Shown: piece by piece, positions 1 to 64,000 of the stretch
Layout of the letters: each line of letters starts with the position of its first letter
Position numbering within the stretch: position 1 is the first letter of the stretch
Source: an uncultured bacterium
GTDB taxonomy: Bacteria > Bacillota > Clostridia > Lachnospirales > Lachnospiraceae
Assembly: GCA_947381965.1 (NCBI GenBank)
Contig: CANCXX010000020.1
Span: forward strand, 1-64,000
Reading direction: 5' to 3'
Length of the DNA: 64,000 nucleotides
Notes under the pieces: model-generated
Databases searched by the model: none
What the model saw: only the letters and a program-made list of their open reading frames with translations
Told to the model about the DNA's origin: nothing
Made by a program: the position numbers and the translations under genes

Positions 1-64
1 GATTCATATCAATAAAGATTTTTCATCCATAGACACAAGATTTTTTACAGCCTCTAAGAGAATG

Positions 65-102
65 AAATTACTGACGGCATGTTATGCCATCAGTAATTTT
101 TT
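65..102. terminator. intrinsic terminator hairpin
   Basis: The arms at 67-80 and 84-97 pair over about 13 of 14 bases around a 3-base loop and are followed by a T run (to 102) on the plus strand. The hairpin sits just beyond the 3' end of the minus-strand operon and could also end transcription entering from the left edge. The first 60 bases show no gene I can support. Confidence 0.75.
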
Positions 103-108
103 CCTGGT

Positions 109-939
109 TCATTGTTCTCTCTCTAGTTGTTGTGCAGGATATTGTCTTTCAATATCGTTTCTTAATCCGACACAATACGCACAGGATATACTGCTTTTTT
201 TATTATACATTTCTAATAAGTACTTCCTTTTCTCTTCAATGGAAATCGTATTGTCTGTTAGTGGGACATATTCACCATATACTTTAGGTATAATACCATT
301 TTTCATTCTCCAAAAGGATCTGGAACAACAATGTAATTCGCCTCCCCCATTTATTAAAAAATATTTTCCAGTTCTATGGAGACAACCTTGAGCATTTTTA
401 TCTCTTTTCTCTTCAGTATCCCATTTTAGTGAATGGTCTGTAAAATCTATCCAACCATCAAAATATAATGAATCACCAGAAAATTGAGAGATCCGGTATT
501 TTATATTTCTTTTTTCGAGAGCTGTTTTTATGAGATTAGTTTTAGTAGATAGGTTTTCTCCATAGTTACTGATTATAACTTTTGAGTTATTATGATTCAT
601 TTCAAATAAATCAAGTATATTTTCTGGAATTTCGAGTGTTCCATTTGTTACAAAATCGACACTGTCTATTATTTGATGCTGATATTTATATACTTCTTGT
701 AGAATATCATATAATGCAACATTTAAAAGCGGTTCCCCTCCTGTTACAGTAAAATGCTCTACGGAATCAACAACTTTAAAATATATATCCAATATATTTT
801 TTGCTTCTTGGTAAGACATATGCTTTGGATCTTTATAATAGGGTATAAAGGCCAGACAATGTTTACATTTTAAGTTACAATATGTAGATACATTTAATGC
901 AGTCCTTTTTATATCTGTTTTCAATTTGATTTCCTCCAT
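109..939 (-). CDS. radical SAM protein with SPASM-like C-terminal cysteines (copy 1)
   Basis: A 276-residue radical SAM protein. The cluster motif CNLKCKHC (C21, C25, C28) and the SAM-binding TVTGGEP near residue 68 are clear. C-terminal cysteines (GELHCC and SCAYC) resemble the auxiliary-cluster part of SPASM/twitch proteins. The start is taken as the ATG at 939, in a TGATG overlap with the upstream gene; an in-frame TTG at 942 is less likely. It is the last gene of a minus-strand operon and a paralogue of the gene just upstream, sharing the 'AYIPYY'-type stretch after the motif. The substrate is unknown; the neighbours (WbqC-like, pyruvyltransferase-like, GNAT) suggest modification of a glycan or small molecule. 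Family call secure, role inferred. Confidence 0.85.
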   Translation of the reverse strand: MEEIKLKTDIKRTALNVSTYCNLKCKHCLAFIPYYKDPKHMSYQEAKNILDIYFKVVDSVEHFTVTGGEPLLNVALYDILQEVYKYQHQIIDSVDFVTNGTLEIPENILDLFEMNHNNSKVIISNYGENLSTKTNLIKTALEKRNIKYRISQFSGDSLYFDGWIDFTDHSLKWDTEEKRDKNAQGCLHRTGKYFLINGGGELHCCSRSFWRMKNGIIPKVYGEYVPLTDNTISIEEKRKYLLEMYNKKSSISCAYCVGLRNDIERQYPAQQLEREQ

Positions 940-1727
940 CAATCTAATTGTTCTGCAGCTTTAAATTTCTTTGAATTTTCGGTTAATCCATCACAATATG
1001 CACATGATACCGTACTCTTACTATTTAACATGGCATGTATTTTTTCCCTTTGGGTTGAGATTTCAATATTGTTATCTAATAAATCTACAAAATCACTATT
1101 TGTGTAAGGAATAATATTCCTCTGTATTCTATAGGCAGCCCTTGTACATGTAAAAAGCTTTCCTCTGTTAATTACATATTTTTTCCCAAGAAAGAAAGCA
1201 CATTGTTGTGCTTGCTTTTCACATTCTTTTACACTGTTATGCTTTAAGCTATGATCTCTACAATCTATCCAGCCATATCTGTTATCTTCTGTATATAATA
1301 TATTATGAATTTCATAGTTATCCAGCAATAATTTATTTTCGAATCCATATTTTGAAAGCCTTCCATAATAATTAACTATTACTTTTAGCTTTTGGCATGT
1401 TTTCATCAATTTCAATATGTCTGTGGAAAATAAAATGGTTCCATTTGTTATTAATATTATTTCTTCTTTTATTTTGTTTTCGTAAGATATAATCTCCTTT
1501 AGTATTTCCTTAAATTGAGGATTAATCAAAGGTTCTCCACCGGTAATTGAGAATTTTTCAACATAATCTACTATATTAAAATAGTTTCTTAAAATAGTTT
1601 TTACATCAGCAAAAGATAAGTGGGTTTTATTTTCATAATAAGGGATATATGCCAAGCATAACTTACATTTTAAAGAACAATATTCTGTTATCATTATTGA
1701 AGTGCTAGGTAAATTAATAGAGTCCAT
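939..1727 (-). CDS. radical SAM protein with SPASM-like C-terminal cysteines (copy 2)
   Basis: A 262-residue paralogue of the downstream gene. The motif CSLKCKLC (C17, C21, C24) is at the N-terminus, SITGGEP follows near residue 65, and the C-terminal SCAYCDG matches the SCAYC of its partner. Two adjacent radical SAM proteins of the same subfamily may act as a heteromeric pair or on two positions of one substrate; that is inference. It lies 5 bases after the GNAT gene and overlaps the next gene by a TGATG junction, so the pair is very probably translationally coupled. Confidence 0.85.
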   Translation of the reverse strand: MDSINLPSTSIMITEYCSLKCKLCLAYIPYYENKTHLSFADVKTILRNYFNIVDYVEKFSITGGEPLINPQFKEILKEIISYENKIKEEIILITNGTILFSTDILKLMKTCQKLKVIVNYYGRLSKYGFENKLLLDNYEIHNILYTEDNRYGWIDCRDHSLKHNSVKECEKQAQQCAFFLGKKYVINRGKLFTCTRAAYRIQRNIIPYTNSDFVDLLDNNIEISTQREKIHAMLNSKSTVSCAYCDGLTENSKKFKAAEQLD

Positions 1728-1732
1728 AGTAT

Positions 1733-2185
1733 TTATGTGTTATTCCTTTCATTAATTTGCATTATAATCCATTTATTTTCTTTGGATAATACAGAAAAAC
1801 CAATCTGTTTATAAAAAAAATACGCATTATGATTGTACTCATATACTTTTAAGGTAATGGTATATATTTTTTTTGATATAGCCAGCTTGCGCACTGCTTT
1901 CCATAAAGTTTCGCCTAAATGCATTCTGGTATATTCTGGTTTTATGGCGATTGAGGAAATAAACCCATTTGTTTCGTTTAGGTATACAGCACAGTTTCCA
2001 ATGTCCTGTCCATCTTTTATGACATAAAAAATTTCTGCTGAACGAGCAAGCTTTTGGGCATATTCATTAATATTTACTCTTTCAGATAAAATAGGTATAA
2101 ATGTTTTATCTAGTTTTTCTAATATTTTATTTAATCTATTTGAATCGCTGGGGGGTGATAAGTGTTCGATAATTATATTATTCAT
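1733..2185 (-). CDS. GNAT family N-acetyltransferase (left-operon copy)
   Basis: A 150-residue GNAT acetyltransferase. The acetyl-CoA-binding region is visible as SSIAIKPEYTRMHLGETLW near residue 95, followed by the usual C-terminal YNHNAYFFYKQIGF element. It overlaps the upstream WbqC-like gene by 8 bases. It is clearly paralogous to the GNAT at 6992-7456 in the divergent operon; both begin with IEHxSPPSD and share RVNINEYAxKLA. A C6 run on the coding strand near 2150 encodes the two prolines. It probably acetylates an amino group on the product of this locus; substrate not predictable. Confidence 0.85.
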   Translation of the reverse strand: MNNIIIEHLSPPSDSNRLNKILEKLDKTFIPILSERVNINEYAQKLARSAEIFYVIKDGQDIGNCAVYLNETNGFISSIAIKPEYTRMHLGETLWKAVRKLAISKKIYTITLKVYEYNHNAYFFYKQIGFSVLSKENKWIIMQINERNNT

Positions 2186-2888
2186 ATAAAATATAACGCT
2201 CCATCATTTTATTTGTTGTTTCTACATCATTAAACATTATTATGTCAATAATTGAAAGTGCTTCTTCAAATTTGTCCTTTTTTTGTGAATATTCTATAAT
2301 ATCTACTTTATGAAATTTTAAATCAATACCGTTTGCGGAATATTTATCCCTATTAAAAAAATCTCTTCCGCCAATTGGATTCCAATATTCGTTTACTGTA
2401 GGAAAAGCTTTACAAATATTTAATGCCCATTCATCAGAGGCACATGTTTTATCAATTTTAATTCCCATGTTTCTAAATATTTCTATTGGTGTTTCTATAT
2501 TAAGATAGTTACATATTTCCTGTAGGCAAACTAGGTTTAAATCACTAATTGAATAATAATCTTTTTCAAAAACATTATAAATTAAATTAATGACGCTTTT
2601 ATAATATGGAGCTTTTTTATAGTGATCCAATTGGGCGAATATCTTACTTTTCCAATCAATAGAATTATTTATTTCAATGTCCTTAATTTTAGTGGACTGG
2701 CTGTGTTTTTTGAGTGGAACAGCTATATATTGCCATCCTCCAGTTTGTTTTAATATACGGTTGCGTTCGATCCATCCATGTCTTATAAATTGAACATCAT
2801 CCAGCAAAATAAATTTATCAACATTTTTAATTAAAGAAAAATATCCTATATATGGGAAAAAATATGGCTGCATAATTCCTAATCGCAT
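2178..2888 (-). CDS. WbqC-like family protein
   Basis: A 236-residue protein with the WbqC-family N-terminus: MQPYFFPYIGYFSLI, then DKFILLDDVQFIRHGW and ERNRI. WbqC-like proteins recur in O-antigen and other surface-glycan loci and have been linked to attaching amino-acid-like groups to amino sugars, but their chemistry is poorly defined. The gene overlaps the upstream pyruvyltransferase-like gene by 10 bases and the GNAT by 8, so it sits inside a tightly coupled operon. An amino-acid decoration role would fit the ATP-grasp ligase across the intergenic region; that link is inference. Confidence 0.85.
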   Translation of the reverse strand: MRLGIMQPYFFPYIGYFSLIKNVDKFILLDDVQFIRHGWIERNRILKQTGGWQYIAVPLKKHSQSTKIKDIEINNSIDWKSKIFAQLDHYKKAPYYKSVINLIYNVFEKDYYSISDLNLVCLQEICNYLNIETPIEIFRNMGIKIDKTCASDEWALNICKAFPTVNEYWNPIGGRDFFNRDKYSANGIDLKFHKVDIIEYSQKKDKFEEALSIIDIIMFNDVETTNKMMERYILYE

Positions 2889-4210
2889 ATTTGCTCCTTG
2901 TTTATTAACTGTTCCATATCATCAAATGCTTTATGGGCTGTTTCTTTTATAATGGGAATATTTGTTTTAAGCCTTCTTCTAATCTTATCTAGATTTTTAA
3001 AACAATAGTTTATTGCTTCCAGAATTTTATCCTTATTTTGTGGTTCACAAACAAGTTCACCAACTCCTGCTAGATTTGCAAATCCGTACATTTTGGTACT
3101 GGGGATAAAATTTTTTTCATAATTAAGAAATACGGTTGGTATATACTGGCTAATTGCTGCTACAGAAGCGTGAACACGTCCAGTGACCATCATATCAAAA
3201 TTTTTAATAATAGATTTTGTCATGTTAGGTAGATAAGGACCCTTCAATAACATGATATCAGCCGTATTCTTAATTTTTTTTCTACTAAGTACAATATTCT
3301 TTAATTGATTTAAGATAGGAAAATCGCGTCCATTAATTAACTTAAAATGGGGTGGTAGATCAAATCCATTTGTATGTGATATAAGTATAACTCTCGCATC
3401 AAGTTCATTTATTATATATTCAATTACCTCTACAAAAACATTATATTGCCATTCTTCCCTTGGCCACATATCATAAGGCCCAACAGGCATATTAAAACCA
3501 CCCAGCGTAAATCCAATTATTTTCTTTTCAGATTTAAAACTATTTGTAATACATTCCAGAGCTGCATTTTCTTCATTTGATAGTGAGGGAGTGTATAAAA
3601 AAGCAGGGCACGCGTAATCTTTTACATTTTGGGATATAAAACCCCACTTTATCATGTTTTTTGTTGAAGTGGGTTCCCGATTTGCAATTAAATCAAAGTT
3701 GTAATATACCTCCTTTGCAAAGTTTAAGGTCCTTTTATCGGTAAAGGGGCCTGGAGTACCAGCAAATAATACAGTTTTTGCTCCTAATAATTGTGCAGTA
3801 CGCATTTTGAGTAAATCTACTGCAAATCTGTCTTTTCCAACATGCTCAGCATTATCCCCCCACATATCTCCCGATACATTTATAACTAATTGAGTTTCTA
3901 ATACTTCTTTTATATACATTGTATATTCTAAATTGCTCACTTGGTTAATGTTCTGGGCAAGTTCATATTCCTTTTTCGCTTTTTGCAACTCATTTACTTC
4001 CCAACAGTAATACATTTCCATTGGCAAAATTTTAATATTTTCTTTTTGAGCAAATTCTTCTGTCATTTGGAAGGTGGTAGAAATCTCAGCAGTTTTAAAA
4101 ACCCGGTGAAGTTCTCTGAATAAGGGTTCAATTATATAATAGTTTCCAATGTTTCCATATTGTAGTCTTCCCCAATGCAGAGTACAAAGACCAGTAACAA
4201 GTATTTTCAT
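2879..4210 (-). CDS. polysaccharide pyruvyltransferase-family protein
   Basis: A 443-residue protein of the polysaccharide pyruvyltransferase family (PF04230-like). Seen: an N-terminal nucleotide-fold start ending in GNIGNYYIIEPLF, a central VINVSGDMWGDNAEHVG segment, KTVLFAGTPGPFTD, and the C-terminal MVTGRVHASVAAISQ motif typical of the family. Members transfer pyruvate from PEP to sugars, although many are uncharacterised. First gene of the minus-strand operon, preceded by an AAGAGGT ribosome site; start ATG at 4210. A minus-strand promoter candidate lies at 4274-4302. Confidence 0.8.
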   Translation of the reverse strand: MKILVTGLCTLHWGRLQYGNIGNYYIIEPLFRELHRVFKTAEISTTFQMTEEFAQKENIKILPMEMYYCWEVNELQKAKKEYELAQNINQVSNLEYTMYIKEVLETQLVINVSGDMWGDNAEHVGKDRFAVDLLKMRTAQLLGAKTVLFAGTPGPFTDKRTLNFAKEVYYNFDLIANREPTSTKNMIKWGFISQNVKDYACPAFLYTPSLSNEENAALECITNSFKSEKKIIGFTLGGFNMPVGPYDMWPREEWQYNVFVEVIEYIINELDARVILISHTNGFDLPPHFKLINGRDFPILNQLKNIVLSRKKIKNTADIMLLKGPYLPNMTKSIIKNFDMMVTGRVHASVAAISQYIPTVFLNYEKNFIPSTKMYGFANLAGVGELVCEPQNKDKILEAINYCFKNLDKIRRRLKTNIPIIKETAHKAFDDMEQLINKEQICD

Positions 4211-4273
4211 AAATTGACCTCTTTTTAAATTTTGTGGTGAACTAGAATTAATAATGCTTAAATAAAACTATTT

Positions 4274-4302
4274 ATTATCAGATAGCAAAATATAAATTCC
4301 AA
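4274..4302 (-). promoter_or_regulatory. candidate promoter of the minus-strand operon
   Basis: Reading the minus strand, TTGGAA (4302-4297) and GATAAT (4279-4274) are 17 bases apart. This is a moderate sigma-A-type match, and its -35 box overlaps the palindrome at 4299-4318. If real, the left operon has its own promoter without inversion of the adjacent segment. Confidence 0.4.
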
Positions 4303-4318
4303 AAGGTATACTTTTTGG
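4299..4318. promoter_or_regulatory. palindromic operator-like site 1
   Basis: A 20-base near-perfect palindrome centred on GTATAC with flanking CCAAAA / TTTTGG arms (one mismatch). A degenerate copy with the same centre is at 4424-4443. Dyads of this size are typical regulator sites, so this is the main alternative to a recombination-site reading of the inverted repeat. Confidence 0.45.
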
Positions 4319-4436
4319 TAATTATGTATACATAGTCAAAATTACTAAAAGTCTCAAAAAAGTTCCCTTGATTTTCGTTAAGAATTATAGTATACTCACA
4401 AATAGCTTTAGAGAAAATAATTACCAAAAAGTATAC
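4306..4436. repeat. perfect 20-bp inverted repeat flanking a promoter (candidate invertible segment)
   Basis: The arms at 4306-4325 and 4417-4436 are exact reverse complements over 20 bases and enclose 91 bases. The enclosed segment contains a strong plus-strand promoter (4368-4396). Inversion would place the promoter on the minus strand with its -10 box at about 4346-4351, facing the left operon at a similar distance from its first ATG. Short perfect repeats around a promoter are the form of invertible switches in Clostridia and Bacteroides. No recombinase gene lies in this window. Paired operators are the competing explanation. Confidence 0.5.
4368..4396 (+). promoter_or_regulatory. sigma-A-type promoter for the ATP-grasp operon
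   Basis: TTGATT (4368-4373) and TATACT (4391-4396) with an exact 17-base spacer. It lies 120 bases before the ATG at 4516 and wholly inside the inverted-repeat segment. Confidence 0.7.
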
Positions 4437-4515
4437 TATTTGAAAATTTTTGAAGAAAATCTATAAAAAATTTTTAAAGATTTGGTATTTAACCTGTTGA
4501 GGAGAAATTTATATA

Positions 4516-5724
4516 ATGAAAAAATTATTGATATTGGGTGGGGCTAATGCACAGGTTCCAGCAATAGTCCGTGCAAAGGAATTAGGGTATTATACAATAA
4601 CTTGTGATTATTTACCTGAAAATCCAGGACATGCATATTCAGATAAATATGAAAATATTAGTACTATTGATGAAAAAAAAGTGTTAAAGTTTGCTATTGA
4701 AGAAAAAATAGATGGAATAATTGCATATGCCTCAGACCCTTCTGCGCCAAGCGCTGCTTATGTAAGTGAGAAATTAAACTTAGCAGGTGCATCATATAAC
4801 ATAACTAAAATTTTTTGTGAAAAGGACTTATTTAGACAATTCCAAAAGAAAAATGGATTTATTACACCTTGGTTTTGGGTAATTAGAAGTCAGAAAGAAT
4901 TAGATAGTATTAGAGGGAAAATACAATTTCCATGCATAGTAAAGCCAGTTGATTTATCTGGAAGTAAGGGAGTTCATCTTCTTTATAGAGAGGAGGAATT
5001 GGACGTAGGAGTTGAAGACGCAATGACATTATCACGTTGTAAAAGGGTAATTATTGAGCAATATATAGAAACTCCATATTTTCAACTGCATGGAGATGGC
5101 ATTGTATTTAATGGAACCCTTCAATTCCTGGAGCTGGGGGACCAAAGATTTCATAATTCAGTTCCCATTGGTTCGTCATTGCCTTCACAGATTAACCCAT
5201 CGATTATGGCACTGGTAAAGGAACAAGTAGCAAAGCTGATAAAAGCAAGTAAATTTGATTGTGGTGGTATTAATGTAGAAGTCAGAGTCTCAAAAACAAA
5301 TGAAATTTATATTATTGAGATAGGACCGAGAACAGGAGGAAATTATATCCCTCAATTGATACAAGCGGCGACAGGGTTTGATGAAATGACAACGTCGCTG
5401 AAGTTGGCTATGGGCGAGGCATGTAGTTATATCTTTAAGAACAAGAAGAACTATTGCTTTCAATATATTGTAGGAAGTGAACGGGGGGGAATCTTCAAAG
5501 AGCTTTTTATTGATGATTATATGAAAAAGAAAGTAATGCAGAAATATGTGCATAAGTTAGAGGGAGATTATGTTGAAGATTACGAAAACAGTAATGGAGT
5601 GGTAGGAGTTGTTATACTGAAATTTAGCAATTTTCAGGAAATGGAAGATGATATTAAAAGCATTAAAACGCATATAAAGGTAATTATTAAGGAGGAGACA
5701 AGTGAAAAACAAATCAGTTGTTAG
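4516..5724 (+). CDS. ATP-grasp domain ligase
   Basis: A 402-residue ATP-grasp enzyme. The N-terminal Rossmann-like part starts MKKLLILGGANAQVPAIVRA. The ATP-grasp fold shows FPCIVKPVDLSGSKGVHLL (about 140-158), IIEQYIETP, and the metal-binding EIGPRTGGNYIPQLI near residue 270. Such enzymes join a carboxylate, via an acyl phosphate, to an amine, often making peptide or amide bonds. Start ATG at 4516 after TGAGGAG. A G7 run (5483-5489, R323-G325) is in frame here; loss or gain of one G would cause early termination. First gene of the right-hand operon; it overlaps the symporter. Substrates unknown. Confidence 0.85.
   Translation: MKKLLILGGANAQVPAIVRAKELGYYTITCDYLPENPGHAYSDKYENISTIDEKKVLKFAIEEKIDGIIAYASDPSAPSAAYVSEKLNLAGASYNITKIFCEKDLFRQFQKKNGFITPWFWVIRSQKELDSIRGKIQFPCIVKPVDLSGSKGVHLLYREEELDVGVEDAMTLSRCKRVIIEQYIETPYFQLHGDGIVFNGTLQFLELGDQRFHNSVPIGSSLPSQINPSIMALVKEQVAKLIKASKFDCGGINVEVRVSKTNEIYIIEIGPRTGGNYIPQLIQAATGFDEMTTSLKLAMGEACSYIFKNKKNYCFQYIVGSERGGIFKELFIDDYMKKKVMQKYVHKLEGDYVEDYENSNGVVGVVILKFSNFQEMEDDIKSIKTHIKVIIKEETSEKQISC
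5483..5489 (+). repeat. poly-G tract (G7) in ATP-grasp gene, in frame
   Basis: Seven consecutive G in the coding strand, preceded by C. It is read CGG GGG GGA and is in frame in this copy. At the short end for slippage. Confidence 0.6.
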
Positions 5725-6895
5725 TATTATAAGTGCACTAATTATAAGTGTAATTGTGGGAATCTTTCTACAGGGAAATATTGATATTGCAAACATGTTT
5801 CAGCCATTAGGTACTATTTATGTTAATTTGATTAAAATGATTATGGTACCGATGGTATTTTCGTCATTAATTCTTGGAATCACAAGTATTACTGATATAA
5901 AAAAAATTGGCAAAATGGGGGCTTTAACCGTCATATTTTTTCTTGCAACCACTGCAATGGCAATTGTCACAGGGCTTATATTATCTAACGTTTTTAAACC
6001 TGGTGAAGGAATATTGGTTGGAAATGCAGTTTATGAGGCAAAAAAAATGCCTGGTTTAGTAGACATTATTGTAGGCATATTTCCTGATAATATATTGGAG
6101 GCTATATTAAACACTAATATGCTGCAAATTATTTTTGTGACAATTACAATAGGAATTGCTATTGTGAAGATATATCCCAAAGGAAGAACATTGAAGGAGT
6201 GTATAGAAGACTTGTATGGAATCATAAGTATAGTGACAAAATGGGTAATGACATTAACTCCGTTAGGAATATTGGGGCTGATGATCCCAACAGTGGCACA
6301 AAATGGGATTGAAGTGTTACTTCCATTAGCGAAATTAATACTTGTATTTTATCTAGCTGTTATAATCCATGTGGGCGTTACATATTGTTTTTCTATTAAA
6401 TGTCTATCTGAGTTTTCAATAAAGATGTTTTTTAAGGGAATGCTCCCTGCACAGATAATTGCATTTGTATCTTGCAGCTCAGCCGCGGCTTTGCCTATAT
6501 CTATACAGAGAATGCAGGATGAGTTAAAGGTATCTAAGGAAGTAAGCAGTTTTGTATTACCTTTGGGTGCAACTATAAATATGGATGGGAATGCTTTATA
6601 TCAGGGAATCGTAGCCTTGTTTGTTGCACAAGCGTATGGATTAGAACTAACATTGGCAATGCAGGTCATAGTTGTTTTAACTGGTACACTGGCTTCAATT
6701 GGTGCAGCTGGGGTGCCAGGCGCAGGTATGATAGTCTTGAGTACAGTTTTAATTTCTGTTGGGTTGCCAATTGATGGTATTGCACTTGTAGCTGGAATAG
6801 ACAGAATTTTAGATATGGGAAGAACGTTTACAAATGTTACGGGAGATGCGGTAACTGCCATAATTATTGAGAAAGTTTTAAAAAAGACAAAATAA
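5702..6895 (+). CDS. dicarboxylate/amino acid:cation symporter (SLC1/DAACS family)
   Basis: A 397-residue membrane transporter. Diagnostic motifs are the serine-rich SCSSAAALPISIQRM hairpin, GATINMDGNALYQG, and the C-terminal DRILDMGRTFTNVTGDA substrate/sodium site. These identify the glutamate/aspartate/dicarboxylate symporter family, with eight membrane segments and two hairpins. The start is GTG at 5702, chosen because GGAGGAG lies at 5691-5697; the gene overlaps the ATP-grasp gene by 23 bases. Its coupling to a ligase suggests it imports the amino acid or dicarboxylate that the ligase uses; this is inference. Confidence 0.9.
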   Translation: MKNKSVVSIISALIISVIVGIFLQGNIDIANMFQPLGTIYVNLIKMIMVPMVFSSLILGITSITDIKKIGKMGALTVIFFLATTAMAIVTGLILSNVFKPGEGILVGNAVYEAKKMPGLVDIIVGIFPDNILEAILNTNMLQIIFVTITIGIAIVKIYPKGRTLKECIEDLYGIISIVTKWVMTLTPLGILGLMIPTVAQNGIEVLLPLAKLILVFYLAVIIHVGVTYCFSIKCLSEFSIKMFFKGMLPAQIIAFVSCSSAAALPISIQRMQDELKVSKEVSSFVLPLGATINMDGNALYQGIVALFVAQAYGLELTLAMQVIVVLTGTLASIGAAGVPGAGMIVLSTVLISVGLPIDGIALVAGIDRILDMGRTFTNVTGDAVTAIIIEKVLKKTK

Positions 6896-6991
6896 ATAAT
6901 AGGATATAAATGTTTCATAAAATAAAACGGAAGAGATAAAATAGTTTTAATGTTAACTGGGTGAAAGAATATTTGAGAGGATAAAAGAAAT

Positions 6992-7456
6992 ATGGATAAA
7001 ATAAATATTGAACATTTTTCACCGCCAAGTGATGAGAAAAGAATAGAAAAAATACTCATGGAATTAGACAGTGCAATTATCCCTAAATTATCAGGAAGAG
7101 TTAATATTAATGAATATGCAAAAAAACTTGCCCATACAGCAGACATTTTTTTTGTAAGGAAGGAGGAAACGGATATAGGGCATTGTGCTGTTTATCTAAA
7201 TAATTCAGAATTTGGCTATATATCATCTATTTCAGTAAATAAAGAATATAGAAGAATGCATATAGGAAGTAAATTATATAAAAAAGTAGATAAGCTGGCA
7301 ATTTCAAAAGGAATTTTCACAATTAGATTGAAAGTTTTTGCACAAAATCAAGATGCATTAAGATTTTACAAGCATATGGGATTTGAAGTTGCTTCAATAG
7401 AAGAAGAATGGATTTCAATGCAAAGAAGAATCAATAAATCTGTTAATACTTTATAA
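6992..7456 (+). CDS. GNAT family N-acetyltransferase (right-operon copy)
   Basis: A 154-residue GNAT paralogous to the one at 1733-2185. Seen: SSISVNKEYRRMHIGSKLY as the acetyl-CoA loop and NQDALRFYKHMGFEVAS at the C-terminus. Preceded by TGAGAGG. It lies about 100 bases after the symporter and is probably the last gene of the right operon. The two paralogues share the first 50 residues strongly (IEHxSPPSD, RVNINEYA), so one operon probably gave its GNAT to the other by duplication. Confidence 0.85.
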   Translation: MDKINIEHFSPPSDEKRIEKILMELDSAIIPKLSGRVNINEYAKKLAHTADIFFVRKEETDIGHCAVYLNNSEFGYISSISVNKEYRRMHIGSKLYKKVDKLAISKGIFTIRLKVFAQNQDALRFYKHMGFEVASIEEEWISMQRRINKSVNTL

Positions 7457-7488
7457 GCGCTGAAATATTCATCTGTTTTTATCATGGA

Positions 7489-8110
7489 TTATACATACAT
7501 GGGAACATCTTCCTTTGGCTCGTTGCTTTCCCATAAAGGGCCAGACTCTGCCGCCAGCTGGAAATCCTGATCTTTCCGTTTCCAGTTGGAGTGTTTTTGC
7601 CATTTCCTATTGGTGAATGCTAGTTTTACAGCATCCTGGTAAATTATCATGTTTTTCTTCGCGGGAAGGTAGGTGTCCACTTTGCGGATTATCTTTAGGT
7701 AATTGGTCATTTCCTGTGACAGGAATCCCCTGTCATCAAACAGCATGTCATTTTCATGGAAACAGGAAGTGTTGCGAAGCATCTCCCGGCATTGCGCAGG
7801 GAAGCATGGCTGAATATCCAGGTTTTTGGTCAAATATTCCTGGATATAACTGTTATAGAAAAACACCCATTCTTCACTGCTGTACTTGGAGCCTGCGCAT
7901 GGCACTTTCTGAAAAAAGCCCTTCATTTACATCCAGTTCAATGTCCTAGAGATTTCATCCCAGTTATGCTTCCGTTACAGCAAATGGGATATCCGTAAGA
8001 CTGGTCTTACACTTAAACTTGTCAGCAATGGAAATACAATTATAAGTAGCCTCCACTTTTGGTATATAAAAGAACTGTCCCATTTATTGTAGCGGATTTT
8101 AGAAGGATTG
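7489..8110 (-). pseudogene. transposase remnant (DDE type, IS4-like)
   Basis: An open stretch of 145 codons (7926-7489) carries MLFDDRGFLSQEMTNYLK and RKVDTYLPAKKN, which resemble the C-terminal catalytic half of IS4-superfamily transposases. Recognisable but frame-broken sequence continues to about 8110. No intact terminal repeats were seen. The family call is moderate; that it is a remnant is well supported by the missing N-terminal half. Confidence 0.6.
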
Positions 8111-8135
8111 GTCAAAAGCCTATTTGAAGTTTACA

Positions 8136-8176
8136 ATAAAAGTTGTTGTTGTGTGATGTAAAGTGTGCTATTATTA
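8136..8176 (+). repeat. duplicated promoter block, copy 1
   Basis: About 41 bases match 26114-26154 with a handful of substitutions. This copy precedes the intact kinase gene; the other copy precedes its decayed duplicate. Confidence 0.7.
8146..8174 (+). promoter_or_regulatory. promoter of the hddA-like gene
   Basis: TTGTTG (8146-8151), a 17-base spacer, then TATTAT (8169-8174) preceded by TGC (extended -10). The same block recurs with few changes at 26114-26154. Confidence 0.6.
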
Positions 8177-8217
8177 CCCTATCAATATAATAAAGCGTAA
8201 TACTATGGGGAGTAAAT

Positions 8218-9201
8218 ATGATTATAACCAAAACACCTTTTCGTGTCAGTTTTTGTGGTGGCGGAAGTGATATGGAAGATTTTTACAAAGAATATGGCGG
8301 CTGTGTGTTAAGCACATCCATTAATAAGTATATGTATATTTCTATCCATCCATATTTTGATGAAAAAAAAACGGCCTTAAAATACTCGCAAAATGAGATT
8401 GTAGATGATATTAGCAAAATAAACCATCGTATAATAAAACAGGCGCTTACCGATATGGATATCAGCGGTGTAGAAATTGTGTCAACTGCTGATGTGCCAG
8501 GGGGCACTGGATTAGGATCTTCCAGTGCATTTACAGTAGGTTTGTTGCATACATTAAGTTGTTACAAAGGCAAGTATATATCACAGGAGCGTCTTGCAGA
8601 AAAAGCATGTGAGATTGAGATTGAAAAGTTGGGTGCACCAATTGGAAAGCAGGATCAATATGCAGTTGCCTGTGGAGGTTTAAATCTGATAACTTTCCAT
8701 AGGAATGATATGGTCACAGTGGAACCAATTATTATGAAAAAGGAAACCTATCATACTTTAGAAGAAAACCTTGTGATGTTCTATACAGGCATTACGCATG
8801 ATGCAAATCAGATATTGGCTGAGCAAAAACAGAATATTTCTAAAACTGAAAAGGCAGATAATTTGTTGAAAATGTGTGGACTTGCAAGAAAAATGAAGGA
8901 GTCTTTGGAAAAAAATGATATTTCTGATTTTGGACAAATTTTAAATGAAGGGTGGCAGTTAAAAAGGCAGCTTGCAAATGGAATTAGTGGAAAAATAATT
9001 GATGAATTGTATGAAAAAGCGATAAAAAGTGGTGCAATTGGAGGAAAGCTTTTAGGAGCAGGAGGAGGTGGATTCCTGCTTTTTTATTGTGAGAAAAATA
9101 AACAGAAAAAATTGGAGAGAGAACTCGGATTAAAGAGATTTGACTTTCAATTTGAATTTGATGGAACTTCTGTAGTTTATATAGGAAACAGATACTGGTA
9201 A
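8218..9201 (+). CDS. hddA: GHMP kinase, D-glycero-D-manno-heptose 7-phosphate kinase-like
   Basis: A 327-residue GHMP-family sugar kinase. The N-terminus MIITKTPFRVSFCGGGSDM, the ATP-binding PGGTGLGSSSAFTVGLLH (about 94-111) and the C-terminal GGKLLGAGGGGFLLFY are those of heptose-7-phosphate (HddA) and related kinases, and the length is usual. HddA makes heptose 1,7-bisphosphate for GDP-heptose. A GmhA-like isomerase lies at 38.7 kb, but no HddC guanylyltransferase or clear GmhB phosphatase is in the window, so the heptose assignment is probable rather than certain. Start ATG at 8218 after GGGGAG. An A9 run near 8363 is in frame. Confidence 0.75.
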   Translation: MIITKTPFRVSFCGGGSDMEDFYKEYGGCVLSTSINKYMYISIHPYFDEKKTALKYSQNEIVDDISKINHRIIKQALTDMDISGVEIVSTADVPGGTGLGSSSAFTVGLLHTLSCYKGKYISQERLAEKACEIEIEKLGAPIGKQDQYAVACGGLNLITFHRNDMVTVEPIIMKKETYHTLEENLVMFYTGITHDANQILAEQKQNISKTEKADNLLKMCGLARKMKESLEKNDISDFGQILNEGWQLKRQLANGISGKIIDELYEKAIKSGAIGGKLLGAGGGGFLLFYCEKNKQKKLERELGLKRFDFQFEFDGTSVVYIGNRYW

Positions 9202-9214
9202 AGGATTATGTTTC

Positions 9215-10291
9215 ATGAGAAAAGACAGAAATGTTGGAATTGATTTACTGAGAATCATATCTATGTGTATGATAATCATTATTCATATGAATGGTTATGG
9301 AGGGGCGTCTGAGAAAATAGGTGCCTATTCCTTAAAATATTTTATAGCACAGGCCTTAAATTTTTCTGTAATTTGTTCTGTTAATTGCTATGCGCTTATT
9401 AGTGGATTTGTCAATTGTCAAAACATCAAAAAGAATGTGGCAGGCAGTGTGATTAGTCTATGGAAACAGGTCTTTTTCTACTCAGTTGGTATTGTGTTGC
9501 TAACAAAAATATTAAAACCAGATGAGATTGGAATTCACCAGATATTAGAGGCTTTTTTCCCGGCAATGTCTATGCAGTATTGGTACTTTACTTATTATAT
9601 ACCAGTATTAATTCTAATGCCTTATTTAAATATGTTAATTGAAAAGATGGATATGAACTCTATGAGAAAGTTGATGGCGTCATTGTTTCTTATATTCTCG
9701 GTATTTCCATGGACATTTCAGACAGACTGGTTTGGATTAAATAGAGGGTTTAGCTGTTTTTGGCTTATTATTTGTTATTTGTGGGGCGCATGGATTCGAA
9801 AAGAACAAGAAATGGGCGACATATTATTTAGCAAGTGTCAAAAGAGAGTACTAGTTTGGGGATTTATTATAATTGTGGCAGTACAGGTATTAGTGAGGTA
9901 TGGGCTGGATATGCTAGGGATAATTTTGAAAAAAGAAATGCCCTTAATGCACGATTTTGTAGGATATACGTCACCATTTGCTGTAATAGAAGCCTGTTTG
10001 CTTGTTTTGTTATTTTCGAGAATGAATATTTGCAGTACAAAGATGAAGGATTTTATTGTAAAAGTTAGTTCTGCTTCCTTTGGAGTATATTTGATACATG
10101 ATAACCATTATGTTAGAAAATATTTAATGATGAATAAGTTTATAATGGTAGGACAATTGAATGTAATATGCTATGTTTTTGTTATAGTGGTTTTGACTGT
10201 TGGCATATACATGTATTGCGCGGTAGTTGAATTGATACGACAGTACTTTTCCCGTTTCTATTTTACAAAGAAGAAATGTGGATACCGCTAA
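9215..10291 (+). CDS. acyltransferase 3 family membrane O-acyltransferase
   Basis: A 358-residue multi-spanning acyltransferase. The start VGIDLLRIISMCMIIIIHMNG contains the family's N-terminal catalytic-type histidine after the LLR motif, and about ten hydrophobic segments follow. These enzymes move acetyl or other acyl groups onto extracellular polysaccharide. It lies 13 bases after the kinase. The stop at 10289-10291 is immediately followed by an IS982 fragment whose reading frame overlaps the end of this gene, so the last few residues may be altered. Confidence 0.85.
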   Translation: MRKDRNVGIDLLRIISMCMIIIIHMNGYGGASEKIGAYSLKYFIAQALNFSVICSVNCYALISGFVNCQNIKKNVAGSVISLWKQVFFYSVGIVLLTKILKPDEIGIHQILEAFFPAMSMQYWYFTYYIPVLILMPYLNMLIEKMDMNSMRKLMASLFLIFSVFPWTFQTDWFGLNRGFSCFWLIICYLWGAWIRKEQEMGDILFSKCQKRVLVWGFIIIVAVQVLVRYGLDMLGIILKKEMPLMHDFVGYTSPFAVIEACLLVLLFSRMNICSTKMKDFIVKVSSASFGVYLIHDNHYVRKYLMMNKFIMVGQLNVICYVFVIVVLTVGIYMYCAVVELIRQYFSRFYFTKKKCGYR

Positions 10292-10587
10292 AACTGTCTG
10301 ATGACATGCGTAGCAAAGGGATATGCCTGATGTTGCTAAAGCCTTCCAATTATAGAAAAAACTGGCCCACACAAATATGGCGGACGATCTTCCGCTTCAG
10401 AAGAAAGATAGAGACGGTATTCTTCCAGCTTAGCGAACAGCTAAATGCCGAAAGGGTGCTTGCAAAAAGTTTCTGTGGATTATGCACCCGTTTACAAAAT
10501 AAAATGCTGGGACATAATCTGTGTATGGCCTTAAACAGCATAATCCAGGAACCTTGTGATATCGCAAAAATCATACAGTTATTCTAA
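10276..10587 (+). pseudogene. IS982-type transposase C-terminal fragment
   Basis: About 103 codons with RKIETVFFQLSEQLNAERV, LAKSFCGLCTRLQNK and MLGHNLC, the characteristic C-terminus of IS982-family transposases. The N-terminal two thirds are absent and the frame opens inside the acyltransferase gene, so this is an insertion remnant. Confidence 0.75.
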
Positions 10588-10705
10588 AAAATGAGCTTTT
10601 TTACAATCTTATAGGGACTTTCTGGGCTTTTGGAGGAGGTGCGTTACATTCACTATTTTAAGTTATTTAAAGATAGAATATTTCTATAAGAAATATTTAT
10701 AATGG

Positions 10706-10801
10706 TTGCCAGATATTTAAAATAATGATAATATAAATTTAATAGCTTAAATAAGAAAGGAAAAAAGATAGAATACTCTCCCCCAGTTTAATGGGGGGGG
10801 G
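10706..10801 (+). promoter_or_regulatory. candidate leader of the glycosyltransferase gene, with C5/G9 hairpin
   Basis: A possible promoter TTGCCA (10706-10711) - 17 bases - TAATAT (10729-10734) precedes a leader containing CCCCC (10780-10784), AGTTTAAT, then nine G (10793-10801). The C and G runs can pair as a short hairpin whose stability would change with the G count. The glycosyltransferase ATG is at 10826. A weak promoter call; the C/G pairing is visible. Confidence 0.35.
10793..10801 (+). repeat. poly-G tract (G9), intergenic leader
   Basis: Nine consecutive G followed by TATT, 24 bases before the glycosyltransferase ATG. The ATG that overlaps the first G opens only a short reading frame at any tract length, so any effect would be on leader structure or spacing. 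Confidence 0.85.
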
Positions 10802-10825
10802 TATTTTGTGATTATAAAGTAAAAT

Positions 10826-11860
10826 ATGATATATGCACCAATAATTATCCCAACTTTAAATAGGTTTGAACACTTAAAAAGATGTATAAATTCCCTGCAA
10901 GAAAACAAATGGGCAAAATATACAGAACTGTATATTTCGTTAGACTACCCACCAAAGGAGTACTATTGGGAAGGATACAAAAAGATCAAAGAATATCTTG
11001 ATGCAGGTATAAAGGGATTCAAGGAGATAAATCTTTTCTTTCAAAAAAATAATTTAGGTCCATATAAAAATTTTTTATTTCTAAAAAATAAAGTAATTGA
11101 AAAGTATGACAGATTTATTGTAACAGAAGACGATAACGAATTTTCACCATGCTTTATTGAATTTATGGATAAAGGATTGGATATATTTGAAAAGGATCCA
11201 GATATAATGTGCATATGTGGATATAATGCAGAAAAAAATTGGAATTCAGGTGGGGGAAATGTGTTAAAGTTATCATCTTTACAATACCATTATGGTTCTG
11301 GTTATTGGCATAGCAAATGGCTAAGATTGAAAGACGGGATTAATAATAAGTTGTTTGATTCCATTGGAAATAATCCCTATTATATTTGGAAATTATACTA
11401 TAATAGCAGAAATATGCTTTGGTGGTATGTGCATCGTTACCTTTGTGACCCATATAATGTTATGTTTGATGAAAATGGGAAATTAATACTTATTGATATA
11501 AACATGAATATATATTGTATCATAAAAAATAAATATATGGTTGTGCCTGTTAAATCAATGGTTAGAAATTATGGTAGGGATGGAAGTGGAGTGAATTCTG
11601 GAGTGGATTATGATTATGATCCTATAAAAATAGATATAGACGATAGTGATTATTTTAAATACCAAATACCAACCAAATTTAATTTAACAAAAGATAACAG
11701 ACTTATACAGGCAGGTATAGATGGAAGTATTAAATTTAAAGATAATGTAAAGGTGCTTCAAAATTGGATATTGAGGAAGCTTCTAGGGGATAAGGGATAT
11801 CATAAATTTCTTCAGTTGCAAAGCGAATATAGAGAAAAGCAAAAAATACGGAGAGCATAA
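10826..11860 (+). CDS. glycosyltransferase, GT-A fold (family 2-like)
   Basis: A 344-residue protein starting APIIIPTLNRFEHLKRCINS, typical of a GT2-like nucleotide-sugar transferase. RFIVTEDDNEFSPCFIEFMD near residue 95 supplies the acidic DXD-like motif. An in-frame stop at 10820-10822 fixes the start at ATG 10826 or later, though the ribosome site is weak. Its leader carries the G9 tract. It probably adds one sugar to the glycan on the cytoplasmic side; donor and acceptor unknown. The gene ends at a zone of debris. Confidence 0.8.
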   Translation: MIYAPIIIPTLNRFEHLKRCINSLQENKWAKYTELYISLDYPPKEYYWEGYKKIKEYLDAGIKGFKEINLFFQKNNLGPYKNFLFLKNKVIEKYDRFIVTEDDNEFSPCFIEFMDKGLDIFEKDPDIMCICGYNAEKNWNSGGGNVLKLSSLQYHYGSGYWHSKWLRLKDGINNKLFDSIGNNPYYIWKLYYNSRNMLWWYVHRYLCDPYNVMFDENGKLILIDINMNIYCIIKNKYMVVPVKSMVRNYGRDGSGVNSGVDYDYDPIKIDIDDSDYFKYQIPTKFNLTKDNRLIQAGIDGSIKFKDNVKVLQNWILRKLLGDKGYHKFLQLQSEYREKQKIRRA

Positions 11861-11864
11861 GCGG

Positions 11865-12185
11865 ATGAAAAGAATATTAGTAGCACATTCTTTAATGCTG
11901 GCTTTAAATGAATATATAGATGAAATTAGAGGTTTATGGGATTGGAGTTAATGATTCAGGCAATGGATTTCCCGGCAGGTAGTGAGAGCGTTACGACTTC
12001 CTTTCCTTTTGTTTTAACAACACATGCAATAGTAAGAAATAATTTAACCCCAGTTTTTTGTGACATTAAAGAAGACAATTTTACAATTGATCCTAAAAAA
12101 TAGAAGAATGTATTACTAAAAAGATGGTGGCGATTCTTCCAGTTCATGTATACGGAAATGCTTGTGATATTATATTAAGTCAAAG
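11865..12185 (+). pseudogene. DegT/DnrJ/EryC1 aminotransferase remnant
   Basis: Broken frames encode LNEYIDEIRGLWD (the N-terminal segment of FdtB/QdtB-type sugar aminotransferases), then, after a deletion and frame change, PAGSESVTTSFPFVLTTHAI, PVFCDIKEDNFTIDP and VAILPVHVYGNACD. The middle and the whole PLP-lysine region are missing. Related to the intact aminotransferase at 36397 but not a copy of it. Confidence 0.7.
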
Positions 12186-12292
12186 GAGAAGGTTGAAAAA
12201 GAATAGAGAGGGTATCCATTCCCTTAATTGTACCAAAAATAAGCCATCTGTCGGTGGTTGATTGAAAATTGAATATGTAGTAATGTTAAGGT

Positions 12293-13318
12293 CTATTCAG
12301 CAGCTGACTTGAATTTATATCCCTGAAGCTGCGCCATTAAGACTGCCTGTTCCACCATGCTCTCACGGCTTACGGGAAGAACATCACTTTTTCTGTAAAG
12401 TTCAGCATTATAGGGTTCCTTATTTTTCAGCATGCTTTTCACTTTTCATCACGGAGTTGGCGCATTGAACCAGAAGTGGCTTGATATAGCATCCGGCTTT
12501 GGATACCCAGACAGATTTTTCTTCCCTGCACTCTTATTGTTGGCGGGAGTAAATCCAGTCCATGAGCATAAGTGTTTCGCCGAAGGAAAAGCATTTATGC
12601 TGACACCGATTTCAGATATGATGCCGATGGCGGTAAAGGTGTTTTTAAAGGATGGAGCGGTTAGGATGATGTCAAGTTCTTGCTGATAAAGACTGGCGAG
12701 CGTAAGAATGAGTTGTGCCAACTCTGCTTTCCGGGATTCAAGGTTCTCAAAGTGCTTTTTGATGAACTTTAATTTACCAGCCTGTTCGGGTGTAATAAAA
12801 CCGTCAATGGCGAGTTCCAGTTCAGGAAGTTTATTCTTCATGGAGCCATGAATTAAAGGTTCGATGTCAAAGGAAGCATCTTTAGGGTTTTCAAGAATCT
12901 TATTCAGAATTCTAAGGGAACTCCTGCCAAAAGTATCCGAAACAACGGAAGCCAGCTGGATATTGGAAACCGAAAGACAGTTCTGGAGGCGTTTTTTTTC
13001 ACTGGACATAAAGCAGGTCAGCTTGTAACGGTAGCGCATCAAGTCACAGAGTTGCTTGATATCAGCAGGTGGCATAAAGCTTCCTGTAACAAGGTCATGC
13101 TTAAACAGGTCAGCGATCCATTTGGCATCTTTCATGTCAGTTTTCTTTCCCCGGATAGCCTTAACATATTTGGGATGTGCAAGGACAATGTTACAAGCAT
13201 TTTCCAAAACATTGTAGACAGGGATCCAGTATTTACCAGTGGATTCCATGCAGGCAGCGACAAAAGTCTTTTGTGGACGTCAACTCCACAACAGATTTGA
13301 TACACAATTTTTAAAGCT
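12293..13318 (-). pseudogene. IS110-family transposase, broken
   Basis: The N-terminus carries ICCGVDVHK, then a deletion and frame change, then MESTGKYWIPVYNVLE, AHPKYVKAIRGKKTDMKDA and the transposase_20 part with SEIGVSINAFPSAKHLCSWTGFTP. A second frame break near 12450 separates a C-terminal tail (SDVLPVSRESMVEQAVLMA) that ends at 12293. IS110 elements use a DEDD catalytic domain. At least two lesions make it inactive. Confidence 0.8.
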
Positions 13319-13685
13319 ATAGGGACTTCTTTCCGAATCAGAGGTTCTGAAAAAATATAGGAAGGAAGCGGCATTGACTGGAGGCTTAGAAATAAAACGA
13401 GATTGTTTTACCAAAGATAAGGTTGCGTGGTCGTGCCATACTTATTTGTGCTTGGAAAAGCATCCTATACATATAAAAATACGGTCATCCAGAAAGCAGG
13501 ACAGCCCGTTCACCTCTCCGTGATTTGCAGTGTACCGGATAACCCTATGGAAAGAATTATAAAAAGAAAACCGCCGAGACACAACCTACTTTTTCATAGC
13601 GTTTTGTGCCTTGAGCGGAGCGAAAGGAATGTATGCTTTTACAAAATATGTCCATGAAAAAACACTAATTTAAATATAAAAACGT
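13319..13685. other. IS-flanking debris without a supported gene
   Basis: About 370 bases between the IS110 remnant and the next operon. Short open stretches exist, but none resembles a protein I know. The AAAGCTATAGGGACTTC segment near 13313 resembles CTTATAGGGACTTTC near 10608 beside the IS982 remnant, so both may be insertion-related scars. Confidence 0.4.
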
Positions 13686-13701
13686 AGAGAGGATTTGATT
13701 T

Positions 13702-14376
13702 ATGATTTTATTCATTTATGGTACAGGTGGAGCAGGCGTTGAGGTATATGACCTTGCAATGAGAGTTAATAAAATAAAAAAATACTATTCAGAAATCTGC
13801 TTTATAGATGATTTTATAGATGAAACAGATTATTATGATACCAAAACATTTCATTTTACATCTTGTAGGGAGTATATGAAAAATGATGATGCCGAATTTA
13901 TTATTGCGGTTGGAGAACCAATGGCACGCAGGCAGCTACTTGATAAAGTAAGAGCGGAAGGGTATTCTCTGGCAACTCTAATTGATGAAACTGCTATTAT
14001 TTCAGATACTGCCCAAATATCGGCAGGATGTATAATTAACGCACAGGCAATTGTTTCAGCAGAAGTAGTTTTAAAAGAAAATTGCCTTATAATGTTTGGT
14101 GCAGTTATAGGACATCATGCATCAATTGAGAGTAACTGTGTTGTTTGCCCTAAAGCTACTGTTGGAGGTTATAGCAAAGTTGGAATGCAGACCTTTTTGG
14201 GGTTGGGCTCTTCCATGATGCAAGGAGTGAATATCGGCAGTCAGGCAATAGTAGGGATGGGCTCTATGGTATTCAGGAATGTGGAGGACGGTACGACTGT
14301 GATTGGTAATCCTGCGAGAGTAACGAAAGGAAGCAATGAACATAGAGTGTTTGCTAAAACGACTATTGATAAGTGA
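13702..14376 (+). CDS. NeuD/PglD-like sugar O/N-acyltransferase (hexapeptide repeat)
   Basis: A 224-residue enzyme with an N-terminal Rossmann-like domain (MILFIYGTGGAGVEVYDLA) and a C-terminal left-handed beta-helix: IGHHASIESNCVVCPKATVGG, LGLGSSMMQGVNIGSQAIVG, GNPARVTKG. This two-domain layout is that of PglD/NeuD acetyltransferases, which acylate amino sugars or sialic acids. First gene of a long operon; ATG at 13702 follows AGAGAGG. In context it may use an acyl group made by the following FabZ-like and FabG-like enzymes. Confidence 0.85.
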   Translation: MILFIYGTGGAGVEVYDLAMRVNKIKKYYSEICFIDDFIDETDYYDTKTFHFTSCREYMKNDDAEFIIAVGEPMARRQLLDKVRAEGYSLATLIDETAIISDTAQISAGCIINAQAIVSAEVVLKENCLIMFGAVIGHHASIESNCVVCPKATVGGYSKVGMQTFLGLGSSMMQGVNIGSQAIVGMGSMVFRNVEDGTTVIGNPARVTKGSNEHRVFAKTTIDK

Positions 14377-14392
14377 TAGTTAGAGGTGGAAA

Positions 14393-14875
14393 ATGGAAGA
14401 TAAAAAAAAAGCAGTGTTGTCATTTGATGCATATGAATTACAAAAATATGAACCTAACAGATATCCTTTTTTATTTATAGATAGGGTAACAGAATGTGTG
14501 CCTGGCGAATATGCAAAAGGATATAAGAATTTAACTAATAATGAATGGTTTTTCCCCCATCATTATGAAGGACATCCTTTTATGCCGGCTGCCATACAAA
14601 CCGAAGCATTAAGTCAGATGGTAACAGTTGCATTTACTACACTTCCAGGAATTGATAATGTAGGTGTAGTAGGGTCAAATTGGAGTGCAAAATTTCACAG
14701 GGAAATTCATCCGGGGGACAGGCTGGATATTGAAGCATTCGTAAAGTCATATTACAGAGGTGTGGGAAAGGGCTATGCAAAAAGTTATGTTGACGGAGAG
14801 CTTGCCTGTGAAGTAGAAGTAACAATGATAATACCTTGCGAGTTTAACAAGTATAGACCTAAAAAAGAAAACTGA
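14393..14875 (+). CDS. FabZ-like 3-hydroxyacyl-ACP dehydratase (hot-dog fold)
   Basis: A 160-residue hot-dog protein. FPHHYEGHPFMPAAIQTEAL holds His57 and Glu71, matching the His/Glu pair 14 residues apart in FabZ. YPFLFIDRVTE is the usual FabZ N-terminal motif. It would dehydrate, or in reverse hydrate, an acyl-ACP. It follows the NeuD-like gene by 16 bases and precedes a FabG-like reductase, so the operon can probably make its own hydroxyacyl or enoyl group on the ACP encoded at 20927. Substrate chain length not predictable. Confidence 0.85.
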   Translation: MEDKKKAVLSFDAYELQKYEPNRYPFLFIDRVTECVPGEYAKGYKNLTNNEWFFPHHYEGHPFMPAAIQTEALSQMVTVAFTTLPGIDNVGVVGSNWSAKFHREIHPGDRLDIEAFVKSYYRGVGKGYAKSYVDGELACEVEVTMIIPCEFNKYRPKKEN

Positions 14876-14886
14876 GGAAAATTGAT

Positions 14887-15654
14887 ATGCTTACAGGGAA
14901 AACGGCCATAATTACAGGGGCAAACAGGGGGATTGGATTAGCGACAGTCGAAGTTTTTGCGGAGCAGGGGGCTGCTATTTGGGCATGTGCACGTAAACAG
15001 TCTGATGAATTTGAGTATAAGTTAAGGGAAATAGCAAATAGCAATGCTGTTTCAATTACTCCTGTCTATTTTGATGTAACAGAAGAGATAGCAGTTAAAG
15101 ACACAGTTAAGATGATAGGAAAGAACTCAAAATCTATAGATATACTGGTAAACAATGCTGGCATATCTATGGAAAGACTTTTCAGTATGACATCTGTCAA
15201 AATGATTCGGGAAGCAATGGAAGTAAATTTTTTGTCGCAAATGTTTTTGTCCCAACTTATATCAAGATACATGATGAAGGCTAAATATGGAAGTATTGTT
15301 AATGTTGCCTCTGTGGCAGGAATGGAAAGTGAACAAGGTGGTATTGCTTATGGGAGCAGCAAAGCAGCTGTAATTTTTTCAACCAGAACAATGGCGCTTG
15401 AATTAGGTTCATATGGGATAAGAGTAAATTCTGTTTCTCCGGGCTTCATTGAGACAGATATGTGGAAGGGACGTAGCAAAGAAGTAAAAGAGAAGATTTT
15501 GAGCGAAACACCACTTGGCCGACAAGGAACACCAAGGGAAGTGGCAAATGCTATACTATTTCTTGCTTCGGATATGTCATCCTATATTACAAGACAAAAT
15601 ATTGTGATAGATGGCGGACGAAAGAGTGGGGGGGGGCTGAGAGAGTTAGTATAA
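14887..15654 (+). CDS. FabG-like short-chain dehydrogenase/reductase with poly-G tail
   Basis: A 255-residue SDR. TGANRGIG is the NAD(P) glycine motif, NNAG follows, and the catalytic Ser-Tyr-Lys set is in NVASVAGM and AYGSSKAAV. The sequence closely resembles 3-oxoacyl-ACP reductases. The usual C-terminal DGG is followed by KS, three Gly codons made of exactly nine G (15628-15636) and LRELV. Changing the tract by one base alters only the tail: a stop right after the glycines with G8, or about sixteen different residues with G10. It probably works with the FabZ-like enzyme. Confidence 0.85.
   Translation: MLTGKTAIITGANRGIGLATVEVFAEQGAAIWACARKQSDEFEYKLREIANSNAVSITPVYFDVTEEIAVKDTVKMIGKNSKSIDILVNNAGISMERLFSMTSVKMIREAMEVNFLSQMFLSQLISRYMMKAKYGSIVNVASVAGMESEQGGIAYGSSKAAVIFSTRTMALELGSYGIRVNSVSPGFIETDMWKGRSKEVKEKILSETPLGRQGTPREVANAILFLASDMSSYITRQNIVIDGGRKSGGGLRELV
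15628..15636 (+). repeat. poly-G tract (G9) in SDR C-terminal tail
   Basis: Nine G encoding Gly248-250, only six codons before the stop. Predicted to vary the tail rather than switch the enzyme off. Confidence 0.85.
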
Positions 15655-15705
15655 ATTTTAACTCTGATTTATAATTAAGTTTAAGTATGTGCGGAGGAGA
15701 AATGA

Positions 15706-17518
15706 ATGAATGTATTATTGGTAATGCCTAAAACAGGATATTTGTGGGATGAATGGTCAACACCTCCAATTGGGATAGCATATGTATCTTCATATTTGAA
15801 AGCTAATCAGATAAATGTATATACGATAAACATGAATTTAGAAGATAACAGCGTTTATGATGTGTTAGAGAAAAATATCAAAAAATATGATATTGAGATA
15901 CTGGGAACAGGTGAATTAGTGGTAAATTATGAGAAGATTCAGGAAATTGCAAGAGCGGCAAAGGCGATTAAACCAGAAATAAAGATTTGGATCGGGGGGG
16001 GGGCTTGTTACCAATAGCCCCTACGAGGCAATGGACTTGATTCCGGAAGCTGATTTCGGGATGATAGGAGAAGGAGAAGTCACTTCAGTAGAATTGGTGA
16101 ATGCGTTGCAGAGTGCAGTAAAATGTAGTGAGAAAGAAATAAGAAAAATACCAGGGCTTATTGTAAGAAAAAGCGATGGAACACTATATTGCACCAGAAA
16201 AAGGGAAGACATAGAAAATCTTGATGCGTTACCATTCCCTGATTGGGAAGGGTTTCGTTTAGTTGAAACTTGCCTAAAGTATGCTAAAGAGGACAATAGT
16301 ATTGTTGCACCAATAGTATCTAGCAGATCTTGCCCTAATTCATGTACATTTTGCTCTAAAACAGGCGGAAAAAAATATCGGCAACGTTCATTAGAAAATA
16401 TCTTTCTTGAAATTAATGAACTAGTCAACAAGTATCATGTGAATAAGTTAAATTTTTCTGATGAATTGTTTGCAGAAAATCCGAATCGTTTGTTTCAGTT
16501 TTGTGACATGATTGAACCATACCATATATCTTATAGAGTGAGTATGCATATAGGGAAAAATTTATGTAAAGAGTTACTGTCAAGAATGTACGAAAGCGGC
16601 TGTAAAGTAATTTTTTATGGTTTGGAAAGTGCTGATAACAATGTATTAAAGAGTATGAGAAAGCATATAACAATAGATGACATTAGCAGGTGTTTGAGAG
16701 CGACCAAAGAAGCTGGAATAATAGCAGAGGGAAACTTTATATTTGGAGACCCGGCAGAAACAGAAGAAAGTGTACAAACTACACTGAACTGGATAAAAGA
16801 AAATTATATGTTAGGGGTCTTTGAGGTTGCTGCTATTAAGTTGTATCCAGGTTCGCAGCTTTATGATGATGCGGTAAGTAGTGGAAAAATAAAGAATCAA
16901 CTAAAATTTATTATGGATGGATGTCCATTAGTCAATGTTTCTGGTTTGTCCGAAGAAAGATATATAAGAATGGTTAATCAGGACTTGACAACAGTTCAAA
17001 AAATGAGATTAAGGCGTCAAGAGGGTTTAACATTAGAGAAAAAAGAAAAAGATATTGTTGGGAAATCAAAATGTTCCTGTTGCGGAAAGGAAATAAAATT
17101 TAAACTGAAAAACAGATCACAGGTTTTGAGAATGTATACAGAGCATTGTATGGACTGTGGCGCTCTGGAATATTTGAATTTATTTCCTGTTTATTATGAC
17201 AAGATTATATTACAAATGGAATATCTTATCAAAAATAAAAAAGTAGCAATATTTGGATGTGGAAATGTTTGGAAGATGTTTTATTCTATAGGGAATATTT
17301 TTCAGGAGTGTGAATATGTAATTATTGATGAAACGCCATTTCTGCAAAAGGAAGGATGGAATGGAAGAAAAGTATTTCCAGTGGGCGTATTAAATACAAT
17401 GGAAATAGATACAATGATTGTAATGCTAAGAACATCAAAGAAAGAAATACAGGAAAAATTAGAGAGTAAGTATAACATAAAAAATATAAATATTATTATG
17501 TGTTATGATTTGATGTAG
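15706..17518 (+). CDS. B12-binding radical SAM protein, phase-OFF by a G10 tract
   Basis: Read with one G fewer, this is a 603-residue protein. The N-terminal cobalamin-binding domain (LLVMPKTGYLWDEWSTPPIG to MIGEGE) is followed by a radical SAM domain with CPNSCTFC, then two CxxC pairs (CSCC, CMDC) and a C-terminal Rossmann-like domain (VAIFGCGNVWK). In this copy the ten G at 15994-16003 shift the frame and translation stops at TAG 16015-16017. G9 would give IWIGGGLVTNSPYEAM and full-length protein. Start ATG 15706 after GGAGGAG. B12-radical-SAM enzymes often methylate unactivated carbons; here a sugar or acyl chain is plausible. Confidence 0.85.
15994..16003 (+). repeat. poly-G tract (G10), out of frame
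   Basis: The longest G run in the window, inside the cobalamin-binding domain of the radical SAM gene. The upstream frame meets a stop 12 bases beyond it; the downstream frame is open for about 500 codons. Confidence 0.95.
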
Positions 17519-17595
17519 GACTGGCAGAAACCCTATATCACAGGTGCAAGCCGAAATATTATTATGTTTAACTGCTATTATAAAGGAAGAGGAAT

Positions 17596-18633
17596 ATGAT
17601 AATAAAAAACGGGAGAAATATAATAAATGGTGGAGAGCCATATATTGTTGCAGAGCTAAATTCCAGTCATAATGGTAAAATTGAAACTGCAAAAGAAATG
17701 ATTGATGCTGCAAAAGATTGTGGATGTAACGCTGTAAAATTTCAGTCGTGGTCAGCAGAAACACTTTATTGCCGGGATTATTATGACCAAAATCCGATTT
17801 CAAAAAGAATGGTCAGCAGATTTTCACTTGATCCTATGGAGTTAATGGAATTGGCTGGTTATTGCAAGGAGTGTGGTATTGATTTTTCTTCTACTCCATA
17901 TTCTGAAGAAGAAGTAAATTTTTTGATAAATCAATGTAATGCACCTTTTGTTAAAATTGCATCTATGGATATCAATAATCTTCCTTTTTTGAGATATATT
18001 GCAAAAACAAATGTGCCAGTTATTTTATCAACAGGAATGGCAACAGTGGAAGAAATCGAAGCAGCTGTTGGTGAATTTGAAAAAGCAGGTAATACCAATA
18101 TCTGTATATTACATTGTGTATCTTTATATCCGGTAGAAACGCAATATGTTAATTTAAATAATATAGTTATGTTAAAGGAGAGATTCCCTAAGTATGCGGT
18201 AGGATATTCCGACCATACGATAGGAAATGAGGTAGCATATGCAGCCATTGGTCTAGGAGCGGCTCTTATTGAAAAGCATTTTACTCTTAATAGCAAAAGT
18301 TTTGGATGGGACAATCAAATGGCAGCAGAACCTGCAGATATGAGAGAAATGGTATTGGGATGCCACAAGGTATATAGAGCTTTGGGAAATTATGAGAGGA
18401 AACTTACATTAGACGAACTAGCTCAAAGAAAAAAAATGCGCAGAAGTATTGTAGCAGCAGTAGATATGACTATAGGACATAGAATTGAAGAGGGAGATCT
18501 TACTGCCAAACGTCCTGGAGAGGGGATACCAGTAAATGAGTACAAAGATATCATTGGAAGGAGTTTGAAAGTGGATATTCTAAAGGACAAATTGATTTTA
18601 GATGAGTATTTATGTGAGAGGGAAGAGGAATGA
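17596..18633 (+). CDS. neuB: NeuB-family nonulosonate synthase (first copy)
   Basis: A 345-residue NeuB-type synthase. The TIM-barrel half shows YIVAELNSSHNGKIETAKEM, AVKFQSW, STPYSEEEV, ILSTGMAT and GYSDHTIGNEVAYAA; the C-terminal SAF (antifreeze-like) domain shows RRSIVAAVDM and RPGEGIP. Such enzymes condense PEP with a 6-carbon amino sugar to give sialic, legionaminic or pseudaminic acid. Unlike the copy at 48813 it has no neuA or neuC beside it; its neighbours are LuxE and acyl genes. It overlaps luxE by 4 bases. The exact substrate cannot be told from sequence. Confidence 0.85.
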   Translation: MIIKNGRNIINGGEPYIVAELNSSHNGKIETAKEMIDAAKDCGCNAVKFQSWSAETLYCRDYYDQNPISKRMVSRFSLDPMELMELAGYCKECGIDFSSTPYSEEEVNFLINQCNAPFVKIASMDINNLPFLRYIAKTNVPVILSTGMATVEEIEAAVGEFEKAGNTNICILHCVSLYPVETQYVNLNNIVMLKERFPKYAVGYSDHTIGNEVAYAAIGLGAALIEKHFTLNSKSFGWDNQMAAEPADMREMVLGCHKVYRALGNYERKLTLDELAQRKKMRRSIVAAVDMTIGHRIEEGDLTAKRPGEGIPVNEYKDIIGRSLKVDILKDKLILDEYLCEREEE

Positions 18634-19706
18634 TTGAAGACTTTCATAAGCTGCCGCCTTATTCATTAGAGAAAGATGAGAAAGGACAATTATTACTGGG
18701 GGAACTAAATCAGTTAACTGAAAGGCATCGAACACAATGTGCTGAGTATGCTGCATATCTTGAGGCAATTGGATATACCGGAAAACAGGCCAAAACTTTG
18801 GATGAAATACCATTTGTACCAATTAGGATATTTAAAAAGATTAAATTAAAAAGTATTCCTGATGATAAGGTGTTTAAAATAATGATGTCCTCTGGGACAA
18901 GTGGGCAGGAACAATCAAAAATATATTTGGACAAGGAAACTGCAATACTCCAGCAAAAGGTTTTACTCCGTCTTCTTGGGGAATTTGTTGGATATAAACG
19001 ATTACCAATGCTTGTGGTTGATTCGCGTACGACAATAAGTGACAGACAGCTTTTTACTACAAGGGGGGCAACCATTATGGGACTAGATTTTATGGCAAAA
19101 AAAATGGTATTTGCACTCAAAGATAATATGGATTTGAATGTAGATGTTCTGATAGATTTTGTAAATACATATGGGAATGAAAAATTTCTTCTTTTTGGAT
19201 TTACATTTATGATATGGCAGCATCTTCTGGGTGAAATAGAGAGAAGAAATCTAAAAATTGATTTGTCTAATGGATATTTACTGACAGCTGGTGGCTGGAA
19301 GAAATTAAAAAATGAAGCTGTGTCAAATAAAGATTTTAAAAGGCGGTGCGAAGAACTTTGTAGGATTAAACATTATGTTGACCATTATGGTATGGCAGAA
19401 CAGACAGGATGTATATATGCAGAATGTGAATATGGACACCTGCATGCAAGTATTTATTCAGATATTATTATAAGAAGGTACAGGGATTTTTCAGTTTGCG
19501 AACGTGGAGAAAAAGGATTTATCCAAGTTTTGTCCAGCTTGGCGCATTCATATCCAGGGCATTCTATTTTGACAGAGGATGAAGGTGTTATTCTTGGTGA
19601 AGATGATTGTCCGTGTGGACGAAAGGGGAAATATATACAAGTAATTGGGAGAATGAAGAATGCTGAAATAAGGGGGTGCAGTGATACCTATGCAGCAAGT
19701 TTTTAG
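18630..19706 (+). CDS. luxE: LuxE-like acyl-protein synthetase (copy 1)
   Basis: A 358-residue LuxE-family adenylating enzyme. Seen: MMSSGTSGQEQSKIYLD (phosphate-binding loop, about 90-106), LFGFTFMIWQHLL, HYGMAEQTGCIYAECEYG, and the C-terminal RGCSDTY whose cysteine is placed like the acyl-accepting cysteine of LuxE. In luminescent bacteria LuxE activates a fatty acid and passes it to LuxC. It overlaps neuB by 4 and luxC by 26 bases, so a LuxE/LuxC complex is likely. About half identical by eye to the copy at 23830. Confidence 0.88.
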   Translation: MIEDFHKLPPYSLEKDEKGQLLLGELNQLTERHRTQCAEYAAYLEAIGYTGKQAKTLDEIPFVPIRIFKKIKLKSIPDDKVFKIMMSSGTSGQEQSKIYLDKETAILQQKVLLRLLGEFVGYKRLPMLVVDSRTTISDRQLFTTRGATIMGLDFMAKKMVFALKDNMDLNVDVLIDFVNTYGNEKFLLFGFTFMIWQHLLGEIERRNLKIDLSNGYLLTAGGWKKLKNEAVSNKDFKRRCEELCRIKHYVDHYGMAEQTGCIYAECEYGHLHASIYSDIIIRRYRDFSVCERGEKGFIQVLSSLAHSYPGHSILTEDEGVILGEDDCPCGRKGKYIQVIGRMKNAEIRGCSDTYAASF

Positions 19707-20886
19707 TAAAATAAACTTTCTTATTGGCAGTAGAAAAGTTCTTGAACAGATGGAAAACATAAAGGTTCTTCCCATATTTTCTTGTAAGGCATTAGATTTT
19801 TTTGACTGTCTTTCAAAAAAATTGATGAGCAATAGTAAAGCAAATGATTATCCGGATGTGATTGCATATGCTTTTTGGATTAGAAGAGCATCCCTGAAAA
19901 GTGCAGGTATTCAGTATAATGCAGAAGGACAGAAAGTAGGAAGAGGAGTTGCATTTCAAATCGCACCATCAAATATTCCTGTTCAGTTTGCAGTATCTAT
20001 GACATATGCTCTTATAGCTGGAAATGCTTCAATTGTGCGAATATCTAATAAGAAATTCGTACAGACAGATATTATTTGTGAGGCTATTTGCGAGATACTA
20101 CAGGACACATACCCTGAAATGGCATCGTATATTTGTATTATCCAATATGATTATAATGATGAAATAACTCAGGCATTAACAGATATATGTGATATCCGCA
20201 TGATTTGGGGTGGTAACCATACAATAGAAGCATTACGTAAAGTTATTATAAAGCCAAGGTGCATAGATCTTGGGTTTGCTGATCGGTATTCTATAGCTGT
20301 TATAGACTCTGATGATTATTTAAAAGAAGATATCTGTTTGGTTGCAAACGCCTTTTATAATGACACATATTTCTCAGACCAAAATGCATGTAGTTCCCCA
20401 AGGTTAGTGATATGGACAGGAAATAAAATATTAAAAGCAAAAGAAATATTTTGGAAGGCATTGGGGGAGATTGTATCAAAGAAATATCTGATGGATCCGA
20501 TTTGCAGTTCTGAGAAGCTGCTGAAAACAGCAATTTGTGCGATCTTGTATCCGGGAATCAGAGAAGTAAAGAAAGATAATCTACTTGTAAGGGTAGAATT
20601 GCCATTTTTATATGATAACATTATGGATTTAAAAGGAAACAGTGGCTATTTTTTTGAATGTAATATTTATAATTTGCAGGATATTGTTCCGATTATGAAA
20701 AAAGACTGCCAGACAATTACATATATAGGAGATAATATAGAAGATGCACTCCGCAAAATTATATATGAAAATGGAGTAAAAGGGATTGACAGAATTGTTC
20801 CTGTTGGACATGCAGCTGATATTACATTTGTATGGGATGGCTTGGATTTACCAAATGTGCTATCACGTCAAATAGGGAATTTGTAA
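19681..20886 (+). CDS. luxC: LuxC-like acyl-CoA/acyl-protein reductase (copy 1)
   Basis: A 401-residue LuxC-family reductase, related to aldehyde dehydrogenases. Seen: QIAPSNIPVQFAVSM, LIAGNASIVRIS (NADP-binding region), RMIWGGNHTIEALR, and FSDQNACSSPRLVIW carrying the probable acyl-accepting Cys. It would reduce the acyl group delivered by LuxE to an aldehyde. The start is GTG 19681 or ATG 19690; AGGGGG at 19671 is close to the first and distant from the second. The ACP gene follows 40 bases later. Confidence 0.88.
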   Translation: MIPMQQVFSKINFLIGSRKVLEQMENIKVLPIFSCKALDFFDCLSKKLMSNSKANDYPDVIAYAFWIRRASLKSAGIQYNAEGQKVGRGVAFQIAPSNIPVQFAVSMTYALIAGNASIVRISNKKFVQTDIICEAICEILQDTYPEMASYICIIQYDYNDEITQALTDICDIRMIWGGNHTIEALRKVIIKPRCIDLGFADRYSIAVIDSDDYLKEDICLVANAFYNDTYFSDQNACSSPRLVIWTGNKILKAKEIFWKALGEIVSKKYLMDPICSSEKLLKTAICAILYPGIREVKKDNLLVRVELPFLYDNIMDLKGNSGYFFECNIYNLQDIVPIMKKDCQTITYIGDNIEDALRKIIYENGVKGIDRIVPVGHAADITFVWDGLDLPNVLSRQIGNL

Positions 20887-20926
20887 ATTAAAAATTAAAA
20901 ATTAGAAATTATAGGAGGATTTAAAA

Positions 20927-21166
20927 ATGACGAATATTGAAAAGTACAAAGAGGCATTTGTAAGGTCACTTGGGGTAAATGAAGTGAAAGTTGAAGAATT
21001 GGAATATCAATCGATTCCAGAGTGGGATTCTGTAGGACATATGGAATTGATTGCAGAGTTGGAAAATGTTTTTGATATTATGATGGATACAGATGATATT
21101 ATTGATTTTAATTCATATGAAAAAGGTAAGCAGATTTTAATTAAGAACTATAACATTGAGTTTTAG
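20927..21166 (+). CDS. acyl carrier protein
   Basis: A 79-residue ACP. WDSVGHMELIAELE holds Ser35, the probable phosphopantetheine attachment site, in a typical DSxGHM context; the remainder predicts helices. Start ATG 20927 after ATAGGAGG. It would carry the acyl group for the FabZ-like and FabG-like enzymes and either LuxE/LuxC pair. Preceded by a short AT repeat (TTAAAAA repeated) at 20886-20905. Confidence 0.9.
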   Translation: MTNIEKYKEAFVRSLGVNEVKVEELEYQSIPEWDSVGHMELIAELENVFDIMMDTDDIIDFNSYEKGKQILIKNYNIEF

Positions 21167-21236
21167 TGCGATTCAAATTTTTTTTTAAATATGTGAAAAT
21201 GATATAAGAGTAAAATATACAGGAGAGAAGTAAAGG

Positions 21237-22335
21237 TTGAAGGTCAAATTATTAAACAGGGATATTCAACAGATTAAAAAGCATTTGGATGGGAAAAGAC
21301 GGGTAATGACATATGGAGCCGGCGCTTGGTTTAATGACATAAAAAAGATGCTGCTCGAATATGGATATAAATTGGATTATGCTTTTATAGATGCACCGCA
21401 CTGCAATGGAAATATATCTTCAAATGGATTGGGGGGGCACGGAGATTGTTTCAATTGATAAACTGGGCTCATTATATATGCCTGAAAGTGATGCGCTTAT
21501 ATGGGCAATTGGATCACCTGAAAAATTGCGAAACTGCATGAAGGACGATAGCCTGATAAAAGAATGCTTTTTAATCTGGGATATGGGGTTTTGGAAAGAT
21601 AAGAATTATTTTTTTTCTCATAAAAAGGAATTTAAAGAAGTAAGTGGATTGCTTTGCGATGAATATTCCCAAAAAGTTTTTTGGGGGTATATAAAGGCCC
21701 AAAAAGGAAATATTTGTGAGGATATTCTTTATAGTATAAATGGGACATATTTTAATGAACTAACTAAAGAAAAGAGAGCTGGAGCTTTTTTAGATTGTGG
21801 TGCATACAAAGGTGAGTCCGTAATTGATTATATGAGATTTTTCGGTGAAGAGTGTAAGATATATGCTTTTGAGCCAGACAGCTGTAATTATAAAGATTTG
21901 GCTCATAAAATGAAAAATAGAACAAATATTATTTGCCTGAATAAAGGATGTTATTCATCGGAAAAAATTCTTTCTTTTGATTCTCAGGGAGATATGTCAA
22001 GTAGTTTACAGGAGAATGGAAAAGAGTGCGTTGAAGTAACAACGATTGAGAAGATTGTTGGTAATGAAAAAATTGCGTTTATAAAAATGGATATTGAAGG
22101 TGCAGAATTAGAGGCATTGAAGGGAGCGAGAAATGTTATTGAAAGGGATATGCCTGTTTTAGCAATCAGTGCATACCATCGACAAGAGGACCTTATTACA
22201 TTATTACCCTATATTAATAATTTTCGTAGTATAGATGAAACAGAAGAGTATAAATTATATTTAAGGCATCATGGTGTTGGATCAACAGAATTGGTCATTT
22301 ATGCAATTCCCAGGAAAAAGGATGTTGGAATGTAG
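21237..22335 (+). CDS. FkbM-type methyltransferase, phase-OFF by a G7 tract
   Basis: With one G fewer (or two more) this is a 365-residue protein. The N-terminal Rossmann-like domain (RRVMTYGAGAWFNDIKKML) is followed by an FkbM SAM-methyltransferase domain: FLDCGAYKGESVIDYMRFF, IYAFEPDSCNYKDLA, IAFIKMDIEGAELEALKGA. In this copy seven G at 21431-21437 shift the frame and translation ends at 21458. G6 restores SSNGLGGTEIVSIDKL. The start is TTG 21237 after AGGAGAG, the only start giving the upstream domain. FkbM enzymes O-methylate sugars or polyketides; here a sugar hydroxyl is the likely target. Confidence 0.8.
21431..21437 (+). repeat. poly-G tract (G7), out of frame
   Basis: Seven G at the junction of two overlapping reading frames of the FkbM gene. 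Short for a slippage tract, but it sits exactly at the frameshift. Confidence 0.8.
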
Positions 22336-22370
22336 CCTGTGTAGATTGCTGCATGTTAGGAGCATACGGA

Positions 22371-23840
22371 ATGAAAAATATAAAGATGTGGGATTTATTA
22401 AAAAACAAGGATAAAAGGTGCCTTCAGCAAGAGGACGGGGTGTTTTTAAGCTATGGACAGGTGGATGAATTTGGTGAGAGGCTTTTACATGTTTTGGAAG
22501 AAAGATGTCTTATATTTATATTATGCCGCAATTCTATAGGAGCAGTAGCGGGATATATTTCTTTTGTCAATCACAGAATAGTTCCGGTTTTGCTAAATGA
22601 ACATATTGAAAAAAGAATGTTAGACAGCCTGTTGTCATTATATCGGCCGCTCTATCTTTGGGGGCCTGTAGAACGTGCAGATCAGATGCAGGGACAGATA
22701 GTTTTTGAGGAGTATGGTTATTGCCTGATAAAGATGGAGTATGGTATGTTGTATACTATACATGATGAATTGGGGCTGCTTCTTACTACTTCCGGTTCCA
22801 CAGGTTCACCAAAATTTGTCCGGCAAAGTTATGAGAATATCCGCATAAATTCAGAACAGATAGCCGAGTATTTGGAATTGGATTCTTCAGAGAGGCCTAT
22901 TACTACATTGCCAATGAATTATACATATGGCTTATCCATTATACATAGTCATTTGTTGGTTGGTGCGACCATTCTTTTGACGGATAAGAGGTTGCCACAG
23001 CGTGAATTTTGGAATTTTTTTAGAGAGGCAAAAGCAACTTCTTTCGGAGGAGTGCCCTATACCTATGAGATGCTGGAGCGGTTGCATTTCCGTACAATGG
23101 TTCTGCCATCTTTGCGTTGTATGACACAGGCAGGGGGGAAGCTTTCTCCAGAACTTCACAAGAAATTTGCCGAATATGCAATTGAGAACCATAAGAAATT
23201 TATCGTGATGTACGGACAATGTGAAGCCACGGCAAGGATGGCTTATCTTCCCGCAAAAGACTCATTAAGAAAATATGGTTCCATGGGAATTGCAATTCCG
23301 GGAGGTAAATTTACACTGACAGGCATGGATGGAAAGGAAATTACAGAAACAGGAGTGACTGGAGAGTTGGTTTATACTGGACCGAATGTGACAATGGGAT
23401 ATGCACAGACCCCGGAAGAATTGGCTTTGGGCGATGAAAGGAATGGGCGGCTGGAAACAGGAGATATGGCAAAGCAGGATGAAGAGGGGTATTATTATAT
23501 TGTAGGGCGTAAAAGGCGCTTTTTAAAGGTGTATGGAAATAGAGTTAATTTGGATGAATTGGATGGAATTTTAAAGAGTCAATATGGTAATGTGGATTGT
23601 TCCTGTGCAGGTGTAGATGACCATGTATATATTTTTATCACAGAGGAAACAGAGCAGACAATATATGAACAGCAGGAGCAGCGGACGGATAAAAACGTAG
23701 CAGAGGTGATAAGAAAATATATTGCAGAAAAGACAGGGATTCATTTTACAGCTTTTGAAGTACTGGTGATACCGGAAATCCCCAAAAACGATGCAGGCAA
23801 AATACAATACAAGGAATTGGAAAAATATTATGGATTATAG
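22371..23840 (+). CDS. acyl-adenylate-forming ligase (ANL superfamily)
   Basis: A 489-residue AMP-forming ligase. Seen: LLLTTSGSTGSPKFVRQS (ATP loop), MTQAGGKLSPEL, VMYGQCEATARMAYLP, LETGDMAKQDEEGYYYIVGR, and the C-terminal PKNDAGKIQYKEL with the catalytic Lys. These activate a carboxylic acid as the adenylate and load it on CoA or an ACP. Start ATG 22371 with TTAGGAG upstream. Its stop overlaps the luxE-2 start by 11 bases, so ligase-luxE2-luxC2 forms a second acyl cassette. Substrate not predictable. Confidence 0.85.
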   Translation: MKNIKMWDLLKNKDKRCLQQEDGVFLSYGQVDEFGERLLHVLEERCLIFILCRNSIGAVAGYISFVNHRIVPVLLNEHIEKRMLDSLLSLYRPLYLWGPVERADQMQGQIVFEEYGYCLIKMEYGMLYTIHDELGLLLTTSGSTGSPKFVRQSYENIRINSEQIAEYLELDSSERPITTLPMNYTYGLSIIHSHLLVGATILLTDKRLPQREFWNFFREAKATSFGGVPYTYEMLERLHFRTMVLPSLRCMTQAGGKLSPELHKKFAEYAIENHKKFIVMYGQCEATARMAYLPAKDSLRKYGSMGIAIPGGKFTLTGMDGKEITETGVTGELVYTGPNVTMGYAQTPEELALGDERNGRLETGDMAKQDEEGYYYIVGRKRRFLKVYGNRVNLDELDGILKSQYGNVDCSCAGVDDHVYIFITEETEQTIYEQQEQRTDKNVAEVIRKYIAEKTGIHFTAFEVLVIPEIPKNDAGKIQYKELEKYYGL

Positions 23841-24945
23841 GAACTACCTTCAGCTGAGGCCTTATAAACAGGAGAAAGAAGAAAAGAAAAAAATTTTATC
23901 CGAACGAATTAGAGAGCTGACTTGTCTGCATATGGAGAAATGTCCAGAGTATAAGAAAATGATGAGAGTATCAAATTTTGCAGAAGAAGGGGGAAATGAA
24001 GCTTTTGTCAAATTGATGTCTTATGAGGATATTCCCTTTTTGCCCGTTCGTTTATTTAAGGAAATGGAGTTGCGATCTGTTTCTCAAAATGAGATAGTAA
24101 AGATTATGACAAGTTCAGGAACTACGGGACAGTCAGTGTCTAAAATATATTTGGACAGAGAAACGGCGGCAAATCAGCAGAAGGTGTTAGTAAAAATTGT
24201 TTCGGATTTTACTGGGGGAAGCAGAATGCCGATGCTGATTATCGACTGCCCATCTGTAATAAAAGATCGCCATATGTTTTCAGCAAGGGGAGCAGGTATT
24301 CTTGGTTTCTCTGTTTTGGGCAGGGACAAGATATATGCACTTCGAGATGGAGATATGAGTCTGGATGTGGAAGCAGTCATGCAATTTTTGGAGAAACATC
24401 AAGAAGAAAAAATTCTTTTATTTGGTTTTACTTTTATGGTTTGGAAATATTTTTATATAGAACTGCAGAAGTGGAAAAAGAGGGGGCTCTGTTTTGATCT
24501 GTCGAAGGGGATATTGATACATGGCGGTGGCTGGAAGAAGCTGCTTAATGAATCAGTTTCTTCTGTAGAATTTAAAGCAAAACTTAAAGAAATATGCGGA
24601 ATTACACATGTACATGATTATTATGGCATGGCAGAACAGACGGGATGTATTTATATGGAGTGTGAATATGGTTGTCTGCACACCAGTGTTTTTTCAGATG
24701 TTATTGTCAGAAACCCTAAAGATTTTTCTGTCTGTGATATAGGTGAGAGCGGTATTATAGAGGTGGTATCGTCTATTCCGCAGTCTTATCCGGGACACTG
24801 CCTTTTAACAGAGGACATAGGTAGAATTTTAGGAGAGGATGATTGTCCTTGTGGCAGGAAAGGTAAATATTTTCGGATTGAGGGAAGATTAAAAAGCGCT
24901 GAGGTCAGGGGGTGTAGTGATACTTATGAAGTATTTGCTGGGTGA
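23830..24945 (+). CDS. luxE: LuxE-like acyl-protein synthetase (copy 2)
   Basis: A 371-residue LuxE paralogue. KIMTSSGTTGQSVSKIYLD is the phosphate loop; LFGFTFMVWKYFY, YYGMAEQTGCIYMECEYG and the C-terminal VRGCSDTY match copy 1. The start is ATG 23830, inside the end of the ligase gene. The strong similarity of the C-terminal 150 residues to copy 1 suggests cassette duplication followed by divergence. A distinct chain specificity for each pair is possible but not visible. Confidence 0.88.
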   Translation: MDYRNYLQLRPYKQEKEEKKKILSERIRELTCLHMEKCPEYKKMMRVSNFAEEGGNEAFVKLMSYEDIPFLPVRLFKEMELRSVSQNEIVKIMTSSGTTGQSVSKIYLDRETAANQQKVLVKIVSDFTGGSRMPMLIIDCPSVIKDRHMFSARGAGILGFSVLGRDKIYALRDGDMSLDVEAVMQFLEKHQEEKILLFGFTFMVWKYFYIELQKWKKRGLCFDLSKGILIHGGGWKKLLNESVSSVEFKAKLKEICGITHVHDYYGMAEQTGCIYMECEYGCLHTSVFSDVIVRNPKDFSVCDIGESGIIEVVSSIPQSYPGHCLLTEDIGRILGEDDCPCGRKGKYFRIEGRLKSAEVRGCSDTYEVFAG

Positions 24946-26134
24946 CGAAACTATTTTAAAAGATATGCCTCAAATTTCCCCCAAAGAACCTTTTGCATTG
25001 GAGGTTTTGGAGTTTTGTCAGGAGGTTTCTAAAGAACTTTTGCAAACGGGTCAGGGGAAAAAATACCCAGATATTGTGACCCTTGGATTTTGGTTAAGGA
25101 AGAGTTCATTAGAGATGCTAAAAAAACGATTTTTGATAGAGGATGGAGGTGTCCGGTTAGGGAGAGGTGTAATTTTTCATGTGGCACCTTCTAATGTTCC
25201 TGTTAATTTTGCATATTCTTTATTTTCAGGAATGATATGTGGAAATGCCAATATAGTCCGTGTTCCTTCCAGAGAGTTTAGGCAGGTATCTATTATTATA
25301 AAGGCACTTGGAAAAGCAGTAAACATGTACCCAACTATGGCGCCTTATATATGTTTGGTTAGATATGGACATGAGCAGGATATAAATGATATTTTATCTT
25401 CTATTTGTGATGTGCGTGTTATATGGGGAGGAGATGTTACCATAGCCCAAATCAGAAAATCTCCGCTGCCTCCAAGAGCGACGGATGTGAGCTTTGCAGA
25501 TCGTTTTTCGGTTGCTGTGATTGAGACGGGGGGTTATGCAAAATTGTGCAATAGGGAAAAGGGACAGCTTGCAAGAAATTTTTATAATGATACCTATCTC
25601 ACAGATCAAAATGCCTGCACCAGTCCTAAATTGGTTATATGGATAGATATGCCTGACAATGTTAATAGTAATAATATAAGGAAAGAATTTTGGTCAAAAT
25701 TATGGGAAATTGTTGAGAGGGAGTATGCGTTTCAAGATATCCAAGGAGTAAATAAATTAACGAAAAAGTATTTGTTGGCGGTAGAAGAAGGAGAAAATGT
25801 AAAGGTAAATTATTGGGTGAAAGAAGCAGATAATCGGCTAATATGTGTGGAGATAGCAAAGCTAAAAGATAATATTTCACTTTATTTTGAAAATTCAGGG
25901 TATTTTTTAGAATATGTAACAAAGGATATATCAGATCTGATAGTACTTGGAAAGGAAAAACGATGCCAGACAGTTGGATATTTTGGAGATATAGAGAAAA
26001 TACTTCCATTAATAAAAAAAGGGATAAAAGGGATAGACAGAGTGGTTCCGATTGGCAAAACAATGGATTTTGATTGGTTTTGGGATGGTTATAATTTATA
26101 TGAAAGGTTTACAAGAAAAGTAGTTGTTGTGTGA
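24917..26134 (+). CDS. luxC: LuxC-like acyl reductase (copy 2), recombined C-terminus
   Basis: A 405-residue LuxC paralogue: HVAPSNVPVNFAYSLFSGMI, CGNANIVRVPSR, RVIWGGDVTIAQIR and LTDQNACTSPKLVIW with the probable catalytic Cys. Start GTG 24917 or ATG 24926, in the same local arrangement as copy 1. The final residues (KVVVV) are encoded by sequence that matches the promoter block upstream of the kinase at 8.1 kb, so the natural tail was replaced by recombination at about 26114. Only the extreme C-terminus is affected, and it may well still be active. Confidence 0.85.
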   Translation: MILMKYLLGDETILKDMPQISPKEPFALEVLEFCQEVSKELLQTGQGKKYPDIVTLGFWLRKSSLEMLKKRFLIEDGGVRLGRGVIFHVAPSNVPVNFAYSLFSGMICGNANIVRVPSREFRQVSIIIKALGKAVNMYPTMAPYICLVRYGHEQDINDILSSICDVRVIWGGDVTIAQIRKSPLPPRATDVSFADRFSVAVIETGGYAKLCNREKGQLARNFYNDTYLTDQNACTSPKLVIWIDMPDNVNSNNIRKEFWSKLWEIVEREYAFQDIQGVNKLTKKYLLAVEEGENVKVNYWVKEADNRLICVEIAKLKDNISLYFENSGYFLEYVTKDISDLIVLGKEKRCQTVGYFGDIEKILPLIKKGIKGIDRVVPIGKTMDFDWFWDGYNLYERFTRKVVVV

Positions 26135-26154
26135 CGGAAAGTGTGCTATTATTA
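26114..26154 (+). repeat. duplicated promoter block, copy 2 (inside luxC-2 end)
   Basis: Matches 8136-8176 with a few substitutions, including the TGC-TATTAT element. It marks the left edge of a decayed copy of the kinase-acyltransferase module. Confidence 0.7.
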
Positions 26155-26159
26155 TGCAA

Positions 26160-26815
26160 TAAATACAATGATACATTAAGCTGTTACAAAGGCAGTATAT
26201 ATCGCATGAACATCTTGCAGAAAAAGCATGTGAGATTGAGATTGAAAAGCTGGGCGCACCCATTGGAAAGCAAGATCAGTATGCGGTTGCCTGTGGAGGT
26301 TTGAATATGATAACTTTTCACAGGAATGATATGGTAACGGTGGAACCTATTATTATGAACAGGGAAATCTATCATGCTTTAGAGGAAAACTTTGTGATGT
26401 TTTCAGGTATCACCCGTGATGCGAATCAGATACTGGCTGAGTAAAAACAGAATATTTCCAAAATCGGAAAGGCAGATAATCTCTTGAAGATGTGTGGATT
26501 GCAAGAAAAATGAAGGAGTCCTTGGAGAAAAATGATATTTCTGATTTTGGACAAATTTTAAATGATGGATGGCAGTTAAAAAGACAACCTGTGAATGGGA
26601 TCAGTGGACAGGTAATTGATGAACTGTATGAAAAAGCGATAAAAAGTGGTGCAATTGGCGGAAAGCTTTTAGGAGCAGGAGGCGGTGGATTCCTGCTTTT
26701 TTATTGTGAGAAAAATAAACTGGAAAAATTGGAGAGAGAACCAGGATTAAAGAGCTCTGACTTTCGGTTTGAATTTGATGAAACCTAGTCTATAATTGGA
26801 AACAGATACTGGTAA
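26160..26815 (+). pseudogene. decayed duplicate of the HddA-like kinase
   Basis: Nearly parallel to 8550-9201. The first third is deleted, in-frame stops occur (for example TAG in the last segment and TAA near 26443), and a base is lost near 26500. The stretch GAIGGKLLGAGGGGFLLFY is still legible at the end. Confidence 0.85.
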
Positions 26816-26828
26816 AGGATTATGTATC

Positions 26829-27200
26829 ATGAAAAATAATAGAAATGAAAGAATTGATTTATTCAGAATCATTATTTATATGAACGGTTATGGAAAGGCA
26901 TCTGAGAAAATAGATGCCTATTCTTTAAAACATTTTGTAGCTTAGGTGATTAAATTCTCTGTAGCTTGTTCGGTTAATTGTTATGAGCTTATTTGTGGAT
27001 TTGTCAATTGTCAGGATATCAGAAGGAATGTATCTGGGTAGTGCAATTAATCTCTGGAAAAGGCATTTTTTACTCTGCTGACATTGTACTGTTTATAGAA
27101 ATATTAAAACCAAATGAAATTGGAATCCGTCGGATATTAGATGCCTTTTTCCCAGCAATGTCTATGCAGTATTGGTATTTTACTGGCTAGCTTCCAGTAT
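26829..27200 (+). pseudogene. decayed duplicate of the acyltransferase 3 gene, 5' part
   Basis: Corresponds to the start of the gene at 9215: RNERIDLFRIIIYMNGYG with a small deletion, then SLKHFVA with a stop, and PAMSMQYWYFT at the end with a stop. The rest is missing and the sequence switches to an unrelated membrane-protein fragment at about 27205. Confidence 0.8.
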
Positions 27201-27204
27201 TAGT

Positions 27205-27760
27205 TAGGGGAACATCCGTCTTATGCAATATATTTTGAAAATATGGTAGGACAGGCTCTTGTGAAAAAAGTGGAATAGAAGGTTTTTCATCATGGGGAGA
27301 AGCCATGAGCTTTATTTTGAAACATCCAGTTGAGGTTGCCGGAATTTATGTCCGCCATTTGATTAATGTTTTATTACCATGCTGGCCGAATCAGTATGTA
27401 GAGGATCTGGATAATAATAAACTTATTTTAGCAATATTATCATATAGTAGTTTTTTCTTATTTGGATTAACTATATGGAATAAATGTTTAAAAGATAACA
27501 AAGTTTGTCTAAATTATTTCCCATTACTGATTCCAAGTGTATTTATACTGCCAGGAGCTGTGGAAGTTAGACACTTTGCATCACTATACTTAATTGTTAT
27601 AGGTGCTTTGTGCTGGAATACAGACTGGCATAAACTGATAAAAACGATATATTTTAATAAGATAGCATTTTTAACTATAGGTGTGCTTTGGTTAGCGTTC
27701 TGGTTAAATATGCTGGCATCAGAGAGTGTTTATAGTACCTATATTATTGGCTGCGTTTAA
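27205..27760 (+). pseudogene. 3' fragment of a GT39-like membrane glycosyltransferase
   Basis: The open part (from about 27305) encodes HPVEVAGIYVRHLINVLLP, NKLILAILSYSSFFLF and PGAVEVRHFASLYL. This parallels the C-terminal third of the phase-variable gene at 34976-36338 (YPIEMVGIYTRHLINMLLP; PGAVEIRFFAALF). The N-terminal two thirds are absent and a stop lies at about 27278. Confidence 0.75.
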
Positions 27761-27776
27761 AGGGGAGGGAGGTATA

Positions 27777-28196
27777 ATGGAAAAAGCAGTACAAATGTTA
27801 GAATTCCAGGAAAAGGGTGACAAAAGGGGAAGACTGGTAATTGTAGAGGGAATGAAAGACATTCCATTTGACGTCAAACGTATTTTTTATATTTATGGTA
27901 CCCAAAAAGATGTAGTGAGGGGGCAGCATGCAAATCTTAGAAGCGAATTTGTGCTGATTAATGTGGCAGGAAAAAGTAAAGTCAGGGTAAAGGATGGAAA
28001 GGGGAATGAAGGAATATTTTCTTTAAACCGTCCACACACAGGGATATATCTTCCCAATATGGTTTGGAAAGATATGTATGATTTCAGTGAAGACTCTGTT
28101 TTACTTGTTCTTGCCAGTGAACATTATGACGCGGAAGAATATATTCGTGACTATGACAAATTTGTTGAAATAGTTTCGAGAGGAGGGCATATATGA
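27777..28196 (+). CDS. fdtA: FdtA/QdtA-like dTDP-4-keto-6-deoxyhexose 3,4-ketoisomerase (WxcM-like cupin)
   Basis: A 139-residue cupin. DIPFDVKRIFYIYGTQKDVV, RGQHANLRSEFVLINVAG and NRPHTGIYLPNMVWKDMYDF are hallmark stretches of FdtA/QdtA-type ketoisomerases. They convert dTDP-4-keto-6-deoxyglucose to a 3-keto sugar for amination. Start ATG 27777 after GGGAGGGAGG. The matching aminotransferase is probably the DegT-type gene at 36397, so the locus should make a dTDP-3-amino-3,6-dideoxyhexose. FdtA versus QdtA stereochemistry cannot be told from sequence. Confidence 0.82.
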   Translation: MEKAVQMLEFQEKGDKRGRLVIVEGMKDIPFDVKRIFYIYGTQKDVVRGQHANLRSEFVLINVAGKSKVRVKDGKGNEGIFSLNRPHTGIYLPNMVWKDMYDFSEDSVLLVLASEHYDAEEYIRDYDKFVEIVSRGGHI

Positions 28197-29122
28197 AGCT
28201 TTCTATTGTAATACCAGTTTATTATAATGAAGATAATTTGATATCGCTTTATGAAGATATCAGGGAAAAAATTATTGGGACGATAGATTTTGAATACGAA
28301 ATAGTTATGGTTGACGATGGATCACAGGATAAAAGTTATGAAGTGATGCAGGGATTACAGAAGCAGGATGCAAATATTTATACTTATAAACTGTCAAGGA
28401 ACTTTGGCTCCCATGCTGCAATTCTGTGTGGATTATCAAAGTGTACAGGAGATTGCGCGGTGGTAAAAGCAGCTGATCTTCAGGAACCGACAGAACTAAT
28501 TTTAGAGATGGTGGAGCAGTGGAAAAAGGGGTTTAATGTGGTGTTAGCTGTCAGAGAAGGAAGAGAAGAGGGAAAGGGACAAACACTATTTGCCAATTTG
28601 TACTATGATATGGTTAGAAAAACGGCTTTGCCTAATATGCCAAAAGGGGGATTTGACGTTTACCTGCTTGATCGGAAGGTAATTACTGTCCTAATGGCGC
28701 TTGATGAGAAAAATAGTGCATTGACAGGACAAATTCTTTGGAGTGGTTTTAAAACAAATAAGGTTTATTACACAAGACTGGAGAGGAAAGTTGGGACAAG
28801 CAAATGGACCTTAAAGAAAAAAGTCAGGCTTGTTACAGATACGCTTTTTGGTTTTTCAACACTACCTATTAAGGCAGTTAGTTTAATTGGTGTGTTATCC
28901 TTTGCAGGTTCATTGATATGGGCGGCAGTGGTTTTAGCTTGTAAACTGTTGGGGATGATTGAAGTAAGCGGGTGGACAACACTATTTATTTTTAATTTAT
29001 TTAGTTTTGGAGTTACTATGTTGACAATGGGAATACTGGGGGAATATATATGGAGAACTTTTGATGCCTCCAGAAACAGGCCGCCATATATTATAGAAGA
29101 AACTGGAAAGGATGATGTTTGA
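28193..29122 (+). CDS. family 2 glycosyltransferase, polyprenyl-phosphate type with two TM segments
   Basis: A 309-residue protein. The GT2 domain shows LSIVIPVYYNEDNLISLYED, VMVDDGSQDKSYEVM and KAADLQEPTELI; two hydrophobic segments (about 230-255 and 262-290) end the protein. The layout is that of GtrB/DPM1-like enzymes that load a sugar on undecaprenyl phosphate. It overlaps fdtA by 4 bases. Such a carrier-linked sugar would be the donor for the membrane (GT-C-like) transferases and the GtrA-type flippase found elsewhere in this window. Confidence 0.87.
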   Translation: MKLSIVIPVYYNEDNLISLYEDIREKIIGTIDFEYEIVMVDDGSQDKSYEVMQGLQKQDANIYTYKLSRNFGSHAAILCGLSKCTGDCAVVKAADLQEPTELILEMVEQWKKGFNVVLAVREGREEGKGQTLFANLYYDMVRKTALPNMPKGGFDVYLLDRKVITVLMALDEKNSALTGQILWSGFKTNKVYYTRLERKVGTSKWTLKKKVRLVTDTLFGFSTLPIKAVSLIGVLSFAGSLIWAAVVLACKLLGMIEVSGWTTLFIFNLFSFGVTMLTMGILGEYIWRTFDASRNRPPYIIEETGKDDV

Positions 29123-29221
29123 TGAACCATTATCTGGAAAAGATTAAGTATATTTATTGACGAGTAGATTATATTCAGCTAATATAAAGTGTATTATAGC
29201 AAAAAAAGAAGGGGAAAGAAC

Positions 29222-30181
29222 ATGAAAGTTTTAGTTGCAGGAGGCGCAGGTTTTATTGGTACAAATCTGATAGAGGAGCTTCTTAGAGAGGGTCATCAGG
29301 TGGTATGTATAGATAATTTGTCTTTGGGAAATACAAATAATTTATCTGTGTTAATGGAAAATCCGGCTTTTATATTTTATGAAGGTGATATATGTGATAG
29401 AAATTTTCTGGCGAATATTTTTGAAAAGGAAAATTTAGATTATGTTTTTCATCTGGCTGCGAATTCAGATATACGGGCGAGTGCCCAAAACCCAGATGTA
29501 GAATATAAAAATACCTATACAACTACTTATCAAATACTATCCTGTATGAAGGAGTATGGAGTAAAGAAGATTTTTTTTGCATCTACTTCAGCAGTTTATG
29601 GGAATAAACTAGGAGTACTACTTGATGAAAATACACCCAAACTTGAACCTGTGTCATATTATGGAGCAGCTAAACTGGGTAGTGAGGCACTTATCAGTGC
29701 ATTTAGTTATATGAATGACTTAAAGGCACTTATATTCCGATTCCCCAATGTTATCGGACCGCATCTGACACACGGGGTTATTTTTGATTTTATAAAAAAA
29801 CTGAATTGTGATCCAGAAAACCTAGAAATTCTTGGGGATGGCAATCAAACCAAACCGTATATTTATGTGAAGGATTTAGTAAAAGCAATCTTAAAATTCA
29901 TGAATTCTGTTGAAGAGAAAAAGGAGAATGTTATACTTTACAATATAGGTGTAAATACGGCTACCAGTGTGAAAAGAATTGCAGATATTTTATGTGAGGA
30001 AATGGGGCTTACAAATGTTAGGTACCACTTTACAGGTGGACCAGTCGGCTGGAAGGGGGATGTCCCCCGTTTTCTATATTGTCTGGATAAGGTTCATAAT
30101 GCAGGGTGGTGTGCAGAATATGAGTCGGATGAAGCAGTGCGTAAAACGATTCAAAATATATTAGCAACAAAAATAGATTAG
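29222..30181 (+). CDS. NAD-dependent sugar epimerase/dehydratase
   Basis: A 319-residue extended SDR: VLVAGGAGFIGTNLIEELL (NAD loop), VFHLAANSDIRAS, FASTSAVYG, and the catalytic YYGAAK. It is closest in appearance to UDP-glucose 4-epimerase-like proteins, but substrate specificity cannot be assigned. Start ATG 29222 after GGGGAAAG, preferred to an in-frame upstream codon at 29189 that lacks a ribosome site. It follows the GT2 gene by about 100 bases. Confidence 0.85.
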   Translation: MKVLVAGGAGFIGTNLIEELLREGHQVVCIDNLSLGNTNNLSVLMENPAFIFYEGDICDRNFLANIFEKENLDYVFHLAANSDIRASAQNPDVEYKNTYTTTYQILSCMKEYGVKKIFFASTSAVYGNKLGVLLDENTPKLEPVSYYGAAKLGSEALISAFSYMNDLKALIFRFPNVIGPHLTHGVIFDFIKKLNCDPENLEILGDGNQTKPYIYVKDLVKAILKFMNSVEEKKENVILYNIGVNTATSVKRIADILCEEMGLTNVRYHFTGGPVGWKGDVPRFLYCLDKVHNAGWCAEYESDEAVRKTIQNILATKID

Positions 30182-31080
30182 TGCTTTGGCAAAAATCCAC
30201 TTGGAATATTTTATTTACATTAAAAGAATTGCTTAGACATGAGAAATGATTATGAATGCGGATACTATAGACGAAGGAAATTATAAAGCGGTTAATAAGT
30301 ATGAATATATTTATTTTTTAGGGCGTTATGTTTTATTAGCTTTTTGTATATTTGTGGGGGATATAATTGGAAAACAAATGATGACCTTTGTATGGCTTAA
30401 GTTTTAGTGAGATTTGGGTCAAAAAATGTCCCCTTTTCTAATCATATGTACTTATATTTTTTGATATACTTTAATTTCGAGAAAATATAATTGGGGGCTG
30501 ATTATTTCTCGGATAGAAATGTTTGCTGCATTTGGATTTTTACTTTTTATTATAATAATAACATCAAAAATAAATAATTGGTCTGTAGTATTGTGTGTAA
30601 CGGTTGCAACATATTTTTATGCTACCAGACAAATTAATTTTACAAGGGCTGTATACTATTTGGAATATTAAATTGGGATTGGAAAGTTTTGGCTGCATAT
30701 GCAGGGATGATTGCAGAATGTTTTTTTTCTTATAACTGGGAGAGCATTAGCAAGGGTTATTAAAAGTCTGATATTTGTGGAAACTCTCAATGAAATAATA
30801 TGTTCTATATAGTGAAAGAAATAAACAGTATCAATTGTTTCGCTGTGTATTATGCTTTGGTGCAGTGGGTGGTTTCAGGATTTGCCATGTTTTCAGAATA
30901 TAATGAGACAGAATGATATTAAAGACCCAATGGATGCTATGTATAAGAATGATGATGTTTATTCCATGTATAGGGAAGATGTTTTTGATTTTCTTAAAAT
31001 TGTAGAATACTTTTAGTTATAAAACCTGAATTATATAGCTTACTACGCTATATGGACATTGAACCAACTATAAAAATAGT
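30182..31080 (+). pseudogene. decayed membrane-protein gene(s)
   Basis: About 900 bases of broken frames. A 51-codon piece at 30252-30407 encodes LGRYVLLAFCIFVGDIIG; later pieces encode FGFLLFIIIITSKINNW and NDVYSMYREDVFDFLKIVEY. All look like fragments of a hydrophobic protein with stops and frame changes. The family is not recognisable. No other feature is seen here. Confidence 0.5.
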
Positions 31081-31131
31081 GTTATATTTATAACTTGTGC
31101 TATTTATATAATAATGAAAGAGGTAAAAAGT

Positions 31132-32286
31132 ATGACAAAGGAGCAACAAATAGAAATCTCCATATACAAAGCGACTGTGTCGATTATATTTTTTATTATA
31201 ACATATAAAGCAGTATTGTCTATCTGGGAGTTCACAGATTATCTTTATCATGTATCAATAGCAAGTGAATTTACCATATTTAACTTAAAGGATAATATTA
31301 TAAGTGGCAATACATATTTTATCTTTCATATGATGGTTTCTTTCTTATATAATATATGTAAATTCCCGTTAGGTGATTCAGCTGGGATAGTAGTTGGACT
31401 AGCAAATGTGGTTTCATTGAATATAGTGATACATTATATGGAAACAAATGAGAACGGTGAGAGTAATTTAGGTCTAAGTAAGTCTGCTATTCTTCTTGGG
31501 TGCGCTTTAATGATGGTTGGACCACTTTACATGCCGTGGATTAATCAGGAATATTATGTTGGACAATGGAGCCCTAATATATACCATAACCCGACTAGTA
31601 TTATTTGCCGACCATTTGCCTTAGTGTGTATGTTTAGCTTATTTAAGATTTTGAAAGATGATTATAAGGAAAGAAAAGAATATGTAAAGTGTAGTATTTT
31701 TTTGGCGATAAGCGCTTTGGCTAAACCTTCTTTCTTGCAGATAATTATTCCGGCAATGGTTCTTTTTGTGATTTTAAGGGTTGTTATTACAAAAAAAATA
31801 GAGTGGAAAAAATGGATTTCTTTAATTGCGGTTTTTCTGCCTTCATGTATACTGATCTTGTTACAAGCTTTTATTATTTTTTATAGTGGCAATACATTAA
31901 GTGAAGGGATTGGAATAGAATATGGAAGAATGCTGCACTATTTTACTTCTAATATTGGTGCATCATTTTTTATGACTATGGCATTTCCAATTTTTGTAAT
32001 AATATCAAATTTAAAAGCTTTAGTAGTCAAACCATATATTCAATTAATTATATGTCTTTTATTTGCATCATGGATGGAGATGGCTTTTTTGTATGAAAAG
32101 GGATTAAGAGAAGTTGATGGAAATTTTGCATGGGGATATATGCTGGCTGCCTTTTTAGTGTGGGTAGTAGTGACAAAAGAATTTAGGGAAAACATTTATA
32201 CCTATAATGAGAAAAAAACGAAAATAATCTTCATTATAGGTATAATAATCTTTTCATTGCATTTGATATTTAATAGAATCTACTAA
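31132..32286 (+). CDS. multi-spanning membrane protein, tandem paralogue 1
   Basis: A 384-residue protein with about nine to ten hydrophobic segments. I do not recognise the family. Notable loops are FTDYLYHVSIASEFT near the start, YMPWINQEYYVGQWSPNIYH in the middle, KPSFLQIIIPA and EKGLREVDGNFAW. The early acidic motif after the first membrane segment and the overall plan recall GT-C glycosyltransferases, but that is only suggestive. Start ATG 31132 after GAAAGAGG. The next gene is a clear duplicate. Confidence 0.7.
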   Translation: MTKEQQIEISIYKATVSIIFFIITYKAVLSIWEFTDYLYHVSIASEFTIFNLKDNIISGNTYFIFHMMVSFLYNICKFPLGDSAGIVVGLANVVSLNIVIHYMETNENGESNLGLSKSAILLGCALMMVGPLYMPWINQEYYVGQWSPNIYHNPTSIICRPFALVCMFSLFKILKDDYKERKEYVKCSIFLAISALAKPSFLQIIIPAMVLFVILRVVITKKIEWKKWISLIAVFLPSCILILLQAFIIFYSGNTLSEGIGIEYGRMLHYFTSNIGASFFMTMAFPIFVIISNLKALVVKPYIQLIICLLFASWMEMAFLYEKGLREVDGNFAWGYMLAAFLVWVVVTKEFRENIYTYNEKKTKIIFIIGIIIFSLHLIFNRIY

Positions 32287-32304
32287 TAAGATAGGAGAAT
32301 TGGT

Positions 32305-33468
32305 ATGAAAATGGAGGAAGAACAAATAAGAAACTCTGTTTATAAGGTGATGGCATCAATAGTTTTATTTGTTATTACGTATAAAATAGTGCTGTCCATG
32401 TGGGATCACTCAGATTACGCATATCACTTAGAGATAGCAAAAGAATTTTCGCTGCTTAATTTAAAAGAGAGTATCTTAAGTGGAAACACTTATTTCTTTT
32501 TTCACATGATGGTTTCAGCTTTATATAATATAGGTAAGTTTTCCTTGGGGGATTCTGCTGGAATAGTTATTGGATTGGCAAATGTGATATCACTAAATAT
32601 AGTCATATATTATATGGAAACAAGTAAATACAATGGAGAAATACAGAAGTATGGGGCATTTTTAGGATTTGCTTTAATGATGGTTGGACCACTTTATATG
32701 CCATGGATTAATCAGGAATATTATGTTGGGCAATGGAGTCCTAATGTATATCATAATCCCACGAACATTATTTGCAGGCCGTTTGCATTGCTTGGCATAT
32801 TTAGTTTATTTAGGATATTAGAAGACGATTCTGTACATAGTGGGGAGTATATAAAATGTAGTATATTTTTAGTATTAAGCGCTTTTGCAAAACCTTCTTT
32901 TTTGCAAAGCATTATTCCTGCAATGATATTGTTTGTAATATTAAGAGTCATTGTTACTAGAAAAATAGAGTGGAAGAAGTGGTTTTTATTAATTGCAGTT
33001 TATTTACCGGCATGTGTGGTAATTCTTTTTCAGACATTTATTACTTTTTTTAGTGGCAATACATTAAGTGAAGGAATCGGGATTGAATATGGTCGAGTGT
33101 TGCATTATTACACATCCAATATTGGAGCATCATTTTTTATGACTCTAGCTTTTCCTATTTTTGTTTTTGTAGTATATTTACAATCACTAATTAAAAAACC
33201 ATATATTCAATTAATAATATGTTATTTATTTGCGTCATGGGCAGAAATGGCGTTTTTATATGAAAAAGGGCCAAGAGAAACGGATGCGAATTTCGCATGG
33301 GCGTATATGCTGGCTACTTTTATAGTATGGGTTGTAATGACAAAGGAGTTTAAGGAAAATATTTATGCTCACAATAAAAAATGGACGAAATTAGTTTTTA
33401 AAATAGGATTAATAATCTTTTCATTGCATTTGATATTTAATAATATTACCATTACATTTGGGGTTTGA
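32305..33468 (+). CDS. multi-spanning membrane protein, tandem paralogue 2
   Basis: A 387-residue paralogue of the preceding gene, well over half identical by eye, with the same YMPWINQEYYVGQWSPNVYH loop and GNTLSEGIGIEYGR stretch. It starts at ATG 32305 after TAGGAG, 18 bases beyond its twin. Both copies are intact. Long identical nucleotide stretches make recombination or gene conversion between them likely. A sugar-transfer or polymerisation role is possible from context; no motif proves it. Confidence 0.7.
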   Translation: MKMEEEQIRNSVYKVMASIVLFVITYKIVLSMWDHSDYAYHLEIAKEFSLLNLKESILSGNTYFFFHMMVSALYNIGKFSLGDSAGIVIGLANVISLNIVIYYMETSKYNGEIQKYGAFLGFALMMVGPLYMPWINQEYYVGQWSPNVYHNPTNIICRPFALLGIFSLFRILEDDSVHSGEYIKCSIFLVLSAFAKPSFLQSIIPAMILFVILRVIVTRKIEWKKWFLLIAVYLPACVVILFQTFITFFSGNTLSEGIGIEYGRVLHYYTSNIGASFFMTLAFPIFVFVVYLQSLIKKPYIQLIICYLFASWAEMAFLYEKGPRETDANFAWAYMLATFIVWVVMTKEFKENIYAHNKKWTKLVFKIGLIIFSLHLIFNNITITFGV

Positions 33469-33500
33469 TAGAGCCTTTAGAGGGATTATGAGGAATTAGA

Positions 33501-34961
33501 ATGAATAGAAATAAAAGTATAATATTTAAAGTTATATGTGTTGTTTCTTGTTTTTTATTGTTGTATAATATCCTTCCGTATTTATATGCGACTTCTTTCG
33601 TAATGCCATCAGCAGATGATTTTGGATTTTCAAATAGTATAAAAGAGAAAATTGGAGAAGGAAAAGGCTATTTCGTATCTGCAGTTATACTGACATTAGA
33701 AAGTTATTTTACATGGCAAGGGACCTATTTTTGTAATTTTTTGTTATACCTGACCGCACCTTTTGTAAGATATGGCATATGGGGGATAAGAGGACTCTGT
33801 TTTATTTCAATCTTATTTTTTTATGTTAGTTTATATTATCTTGTAAAATGCGTAATGGAAAATTATTTTCATATTAAGGAACGGTTAAAGAGCGCATTTC
33901 TTTTTTCTGTAATAGTATGCGTTATTTCTAATTTGCGTATACCATCAGAAAATTATTTTTGGTATAATGGAGTTTGTGCATATACAATACCATTGACATT
34001 TGCGTTATTGGGAGTTCAGTTTTTGATTAAATATATAGTTGAAAAACAAAAGAATATATATTGGTGGGCGGCAATATTTTTGGGAATAGCTGCATGCGGG
34101 GGAACGCTTCAACATGCAGCATTTTTGTGCTATGTATATTTATGTTTAGTGATGTGGGCATGGAAAAGCAAGAAGCTTCACACAAAAAAGCTAATAATAG
34201 CTTTTGGCATTCCTTTATTAGGCGCAATTATAAATGTATGTGCACCAGGAAATTTTGTTCGGCATGGAAGTATTGGAGACGGTAAATTGCACATGATGGA
34301 GGCCCTGAATTATGCAATTCAAATCATGGTGAATGAAATAAGATATGTGTTGTTTGAAACGGATATGATTGTTTTTTTATTGGTAATAATAGCGATGGGA
34401 TATGTTGTTGGAAAAAATGGACAGCAGATAAAAGCCAGGTTGTTTTTCATCCTTCTACCTATGTTATGTGGAGGGTTAATTATATCAAATTTTCCGGTTG
34501 CGCTTGGATATTCCAGTAACTATATGGAGCCAAGAGGATATTTTGTTTTAGATACCTTAATTACTATAGGTGTATTATTTGCAGGATTAGCTTTTGGCAG
34601 TTATTTTTCTCAAAAGTTGCGAAGTATAAAATTTGTTTATATTGCCGGGTATATATTATTGATGTCACTTTTTGGGGCAGGTTGCCTGATTTCTGTTCGG
34701 AGCGATAGAATAAAACCAGTGCGGTTATGCATTGAAAATAGTAATAATGATTATTTTGTTAGATTCAGTAACACATGGGAAGATATTTTCCGACAAATAG
34801 AGACATCTGATGAGAAAAATGTTCTTGTAGAAACAAATCCAGCTCCGGATACTAAAATATTAAGAACGCCGGACTTGTCATCAGACCCTTCATATTGGGT
34901 TAATGTAGTAGTGGCAGAATATTATGATAAAGAAACGGTGTCAGTTGTATGGTTAAAATAG
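33501..34961 (+). CDS. multi-spanning membrane protein, DUF6056-like
   Basis: A 486-residue protein with about twelve hydrophobic segments. After the first membrane segment comes FVMPSADDFGFSN, an acidic loop like the catalytic-type first loop of GT-C enzymes, then YFTWQGTYFCNFLL. The pattern resembles the DUF6056 family seen in Gram-positive glycan loci. A soluble C-terminal tail (about 400-486) follows. It precedes the phase-variable membrane glycosyltransferase. Function not established. Confidence 0.65.
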   Translation: MNRNKSIIFKVICVVSCFLLLYNILPYLYATSFVMPSADDFGFSNSIKEKIGEGKGYFVSAVILTLESYFTWQGTYFCNFLLYLTAPFVRYGIWGIRGLCFISILFFYVSLYYLVKCVMENYFHIKERLKSAFLFSVIVCVISNLRIPSENYFWYNGVCAYTIPLTFALLGVQFLIKYIVEKQKNIYWWAAIFLGIAACGGTLQHAAFLCYVYLCLVMWAWKSKKLHTKKLIIAFGIPLLGAIINVCAPGNFVRHGSIGDGKLHMMEALNYAIQIMVNEIRYVLFETDMIVFLLVIIAMGYVVGKNGQQIKARLFFILLPMLCGGLIISNFPVALGYSSNYMEPRGYFVLDTLITIGVLFAGLAFGSYFSQKLRSIKFVYIAGYILLMSLFGAGCLISVRSDRIKPVRLCIENSNNDYFVRFSNTWEDIFRQIETSDEKNVLVETNPAPDTKILRTPDLSSDPSYWVNVVVAEYYDKETVSVVWLK

Positions 34962-34975
34962 GGAGATGTAAAATT

Positions 34976-36338
34976 TTGAATTTGTTAAAAAAAGTAAAAA
35001 AATCTCGTTTTTTCATGTGGGTTATTTGCTTCATTTTATGCTTAGCAATAGAAGTTATTTTCAACGCTGAGGGGAAATTATATTATGATGCTCTTGATTA
35101 TTGGAACAGAGGGGCATATTTATGGAAGGATGGTTCATTTTCCTTGATTATGGAGGGATTCCGAGGATATGTTTTTCCTGTATTTTTAGGAATTTGTATT
35201 CATTACTTAGGAGGAATGACTGGATGGAAAATACTAAATGCCGCAATGATAAGTACTCTATTTAGTATAATGATTCCATCTTTGCAGAATATAAAATATC
35301 AAAATGAGCGGGCAAAAGAGTATAAAGTGATAATTTGCTATTTATTGTTTACAAGTTTTTTTGTAGGGTTAGAAATATACCCATTATCTGATCTGCCTGC
35401 TATTTTTTTATGCCTTACAGCTGCTTTTTCAATAAATCATGCTTTGAAAATAACTGGTATTAAAAGGGGATTATGGAGTTTTTTATTTGGTGTTACAATA
35501 TACTGCTCATATAATGTAAGGACAATATATCAGTTTGCGTCAATTTACCTAGTATTTTATATTATTTACCAGTTATATAAACATCATGCCACAATTAAAA
35601 ATTCATTAATAACTTTAGTGGGGGGGGGTATTAGGAGTAATTACAGCAACGATTCCACAGATATATATGAATTATTATGAGCTTGGTAAATTTTCAATAA
35701 AAGTGCCAACAAATGGTTTAATGAAACGACAACTTTTTTGGGGAATGCAAAATCAGGCATATGGGACTTATGTAGGTATAGAGCAAGAGATACCTCAAAT
35801 GTATTTTGTGGATAAAGTTGGAATGAACATATTGCAGAAAGAAGGCATAACAGATAGTTTTGTGTCAATTGGTCAGTATTTAAAAGTATGTTTAAAATAC
35901 CCAATAGAAATGGTGGGGATTTATACCAGACATTTAATTAATATGCTATTACCAATCTGGCCGGAAGCTTATGTGGTTAATATGAACAGCAATAAAATAA
36001 TAACATCACTTTTAGCCTTTTCATGCATTTTTCTTTTTATTATTTGTGTGTTTGGAAAATATACTTATAGAAATACGTATTGGAATTTTGTGCCAATTCT
36101 TATTCCTGTAGTTTTTATAACGCCTGGAGCGGTAGAAATTCGATTTTTTGCGGCACTATTTATTTACATTATAAGCACACTTTGCTGGAACTGCGACTGG
36201 AAAAGCATGTTTTCCATGATAGCCCGAAATAAGATAAAATTTATTTTAAGCTATATAGGTATATATGCTTCCTTTATTGCCATTTGGACCAATACGTTAT
36301 CTAGTATATCAACAGGGTACCCGATATTTTTTGAATAA
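34976..36338 (+). CDS. GT39-like membrane glycosyltransferase, phase-OFF by a G9 tract
   Basis: With eight G instead of nine this is a 453-residue GT-C-type protein. Seen: IEVIFNAEGKLYYDALDYWN (first acidic loop), GLEIYPLSDLPAIFLCL, and a C-terminal half with GIYTRHLINMLLPIWPEAYV and PGAVEIRFFAALF. In this copy the tract at 35620-35628 sends translation to a stop at 35680, about halfway. G8 restores LVGGVLGVITATIPQIYMNY. Start TTG 34976 has GGGAG ten bases upstream. The substrate would be a polyprenyl-phosphate sugar. A decayed relative lies at 27.2 kb. Confidence 0.85.
35620..35628 (+). repeat. poly-G tract (G9), out of frame
   Basis: Nine G followed by TATT, at the exact junction between the two reading frames of the membrane glycosyltransferase. 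Confidence 0.95.
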
Positions 36339-36396
36339 AATATAGGAATATGCAAAAGGAAAATTTAAAGTTTTAAGAATAAAAGGTATTGGAGAT

Positions 36397-37503
36397 GTGT
36401 ATATGGATTATATAATGCCAAACAGGATGGACAGAGGATTTTATCAGTACCAGAAGGAGTTTGAAAATAAGGCGATTGAAGTATTGCGTTCCGGCTGGTA
36501 TGTTCTCGGAAAAGAAGTGCGGGCCTTTGAAGAAAAGTTTGCAGATTATGTAGGCGCAAATTACTGCGTTGGATTAGCCAGTGGCCTAGATGCCTTATGG
36601 ATTGCCTTTCGGGTGCTTGGAATCGGTGCGGGGGACGAGGTTATTGTCCAGGGAAATACCTATATTGCCAGCGTTATGGGCATTACAATTAATGGTGCGA
36701 CGCCGGTTTTTGTAGAGCCAGACGAATATTACAATATAGATGTAACCCAAATTGAACAGAAAATTACTAAAAGAACAAAGGCTATTTTAGTGGTGCATTT
36801 ATATGGACAGGCTTCAAATATGGAGCCAATAGTCAGGATTGCACATAAGTATGGATTAAAACTCGTTGAAGATTGCGCACAGTCACATGGGGCATGTTTT
36901 AATAGCAAAACAACTGGAACATTTGGTGACATAGGGTGTTTTTCCTTTTACCCATCTAAAAATCTTGGAGCGTTTGGCGATGGAGGAGCTATTGTTACAA
37001 ACAGCGCTAAAATAGCAGATGATGTAAGAGTTTTCAGAAATTATGGGAGTGAAAAGAGATATTATAACAAAGTGGTTGGAACCAACTCCAGACTGGACGA
37101 AATGCAGGCAGGACTGCTTCGGGTAAAACTTACACATATAAAAGAATTAGAAGAAGAAAAAAGGGGAATTTGTCTTCGCTATCTGGAGAAGCTTCAGAAT
37201 AAGGAAATAATACTGCCCCAAATACGAAATGGATCAACACACATCTGGCACCAGTTTGTGATAAGGACTAAAAAGAGGGATGCCTTAATTAATTATTTGA
37301 AACAAAAGAAAATAGGAACGATTATTCATTACCCTATTCCACCACATTTATCGGAGGCATATCAGTATCTGGAGATACCAGAAGGCAGTCTGCCTGTTAC
37401 AGAAGACTACGCAAAATCGGTGCTGTCGATACCCTTGTTTAATGGAATGACACGGGAGGAACAGGAGTATGTGATTACAGCTATTAATGAATGGAAAAAT
37501 TAG
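36397..37503 (+). CDS. DegT/DnrJ/EryC1/StrS sugar aminotransferase (FdtB-like)
   Basis: A 368-residue PLP enzyme. Seen: LRSGWYVLGKEVRAFEEKFA, VGLASGLDALWIAFRVLG, LVEDCAQSHGA, and the PLP-lysine segment FYPSKNLGAFGDGGA. Its best partner in the window is the FdtA-like ketoisomerase at 27777, so it probably aminates dTDP-3-keto-6-deoxyhexose at C3 (inference). Whether the start is ATG 36397 or the ATG at 36403 does not change the domain. It ends 12 bases before the decayed acyltransferase. Confidence 0.87.
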   Translation: MYMDYIMPNRMDRGFYQYQKEFENKAIEVLRSGWYVLGKEVRAFEEKFADYVGANYCVGLASGLDALWIAFRVLGIGAGDEVIVQGNTYIASVMGITINGATPVFVEPDEYYNIDVTQIEQKITKRTKAILVVHLYGQASNMEPIVRIAHKYGLKLVEDCAQSHGACFNSKTTGTFGDIGCFSFYPSKNLGAFGDGGAIVTNSAKIADDVRVFRNYGSEKRYYNKVVGTNSRLDEMQAGLLRVKLTHIKELEEEKRGICLRYLEKLQNKEIILPQIRNGSTHIWHQFVIRTKKRDALINYLKQKKIGTIIHYPIPPHLSEAYQYLEIPEGSLPVTEDYAKSVLSIPLFNGMTREEQEYVITAINEWKN

Positions 37504-37515
37504 GGGACTCTGATG

Positions 37516-38560
37516 AATGAAAGAAAAAGGTGAAAAAATACTATGGATTGATTGCTTAAAGGCGATAGCAATTTTAGCTGTCCTTCTGGATCACACCTTT
37601 ATGGTGTTGTATGACAATCCGAATGTACAAACGGCAACGTTTTTTCGGTAAGCCTTTTTATATTAGTTATGGGAATAACAACATGGATTTCAGAAGAAGG
37701 TCATTCTAAAGAAGAAAATGGTGCAAAAATCAAAAGAAAAATAAAGAAAATAATTATTCCTTATATTGTGGCAACATTTATGTATACCGTGGTTCAGGAC
37801 AGATATTTTAATTTTGAATTGTTTATAAACAGAGTGATTTTATTTAATGCGTCCAGCCCATTGTATTATGTTGCTCTTTATATTCAATTAATTTTTATAA
37901 ATGTTTTTCTGTATACTATTATAAAAAAATGCAATCAATGCAGATATTCCTATTTATATAAAATGATTATTTTTATATTACTATTATTTGGCGCATCGTT
38001 GTCCATAAATTATTCTAATATATTAAGTATTTATGGTGGTGGTGGAAAACTATTTGGTGGCACATACGTTGTATTATCTTACCTGGGAATGATTATGGCC
38101 CCATGGCTGCTTGCAGAAAAGAGTAATTTATTTTAGTAAAGCTGTCAGGTGCATCATTTTTTTTCCGGGATTTTATGGTTGAGATTTATATGGAAAAATC
38201 AATTTCATATCGAAAAATATTTTCCCTTGGGGGGGTATTAACCCGCCTGGAGTAACCTTGTTTGTCTTTGCTATTTTAATGTTGTTGTTTTTATACAGCT
38301 TTTTTGTCTGTTAAGCAAAGGGGACAATAAGTATGGGTTAAAATTTGTTAAGTATTAGGAAGCATAGGAGAGAACAGTTTATATATTTTTTTGTATCATA
38401 GATTTATCCTGGATTATTTTCTGAAAGTTTATGTACATGCTAATAACATATGGACTAAACGTTTAATATTTTTATTGTGCATGATAGGGATTCCTATAGC
38501 AGGGAAAAAATATATATGTTAATTAATCGCAGGCTTTATTCAGGCGAATGAGATCCGGAT
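37516..38560 (+). pseudogene. acyltransferase 3 family gene, multiply frameshifted, with a G7 tract
   Basis: The start encodes ILWIDCLKAIAILAVLLDH, then a frame break at a T6 run (about 37642). SLFILVMGITTWISEEG and an open stretch follow to 38136, another break, the G7 at 38229-38235, then GGINPPGVTLFVFAIL in a third frame, and finally LKVYVHANNIWTKRLIFLL. Each piece is in the order expected for an acyltransferase 3 protein. At least three lesions suggest decay rather than simple phase variation. The 100 bases after it hold nothing recognised. Confidence 0.75.
38229..38235 (+). repeat. poly-G tract (G7) in decayed acyltransferase
   Basis: Seven G followed by TATTAA. G8 would join the upstream KIFSLGG frame to GINPPGV, so the tract may have been a switch before the gene decayed. 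Confidence 0.6.
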
Positions 38561-38667
38561 ATGAACAGTAAAATAGCTGTTAAATCGTATGTAAATGATG
38601 AAAATATGACTTTTGTAAATAACATTAAGGCACAGTTGGGAAAATAATTAATAAGAAGGAGAAGAAA

Positions 38668-39258
38668 ATGGATTATAGCCAAGATATTCAACAATATATT
38701 GAGCTGGAAAGAGAAATTTTAAGTAAGCTGGATATAAATGCTTTAAACCATGCAATGCAGTTGATAGAGGCAGCCTATCGGCAGCGAAAAAAAATATATA
38801 TATTTGGAAATGGCGGTAGTTCTGCAACTGCCTCCCATTACCAGAATGATTTTAATAAAGGCTTGTCGGAACATCTTGACCCTAAGTTTGAATTTGTCTG
38901 TCTGAATAATGATACGCCAACATTAATGGCAATTTCAAATGATATTGGATTTGAAGAGGTGTTCAGGTATCAGCTGCAGGGAAGAATCAGAGAAGGCGAT
39001 TTGGTGATTGCCATTTCGGGAAGTGGCAATTCAGTTAATATTATAAATGCTGTTGAATATGCCAGAGAGCATGGAAATAAAGTTATAGGGTTAACAGGAA
39101 TTAAAGGTGGAAAATTAAGGCAATTGGCAGATGTATCTTTGCATGTACCGGTAAACAGTATGCAGGTGACAGAAGATGTGCATATGATTTTTGATCATCT
39201 GATGATGAGTGTTTTTTATAAGTCTCTTTGTGGAGTAGATCATATGAAAATGTACTGA
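38668..39258 (+). CDS. gmhA: SIS-domain phosphoheptose isomerase-like protein
   Basis: A 196-residue SIS protein: IYIFGNGGSSATASHYQNDF, LNNDTPTLMAISNDIGFEE and VIAISGSGNSVNIINAVEY are the GmhA sugar-phosphate-binding stretches. GmhA converts sedoheptulose 7-phosphate to D-glycero-D-manno-heptose 7-phosphate, the substrate of the HddA-like kinase at 8218. Start ATG 38668 after AAGGAGAAG. It begins a better-preserved, slightly GC-richer block running to about 47.9 kb. Confidence 0.82.
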   Translation: MDYSQDIQQYIELEREILSKLDINALNHAMQLIEAAYRQRKKIYIFGNGGSSATASHYQNDFNKGLSEHLDPKFEFVCLNNDTPTLMAISNDIGFEEVFRYQLQGRIREGDLVIAISGSGNSVNIINAVEYAREHGNKVIGLTGIKGGKLRQLADVSLHVPVNSMQVTEDVHMIFDHLMMSVFYKSLCGVDHMKMY

Positions 39259-39312
39259 TTGTATAGGTAAAGTGAAAGAAGATACATGAATAACAGAAGG
39301 AGAAGTGGTATA

Positions 39313-40923
39313 ATGCGGATTAGTTTATTAGACTGCACACTAAGAGACGGCGGTTATTTAAACGACTGGAATTTTGGTCATGACAACATTGTCAATATTT
39401 ATGAACGCCTTGTAAGTGCAGAAATTGACATAGTTGAAATCGGTTTTATTAATGAATCAAGGCTCTATGATGCAGACAGAACCATATTTCCGGACGCGCA
39501 GTCTATCAATGAAATGTACCATGGGTTAAGCAGGGGAAATTCCATGATTGTCGGAATGATTGACTATGGAACCTGCGGCCTTGACAAGCTCATTCCTGCC
39601 AGAGACAGTTTTATGGATGGTATCCGCGTTATTTTTAAAAAGGAAAAGATGAAGGGCGCAATTGCCTTTTGCAAAGAAGTAAAGCGTCTTGGATATAAGG
39701 TTTTTGCGCAGGCGGTTTCCATTACCAGTTATAATGATGAAGAGCTGATGGAGCTGATAGATATGGTGAATAAACTGGAACCATATGCCTTTTCTCTGGT
39801 GGATACTTATGGATTGCTGCACAAAAGTCAGCTGCTCCATTATTTTAATTTTGCAGATGAACATATGAAGGATTCCATTGGTCTGGGTTACCATTCCCAC
39901 AATAATTTTCAGTTAGCTTATGCCAATTGTATTGAGCTGATGGAAATGCCGCCCCGCAAAAGAGAGATAATTGTGGATGGGACTTTGTACGGTATGGGAA
40001 AAAGCGCAGGCAATGCACCGCTGGAACTTCTGGCAACCTATATGAATGATAATTTAAATAAAAAATATCATTGTAGCCAGTTGCTTGAGGCGATAGATGT
40101 AACCATACTGGATTTATTCAAACAGATTCCCTGGGGATATGCTTTTAAGTTTTTTCTTTCCGCTTCCAAGGACTGTCATCCCAATTATGTAACTTATCTG
40201 ATGGATAAGAAGAAGCTGTCAGTGAAATCAATCAATGAGATATTAGATAAGCTGCAAGATGGCAAAAAGCTTTTGTATGACCAGGATTATGTGGAGAAGC
40301 TGTATGTGGAGTACCAGAAGAAAGAATGTGACGACGGCATAGCCCAGGTCAGGTTTAAAAATTTAGTCAGTGGGAGGCAGATACTTCTGTTAGCGCCGGG
40401 GCATCATGTAGTTGATCAGAGGGAAGAAATTAAAGATTACATTAACAGGGTACAGCCATTTAAAATATCCATTAATTTTATTCCGGTGGACATTCCGGTT
40501 GACGGTGTGTTTATCAGTAATGCCAAAAGATATGTTCCGTTGTCTACCAAGCTAAGCCAGGCAGCCGAAAGACCGGTTACTTTTGCAACCTCCAATGTGA
40601 CCAAGACGGCAGGAGAGTTTGATTATGTGTTTAATTACAGTTCGCTTTTGGATGAAGAAGCAATGATTGTTGACAATCCCATGATTATGCTGCTTAAGCT
40701 GTTAAACGAAGGGGATGTGGCAGGTGTTTCGCTGGCGGGGTTTGACGGATATGTAAAGGCCGATGCTCCTAATTATGTTAATCCTAATATGGATCATTCT
40801 TTTAGCCGGGAAAAAGCAGCTATGATTAACAGAGATGTTGTAAAAAGCATAGAACGTTTAGGTAAGTTAAAATTTGAGTTAAACTATATAACAGATACCC
40901 TTTATTGTGAGAATCAGAGCTAA
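39313..40923 (+). CDS. HMGL-like aldolase-domain protein
   Basis: A 536-residue protein whose first 300 residues form a DRE-TIM barrel: LLDCTLRDGGYLNDWNFG, DIVEIGFIN, LGYHSHNNFQLAYAN and VDGTLYGMGKSAGN. Relatives include 4-hydroxy-2-oxovalerate aldolase and 2-isopropylmalate synthase. The C-terminal 200 residues (from about QILLLAPGHHVVD) form a separate domain I cannot name. Genes like this recur beside HAD and TPP enzymes in surface-glycan loci, but the reaction is unknown to me. Start ATG 39313 is preferred because GGAG lies upstream. Its end overlaps no motif of the HAD gene. Confidence 0.75.
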   Translation: MRISLLDCTLRDGGYLNDWNFGHDNIVNIYERLVSAEIDIVEIGFINESRLYDADRTIFPDAQSINEMYHGLSRGNSMIVGMIDYGTCGLDKLIPARDSFMDGIRVIFKKEKMKGAIAFCKEVKRLGYKVFAQAVSITSYNDEELMELIDMVNKLEPYAFSLVDTYGLLHKSQLLHYFNFADEHMKDSIGLGYHSHNNFQLAYANCIELMEMPPRKREIIVDGTLYGMGKSAGNAPLELLATYMNDNLNKKYHCSQLLEAIDVTILDLFKQIPWGYAFKFFLSASKDCHPNYVTYLMDKKKLSVKSINEILDKLQDGKKLLYDQDYVEKLYVEYQKKECDDGIAQVRFKNLVSGRQILLLAPGHHVVDQREEIKDYINRVQPFKISINFIPVDIPVDGVFISNAKRYVPLSTKLSQAAERPVTFATSNVTKTAGEFDYVFNYSSLLDEEAMIVDNPMIMLLKLLNEGDVAGVSLAGFDGYVKADAPNYVNPNMDHSFSREKAAMINRDVVKSIERLGKLKFELNYITDTLYCENQS

Positions 40924-41002
40924 TGATTTCCTGGAATATACTCTGGTTAATTATGAAGCGCTTCAAAGTAGCAGAAAAGGTATTCCGGTAGGGAGGACAA
41001 TT

Positions 41003-41674
41003 ATGAAAAGAAGGTATGACTATGTGATTTTTGATGTGGACGGCACCCTGCTGGATACCACAGAAGGGGTTACATCAGCAGTCAGGCATACGATAGAGAG
41101 CGCGCATTTGGAAGGGCTTACAGAAGAACAATTGAAAAGTTTTATCGGGCCGCCTGTTCAGGACTCGTTCAGGAGAATTTACGGGGTGGATACGATAAGA
41201 GCACAGGAGCTGGCAGTTATTTTCCGGGATCGGTACAAGGATGTGGACTTGTTAAAGGCGGTTCCTTATGAAGGAATTTATGAGGTGTGCGGTTGTTTAA
41301 GGCAGGCAGGAGCCATTATTGGCGTGGCCACTTATAAGAGACAGGATTATGCGGAAAGAATTTTGAAAGCCTTCCATTTTGACAGGTACAGTCATTACCT
41401 GTACGGGGCTGACCATGAAAATAAATTAAAAAAAATGGACATTATAGAATTATGTATGAAAGACATGGGAGTAAAGGACAAGTCCCAGGTGTTGATGATA
41501 GGGGACAGCTCCCATGATGCTATTGGAGCAGAAAAAATAGGAGTGGATTTTTTGGGAGTGACTTATGGCTTTGAATTTCGAGAGGAATCGGATGTAAGAA
41601 AATATAAAGCGGTAGGTGCGGCTGATAAACCGACGGAAATAATAAAATATATTTTAACAGAAGAGGGCAAGTAA
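41003..41674 (+). CDS. HAD-superfamily hydrolase
   Basis: A 223-residue HAD phosphatase: VIFDVDGTLLDTTEGVTSA (nucleophile Asp and acid Asp), ATYKRQDYAERIL (motif II/III region), and MIGDSSHDAIGAEKIGVDFL (motif IV). It resembles phosphoglycolate phosphatase-like enzymes more than the histidinol-phosphatase-like GmhB. Start ATG 41003 after GGGAGG. It may dephosphorylate the aldolase product; that follows only from adjacency. Confidence 0.85.
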   Translation: MKRRYDYVIFDVDGTLLDTTEGVTSAVRHTIESAHLEGLTEEQLKSFIGPPVQDSFRRIYGVDTIRAQELAVIFRDRYKDVDLLKAVPYEGIYEVCGCLRQAGAIIGVATYKRQDYAERILKAFHFDRYSHYLYGADHENKLKKMDIIELCMKDMGVKDKSQVLMIGDSSHDAIGAEKIGVDFLGVTYGFEFREESDVRKYKAVGAADKPTEIIKYILTEEGK

Positions 41675-41722
41675 AATGGTGGAGTATCGTAAGCATTGCT
41701 TGCAGTAAGCGGAGGTATAGAA

Positions 41723-43588
41723 ATGAAGATAAAAGCAGCGCAATATATCGCACAGTTTTTAGTGGAAAAGGGAGTAAGTGATGTGTTTACCATTACCGGG
41801 GGTGGCGCCATGCACTTAAATGATGCTTTTGGACATCATCCCCAAATTCATTGTACGTACAATCATCACGAGCAGGCATGTGCGATAGGGGCGGAAGGGT
41901 ACGCAAGGCTAAACGGAAAAGTAGCGGCAGTGTGCGTTACCTCCGGGCCGGGAGGAACCAATGCCATTACAGGCGTACTTGGGGGATGGCAGGACTCTGT
42001 CCCTATGTTTGTGGTGTCCGGCCAGGTAAAGAGAGAAACCACTACTTGGTCAACAACAGTTCCCCTGCGGCAGCTTGGAGATCAGGAATTTCAGATTATA
42101 GATTGCGTAAAGGGTATGACCAAATATGCACATATGATAACAGAGCCGGAAAAAATTAAATATCACCTTGAAAAAGCGTGGTATTTGTGTAATCATGGCA
42201 GAAAGGGACCTGTATGGCTGGATGTGCCTCTGGATGTACAGGCGTCCATAATCGACCCGGATATGCAGGAAGGATTTTTGCCGGAAAAGGAGGAGGCGGA
42301 AACCATGTCAGGAACAGCAAGTATTCTGGCATGTGAAAATCCGATATTTGACAGGCAGCTGACAAAGCAGATATTAGAAAAAATAAGAGAGGCCAAAAGG
42401 CCGGTAATTTTGGCGGGAACGGGGGTGCGTCTTTCAGGGGCTTATGACAGTTTTCTTGCATGTATTGAAACTTTGCAAATACCAGTAGTAACAGCCTGGA
42501 ATGCACATGACCTTTTGTGGGATACCCATCCTTTGTATTGCGGCCGGCCGGGCAGTGTGGGGACTAGAGGCGGCAATTTTATTGTACAGAACAGCGACGT
42601 TCTCCTGGTTCTTGGTTGCCGTATGAATATCCGGCAGATTAGTTATAATTACAGGGAATTTGCCCAAAACGCTTATAAAATTGTGGTTGACATCGATGAA
42701 GCGGAGCTGAATAAGCCTACGGTCCATGTGGATTTAAAGGTCCATGCAGATGTGGCGGATGTGATGAAACAGATTGTCATGGCAGTAACAGACAGTCCAA
42801 AAGAGTACGGTAAAGCAGAAGCAGGCAAACATAAGGAATGGCTGGACTGGTGCCGGAATATAAACGAAAAATATCCTGCGGCATTGGATAAATATTATGA
42901 AAAAGACAGTCCGGTGAATCCGTATGCTTTTATAAAAGAATTTTCCGAAGAGCTGGAAGAAGGGGACAAGGTTGTCTGCGGAAATGGAAGCGCCTGTGTG
43001 GTTACGTTCCAGACCATGATGATTAAGAGGGGACAGCGCCTTTTTACCAATTCGGGATGCGCCGCAATGGGGTATGGTTTTCCGGCTGCAATCGGATGTG
43101 CGGTTGCAGAAAAAGGAAAGAGGGTTATCTGTATTGACGGAGACGGAAGCTTTCAGATGAATCTTCAGGAGCTGCAGACAGTGGTTTACAATAAACTGAA
43201 TCTGAAAATATTTATTTTAAATAACAATGGTTATCATTCCATCAGGCAGACCCAGAAGAATCTGTTTGAGCCGCCGCTGGTGGGCGTATGCGATGGAAAT
43301 GGCATTAGTTTTCCTGATATGGAGGGAATTGCCAATGGGTACAAGATACCATATGTGAAAATTGACAGCTTAAAAGAGGTACGGAAGAAATTAAGAAGCG
43401 TTTTGGGCGAGGCGGGACCAGTGATTTGTGAAGTTATCGTAGACCCGAACCAGAATTTTGAGCCAAAACTTTCCTCCAAAGTACTGCCTGACGGCAGAAT
43501 TGTATCTCCGGAGATTGATGACATGTACCCTTTCCTTCCAAGGGAAGAATACGAAGCAAATAAGTGGAAAAACTGGCAGCAGGTTTAG
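41723..43588 (+). CDS. thiamine-diphosphate enzyme, acetolactate synthase-like
   Basis: A 621-residue three-domain ThDP enzyme. Seen: DVFTITGGGAMHLNDAFG, the catalytic-glutamate context NHHEQACAIGAEGYAR, VTSGPGGTNAITGVLGGWQD, and the cofactor motif VICIDGDGSFQMNLQELQTV with ILNNNGYHSIRQTQ. It is longer than a typical AlsS. Possibilities include a biosynthetic acetolactate synthase or a YerE-like enzyme adding a two-carbon branch to a keto-sugar; the glycan context favours the latter type of role, but this is inference. Start ATG 41723 after CGGAGG. Confidence 0.8.
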   Translation: MKIKAAQYIAQFLVEKGVSDVFTITGGGAMHLNDAFGHHPQIHCTYNHHEQACAIGAEGYARLNGKVAAVCVTSGPGGTNAITGVLGGWQDSVPMFVVSGQVKRETTTWSTTVPLRQLGDQEFQIIDCVKGMTKYAHMITEPEKIKYHLEKAWYLCNHGRKGPVWLDVPLDVQASIIDPDMQEGFLPEKEEAETMSGTASILACENPIFDRQLTKQILEKIREAKRPVILAGTGVRLSGAYDSFLACIETLQIPVVTAWNAHDLLWDTHPLYCGRPGSVGTRGGNFIVQNSDVLLVLGCRMNIRQISYNYREFAQNAYKIVVDIDEAELNKPTVHVDLKVHADVADVMKQIVMAVTDSPKEYGKAEAGKHKEWLDWCRNINEKYPAALDKYYEKDSPVNPYAFIKEFSEELEEGDKVVCGNGSACVVTFQTMMIKRGQRLFTNSGCAAMGYGFPAAIGCAVAEKGKRVICIDGDGSFQMNLQELQTVVYNKLNLKIFILNNNGYHSIRQTQKNLFEPPLVGVCDGNGISFPDMEGIANGYKIPYVKIDSLKEVRKKLRSVLGEAGPVICEVIVDPNQNFEPKLSSKVLPDGRIVSPEIDDMYPFLPREEYEANKWKNWQQV

Positions 43589-43637
43589 AGGTAATGTCCT
43601 TTCGCAGACGTTGATTGCCATATGCAAGGAGATAGAT

Positions 43638-44759
43638 ATGAAAAAAATAATTATAATAGGCAGACCCTACAGCAACGGAGGAGATTATCTGATTTATCAC
43701 AGATTGGTATGCGCAATAAAAAAAAGTATGCCGGATGTGGAAATTGATGTGAAGCTGGGAAGCGACGAACAGCTTAATATTGAAGAATTAAATGGGTATG
43801 ATGTTATCGTAACAGGTGGCGGAGGCGCGCAGTTTTCTGAAGAGCACATAAGGACAAGCTTTTTGTACAAACATTTTGATGAGATTCAGGTACCGGTCCA
43901 TTACATGGGGACAGGTCTGTATGGGGCAGACGGGACAAACAAAACTGTATTTGGGTATCGTTATTCAGAAGAAATGTCCGCATACTTTAAAAAGGTGGTT
44001 AACCGGGGCGGGCAGATAGCCTCCAGAGACTGGACAGTGGATACGGTTCTTAGAAATAATGGAATTGATGAAGTAATTATGGCAGGATGTCCGGCCTGGT
44101 ATGATGTGGATGTGCTGGAGCAGACCGAAGATGCCGGAAAAAAAAGCTCCGGTCAGAATGATTTTCCAAAGCAGGTAAGGGTGATTGTAGTATCCAATCA
44201 TGGGCTGACCAAGAATCCAGAGCTTCATGGGGAAAAACTGGAACAGATAGAAGAACTGGTTTTATTTTTAAAACGGAAATTTGACGGCGCCAAAATTTTG
44301 CTTACTTTTAATGACGGATATGTCACAAAATATTCCGCAAATTACAACCTGACTCTAAAGCAGTGGGCAGAGGAACAGGGAGTGGTTTGCGTGGACTTAT
44401 CAAATGATGCCCAAAGGTTTAAGGCTCTAAATGAAATAGATTTACACATTGGTTTCAGGGTGCATACCCATATTTACTGTATTAGCAGGAAAATTCCCAG
44501 CCTTTTGATTGAAGAGGATATCCGGGGATATGGAATGAATGAATCCCTGCATTTGCCTCATTTAACGGCATATGATGAAGGCTGTGGAGGGGAGCGGTTC
44601 CAGGCAAATCCATATTTGTTTTCACAGATTTCTGTCCTTCTTGCCCAAATGAATGAGCGGGGATGGAGGGATTATGAGGATGTGTTTGGGCTTATAAAGT
44701 ATTATTACCAGACAGGGATGAAGAAATGGATGGAAAAGCTGTCGGAGTGTATAAAATGA
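43638..44759 (+). CDS. polysaccharide pyruvyltransferase-family protein (second copy)
   Basis: A 373-residue PF04230-like protein. Seen: IIIIGRPYSNGGDYLIYHRL, VIVTGGGGAQFSEEHI, VPVHYMGTGLYGADG, and the C-terminal LHIGFRVHTHIYCISRKIPS. Only distantly similar to the copy at 2879. It follows the ThDP gene by about 50 bases (start ATG 43638 after AAGGAGA) and overlaps CotH through an ATGA junction, so it is coupled to the next gene. It may add pyruvate or be a diverged family member. Confidence 0.8.
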   Translation: MKKIIIIGRPYSNGGDYLIYHRLVCAIKKSMPDVEIDVKLGSDEQLNIEELNGYDVIVTGGGGAQFSEEHIRTSFLYKHFDEIQVPVHYMGTGLYGADGTNKTVFGYRYSEEMSAYFKKVVNRGGQIASRDWTVDTVLRNNGIDEVIMAGCPAWYDVDVLEQTEDAGKKSSGQNDFPKQVRVIVVSNHGLTKNPELHGEKLEQIEELVLFLKRKFDGAKILLTFNDGYVTKYSANYNLTLKQWAEEQGVVCVDLSNDAQRFKALNEIDLHIGFRVHTHIYCISRKIPSLLIEEDIRGYGMNESLHLPHLTAYDEGCGGERFQANPYLFSQISVLLAQMNERGWRDYEDVFGLIKYYYQTGMKKWMEKLSECIK

Positions 44760-46459
44760 GGAAGAAATTAGGCCTGATAAGTATACTTATTTTTATGACA
44801 ATAATATGGGGGGGGTATGAAGTCAGAGAAAGCAGGACTACACAGTTTACGGCAGAGGATAATGAACTTTCTCTTGTGTTAAAAATAGGTAATCAGCAGA
44901 AAGAAATCTTTCCATGGCACGAAAAAAACGAACAGATATATTATTTCTTTTTACCTTCCTGTGTGTTGGAAGATAAAATTTATTTTGACCAGATTTCTGA
45001 CGAAGATATTTCAATTGATGAAAAAAAAATATCAAAATATAACTGCTTTTCATTTGAACAGGGGAAGATATATAAGTTGAGTGTAAACGGCTTGTTATAT
45101 CAGGCAGTCTTTATGAGAGGAAAAAATATTCCAACTTTTTTTGTAGAAACCAAAAGCGGCAATATGAAATATATTCATTCAGATAAAGGAAATATGGAAA
45201 CAGGAAATATCACTGTCGTAGATGCAAGCCGGCATATACAATATAGTGGAAAGCTTGATGAAATATCCGGAAGAGGCAATAGTACATGGCTGCCCTTTAA
45301 GAAGTCATATTCCATTAAATTGCCGGAAAAACATCCAATTTGCGGACTAAACTCCGGGAGTAAATGGAAGTTACTCTCTTTATATTTTGAACATGATAAA
45401 ATGCACAGCAAAATAATATTTGATATGTCTGCATTGGCAGGTCTAAATTATACTCCGGAATGCACATGGATAAATTTATACTGTAATGGTTCATATCAGG
45501 GGTTATATTTGCTTGCAGAATCTGTGGATGCCCATTTAGAAGAAGATGGCTGTCTTTTAGAAAAGGGAATACCATCCCAATTACAGGAAGATGAGGTTTT
45601 CTTTATAACAAAGAAAATGGAATATTTGTTTAAAATGAAGCAGAAGGCTGGGGAAAATGTCGAGGAGATTGCAGGTTTTATACAGGAAGTGGAAAATCTG
45701 CTGTCAGAGGGAAATTCACAATTTAAAGAGTATTTAGACATAGATTCTATTGCCAGCCAGTTTTTGATTGACAAAATTGTAATGGAAGCTGATGCAATGA
45801 TGATGAGTACATTTTTTTATATCAGAAATGGTGTAATTTATGCCGGTCCTATGTGGGACTATGACAGGGCCGTTGGGGAAATTCTGCCGGATTATGAGAT
45901 GCCGGTTGAAGGGGCGCCAAATGGGATGTCGGGATGGTATATGGTACTATATAATGATATGGATTTTTATGAGTCAATGATTAATACATACAAAAAGCTG
46001 CTGCCTTATTTTGAAGAGTTGTTAAATGGGGGAATAGATTATTATGCAGAGTGGATTGAATCATCTGTGGAAATGGACAATATATTGATGAAAAAGTGTT
46101 CCACACCCAATGAAACAAGCAGTTATACTGCATATGAAAGTTATGTGAAATACCTAAAGTATTTTTTGGCAAACAGACTCAATTTCTTAAATAAAATATG
46201 GGAGATAGATGGATATGAGTTTAAAGCACCAGCAGAGGAAGGGAAATATCACCAGGTTGCTCTTGCCAAAGAAGATGGAAGTATTATTGAAACCAGGAGC
46301 ATTATGGACGGAGAATGCCTTACCGGGCTGCCGGAATCAGATAAAAATTTTGACGGATGGTACTTTAGTGGAAGAAAAGGATGTATTGATAAAATATATA
46401 ACGATAAGATTCCAATATATGAAGATTTAGTTTTGTATGCAAAGCGGCAAAATCAGTGA
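44756..46459 (+). CDS. CotH-kinase family protein with poly-G tract in the signal region
   Basis: A 567-residue CotH-type protein. A hydrophobic signal/anchor (residues 6-19) is followed by an extracellular region with ISGRGNSTWLPFKKSYSIKL, TWINLYCNGSYQGLYLLAES and GPMWDYDRAVGE, the CotH kinase fold. CotH proteins phosphorylate secreted proteins. Eight G at 44808-44815 encode Trp18-Gly20 at the end of the signal segment and are in frame here. G9 would give an immediate stop (GTA TGA) and G7 a stop after about 40 codons, so the gene can be switched cleanly. A repeat-like C-terminal region (DKNFDGWYFSGRKGC) may be a cell-wall-type domain. Confidence 0.85.
   Translation: MRKKLGLISILIFMTIIWGGYEVRESRTTQFTAEDNELSLVLKIGNQQKEIFPWHEKNEQIYYFFLPSCVLEDKIYFDQISDEDISIDEKKISKYNCFSFEQGKIYKLSVNGLLYQAVFMRGKNIPTFFVETKSGNMKYIHSDKGNMETGNITVVDASRHIQYSGKLDEISGRGNSTWLPFKKSYSIKLPEKHPICGLNSGSKWKLLSLYFEHDKMHSKIIFDMSALAGLNYTPECTWINLYCNGSYQGLYLLAESVDAHLEEDGCLLEKGIPSQLQEDEVFFITKKMEYLFKMKQKAGENVEEIAGFIQEVENLLSEGNSQFKEYLDIDSIASQFLIDKIVMEADAMMMSTFFYIRNGVIYAGPMWDYDRAVGEILPDYEMPVEGAPNGMSGWYMVLYNDMDFYESMINTYKKLLPYFEELLNGGIDYYAEWIESSVEMDNILMKKCSTPNETSSYTAYESYVKYLKYFLANRLNFLNKIWEIDGYEFKAPAEEGKYHQVALAKEDGSIIETRSIMDGECLTGLPESDKNFDGWYFSGRKGCIDKIYNDKIPIYEDLVLYAKRQNQ
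44808..44815 (+). repeat. poly-G tract (G8) in cotH-like gene, in frame
   Basis: Eight G followed by TATG, 17 codons from the start. The position gives total loss of the protein when slipped. Confidence 0.9.
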
Positions 46460-46514
46460 AGAACAAATATATTTTTGAAAGCACAATTTGAACACGTTCA
46501 GGGAGGAAGCAACT

Positions 46515-47198
46515 TTGTATCGGGTTGAAGACAAATATCAATGCAGCGAAGGTGAAATGCGTCTGCTTCAAATGCGCCTGGAATCGCTTCTGCGGCCAGA
46601 TGATTTTCAGACCAATATTAATGGTTATAAGGTTACGAGCGTATATTTTGATGATGTAAATGATTCTTTTTTGAGAGATACGGTGGATGGAATCCGGTTA
46701 AGAGAAAAATACCGGATCAGGATATACGATAACTCTTTTGAAACAATAAAACTGGAAGTAAAATATAAAAGAGATAACCGTGTTCTGAAAAAATCCAGAA
46801 ATATTTCAAAGGTACAGATGCAGAGTCTCATGAACGGAGCGTGTATAGAAGATAAAGATAACTCTTTAGACAGCCCTGTTACGCTTTTTAATCTGGGAAT
46901 AAAAACACATGGACTTAGACCCAGGGTAATCGTGGAATATGACAGAAAAGCATATGTATATGATGCGGGAAATGTACGTATTACATTGGACCGGGATATT
47001 CGGGCAGGAAACCAGTTAGAAGCTTTTATTTGTGGAGGAACAGTGCAGTATAATTATATAGACGAAATAAGCAGGGTACTGGAAGTGAAATATGATGAAT
47101 TCCTTCCAGGATTTATTGCAGGCGTTTTGGAAAGTGGTAATATGAAGCAGATTTCGTGTTCAAAATACAGGTTGTGCAGGGAAAGGAAAGGTTTATAG
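46515..47198 (+). CDS. VTC-domain (polyphosphate polymerase-like) protein
   Basis: About 227 residues. YRVEDKYQCSEGEMRLLQMR, TSVYFDDVNDSFLRDTVDG, LREKYRIRIYD and IKLEVKYKRDNRVLKKSRNI show the VTC triphosphate-tunnel domain with its alternating basic and acidic residues. The start is taken as TTG 46515, eight bases after GGGAGG; a TTG at 46488 is possible. VTC genes often sit beside DUF4956 and CotH genes, as here, and the product of the bacterial trio is not well defined. Confidence 0.82.
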   Translation: MYRVEDKYQCSEGEMRLLQMRLESLLRPDDFQTNINGYKVTSVYFDDVNDSFLRDTVDGIRLREKYRIRIYDNSFETIKLEVKYKRDNRVLKKSRNISKVQMQSLMNGACIEDKDNSLDSPVTLFNLGIKTHGLRPRVIVEYDRKAYVYDAGNVRITLDRDIRAGNQLEAFICGGTVQYNYIDEISRVLEVKYDEFLPGFIAGVLESGNMKQISCSKYRLCRERKGL

Positions 47199-47200
47199 TA

Positions 47201-47881
47201 ATGTCAGTAAAAGATGTAATTAAAAGTAGCGTGTATAATAGCCTTGGGGGGGGTACTAACCTTACAGCAAAGGGAATTTTATTTATTTTAGCAGCAGCAT
47301 GTCTGATTGGGCTTTATGTCTATGCCGTTTATAAACTTACCAGCAAGTCGGCTTTTTATTCAAAAGATCTTAATGTTACCATAGCAGGGCTGCCTGTCAT
47401 TATAGCGGCGATTATGGTAGCCATGCAGTCAAATCTGCTGGTATCTCTTGGAATGGTTGGCGCATTGTCAATTGTGCGTTTTCGCAGTGCAATAAAAAAT
47501 CCGCTGGATTTATTGTATCTTTTCTGGTCTATAAGCGCAGGAATCATCTGTGGCGTTGGACTTACAATGCTGGCAATTATTTTGTGCATAATTATGACAG
47601 TTATGCTGTTGATTTTAGAGATGATACCCAATTCAAAAGCGCCATTGCTTCTAATAATCAGAACCGGATATGAAAATGCTAACTGGGAGGAAATTGTAAA
47701 AACAATAAGGAAGCATTCAAAATATATGAAAGAAAAGTCCCGGAATATTAGAAATGAAGAGACAGAAGCTATATTTGAAATAAATACAAGAATGCAGAAT
47801 GCGCTTTTACAGGATTTAAAACAGAATACTCAAATTAAGCAGATTAACTTATTGTCCCATGATGGTGAATATCGGATATAA
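47201..47881 (+). CDS. DUF4956 membrane protein with poly-G tract
   Basis: A 226-residue protein with three to four membrane segments (about 25-45, 57-80, 105-140) and a cytoplasmic C-terminal domain. LVSLGMVGALSIVRFRSAIK and NPLDLLYLFWSI are typical DUF4956 stretches. Start ATG 47201, two bases after the VTC stop. Codons 16-18 are GGG GGG GGT within a G8 run (47246-47253), in frame here. G9 gives GGG TAC TAA, an immediate stop; G7 stops within about 15 codons. Function unknown; presumably acts with the VTC protein. Confidence 0.85.
   Translation: MSVKDVIKSSVYNSLGGGTNLTAKGILFILAAACLIGLYVYAVYKLTSKSAFYSKDLNVTIAGLPVIIAAIMVAMQSNLLVSLGMVGALSIVRFRSAIKNPLDLLYLFWSISAGIICGVGLTMLAIILCIIMTVMLLILEMIPNSKAPLLLIIRTGYENANWEEIVKTIRKHSKYMKEKSRNIRNEETEAIFEINTRMQNALLQDLKQNTQIKQINLLSHDGEYRI
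47246..47253 (+). repeat. poly-G tract (G8) in DUF4956 gene, in frame
   Basis: Eight G followed by TACT, 15 codons from the start. Both single-base changes lead to early stops. Confidence 0.9.
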
Positions 47882-48104
47882 GAGGTATAGACAGTGAGAA
47901 AAAGGGCAGGCTTACAGATATGCCTAATTTGTTGTACCTTCCTCATAAATAGGTGGATAAAAAAATTTTATCTGATATAATGAAAAAGACAGGTGTTTAT
48001 AGTAAAGTCATAAGAACGCCAGTGATATATAAAGGGCAATACAGAAGTTTTTTATACAGCTGATAGATGAAGTTTTAGAAGTTGTGGAGTGTGGAGGCAG
48101 AGTT

Positions 48105-48785
48105 ATGAGATACCTAGTGGTTATACCAGCGAGAGGCGGTTCAAAGGGAATTCCTCATAAAAATATATATCCCTTAAATGGAAAACCGTTGCTGTTATAT
48201 TCCCTTGAAATGATTACCCAGGTAGATTTTGAAGGGGATGTGGCAGTCAGCACGGATTCAGATAAAATTAAGCAGGTTGCACTTACAGTGCCAGGAATAG
48301 AAGTGGTTGACAGACCTGCAGATATTTCGGGGGACAAGGCCAGTACGGAGTCGGCCCTGCTCCATGCCCTGGAGGTTATGGAAGAAAGAAAGCAGTGCAA
48401 ATATGACGCAGTAGTCACTTTGCAGGCAACTTCGCCCCTTAGAAGGGCAGAGACGGTCAGCGCCTGCTTTAAACGCTATGAGGCGGACCGGGAAAAGTAT
48501 GACGCCCTTCTTACCTTAACAGAAACACGTATTGATTACTGGATAAAAGAAGGAGAAGACCATTATAGAAGACTGTATCCTGACGCCCCAAGAAGGCGGC
48601 AGGACAGGGAGCCTATATACATTGAAAACAGCGCCGTGTATATTACAGACAGTAAATCTTTGAGAGAAACAAATTCTGTACTGGGGCAATGTGTCAATGG
48701 CTATGTGATCCCGGAAACAGATGGTGTGGATATTAATGAGCCTGTTGATATTTTAGTTGCAGAAGAGCTGTTAAAGAGTATTTAA
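48105..48785 (+). CDS. neuA: CMP-nonulosonate (acylneuraminate) cytidylyltransferase
   Basis: A 226-residue NeuA-family enzyme: VIPARGGSKGIPHKNIYPLN is the CTP-binding signature, then VAVSTDSDKI, VTLQATSPLR and IYIENSAVYIT. It activates a nonulosonic acid with CMP. Start ATG 48105 after TGGAGG. It heads a neuA-neuB-neuC-CBS cluster. Whether the sugar is sialic or legionaminic acid cannot be fixed; the neighbouring CBS protein recalls the legionaminate loci of Campylobacter. The 220 bases before it hold only short broken frames. Confidence 0.87.
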   Translation: MRYLVVIPARGGSKGIPHKNIYPLNGKPLLLYSLEMITQVDFEGDVAVSTDSDKIKQVALTVPGIEVVDRPADISGDKASTESALLHALEVMEERKQCKYDAVVTLQATSPLRRAETVSACFKRYEADREKYDALLTLTETRIDYWIKEGEDHYRRLYPDAPRRRQDREPIYIENSAVYITDSKSLRETNSVLGQCVNGYVIPETDGVDINEPVDILVAEELLKSI

Positions 48786-48812
48786 GAAAAGTGCGCAAAA
48801 GGAGAGTGCAGC

Positions 48813-49850
48813 ATGAGAACGATAAAAATTGAAAACAGAACAATTGGTGAAGGATGTCCGGTATTTGTGATAGCGGAAGGCTGTGATAACCATATGGGAG
48901 ATATGGAGACGGCGAAAGAAATGTGTCGTCTGGCGAAACTGGCAGGAGCAGACTGCATTAAATTCCAGCATCATCTGCCAGATGAGGAGATGTTGAAAGA
49001 TGTGCCTATGACATCAAATTTTGATATCCCGCTTTACGAGTTCTTAAAACTTCATGCTCTGACACTGGACCAGCATGTGGAATTAATGAATTATTGTAAA
49101 GAAATTGGAATTATGTATCTTTGCACACCTTTTAGCTTAAAGGCAGCCTATGAATTAAATGAAATAGGAGTTTCAGCTTTTAAAATTGGGTCCGGTGAGA
49201 TGACAGATATACCAACCCTGCAGGCGATTGCCAGACTGGGCAAGCCAATGATTGTATCCACGGGCATGTGTACCATGGAGGAAATCACCCGGACCTATGA
49301 CGCGCTGGCAGAGAGCGGTGTTCCCTTTGCATTTACAAACTGCCTTTCTGAATATCCCCCCAAGTATGAAGATGTGAATCTGGGGGTTATTGCCCGTATG
49401 AAGGAAAGCTTTCCCAAAGCAGTGATTGGACATTCTGATCATACGCCGGATTTATATACCTGCTATGGGGCAGTTGCATTGGGGGCAAGCATTATTGAAA
49501 AACATGTAATCATAAGCAAACAGACACCGGGACCGGACCAGACCGTATCAATAGACTTTGAAGATTTGTATCATTTAGTGGATGGCATCAGAAAAATTGA
49601 ACTGGCATCCGGTACGGAAAAAGTGGTTCATAAAGATGAAAAGGGCATCAGAGAGTGGGCGTTTCGAAGTATTGTATCGCTAAGGCCCATTAAAGCGGGG
49701 GAGGTAATTACCCAGGATATGATCTGGTCCAAACGTCCGGGAACAGGTATTCCCTCAAGGCAGATGGACGAAGTCATTGGACGCACTGCCATAAGGGATA
49801 TTGAAGAGAATGTTTTGATTAAGTGGGAAGATTTATCTGGTAAGGAATGA
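48813..49850 (+). CDS. neuB: NeuB-family nonulosonate synthase (second copy)
   Basis: A 345-residue synthase: VIAEGCDNHMGDMETAKEMC, CIKFQHHLPDEEML, FKIGSGEMTDIPTL, STGMCTMEEI and GHSDHTPDLYTCYGA in the barrel, and a C-terminal SAF domain with RSIVSLRPIKAGE and KRPGTGIP. It condenses PEP with the sugar released by the following NeuC-like enzyme. Clearly a different subgroup from the copy at 17596. Start ATG 48813 after AAGGAGAG, 27 bases beyond neuA. Confidence 0.88.
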   Translation: MRTIKIENRTIGEGCPVFVIAEGCDNHMGDMETAKEMCRLAKLAGADCIKFQHHLPDEEMLKDVPMTSNFDIPLYEFLKLHALTLDQHVELMNYCKEIGIMYLCTPFSLKAAYELNEIGVSAFKIGSGEMTDIPTLQAIARLGKPMIVSTGMCTMEEITRTYDALAESGVPFAFTNCLSEYPPKYEDVNLGVIARMKESFPKAVIGHSDHTPDLYTCYGAVALGASIIEKHVIISKQTPGPDQTVSIDFEDLYHLVDGIRKIELASGTEKVVHKDEKGIREWAFRSIVSLRPIKAGEVITQDMIWSKRPGTGIPSRQMDEVIGRTAIRDIEENVLIKWEDLSGKE

Positions 49851-49918
49851 AAGAAACTTCCAAACAATCTATTGGTGCAGTATCACAAGCAAAGCTTGCG
49901 ATATGCAGGGGTATAAGT

Positions 49919-51061
49919 ATGAAAAAGATTATGATTATCACTGGTTCCAGAGGTGAGTGGGGGTATATCCGCCCGATTTTAAAGCTTATAAAGGAAAGAG
50001 AGGATGTTGAAGCGGTGCTGGTTGTTACTAACATGCACCTGCTTCCCGCTTATGGTAATTCTTATAAAGAGATTGAAAATGATGGGTTTCATATTGATTA
50101 TAAAGTGCATATGTCTCTGGACGGCTACAGTCATGTGACGCAGGCCAAATCCCTGGGACTGTTCCTCTCTTCCATGCCGGATATTATTGAAAATGAAAAA
50201 CCAAACTGGATATTACTGGCAGGCGATCGGGGAGAACAGCTGATGGGAGCCATTGCCGGTGCATATACTTATACGCCGGTGGCACATATTCAGGCTGGTG
50301 AGGTGTCAGGAAATATTGACAATATGACCCGGCATGCAATAGGAAAACTGGTACATCTTCACTTTGCCTCCAATCAGGATGCGGCGGATCGTCTGATTAA
50401 ATTGGGGGAGGAAGCCTTCCGTGTGCATAATGTTGGCGCACCCCAGATTGACGAGATGGTTTCCGCACAGTATACGCCTTTGCCAGATATAGAAGAAAAA
50501 CTATGCGTCAGTCTGAAAGAGGGATATCTGCTTGGAGTAATGCACCCGGTTACAGAGGAGGCAGACAAGGCAGAAAAGCAGGCGGAGATTTTCATTAAAG
50601 CGCTGAATCATTTCTCCTTCCCCAAAGTCATTATTCTGCCCAATAATGATGCAGGGTCTAACGGAGTAAAAAGGGCCATTCAGGAATACCGGCAGGGTGA
50701 ATACTATATGTATGCGAATCTGAAAAGAGAAGATTACCTGGGACTTTTAAAAAATACAAGGTGCATTGTGGGAAATTCCAGCTCAGGGCTTTTGGAAGCG
50801 CCAACCTTCAAAGTGCCGGCAGTAAATATTGGCAGAAGACAGAATATGCGCTTTAGAGGAATTAATGTGATTGATGTGCCCTTTGAAAAAGAGATGGTCA
50901 TTGAAGCCATCAACAAGGCAATAAGCAGAGAATTTAGAAATTATTTAAAAAAAGAATGCGTCAATCCTTACGGAGACGGACATTCATCAGAAAGAATTTT
51001 GGATTTACTGATAAATACACCTGTTGATCAGAAGCTGCTGGTAAAAAAATTAACCTATTAG
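49919..51061 (+). CDS. neuC: hydrolysing UDP/GDP-sugar 2-epimerase (NeuC/LegG-like)
   Basis: A 380-residue UDP-GlcNAc-2-epimerase-fold protein: IITGSRGEWGYIRPILK, ILLAGDRGEQLMGAIAGAYT, VAHIQAGEVSGNIDN, and IVGNSSSGLLEAPTFKVPAV. The hydrolysing type releases ManNAc or 6-deoxy-Man-diNAc for NeuB. Start ATG 49919 gives the usual N-terminus, although an in-frame ATG at 49847 overlapping neuB exists; the ribosome site CAGGGG is modest. A short hairpin (AAGCAAAGCTT) precedes it. Confidence 0.85.
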   Translation: MKKIMIITGSRGEWGYIRPILKLIKEREDVEAVLVVTNMHLLPAYGNSYKEIENDGFHIDYKVHMSLDGYSHVTQAKSLGLFLSSMPDIIENEKPNWILLAGDRGEQLMGAIAGAYTYTPVAHIQAGEVSGNIDNMTRHAIGKLVHLHFASNQDAADRLIKLGEEAFRVHNVGAPQIDEMVSAQYTPLPDIEEKLCVSLKEGYLLGVMHPVTEEADKAEKQAEIFIKALNHFSFPKVIILPNNDAGSNGVKRAIQEYRQGEYYMYANLKREDYLGLLKNTRCIVGNSSSGLLEAPTFKVPAVNIGRRQNMRFRGINVIDVPFEKEMVIEAINKAISREFRNYLKKECVNPYGDGHSSERILDLLINTPVDQKLLVKKLTY

Positions 51062-51088
51062 TTTTATTTTTATACGGAAAGCGTGAAT

Positions 51089-51478
51089 ATGGCGATGAGT
51101 ATGAGCAAATATTGTGTAAATGAGAGATATACCATTAAGGAAGTTCTGGAACAGTTTGAAAGCTATAATAACCGGGTGGCAATTGTAACTAATGATTCCA
51201 ATAAGGTAATTGGAGTGGTCAGCCAGGGGGATATTTTAAGAGCTCTGTCGGCAGGAACCGGTTTATTTGTGCCAGTTAAGCAGATTATACAAAGCTCTTT
51301 TCTTCATTTATATGAAAAAGACTTACCAAAGGCCTATCCGATTTTTAAGAAGAAGAAAATCAGCCTTCTCCCGGTAGTTGACCATAATAATGAGCTGATT
51401 GATTTGATTACACTTGAAGATATTTACGATTATCTGGAAAGCAAAATGGCAGGAAAAACGGATGCGGCAATGGAATAA
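51089..51478 (+). CDS. stand-alone CBS-domain protein
   Basis: A 129-residue protein made of a CBS pair: NERYTIKEVLEQFESYNNRV, GVVSQGDILRAL, then PIFKKKKISLLPVVD and DLITLEDIYDYLE. CBS pairs bind adenine nucleotides and regulate a partner. In Campylobacter legionaminate loci a CBS pair is fused to a GlcN-1-phosphate guanylyltransferase (PtmE); here that catalytic domain is missing. Start ATG 51089 fits GGAAAG at 51076; a GTG at 51083 is too close. Its end overlaps the next gene by 17 bases. Confidence 0.85.
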   Translation: MAMSMSKYCVNERYTIKEVLEQFESYNNRVAIVTNDSNKVIGVVSQGDILRALSAGTGLFVPVKQIIQSSFLHLYEKDLPKAYPIFKKKKISLLPVVDHNNELIDLITLEDIYDYLESKMAGKTDAAME

Positions 51479-53570
51479 GAAAATATCTGTATCAAAATAT
51501 GAAATGAGTATGTTGGGAATGCTGGTAATGACGCTGGCGCCTGCCCTATTTCTTTTAAGGTATCAAGTCAGGCAGGATGTACTCAATAACACAATGAACA
51601 ACTTTAGAATTTATTTTGTCACAGCAGTTGTTTTTCTTGTGATGCTGGTATTATCTGCGGTTATATGCAAAAAGATGTGCAAAGACACTATGTTATCCCG
51701 CCTCTGGTATATTCTGTATGGGGGGATATTCTGCATTCATTTAGGAATGCTGGGGATTTGTTATATCAATTCAGCAGAGGTATATCCACATTTAAGTGGG
51801 GAATGGTTTCCCTGGCATGCAAAACCACTTTGGAAAATATTCCTGTTTATGACAGGAATAAGCGTTGCCGGAATTGCGTTTTCTATCTGGGCAGGAAAGA
51901 AAAAACGAAAATTAGTTGAAACAATTCGTTACCCGGTATATCTGGCGGCCTCCGCAGTGGCCGGGGCATCTTTGTATTGCGCTAACTTTATGGCAAGTGA
52001 TAAAATGCACGGAAGCGCATATTATACATCTATTTACAATGCGCTTATGGAAGCGCCTTTTGATTATAGCAATCAAAGCATATATGGACATTATGCAATT
52101 CTGCTGAAGTATCCAATAAAGCTGCTGGGAGGAAGCTATACAGCATACAATATTGTAATTTCAGCTGTAGGGTTTTTAAGTGTATTATTATTGGCCATGG
52201 CGCTTGATATGTGCATAAAAAATCACTTTATCAGCATGATAGGAATTTGGGCAGTTCCTGTTATGTTTTTGTATTATCCCCAGAATCACTGGCAGATGTT
52301 TCCGCACCGGATATTGTTTGCATGTGTTTTGCTATTTTTGTGCGTGTTGTATTTTTATAAGTTCATAAAAGGAATGAATTTTATTGGATATTTTGTGTGC
52401 AGTCTGGCTATGCTTTGGAATGTTGAGACAGGTGTCGTATGTCTGGGAGCCTGGTGTGTGGCATGTATAGCAAGAGAGTGTGCGAATAAATCTGAAAAAA
52501 AGGATATCAACTATAGCTGGAAAAAAAGTATCTTAAAAAATCTTGCATATTCTTTTATCTCTGTATTTGGAATGGTAGTTATTTTTAATTTATATAATAT
52601 GCCTTTGGGGGAGCAGTGGCACGGATTGAGGTTTTTGTTGTTTCCGCTTATAAAGGATTGGGACGCACCTGAAGTGCTTGTGGTGAATGCGGCTGGCCAG
52701 ACAGCTTTTCCTGTAGACAACAAGCTAATTGACCTGCTGGATAGGTTTGGTAAAGGGTTTGCCTCAGGTCTTACAATTCAGCTGCCTTATCAGATAAGCC
52801 CGTGGTACCTGGTTGTGCTTCTTATGGGAGTGGCAATTGTAATATTAATTGTACGGATTATGTTTAAACGTGTCGGGCCGAATGATTATATAATAGGAAT
52901 AGCAGCTGTACTGGCACTTGGAAATCTTACTTTTTTTATAAACCGGGCAAGCTTTGACTATCTGGCAATTGCCCTGCCGGAGGCAGTATTAATTATGGCT
53001 GTTTTGTCAAATGAAGAAATATTTGACAATCATTCAGCCTGGTTAAAAAGACCATACCAGATTTTATTTATCAGTATTATGGCGGTGTTGTCTGTTTTCT
53101 CCTTGTGGCAGGCTCGATTTAGATTTTTGACACGGATGGAAAAGGGATATTATGACCAACAGGAGTTTGATATACTGACAGAGGATATTGAACGGAAGGT
53201 GCCAAAGAATACCTTTGCTTTTGGGGGACCAGGAATTCAAGAGGTTTATGCCCAGCTGGGGTGGGATACGGGATGTTATGTTGTTGATTTTTCATCATTG
53301 GGGCATACAGACACAATTGGAACAATTATTGTCCGGTCGTCCGAGCAGGAGGAATGTCTGATATCTGTCCGAAATAAAAAGAGCGCAGAATTTGTAACGG
53401 CACAGGGATTTATGAAAAATTGGGGATATGCGGAAGACGCCATTAGTATAAAGGAACATTGGAAATGCGATGTGGATGAAAAATGGTATTGGGATATATA
53501 TTATATTGCGATAGACCACAGTATTCCTACAAGTGAATGGACGGAAGGCCATAAGGAGAAAATGAGATGA
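51462..53570 (+). CDS. large multi-spanning membrane protein
   Basis: A 702-residue protein with about twelve hydrophobic segments and a soluble C-terminal region (about 580-702). I do not recognise a named family. Loops such as SDKMHGSAYYTSIYNALMEA and YPQNHWQMFPHRIL, and the size, would suit a GT-C glycosyltransferase or a polymer-handling protein. Start ATG 51462 after AGGAAA. It overlaps the GtrII-like gene by 4 bases, so the two are coupled and probably work on the same glycan. Confidence 0.7.
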   Translation: MRQWNKKISVSKYEMSMLGMLVMTLAPALFLLRYQVRQDVLNNTMNNFRIYFVTAVVFLVMLVLSAVICKKMCKDTMLSRLWYILYGGIFCIHLGMLGICYINSAEVYPHLSGEWFPWHAKPLWKIFLFMTGISVAGIAFSIWAGKKKRKLVETIRYPVYLAASAVAGASLYCANFMASDKMHGSAYYTSIYNALMEAPFDYSNQSIYGHYAILLKYPIKLLGGSYTAYNIVISAVGFLSVLLLAMALDMCIKNHFISMIGIWAVPVMFLYYPQNHWQMFPHRILFACVLLFLCVLYFYKFIKGMNFIGYFVCSLAMLWNVETGVVCLGAWCVACIARECANKSEKKDINYSWKKSILKNLAYSFISVFGMVVIFNLYNMPLGEQWHGLRFLLFPLIKDWDAPEVLVVNAAGQTAFPVDNKLIDLLDRFGKGFASGLTIQLPYQISPWYLVVLLMGVAIVILIVRIMFKRVGPNDYIIGIAAVLALGNLTFFINRASFDYLAIALPEAVLIMAVLSNEEIFDNHSAWLKRPYQILFISIMAVLSVFSLWQARFRFLTRMEKGYYDQQEFDILTEDIERKVPKNTFAFGGPGIQEVYAQLGWDTGCYVVDFSSLGHTDTIGTIIVRSSEQEECLISVRNKKSAEFVTAQGFMKNWGYAEDAISIKEHWKCDVDEKWYWDIYYIAIDHSIPTSEWTEGHKEKMR

Positions 53571-55177
53571 AAAATGGATATAACCAAATGGATACCGGGC
53601 GTCATTTCTTTTTTCCGCATATTGATTTTCCGCAAAAACTGGCATTTGTTGTAGCTATTGCAGGAATGCTGGCAACTCATTTTTATATGTTTACCAATAA
53701 AATTGTAAATCATGATGACGTGAACCGCCTGCTTGTGGGTGATACAGATGCTGCAAAAATTCAACATGGAAGATGGGCCGGAGTTATATTTGACCATATT
53801 AGTGGCAGTTCTGTAAGCGTCCCGATAATCATTGGAATGATTTCTACACTTTCGGTGGCAGCATCCTGTATGCTGTTGACCAGCCTGCTTAAAGTGGAGA
53901 AGAAACTAACAATAGTACTGATTTGCCTGCTGGTTTGTACATTTCCGGTTTCTGCAAATATTTTTTTGTATAACTATATTGCAGATGTTTATTTTATTAG
54001 TTTGTTTCTGGCAGCATGGGGAGTTTGGCTTATTTGGCAGGATGGGTGGCGGCAAAGTGCGCTGGGAATTTCTTTACTTACACTAGCCTGTGGATGCTAT
54101 CAGGCATTTTGGTGTGTAGGGGTTAGTTTCCTTCTAGTCCATTTTTTACAGGAGTTTTTTGAGGAAAAAGAGGAATGGAAACAGCTGGGAAAGAAACTGA
54201 TAAAATGCGTTGCTTTGGCAGGAGTTTCTTTAATTTTGTATCTTATAATAAATAAAGCAGTGCAGAGTGTAACAGGGGTTGGAGCGATTGAATACCAGGG
54301 CCTTAATGCAATGGGAAAATTCCAAAGTGTGTTAAAGCTGATAAAGGTAATTATTGTAGCATATTTTGAGTTTCTTTTTTTCTTTTACAAAAAAGGCTTT
54401 TTTGTTTCTTCCAGGACAATGGTTATTTTAAATGTTCTGCTGACACTGTTTACAATAGTTTTAATAGTCAGAAAGGGAAAAGAGAGAAAACGTACTTTAT
54501 TATACTGGCTGGTATCCTTTGGGTGTGTTTGTGCAATTCCGCTGGTATCCAATTTGATTTCTGTTGCAAGTCAGAACCAGACTCATATACTAATGCAGTA
54601 TGGGTTTATGATGCCTTATATCATATGTCTGATTTTAATGGAGTGTAGTGAAAAAAAAGAAGATAAGATCAAGTGGATGCCAGTGCTTAAAGGAGCAGCA
54701 TCCATTATGATATTGTGTGTGATTTATAAAGGTTATATTACGGATAATGAGATTTATTTCAGGCAGCAGCTTAATTATGAGGCAACTTATTCTTATACTT
54801 TAAGGATGCTGTATCGTATAGAAGAGTTCGAAGGATATACGCCGGATATGAAGGTGGCACTGATAAATGAAACGCCTCAGGTAAATGACCATATTACCAT
54901 TATGCAAGAAAATTACCCGGAGGATATGAAATATTTTGATTATCTAAATGATATGGTAGGAACAGAACCAGGAACATTTGTGAAAAGAGCAAATGATATT
55001 TCAGACTTTTGCAGGCATTATCATGGGTATGATTTGCAGCTTGCAGAAATAGATTCATTGCCGGATCTGGCTGGAACGGAAGAGTTTTTAAAGATGGATA
55101 CTTATCCGCAGGCGGGTGGCATGAAGATTATAAATGGGGTTCTGGTAATTAAGCTGCCAGATGGAATTGCTCATTGA
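53567..55177 (+). CDS. GtrII-type glucosyltransferase family membrane protein
   Basis: A 536-residue membrane protein. After the first membrane segment comes KIVNHDDVNRLLVGDTDAAK with an acidic pair, then HGRWAGVIFDHISGS, matching the arrangement of Glucos_trans_II (PF14264) proteins. About ten further membrane segments and a soluble tail follow. GtrII enzymes add a sugar from undecaprenyl phosphate to extracytoplasmic glycan, which fits the polyprenyl-phosphate GT2 (28193) and the GtrA flippase (62869) in the window. Confidence 0.8.
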   Translation: MKNGYNQMDTGRHFFFPHIDFPQKLAFVVAIAGMLATHFYMFTNKIVNHDDVNRLLVGDTDAAKIQHGRWAGVIFDHISGSSVSVPIIIGMISTLSVAASCMLLTSLLKVEKKLTIVLICLLVCTFPVSANIFLYNYIADVYFISLFLAAWGVWLIWQDGWRQSALGISLLTLACGCYQAFWCVGVSFLLVHFLQEFFEEKEEWKQLGKKLIKCVALAGVSLILYLIINKAVQSVTGVGAIEYQGLNAMGKFQSVLKLIKVIIVAYFEFLFFFYKKGFFVSSRTMVILNVLLTLFTIVLIVRKGKERKRTLLYWLVSFGCVCAIPLVSNLISVASQNQTHILMQYGFMMPYIICLILMECSEKKEDKIKWMPVLKGAASIMILCVIYKGYITDNEIYFRQQLNYEATYSYTLRMLYRIEEFEGYTPDMKVALINETPQVNDHITIMQENYPEDMKYFDYLNDMVGTEPGTFVKRANDISDFCRHYHGYDLQLAEIDSLPDLAGTEEFLKMDTYPQAGGMKIINGVLVIKLPDGIAH

Positions 55178-55239
55178 CTTATCGCCAGTACAGGATTGCT
55201 GATTATGGAGACGAGAGTTGATAAAGGAGAATAAGAAGA

Positions 55240-56169
55240 TTGAAAAGAGTAGTTGTGACAGGGGCAACAAGTATGATTGGAACAGCGCTTATAAGGTGTT
55301 GTATTGACAATGGCATAGAAGTGCTTGCAATTGTAAGAAAAGATTCAAAAAAGATGAAAAGGCTGCCAGAGTCAGGGTTGCTCAAAATCCGGGAGTGCGA
55401 TCTGAATGAGCTTGATACATTTGTGGCGGATGAGAAAAAGTATGATGTGTTTTATCATTTTGCCTGGGGATATACTTCAAAGGCAACACGTGATGATCCG
55501 GCGCTACAAGAAAAAAACATTCAGTACACATTAAATGCTGTGGAGCTTGCAAGAAAGCTGGGGTGCTATAAGTTTATTGGCGCCGGTTCACAGGCAGAAT
55601 ATGGAATTGTACATCAGGTTATTACAGCTGAAACAAAGGAAAACCCATTTCTTTCTTATGGTATAGCCAAAAATGCCGCTGGAAGGCTAAGCAGAAAGTT
55701 ATGTGAAAAATATGGTATTACCCATATATGGGGCAGAATATTTAGCGTTTATGGGAGTAATGACAGTGAAGAGACGATGATATCCTATGCCGTCCGGCAG
55801 TTTTTACGACATGAAACGGCATATTTTTCAGCAGCTACCCAGCAGTGGGATTATTTGTATGAAGAAGACGCAGGCGAAATTTTTTATTTGCTGGGAGAAA
55901 AAGTGGATCAAAACAAGATCTATCGCGTTGCAAGCGGGCAGTCAAGGCCGTTGAAAGAATTTATTTTGGAAATGAAAGAGCTGTTTGGGGACGAGGCCGT
56001 ATGTGAGTTTGGTGCAGGGGGAAATGGGAATGATTTAGTGAGTCTTCAGGTGGATGTTAGTGATTTGATGGAGGATATTAATTTTTTTTCATTATTACCA
56101 TTTAAGAAAGGAATAAATGAGGTTGTGAATTATTGGAGGAAAAAGGAAACAAAGAATTCTAATGATTAA
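55240..56169 (+). CDS. NAD-dependent epimerase/dehydratase
   Basis: A 309-residue extended SDR: VVVTGATSMIGTALIRCCID (NAD loop), VFYHFAWGYTSKATRD, FIGAGSQAEYG and the catalytic SYGIAKNAAG. It is of the WbjC/RmlD-like diverse group, not assignable to one sugar. The start is TTG 55240, chosen for the strong AAAGGAGA site eight bases upstream. It ends the best-preserved block; debris follows. Confidence 0.83.
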   Translation: MKRVVVTGATSMIGTALIRCCIDNGIEVLAIVRKDSKKMKRLPESGLLKIRECDLNELDTFVADEKKYDVFYHFAWGYTSKATRDDPALQEKNIQYTLNAVELARKLGCYKFIGAGSQAEYGIVHQVITAETKENPFLSYGIAKNAAGRLSRKLCEKYGITHIWGRIFSVYGSNDSEETMISYAVRQFLRHETAYFSAATQQWDYLYEEDAGEIFYLLGEKVDQNKIYRVASGQSRPLKEFILEMKELFGDEAVCEFGAGGNGNDLVSLQVDVSDLMEDINFFSLLPFKKGINEVVNYWRKKETKNSND

Positions 56170-56414
56170 GAATAGACAAGGTTTGTGTGCTTATTAATAT
56201 AATGTGTACTATAATATTGCTATATTGCCCCTACCTCTATGAGAGCATGTTTGAAAAATCATTTCTGCCATCTGTAGTATGCCCCATTTTGCGAGAGAAG
56301 TGGTTGGTTTCGCAAATGAAAGTTGATGATAAGTATTAAAGAGGCTGTAACGCGAGGGCACCTACTCTTAGCGGCAGAGGGGCACAGTATTGACATATTT
56401 TGCATTCATTATGG
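56170..56414. other. intergenic debris
   Basis: About 245 AT-rich bases with no supported gene, promoter or strong hairpin seen. It separates the epimerase from two minus-strand fragments. Confidence 0.4.
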
Positions 56415-56724
56415 TCACTTCTCAAATGATGGAGAAACAAGGTTGCTTCTTAACGGTTTTTTCGGATGCAATGCCATGACAATTTGGTCCATATTCTTTC
56501 TGGCATATACATTTATATGGTGTTCCTCCACTTTTGTAGGAGTAAAGCAGTATCTGCAGTACACTTCATCTGGAGGCTGCTTCCGCTGCTTCCAGCCCTC
56601 TTTCCCCAAAAGAGGTGTTGGTTTATCCAGCGTTATGGAATGCTTGACCACAACTATCAGTAATCCTTTCAGCTCGTATTCCTGTTCCCCTGCTTCTTCT
56701 TCGGTTTCCGACAGGGAATAGTCA
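56415..56724 (-). pseudogene. unidentified open fragment, possibly mobile-element derived
   Basis: About 103 open codons without a convincing start (ATG only at 56651): ELKGLLIVVVKHSITLDKP, PPDEVYCRYCFTPTKVEEHH and VMALHPKKPLRSN. A CRYC pair and charged C-terminus are visible. I do not recognise a family. Isolated between debris, so a fragment is more likely than a gene. Confidence 0.35.
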
Positions 56725-56856
56725 TACTATATAATGAATTTTTTTACAAACAAGTAATTACCTAGTCAATATAAAGATTTCTCTTGTTTGCAATAACTTA
56801 TATTTGTAATACTGTGAATAGGATATAGAAAAATACTTTTATCTTTTATCCTGTTT

Positions 56857-57192
56857 CTATGAACAATAAAGCCAAAGATACTTATTGTCCATACACGCTT
56901 CTTGCAAATAATATTTTTTATTATGGTACTCTAACATTTCTGCTTCCCTGAATGAAGAAATAATACACTCAGGAATATAATTTTCATCTTCAAATTGGGA
57001 ACTCTCATTATTTACCATAATATGATTTATATGAATATCCGAACCTTCCAATCGCTGCCATATAGGATATTCATATGTATTGTTGCCTAAAACCAGCCCG
57101 ATTTTCTTTGTTTCTTCAGGTATCATATCACACACCTCTTTATACTCATCATAAAGATAATTTCCAGCAAAATACCCGCGGAACCTGTCCAA
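56857..57192 (-). pseudogene. C-terminal fragment of a membrane glycosyltransferase
   Basis: An open 111-codon stretch, KIGLVLGNNTYEYPIWQRLEG followed by HINHIMVNNESSQFED and PECIISS, resembles the soluble C-terminal domain of GT39/RgtA-type membrane glycosyltransferases. The membrane part is absent and the fragment abuts the truncated MBOAT gene on the other strand, so it marks a rearrangement junction at about 57.2 kb. Confidence 0.55.
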
Positions 57193-57261
57193 TGAGCCGG
57201 TTTGCGAAATCTGCCAGTGAAAATCTACTAATGGGAAACTGCCAGACCAAAAAAAAATATT

Positions 57262-58346
57262 TTAAAATTGTTTTTGTTTACGGCATTTTTTCCACAGCTG
57301 GTAACTGGTCCAATAAGCCGGTATAATCAGTTAAATTGTCTATTTGACAGGCATAAGTTTTCTTATTTAAATATTACACATGGTACTCAAAGGATTCTCT
57401 GGGGAGTTTTTAAGAAGCTTGTACTTTCTGAGAGAGTAGGCGTTATTGTAAATGGTATATGGTCAGATTTAGCGACATATGATGGACTTTATGTGTGGGT
57501 TGCACTACTTTTGTATCCAATTCAAATGTATTCGGATTTTTCAGGCTGTATGGATATTGTAATTGGTACGGCAGAATTATTTGATATTAAACTGGCAGAA
57601 AATTTTAATAATCCTTTTTTCTCAAAGACAAGTCAGGAATTTTGGCAAAGATGGCATATTACATTAGGCACATGGGCGAAAGATTATATCTTATTTCCGA
57701 TACTTAAGAGTAAAGTAATTATCAGACTGGGAAAAAAGCTAAAGAAAAAGTATGGAAAGAAAACTGGGAAATTTCTTTCAACAGCAGTTGGAATGATTGC
57801 ATTGTGGATGGTTATGGGAATATGGCACGGTGCGCCTAAATATGTAATTGGTGTCAGTTTGTGGTATTGGATAGTTTTGATGTTAGGGGAACTGACAGAG
57901 CCTTTTTTTTCAGAGCTTGTTATAAAATTAAATTTTCATATCAAAAGTTTTAGCTGGAAACTTTTTCAGATGGTTCGAACGTATTTAATATATGCTGTTG
58001 GGGCAGTTTTTTTTCGTGCAGAGGGGATAAAAGCTGCAAATGTAATTTTAGGAAGAGCGTTTACGTCTTTTAAAAAGAAAATTGGAATCCATGGATTTTT
58101 TTTGATGAGTCAACATTAGATTTAGGGATAACATATCTGGATTTAAACATTATTATTTTTTCGATAGTATGTATGTTGCTTGTTGGCATTTTGCGTGAAA
58201 AGTATGGATATGCAAGAAACTGGCTGGATCAGCAGACGATTGTATTTCGCTGGTTTATATGGCTGACATTGTTTTCTGTTACACTTATTTATGGAAGATA
58301 TGGTAATGGATATAATGCTGTAGAATTTATATATCAGGGATTTTAG
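57262..58346 (+). pseudogene. MBOAT O-acyltransferase, N-terminally truncated and frameshifted
   Basis: Encodes FFPQLVTGPISRYNQLN, LYPIQMYSDFSGCMDIVIG, FNNPFFSKTSQEFWQRWHIT (catalytic-region His) and ALWMVMGIWHGAPKY, typical of AlgI/DltB-like MBOATs. The first 140 or so residues of the family are missing, replaced by the foreign junction near 57.2 kb. A T8 run (58096-58103) breaks the frame; T9 would join HGFFF to DESTLDLGITYLDLN and continue to 58346. Two lesions make it a probable pseudogene. Confidence 0.75.
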
Positions 58347-58357
58347 AGGTTAGGATT

Positions 58358-59391
58358 ATGAAAAGACAGATATGCAGTTGGGATAAGATTAGTAAATTAA
58401 TGGTTTTGGTTTTATTTTTGTTTTGCTGGGAAAGGTTTTTTCATCAATTACCTATGTTTTTAGAAATAGCAATAGAAACAGATTGCATGTTGTAGGCATA
58501 CGGGAAGAAGAACCATTGGATATGATATATGTGGTAGGAAGTGCGGCATTTGTATATTGGGAGCCGTTAAAAGCGTGGAATGACTGCGGATTTAGTTCAT
58601 ATAACCTGGCTACAGATACAATACAGGCAGAAAGCATTAAGTATTATATTAAATATGCATTGGAACATCATAATCCCAGACTTTTTGTTGTTGGAGTACG
58701 GGCTTTTCAGTATTATGAAAAGGAAGTAGGGGGAGAAGCAGGAATACGGAATTCAAGCGATTCATTGGATTTAGGAATAGATAGAATTAATCTGGTTAAT
58801 GAATATTTGAATAATCGTATTATAGATGAAAATATTGATGAATTTTCATTGTATATTGATATAATGAGATATCATTCAAATTATTCTGCTTTGGAGAATC
58901 CGGAGAATTGGAGTTTAATAAATAATAAAGGAAGTTCTGTAAATAAAGGTTTTGAATGGATTAAGAGCTATCAGTATTTAAAAAAGCCAGAGGACTATAT
59001 TTCAGAAAAACGAGCAGAATTATTGGAAGAAAATATAAGTGTATTATATGATTTGCTTGATTTTTGTAAGGAAAAAAATTTAGATGTATTATTTGTCGTG
59101 TGTCCATATCAGATTGACAAAGAAGACTATGAGAAATATAATACAATAGCAGATGTTATTTCATCTTATGGATTTGGGTTTTTGAATGCAAATGATTATT
59201 ATGAGAAGATAGGAATTGACTTTTCTGTAGATTTTTATAACGGAGATCATGTAAACTGTTATGGGGCAGAAAAGTATACAGATTTTCTGGAGAATTATAT
59301 TTTGGAAAATTATGATATGCCTGACCATAGAGGAGAGGAAGTATATAACAGTTGGGACGAGTATTATAAATGTTTAAGGATGAGGAACTAG
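58358..59391 (+). CDS. SGNH-hydrolase-like partner of MBOAT (frameshift near the start)
   Basis: The intact part (from about 58423) encodes MIYVVGSAAFVYWEPLKAWN, with GSAAFVYW in the place of the GDS block, HHNPRLFVVGVRAFQYY, and the C-terminal NGDHVNCYGAEKYT with Asp and His spaced as in SGNH/DltD-like proteins. The natural start is ATG 58358 after AGAGGT, giving a signal-anchor (KLMVLVLFLFLLGKVFSS) only if one T is added to the TTTT near 58421. The frameshift may be real decay, as in its MBOAT partner, or a sequence error. Confidence 0.65.
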
Positions 59392-59897
59392 AGGTAAAAG
59401 AAATAATTAATGAAATGATAAAAAACGTTAAGGAAGGATATGAAATTGGAAAGGCAATATCACATACAACAAATTTTATAGAATGGTCGGAGCTTGTCAG
59501 CGATTCCCGATTTACAATATTTGCAGTCGGAAGTGAAGGATTACCAACATTGATGTCTTTAGTTGAAAGGGAGGCATTTGCTAAAATGGGTTTGGATGAA
59601 ATACAGAATGAAAAATCCTATATTAAAGTGATACAGGCAGGAAGTGTTTTATATACAAATAGCGGTGAGGAAGAGAAAAAGTATGAAGGGATTGCAGGTA
59701 CAGAACAAGGTGAAATTAGCTCAAACTTTATAATAGAGAATTCAAATGAGGAATTATCTATTAAAATTGATGGTGAGGAATTTAGCAGACAGGATGAGGG
59801 GATCAATGTTGTTATCTATGAAAATGATTATCATTATGTTGTTGATTCAGTAACATTGAAATGTGATGAGGTGGGAAAGATACAAATAATTAGATGA
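59370..59897 (+). CDS. interleukin-like EMT-inducer (ILEI/FAM3-like) domain protein
   Basis: A 175-residue protein with no signal peptide. The C-terminal stretch SIKIDGEEFSRQDEGINVVI, then VVDSVTLKCD (about 130-165), matches the ILEI/FAM3 domain pattern of an N-G/G-x-E followed by GxNVVVYD and VVDSV. The N-terminal half is helical and charged. In bacteria such domains turn up next to glycan and methyltransferase genes with unknown function. It overlaps the SGNH gene by 22 bases. A binding role for sugar or a partner is possible. Confidence 0.6.
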   Translation: MFKDEELEVKEIINEMIKNVKEGYEIGKAISHTTNFIEWSELVSDSRFTIFAVGSEGLPTLMSLVEREAFAKMGLDEIQNEKSYIKVIQAGSVLYTNSGEEEKKYEGIAGTEQGEISSNFIIENSNEELSIKIDGEEFSRQDEGINVVIYENDYHYVVDSVTLKCDEVGKIQIIR

Positions 59898-59916
59898 AAA
59901 GAGATGATAACAAATT

Positions 59917-60489
59917 ATGAAACTACGAAGACTAAAGGAAAAAGATGCAACTGGTATGCTGGAATGGATGCACGACCCTGAATTTCAAAAAAATTTTCAG
60001 ATTGATATGATAAATAGAAGAATGGAAGATATAATAGAATTTATTAATCAATCACAGACTGATAGGATAGAGGGACAAAGTATACATTATGCAATTGTTG
60101 ACGAAGAAGATGAGTATTTGGGGACGATAAGCTTAAAGGATATAGATTTATTGGCACGTAAGGCAGAATATGCAATCAGCCTTAGGAAAATGGCGCAGGG
60201 AAAAGGAATAGCAACAGAGGCCACAAGGGAATTACTAAGAATTGCCTTTGATAAATTAGGTTTGGAAAGAGTATATTTGAATGTGCTGTCAGAAAACATA
60301 AATGCGATTCGTCTGTATGAGAAGTGTGGATTTGTATATGAAGGAGCATTTCGGAATCATTTATTTTTGAAGGGAGAGTATAGAACATTGAAATGGTATA
60401 GTATTTTAAAAAATGAGTATATGATGCAATTTGGGGGGGGGTATAAATCTAATTTATACAAAGACACTTCCAATAGTATCATATTATAA
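59917..60489 (+). CDS. GNAT acetyltransferase (RimJ/PseH-like) with poly-G tail
   Basis: A 190-residue GNAT. Seen: MLEWMHDPEFQKNFQ, GTISLKDIDLLARKAEYAIS, MAQGKGIATEATRELL (acetyl-CoA loop) and YLNVLSENINAIRLYEKCGF. It resembles RimJ/RimL and the PseH enzymes that N-acetylate nucleotide amino sugars. Codons 173-175 are nine G (60433-60441), in the last 18 residues. G10 gives a stop two codons later; G8 gives a longer tail that ends beside the next start. The catalytic domain ends before the tract, so slippage changes the tail and perhaps coupling to the next gene. Confidence 0.83.
   Translation: MKLRRLKEKDATGMLEWMHDPEFQKNFQIDMINRRMEDIIEFINQSQTDRIEGQSIHYAIVDEEDEYLGTISLKDIDLLARKAEYAISLRKMAQGKGIATEATRELLRIAFDKLGLERVYLNVLSENINAIRLYEKCGFVYEGAFRNHLFLKGEYRTLKWYSILKNEYMMQFGGGYKSNLYKDTSNSIIL
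60433..60441 (+). repeat. poly-G tract (G9) in GNAT C-terminal tail
   Basis: Nine G followed by TATA, after the end of the conserved GNAT fold. Confidence 0.9.
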
Positions 60490-60518
60490 AATTTGGTTTG
60501 ATGTGGAGGTGGCTTAGC

Positions 60519-61340
60519 ATGAGAGAAATATCTGAAAATGCAAAGATATATGAAGGAACAATCATAGAAGAAGATGCCTTTATCAGTGTACTGGTTGCAA
60601 CAACAAATGACAATACAATGGGGCGTGAAGAATATAATGAAGGCCATGTTGGAGGGCCTCATATTAAGAAAAATACAACGATTGGTGCGGCGGCGAATAT
60701 GCTGCCTAATACAGTAATAGGTGAAAATTGTATTGTTGGAGCCGGGGCGGTAGTTACGAAGGACGTGCCAGATCACAAAGTAGTTATGGGAGTTCCGGCG
60801 AAAGCGATAAGGGATGTAGACCATATAGAAGAAAGCAGTGTTGTCACCCATTCTTTAGCGTGTGGTCAATATTATGTTGGGCAGAAAGGAAAGTTTTCAA
60901 AAACCATTTCAGAGGCAGACGTGTATGGATTTGCTGGGATATGTGGTGACTTTAATCCTGTCCATATCAATGAGCAGGAGGCGGGAAAATCCAGTTTTGG
61001 GAAAAGGATAGCTCACGGTATGTTAGGCAGTTCTTTAATTTCTGCTGTTTTGGGGATGACTCTTCCAGGTCCAGGAACAATTTATATTTCCCGGAACTTG
61101 CAGTTTAAGGCTCCAATATTTATTGGCGATACGATAGAAGCACAAGTATCAATTACAGAACTTATGGATAAAGGAAAAGCAAAACTGAATACTCAGGTAA
61201 AAAAACAGAAGGGTATGCTGGTGATTGCTGGGGAAGCAGTTGTAAGATTACCAGGGGGTATATGCAAAATTAATATGCTAAAGCTAGCTCCAAGATCATA
61301 TATGATAACTGACAAATTTTATGACAGAAGGGCGGCTTAA
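60519..61340 (+). CDS. fusion of hexapeptide-repeat acyltransferase and MaoC-like hydratase
   Basis: A 273-residue two-domain protein. Residues 1-105 form a left-handed beta-helix (IKKNTTIGAAANMLPNTVIG, CIVGAGAVVTKDVPDHKVVM, GVPAKAI) lacking the first coils of a full acyltransferase. Residues 115-250 are an (R)-enoyl-CoA hydratase/MaoC hot-dog: ISEADVYGFAGICGDFNPVH with the Asp/His pair, HGMLGSSLISAVLG and YISRNLQFKAP. Start ATG 60519 after TGGAGG. The fusion suggests making or handling a 3-hydroxyacyl group and attaching it to a sugar. No frame break joins the two parts. Confidence 0.8.
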   Translation: MREISENAKIYEGTIIEEDAFISVLVATTNDNTMGREEYNEGHVGGPHIKKNTTIGAAANMLPNTVIGENCIVGAGAVVTKDVPDHKVVMGVPAKAIRDVDHIEESSVVTHSLACGQYYVGQKGKFSKTISEADVYGFAGICGDFNPVHINEQEAGKSSFGKRIAHGMLGSSLISAVLGMTLPGPGTIYISRNLQFKAPIFIGDTIEAQVSITELMDKGKAKLNTQVKKQKGMLVIAGEAVVRLPGGICKINMLKLAPRSYMITDKFYDRRAA

Positions 61341-61342
61341 GA

Positions 61343-62332
61343 ATGGGGAATATTACACTAAAAGAATATGATAAATCCTATGAAGCAGCATGGGATAGAT
61401 TTGTACTGGCGGAAAGTATAAATGGCACATTTCTGCAAACAAGAAATTTTCTGAATTATCATCCAGGAGGTCGATTCGAGGATAATTCGCTGATGTTTAT
61501 GAAGGGAAACAATATAATTGCAGTGATTCCGGCCAACATTGTCAGAAATGGAGGCAAAAAAAAGCTTATTTCTCATATGGGAAGTACTTTTGGAGGTATC
61601 GTATTAGGAAGGTCTTACAAAAAAATTGATGAGACAGATGCAGTTTTAAGCGAATTAGATGATTATTTGACAAGTAATAGATTTGCACAAATATCACTGA
61701 AGATGACAAGCAGATTGTACACGGAAATGGAGTCGGAGCTTTTAGATTATCTTTTATTTTTGCATAATTTTAAGTCTGCTTGTGAAATTGGATATGCAGT
61801 GGATTTCTTTCATTACAATCCGGATATTTCCTCTAACTTTAATGCCTCCAGAAGGCGGGGATATAAAAATTCGTTAAAAAAAGAGCTGAGGTATAAATTG
61901 CTTGTTACAGATAGTGAAGTGGCCCAATTTTATGCTGTATTAGTAGATAATATGAAAAAATTTAGGACCCAGCCATTGCATACGTTAGAGGAATTGCTTG
62001 AGTTTAAAAATTTTAGGTTAAAACAAAATGTCTCATTTTATGGAGTTTATTTTGAAGATACAATAATTGCAGGTAGTATGGTATTTCTTTTTGGAAAGAA
62101 AGTGTTTCATACTCAATATTTGGCTACAAATCAAGACAAGCTTTCGCTATATCCAAGCGAGTTTCTATATATGAAATTAATAGAAACCGCGAAAGAGCAG
62201 GAATTTGAAAAAATATCCTTTGGCACATCAACTTTGGAACATGGAAAAATATTAAACAAATCCTTAGCACAATTTAAGGAAGGATTTGGAACTTTTGAAT
62301 ATGTAAATAGAACTTATACAAAAATATTGTGA
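61343..62332 (+). CDS. GNAT_6/FemAB-like acyltransferase
   Basis: A 329-residue protein of the FemAB/BioF2-like double-GNAT type: GTFLQTRNFLNYHPGGRFED at the start, then FNASRRRGYKNSLKKELRYK and the C-terminal GVYFEDTIIAGSMVFLFGKK, LYPSEFLYMKLIETA and KEGFGT. Relatives transfer aminoacyl or acyl groups to peptidoglycan or to sugars. Its start follows the fusion gene by two bases. It may attach an amino acid to an amino sugar; acceptor unknown. Confidence 0.75.
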   Translation: MGNITLKEYDKSYEAAWDRFVLAESINGTFLQTRNFLNYHPGGRFEDNSLMFMKGNNIIAVIPANIVRNGGKKKLISHMGSTFGGIVLGRSYKKIDETDAVLSELDDYLTSNRFAQISLKMTSRLYTEMESELLDYLLFLHNFKSACEIGYAVDFFHYNPDISSNFNASRRRGYKNSLKKELRYKLLVTDSEVAQFYAVLVDNMKKFRTQPLHTLEELLEFKNFRLKQNVSFYGVYFEDTIIAGSMVFLFGKKVFHTQYLATNQDKLSLYPSEFLYMKLIETAKEQEFEKISFGTSTLEHGKILNKSLAQFKEGFGTFEYVNRTYTKIL

Positions 62333-62345
62333 GAGAGGATAGAAT

Positions 62346-62864
62346 ATGAAAAAAAAATTGCTAAATAAGTTTGATGAAGGACTATATATTTTTCTTCAGA
62401 AAAATATAAATATTATGCCTATGAGGCTGGTAAAACTTATAGCATTCTTTTACACGGACGCAAGGGTAAGGAAGGCATATCTTAGAAAACTTGGTGTAAA
62501 GATGGGGAGGCATACATACGGAAATTTAGGATTTCGTATTGTGTCAGATGATTATAGGACAAGAGTAATTATAGGAGATAATGTTTCCATAGCTCCAAAT
62601 GTGGTGATGATTGCCTGTTCTAGTGCGAATAATGGGAAGAAGATTAATCTGATACCATATGTAAAGGAGCATTTATGTAAAGAAGGCAGAATTATCATTG
62701 CAAATGATGTATGGATAGGTGCAAATGTTACGATATTGCCAGGGGTACATGTAGGTGAATGTGCAGTTATAGGAGCTGGAAGTGTGGTAACAAAAGATGT
62801 GGAGCCATATACAATTGTAGCAGGGAATCCGGCCAAAGTATTACGATGGATGGAAGAAAAGTAA
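62346..62864 (+). CDS. hexapeptide-repeat O-acetyltransferase (WbbJ-like)
   Basis: A 172-residue left-handed beta-helix acetyltransferase: VIIGDNVSIAPNVVMIACSS, IIANDVWIGANVTILPGV, CAVIGAGSVVTKDVEPYTIV and GNPAKVL. It lies 13 bases after the FemAB-like gene. Such enzymes acetylate sugar hydroxyls or amino groups in the cytoplasm. Confidence 0.85.
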   Translation: MKKKLLNKFDEGLYIFLQKNINIMPMRLVKLIAFFYTDARVRKAYLRKLGVKMGRHTYGNLGFRIVSDDYRTRVIIGDNVSIAPNVVMIACSSANNGKKINLIPYVKEHLCKEGRIIIANDVWIGANVTILPGVHVGECAVIGAGSVVTKDVEPYTIVAGNPAKVLRWMEEK

Positions 62865-62868
62865 GTGG

Positions 62869-63348
62869 ATGGAAATGAACAGAATTTGGAGCCTGATTGA
62901 ACATATTATACGCTTTATATTATGTGAGATATTGCGTTTTAAATTAAGTGATACAGCATTAAAAAAGTTAAGTCAGTTTGTTAAATTTGGAGTTGTTGGT
63001 TTAGTCAATAATTTAATTTTTTATGTGGTATATATCATTTTAGTATTCTTTTCCGTTCATTATTTAATTTCAAGCTTTAGTGGATTTTTTGTCAGTGTTA
63101 TAAATGCGTACTATTGGAATGATAAGTATGTATTTAGAGCAGAAGATAGACAGGAGCAGGAGTGGTGGAAAGGCTTTTTGAAAACATTTTTGTCTTATGC
63201 AGGAACTGGTCTTGTTCTTAATAACATTTTGCTGGTTTTATGGGTGGATATTATTGGGATGAGTGAAATATTGGGCCCAATGCTGAACTTACTGATTACA
63301 ATTCCATTGAATTATATATTAAATAAGTACTGGGCATTTAAGATTTAA
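62869..63348 (+). CDS. GtrA-like flippase family protein
   Basis: A 159-residue protein with four membrane segments: FVKFGVVGLVNNLIFYVVYI, ISSFSGFFVSVINAYYWNDK, the third around TFLSYAGTGLVLNNILLVLW, and LLITIPLNYILNKYWAFKI. This is the GtrA family, thought to flip undecaprenyl-phosphate sugars. It pairs with the polyprenyl-phosphate GT2 at 28193 and the GtrII-like enzyme at 53567. Start ATG 62869; an in-frame ATG at 62875 is possible. Confidence 0.87.
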   Translation: MEMNRIWSLIEHIIRFILCEILRFKLSDTALKKLSQFVKFGVVGLVNNLIFYVVYIILVFFSVHYLISSFSGFFVSVINAYYWNDKYVFRAEDRQEQEWWKGFLKTFLSYAGTGLVLNNILLVLWVDIIGMSEILGPMLNLLITIPLNYILNKYWAFKI

Positions 63349-63733
63349 CCAGAAATCAGTAATTTTCGCAAAAGTCATGGGCACGCTTGGTATATATATC
63401 ACGAACTATAAGTATATTGTTAATAAAGGTAAAAATATGTAGGATTATAAAAAACATATTTTTATCTTTTTTATTTACAACTTAAAACAATTGTGTATCT
63501 ATAAGAGGAAATTTCTTAATAATTAGACTATTCGATACCATATTTTCTGCTATAATGAGAAAGCAAAATCTGGATGAACCGTATATCACTATTTAAAAAC
63601 AGGAAATGTCTGCCTTTCCGATTCCGTCCAGCAATACCAAAACATATTAAAAGATAGAGGGACAGGTATCAGCAGAAACATAAAGTTAAGGATATGAAAC
63701 ACCAGATAAAACCTGCGGCATATAGGGGACAAA
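63349..63733 (+). promoter_or_regulatory. intergenic region with extended -10 promoter
   Basis: About 385 bases without a gene. TGCTATAAT at 63548-63556 is an extended -10 element; no good -35 box is at the usual spacing (TTCGAT at 63531 is 14 bases away). It would serve the gene starting at 63734. Confidence 0.5.
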
Positions 63734-64000
63734 ATGAAAGAGTGGATAAAACAAAAACTGCATAATTTGATTTCGAAAGCAAAAGGAGCAATAGACAGAG
63801 GAAAAAAAGACGTTACAACCAATATAATTTCAACGCTTCCTGATTTTGTAGCAATGCTGGTTGTTATAGCCATTCGTCCGGCAATTGCCGGATACCAGGG
63901 AACGGAGTTCTTATATTACTGTGCGCTTTTTTCTGCTGTGGTATTAGGGGCTTTTCTCCTTTTACAGGTTATTTGTGGTATTGGGTATGGGCGAATAGAA
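63734..64000 (+). CDS. membrane protein, 5' end only (runs off the window)
   Basis: The first 89 codons of a protein starting KEWIKQKLHNLISKAKGAID, basic and helical, followed by a hydrophobic segment (FLYYCALFSAVVLGAFLLL). Start ATG 63734 after TAGGGGA. The family is not recognisable from this portion. It is separated from the glycan operon by 385 bases and its own promoter, so it may lie outside the locus. Confidence 0.6.
   Translation, partial: MKEWIKQKLHNLISKAKGAIDRGKKDVTTNIISTLPDFVAMLVVIAIRPAIAGYQGTEFLYYCALFSAVVLGAFLLLQVICGIGYGRIE

What the first reader, a model, noticed from the sequence alone, without database searches (positions are those of the whole stretch)
5483..60441. Ten G7-G10 tracts form a phase-variable contingency network in a Firmicute glycan locus
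Seen directly: G runs of 7 to 10 at 5483, 10793, 15628, 15994, 21431, 35620, 38229, 44808, 47246 and 60433. Seven are at least 8 long. All are on the plus strand and I found no C run of 7 or more. If G is about one fifth of bases, a run of eight or more is expected well under once in 64 kb. Three tracts lie precisely where one gene is split into two overlapping frames, and three lie inside genes read in frame. From established knowledge, poly-G slippage drives phase variation of glycan genes in Campylobacter, Helicobacter and Neisseria; it is little described in gut Clostridia. Inference: each cell expresses one of many ON/OFF combinations, giving a diversified surface glycan.
Basis: partly seen in the sequence, partly recalled or inferred. 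Interest (0 to 1): 0.92.

Follow-up and report, generated by a model that had tools for sequence, protein, structure and literature searches.

The report
Poly-G switches in surface-sugar genes
A bacterium's surface-sugar gene cluster, and similar genes in its sister species, carry unusually long runs of G that sit where gaining or losing a G would turn a gene on or off, so this lineage very probably shuffles its surface the way some pathogens do.

Summary
The ten G7-G10 runs are real, and the seven of 8 or more are far above chance: 7 of the genome's 25 G8+ tracts lie in this 1.5% of it (P about 6e-8). The locus encodes nonulosonate-type glycan enzymes. In the window, two G8+ tracts split genes that have unsplit homologues in sister species (B12/radical-SAM enzyme, membrane protein), two are in frame, two sit at C-termini, one is half of a conserved RNA hairpin. 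Of three G7 runs, one splits a methyltransferase gene, one lies in a decayed gene, one looks ordinary. Across 20 genomes, 30 G8+ tracts split genes and 35 are in frame, against 6 and 129 for A/T runs (P 4e-12); orthologous genes share a tract site with different lengths and frame states; five tracts sit in promoter spacers (0.05 expected). Unexpected: G8+ tracts are followed by TA in 53%, against 5-10% for shorter runs. Within-population length variation could not be tested. Known mechanism; multi-locus use in such a lineage was not found in my literature searches.

The parts
5483..5489 (+). G7 in frame in an ATP-grasp gene (4516-5724); probably an ordinary G run
   Evidence: 33 of 41 own G7 runs are followed by A, as this one
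10793..10801 (+). G9, non-coding, in the 3' arm of an 18-bp hairpin, 24 nt upstream of a glycosyltransferase start (10826)
   Evidence: -28.8 kcal/mol, z -6.75; same 18-bp stem in paralogue L042 with changed sequence, z -5.29
15628..15636 (+). G9 at the C-terminus of a 3-oxoacyl-ACP-reductase-like SDR gene (14887-15654)
15706..17518 (+). B12-binding radical SAM gene, split at the G10 tract 15994-16003: B12 domain upstream, radical SAM domain downstream in another frame
   Evidence: homologues in G021 run through the site in one frame: L200 whole (564 aa), L159 with a stop further on
15994..16003 (+). G10 tract at the split
17596..18633 (+). NeuB-family nonulosonate synthase 1
18630..20886 (+). 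LuxE-like and LuxC-like acyl genes (first pair; second pair 23791-26134)
21234..22335 (+). FkbM methyltransferase gene split at the G7 run 21431-21437: upstream piece in one frame, FkbM domain in another
34949..36338 (+). membrane-type protein (no Pfam family) split at the G9 tract 35620-35628
35620..35628 (+). G9 tract followed by TA
37504..38600 (+). acyltransferase-3 remnant with several frame breaks; contains G7 38229-38235
44808..44815 (+). G8 in frame, N-terminal hydrophobic segment of CotH gene 44726-46459
47246..47253 (+). G8 in frame, N-terminus of DUF4956 gene 47156-47881, on a conserved Gly-Gly-Thr motif
48084..51061 (+). CMP-sugar cytidylyltransferase, NeuB 2, UDP-GlcNAc 2-epimerase
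60433..60441 (+). G9 near the C-terminus (about residue 172 of 190) of a GNAT acetyltransferase (59917-60489)

Best explanation
The G8+ tracts of this window are contingency loci: hypermutable poly-G tracts whose length changes by slippage during DNA replication and so switch surface-glycan genes. In coding tracts a length change moves the downstream reading frame; in C-terminal tracts it swaps the tail; elsewhere in the genus tracts inside promoter spacers would change -35/-10 spacing. The assembly caught two window genes (B12/radical-SAM enzyme, membrane protein) out of frame and two (CotH, DUF4956) in frame. The system is genus-wide, with this nonulosonate locus its densest cluster in this genome. 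Shown: excess, clustering, gene classes, frame breaks at tracts, between-species differences in length and frame at shared sites, promoter placement. Inferred: slippage within a population, reversibility, altered glycans.
For: 7 of 25 own G8+ tracts in 64 kb, hump at G9. 127 G8+ tracts from own genome and 19 sister species: 30 split, 35 in-frame, 62 other on the G strand (5, 18, 104 when read on the C strand); A/T 8+ runs read on both strands: 6 split, 129 in-frame, 179 other; Fisher 4e-12, 3e-11 with both strands of G tracts counted, 7e-7 under my first, cruder rule. Same tract site in orthologues: FkbM gene G10 split in G009, G9 in frame in G014 (L075/L105, pieces 87% and 82% identical); MBOAT G11 split in G010, G9 in frame in G020 (L084/L112); secreted family with a G8-G10 tract after the signal peptide in 5 of 22 relatives, in frame in one (G8), out of frame in four (G9 x3, G10). 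The window's membrane protein has homologues in 3 of 36 other genus genomes, all with G7-G8 runs: open through in G002 and G007, split in G021. Five promoter-spacer tracts against 0.05 expected. Tract genes hit glycosyltransferase, acyltransferase, MBOAT and methyltransferase families most; no such family reaches two hits among 50 control ORFs.
Against: No reads and no second strain: within-species length variation is untested. Two pattern scans of viral contigs and one search of phage records found no other allele; the own genome has no second copy of the 15.5-16.3 kb stretch. MutL is present in 35 of 37 genus genomes, own included, so slippage is not boosted by loss of MutL. Two same-site orthologue pairs (L052/L104, L113/L115) have the same length and are split in both species, and the secreted family is out of frame in 4 of 5, which fits decay as well as switching. 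The in-frame class is inflated by chance open frames: L127/L219 was counted in-frame although its signal peptide is in another frame. CotH/DUF4956 relatives mostly lack tracts (19 of 24 examined loci have no G7+ on either strand). 47246 has a protein-level reason, 10793 an RNA-level one. The promoter and TA patterns were seen first and tested afterwards on the same tracts.
Confidence: 0.82

Rival explanations
1. Slippage happens in transcription (or on the ribosome) at fixed-length DNA tracts, so every cell makes a mixture of products; no DNA-level switching.
For: Frame-split genes at G9-G10 tracts would also be rescued in part by polymerase slippage; two orthologue pairs are split at the same site with the same length in two species.
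Against: Between-species length differences at the same site and promoter-spacer tracts, where only DNA length matters.
Confidence: 0.08
2. The split genes are decaying pseudogenes, or assembly indels at homopolymers; the tracts are incidental.
For: 38229 lies in a gene with several breaks; the genome is a draft with 7.3% estimated contamination; two orthologue pairs are split in both species; the secreted family is out of frame in 4 of 5.
Against: A/T runs of 8 or more split genes in 6 of 135 split-or-in-frame cases, against 30 of 65 for G; flanking halves keep open frames and homology; glycan-type families are the commonest hits of tract genes; TA signature.
Confidence: 0.06
3. The G runs are kept for other reasons: Gly-rich motifs, RNA hairpins, start-region signals.
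For: DUF4956 Gly-Gly-Thr motif; two B12/radical-SAM homologues have Gly-Gly-Gly at the site; hairpin at 10793.
Against: The B12/radical-SAM and DUF4956 homologues looked at code these glycines without a G8+ run; does not explain splits, promoter spacers, or the hump at G9.
Confidence: 0.04

Closest known systems
Poly-G contingency loci of Helicobacter canadensis (PMC2823697, passages seen)
   Same: Homopolymeric tracts in promoters (5), 5' coding positions (16) and C-termini (8) of 29 coding regions, 8 of 21 and 5 of 8 in or near one cluster that includes a 3-oxoacyl-ACP reductase; the same three placements are seen here in the genus
   Different: There read data showed length variation at all 29; here only assemblies. 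Different lineage
Bifidobacterium breve pilus G-tracts (PMC9187656, passages seen)
   Same: G-tract splits a surface gene into two ORFs in a gut Gram-positive; replication slippage shown by maximum depth sequencing
   Different: Two pilus genes studied there, rather than 25 tracts many of which lie in glycan genes
Neisseria/Campylobacter phasomes (recalled; search listings only)
   Same: Poly-G in glycan genes; promoter-spacer tracts of the porA type (recalled)
   Different: Those are validated by reads and phenotypes in pathogens (recalled)

Membership tests
SSR (poly-G) phase-variable contingency loci | Tracts longer and more numerous than chance | tested here: met
SSR (poly-G) phase-variable contingency loci | Placed where a length change alters frame or promoter spacing | tested here: met
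   Window: two G8+ tracts split genes, two in frame near the N-terminus; genus: 30 split, 35 in-frame, 5 promoter-spacer of 127
SSR (poly-G) phase-variable contingency loci | Homologous tracts differ in length with a change of frame state | tested here: met
   Between species only, in other genes of the genus; for the window's membrane protein, tracts at nearby but not identical positions
SSR (poly-G) phase-variable contingency loci | Length heterogeneity within one population | not testable with these tools
   no reads; no second strain of the species found
SSR (poly-G) phase-variable contingency loci | Reversible phenotype switching | not testable with these tools
   needs culture
SSR (poly-G) phase-variable contingency loci | Bias to surface/glycan genes | tested here: met
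   95 tract-gene pieces against 50 of 100 sampled control ORFs, which come from contigs without G8+; only the 25 commonest families of each set are listed, so single control hits may be hidden
Rho-independent terminator (for 10793) | GC hairpin followed directly by a T run | tested here: not met
   hairpin present, followed by ATTATAAAG
Organism: Firmicute gut Clostridium | Named taxonomy | tested here: inconclusive
   genome unnamed; genome-contig scan gave only a distant hit; one flagellin gene is 76-78% like three human-faecal contigs

The most novel reading that the evidence does not exclude
The tracts are made or maintained by something that recognises sequence. G8+ tracts end in TA in 67 of 127 cases against 5-10% for G3-G7 runs, in genes and outside them and in all three codon phases, and in 6 of 9 tracts of a genome from another family of the order. 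This would mean a directed poly-G mutator or a fixed slippage-promoting context rather than chance repeats under selection.
Probability: 0.12. Interest if true: 0.86.

Novelty: new member of a known kind. Interest (0 to 1): 0.62.

Why it matters
It would also mean that one assembly of such a species cannot say which surface sugars it makes, which bears on phage, antibody and host binding (inference). The TA signature gives a sequence rule that can be tested in reporters.

Tried and rejected
Naming the organism: the genome-contig scan with the radical SAM half returned one distant deltaproteobacterial locus; GyrA against PDB and NeuB against plasmids were uninformative. Other alleles of the same species: none. 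Fold of the membrane protein homologue L250: mean pLDDT 44.5, no fold search made; no PDB sequence match; no BLASTP relation to the neighbouring DUF6056 gene. Loss of MutL as cause: present in 35 of 37. Campylobacter phages as control for the TA signature: only two G8+ tracts, neither followed by TA, too few. A first split/in-frame classifier counted short overhangs as in-frame (it gave only one split G8+ tract in the window) and gave G 20 split, 63 in-frame, A/T 4 and 144; I replaced it. The 400 kb comparison set lies on contigs free of G8+, so I dropped its lack of G8+ as evidence. L127/L219 was first taken as in frame; its signal peptide is in another frame. First reading of 10793 as a terminator: no T run. 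An element like the 10793 hairpin elsewhere in the own DNA that I held: only the paralogue L042 is convincing. Papers: no paper on multi-locus poly-G phase variation in Clostridia/Lachnospiraceae turned up (listings), and none on a flanking TA in the listing; these cover open-licence papers only, and I opened three (passages).
Full report
Observation. The ten runs exist as described. The own genome has 25 distinct G8+ tracts, seven in the window and an eighth on the same contig; the chance of seven in this 1.5% is 6e-8. Exact counts run G7 41, G8 8, G9 14, G10 3: a hump at nine, not a decay. A 400-kb comparison set from 20 other contigs was taken from contigs that hold no G8+, so it serves only for shorter runs, A/T runs and control ORFs.

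The locus. Pfam shows a sugar locus: two NeuB synthases, a CMP-sugar transferase and UDP-GlcNAc 2-epimerase, two pyruvyl transferases, WbqC, FdtA, DegT aminotransferase, glycosyltransferases, GtrII/GtrA, several acyltransferases, and two LuxE/LuxC pairs with FabA, MaoC, SDR and AMP-binding enzymes that suggest acyl decoration (inference). A CotH-VTC-DUF4956 operon lies in it. The genome has ten Flagellin_N hits, none on this contig, so flagellin is a possible acceptor (inference).

Tract by tract. 15994 (G10) separates the B12 domain from the radical SAM domain; two homologues in G021 run through the site in one frame with Gly-Gly-Gly and no G8+ run, one whole (L200, 564 aa) and one with a stop further on (L159). 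35620 (G9) separates the halves of a membrane-type protein; of homologues in 3 of the 36 other genus genomes searched, two are open through (472 and 462 aa, with G8 and G7 runs in frame close to the site) and one is split at a G7 some 45 residues upstream. 21431 (G7) separates an upstream piece from the FkbM domain; this rests on the open frames and on the layout of relatives such as L105, since no homologue matched both pieces. 44808 and 47246 (G8) are in frame; at 47246 three tract-free homologues have the same Gly-Gly-Thr, at 44808 the run lies in a hydrophobic segment where the homologues shown have no Gly pair. 15628 and 60433 (G9) are close to the C-termini. 10793 (G9) is non-coding: in one arm of an 18-bp stem upstream of a glycosyltransferase (-28.8 kcal/mol, z -6.75). 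The own paralogue, about 81% identical in DNA, keeps the 18-bp stem and 6-base loop with a different stem sequence and no G run. 5483 (G7) looks ordinary; 38229 (G7) is in a remnant.

The genus. Of 23 sister species first scanned, 19 have G9+ tracts and 4 none; 13 more genus genomes were used only in later protein and family searches. I fetched every listed G9+ site of the 19 (88 loci): 102 G8+ tracts, with 25 own making 127. These loci were chosen for holding G9+, so densities in them mean nothing; frame states do. With one rule for all runs, G8+ read on the G strand gave 30 split, 35 in-frame, 62 other; the same tracts read on the C strand 5, 18, 104. A8+/T8+ runs in the same loci, the window and the 400 kb, each read on both strands, gave 6 split, 129 in-frame, 179 other. 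Homopolymer assembly error should hit both kinds. Open frames are counted stop to stop, so some in-frame calls are chance (L127 is one).

Orthologous sites. FkbM gene: G10 split (G009), G9 in frame (G014). MBOAT gene: G11 split (G010), G9 in frame (G020). Secreted family: five of 22 relatives aligned near their N-terminus have a tract right after the signal peptide; in G021 (G8) the signal peptide is in frame with the rest, in own, G002 and G048 (G9) and G022 (G10) it is not; 17 have no tract. Against: L052/L104 and L113/L115 are split in both species at equal length. Families also recur with tracts at other positions: B12/radical SAM (window and L051, in frame), DUF4956 (window and L070, split), FkbM (window and L075/L105).

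Promoters. Five tracts lie between a perfect TTGACA and a 5/6 or 6/6 TATAAT with 17-19 bases between (0.05 expected from 25,400 placements; the threshold was set after the pattern was noticed). They precede a large protein without a family above cut-off, two related solute-binding lipoproteins (so four independent cases at most), an SLH-domain protein and one unknown; a weaker candidate (L072) precedes a NeuD-like gene and NeuB. None of this strength is in the window.

TA signature. After the tract comes TA in 67 of 127 (64 of 123 after dropping four tracts of orthologue sets), against 6.8% after G3 and 5-10% after G4-G7 (G7: 1 of 10). It holds for in-frame (19 of 35), split (17 of 30), other (31 of 62) and tracts without an open frame of 60 codons (10 of 28), and in all three codon phases of in-frame tracts (4 of 12, 8 of 13, 7 of 10). 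Five of the window's seven G8+ tracts have it. In other families of the order, 6 of 9 tracts of G033 have it (one between TTGACA and TATAAT, 14 bases apart, L266), and 1 of 12 in five other genomes, where several lie at contig ends in GC-rich sequence. Like the promoter pattern it was found by looking, and tested on the same tracts; only the other-family tracts are new data. I have no explanation; a stop-codon supply does not fit well, since TAT and TAC are nearly as frequent as TAA and TAG (30 against 37).

Function classes. 95 pieces of 65 tract genes were scanned in two sets of 48 and 47. Commonest: glycosyltransferase 2 (4 and 2), acyltransferase 3 (2 and 3), MBOAT (3 in the second set), methyltransferases (up to 2 and 4). 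Of 100 sampled control ORFs 50 were scanned; no glycan family reaches two hits there, apart from a nucleotidyl-transferase family (2) that can include sugar enzymes, and 60 of its 85 families are not listed.

Verdict. Mechanism class: poly-G slippage phase variation, probable from genome evidence alone, unproven in cells. What is new is the lineage, the number of loci and the TA context. In the literature passages seen, the closest are H. canadensis and B. breve pili.

Noticed in passing
L031-L135 and window, all G8+ tracts: G8+ tracts are followed by TA in 67 of 127 cases, against 5-10% for G3-G7 runs, in and outside genes; cause unknown.
   Followed up: partly
10768-10809: 18-bp RNA hairpin upstream of a glycosyltransferase, conserved in paralogue L042:1571-1612 with changed stem sequence.
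   Followed up: partly
57075-58119: MBOAT gene whose open frames break at an A9 (57249) and a T8 (58096) run instead of a G tract.
   Followed up: no
L067, L068, L088, L094, L106, L266: G9 tracts between TTGACA and TATAAT-like boxes: candidate promoter switches, several for surface proteins.
   Followed up: partly
L032:3962-3971: Own CotH paralogue on contig 5 carries a ten-base C run on its coding strand near the C-terminus, and a TAG inside the match.
   Followed up: no
12449-13249: IS110-type transposase remnant on the minus strand inside the glycan locus.
   Followed up: no
L038:37-5979: 1980-aa open frame just downstream of the window without any Pfam family.
   Followed up: no
18630-26134: Two LuxE/LuxC pairs flank an FkbM gene and an AMP-binding enzyme next to NeuB: possible acyl decoration of a nonulosonate glycan.
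   Followed up: no
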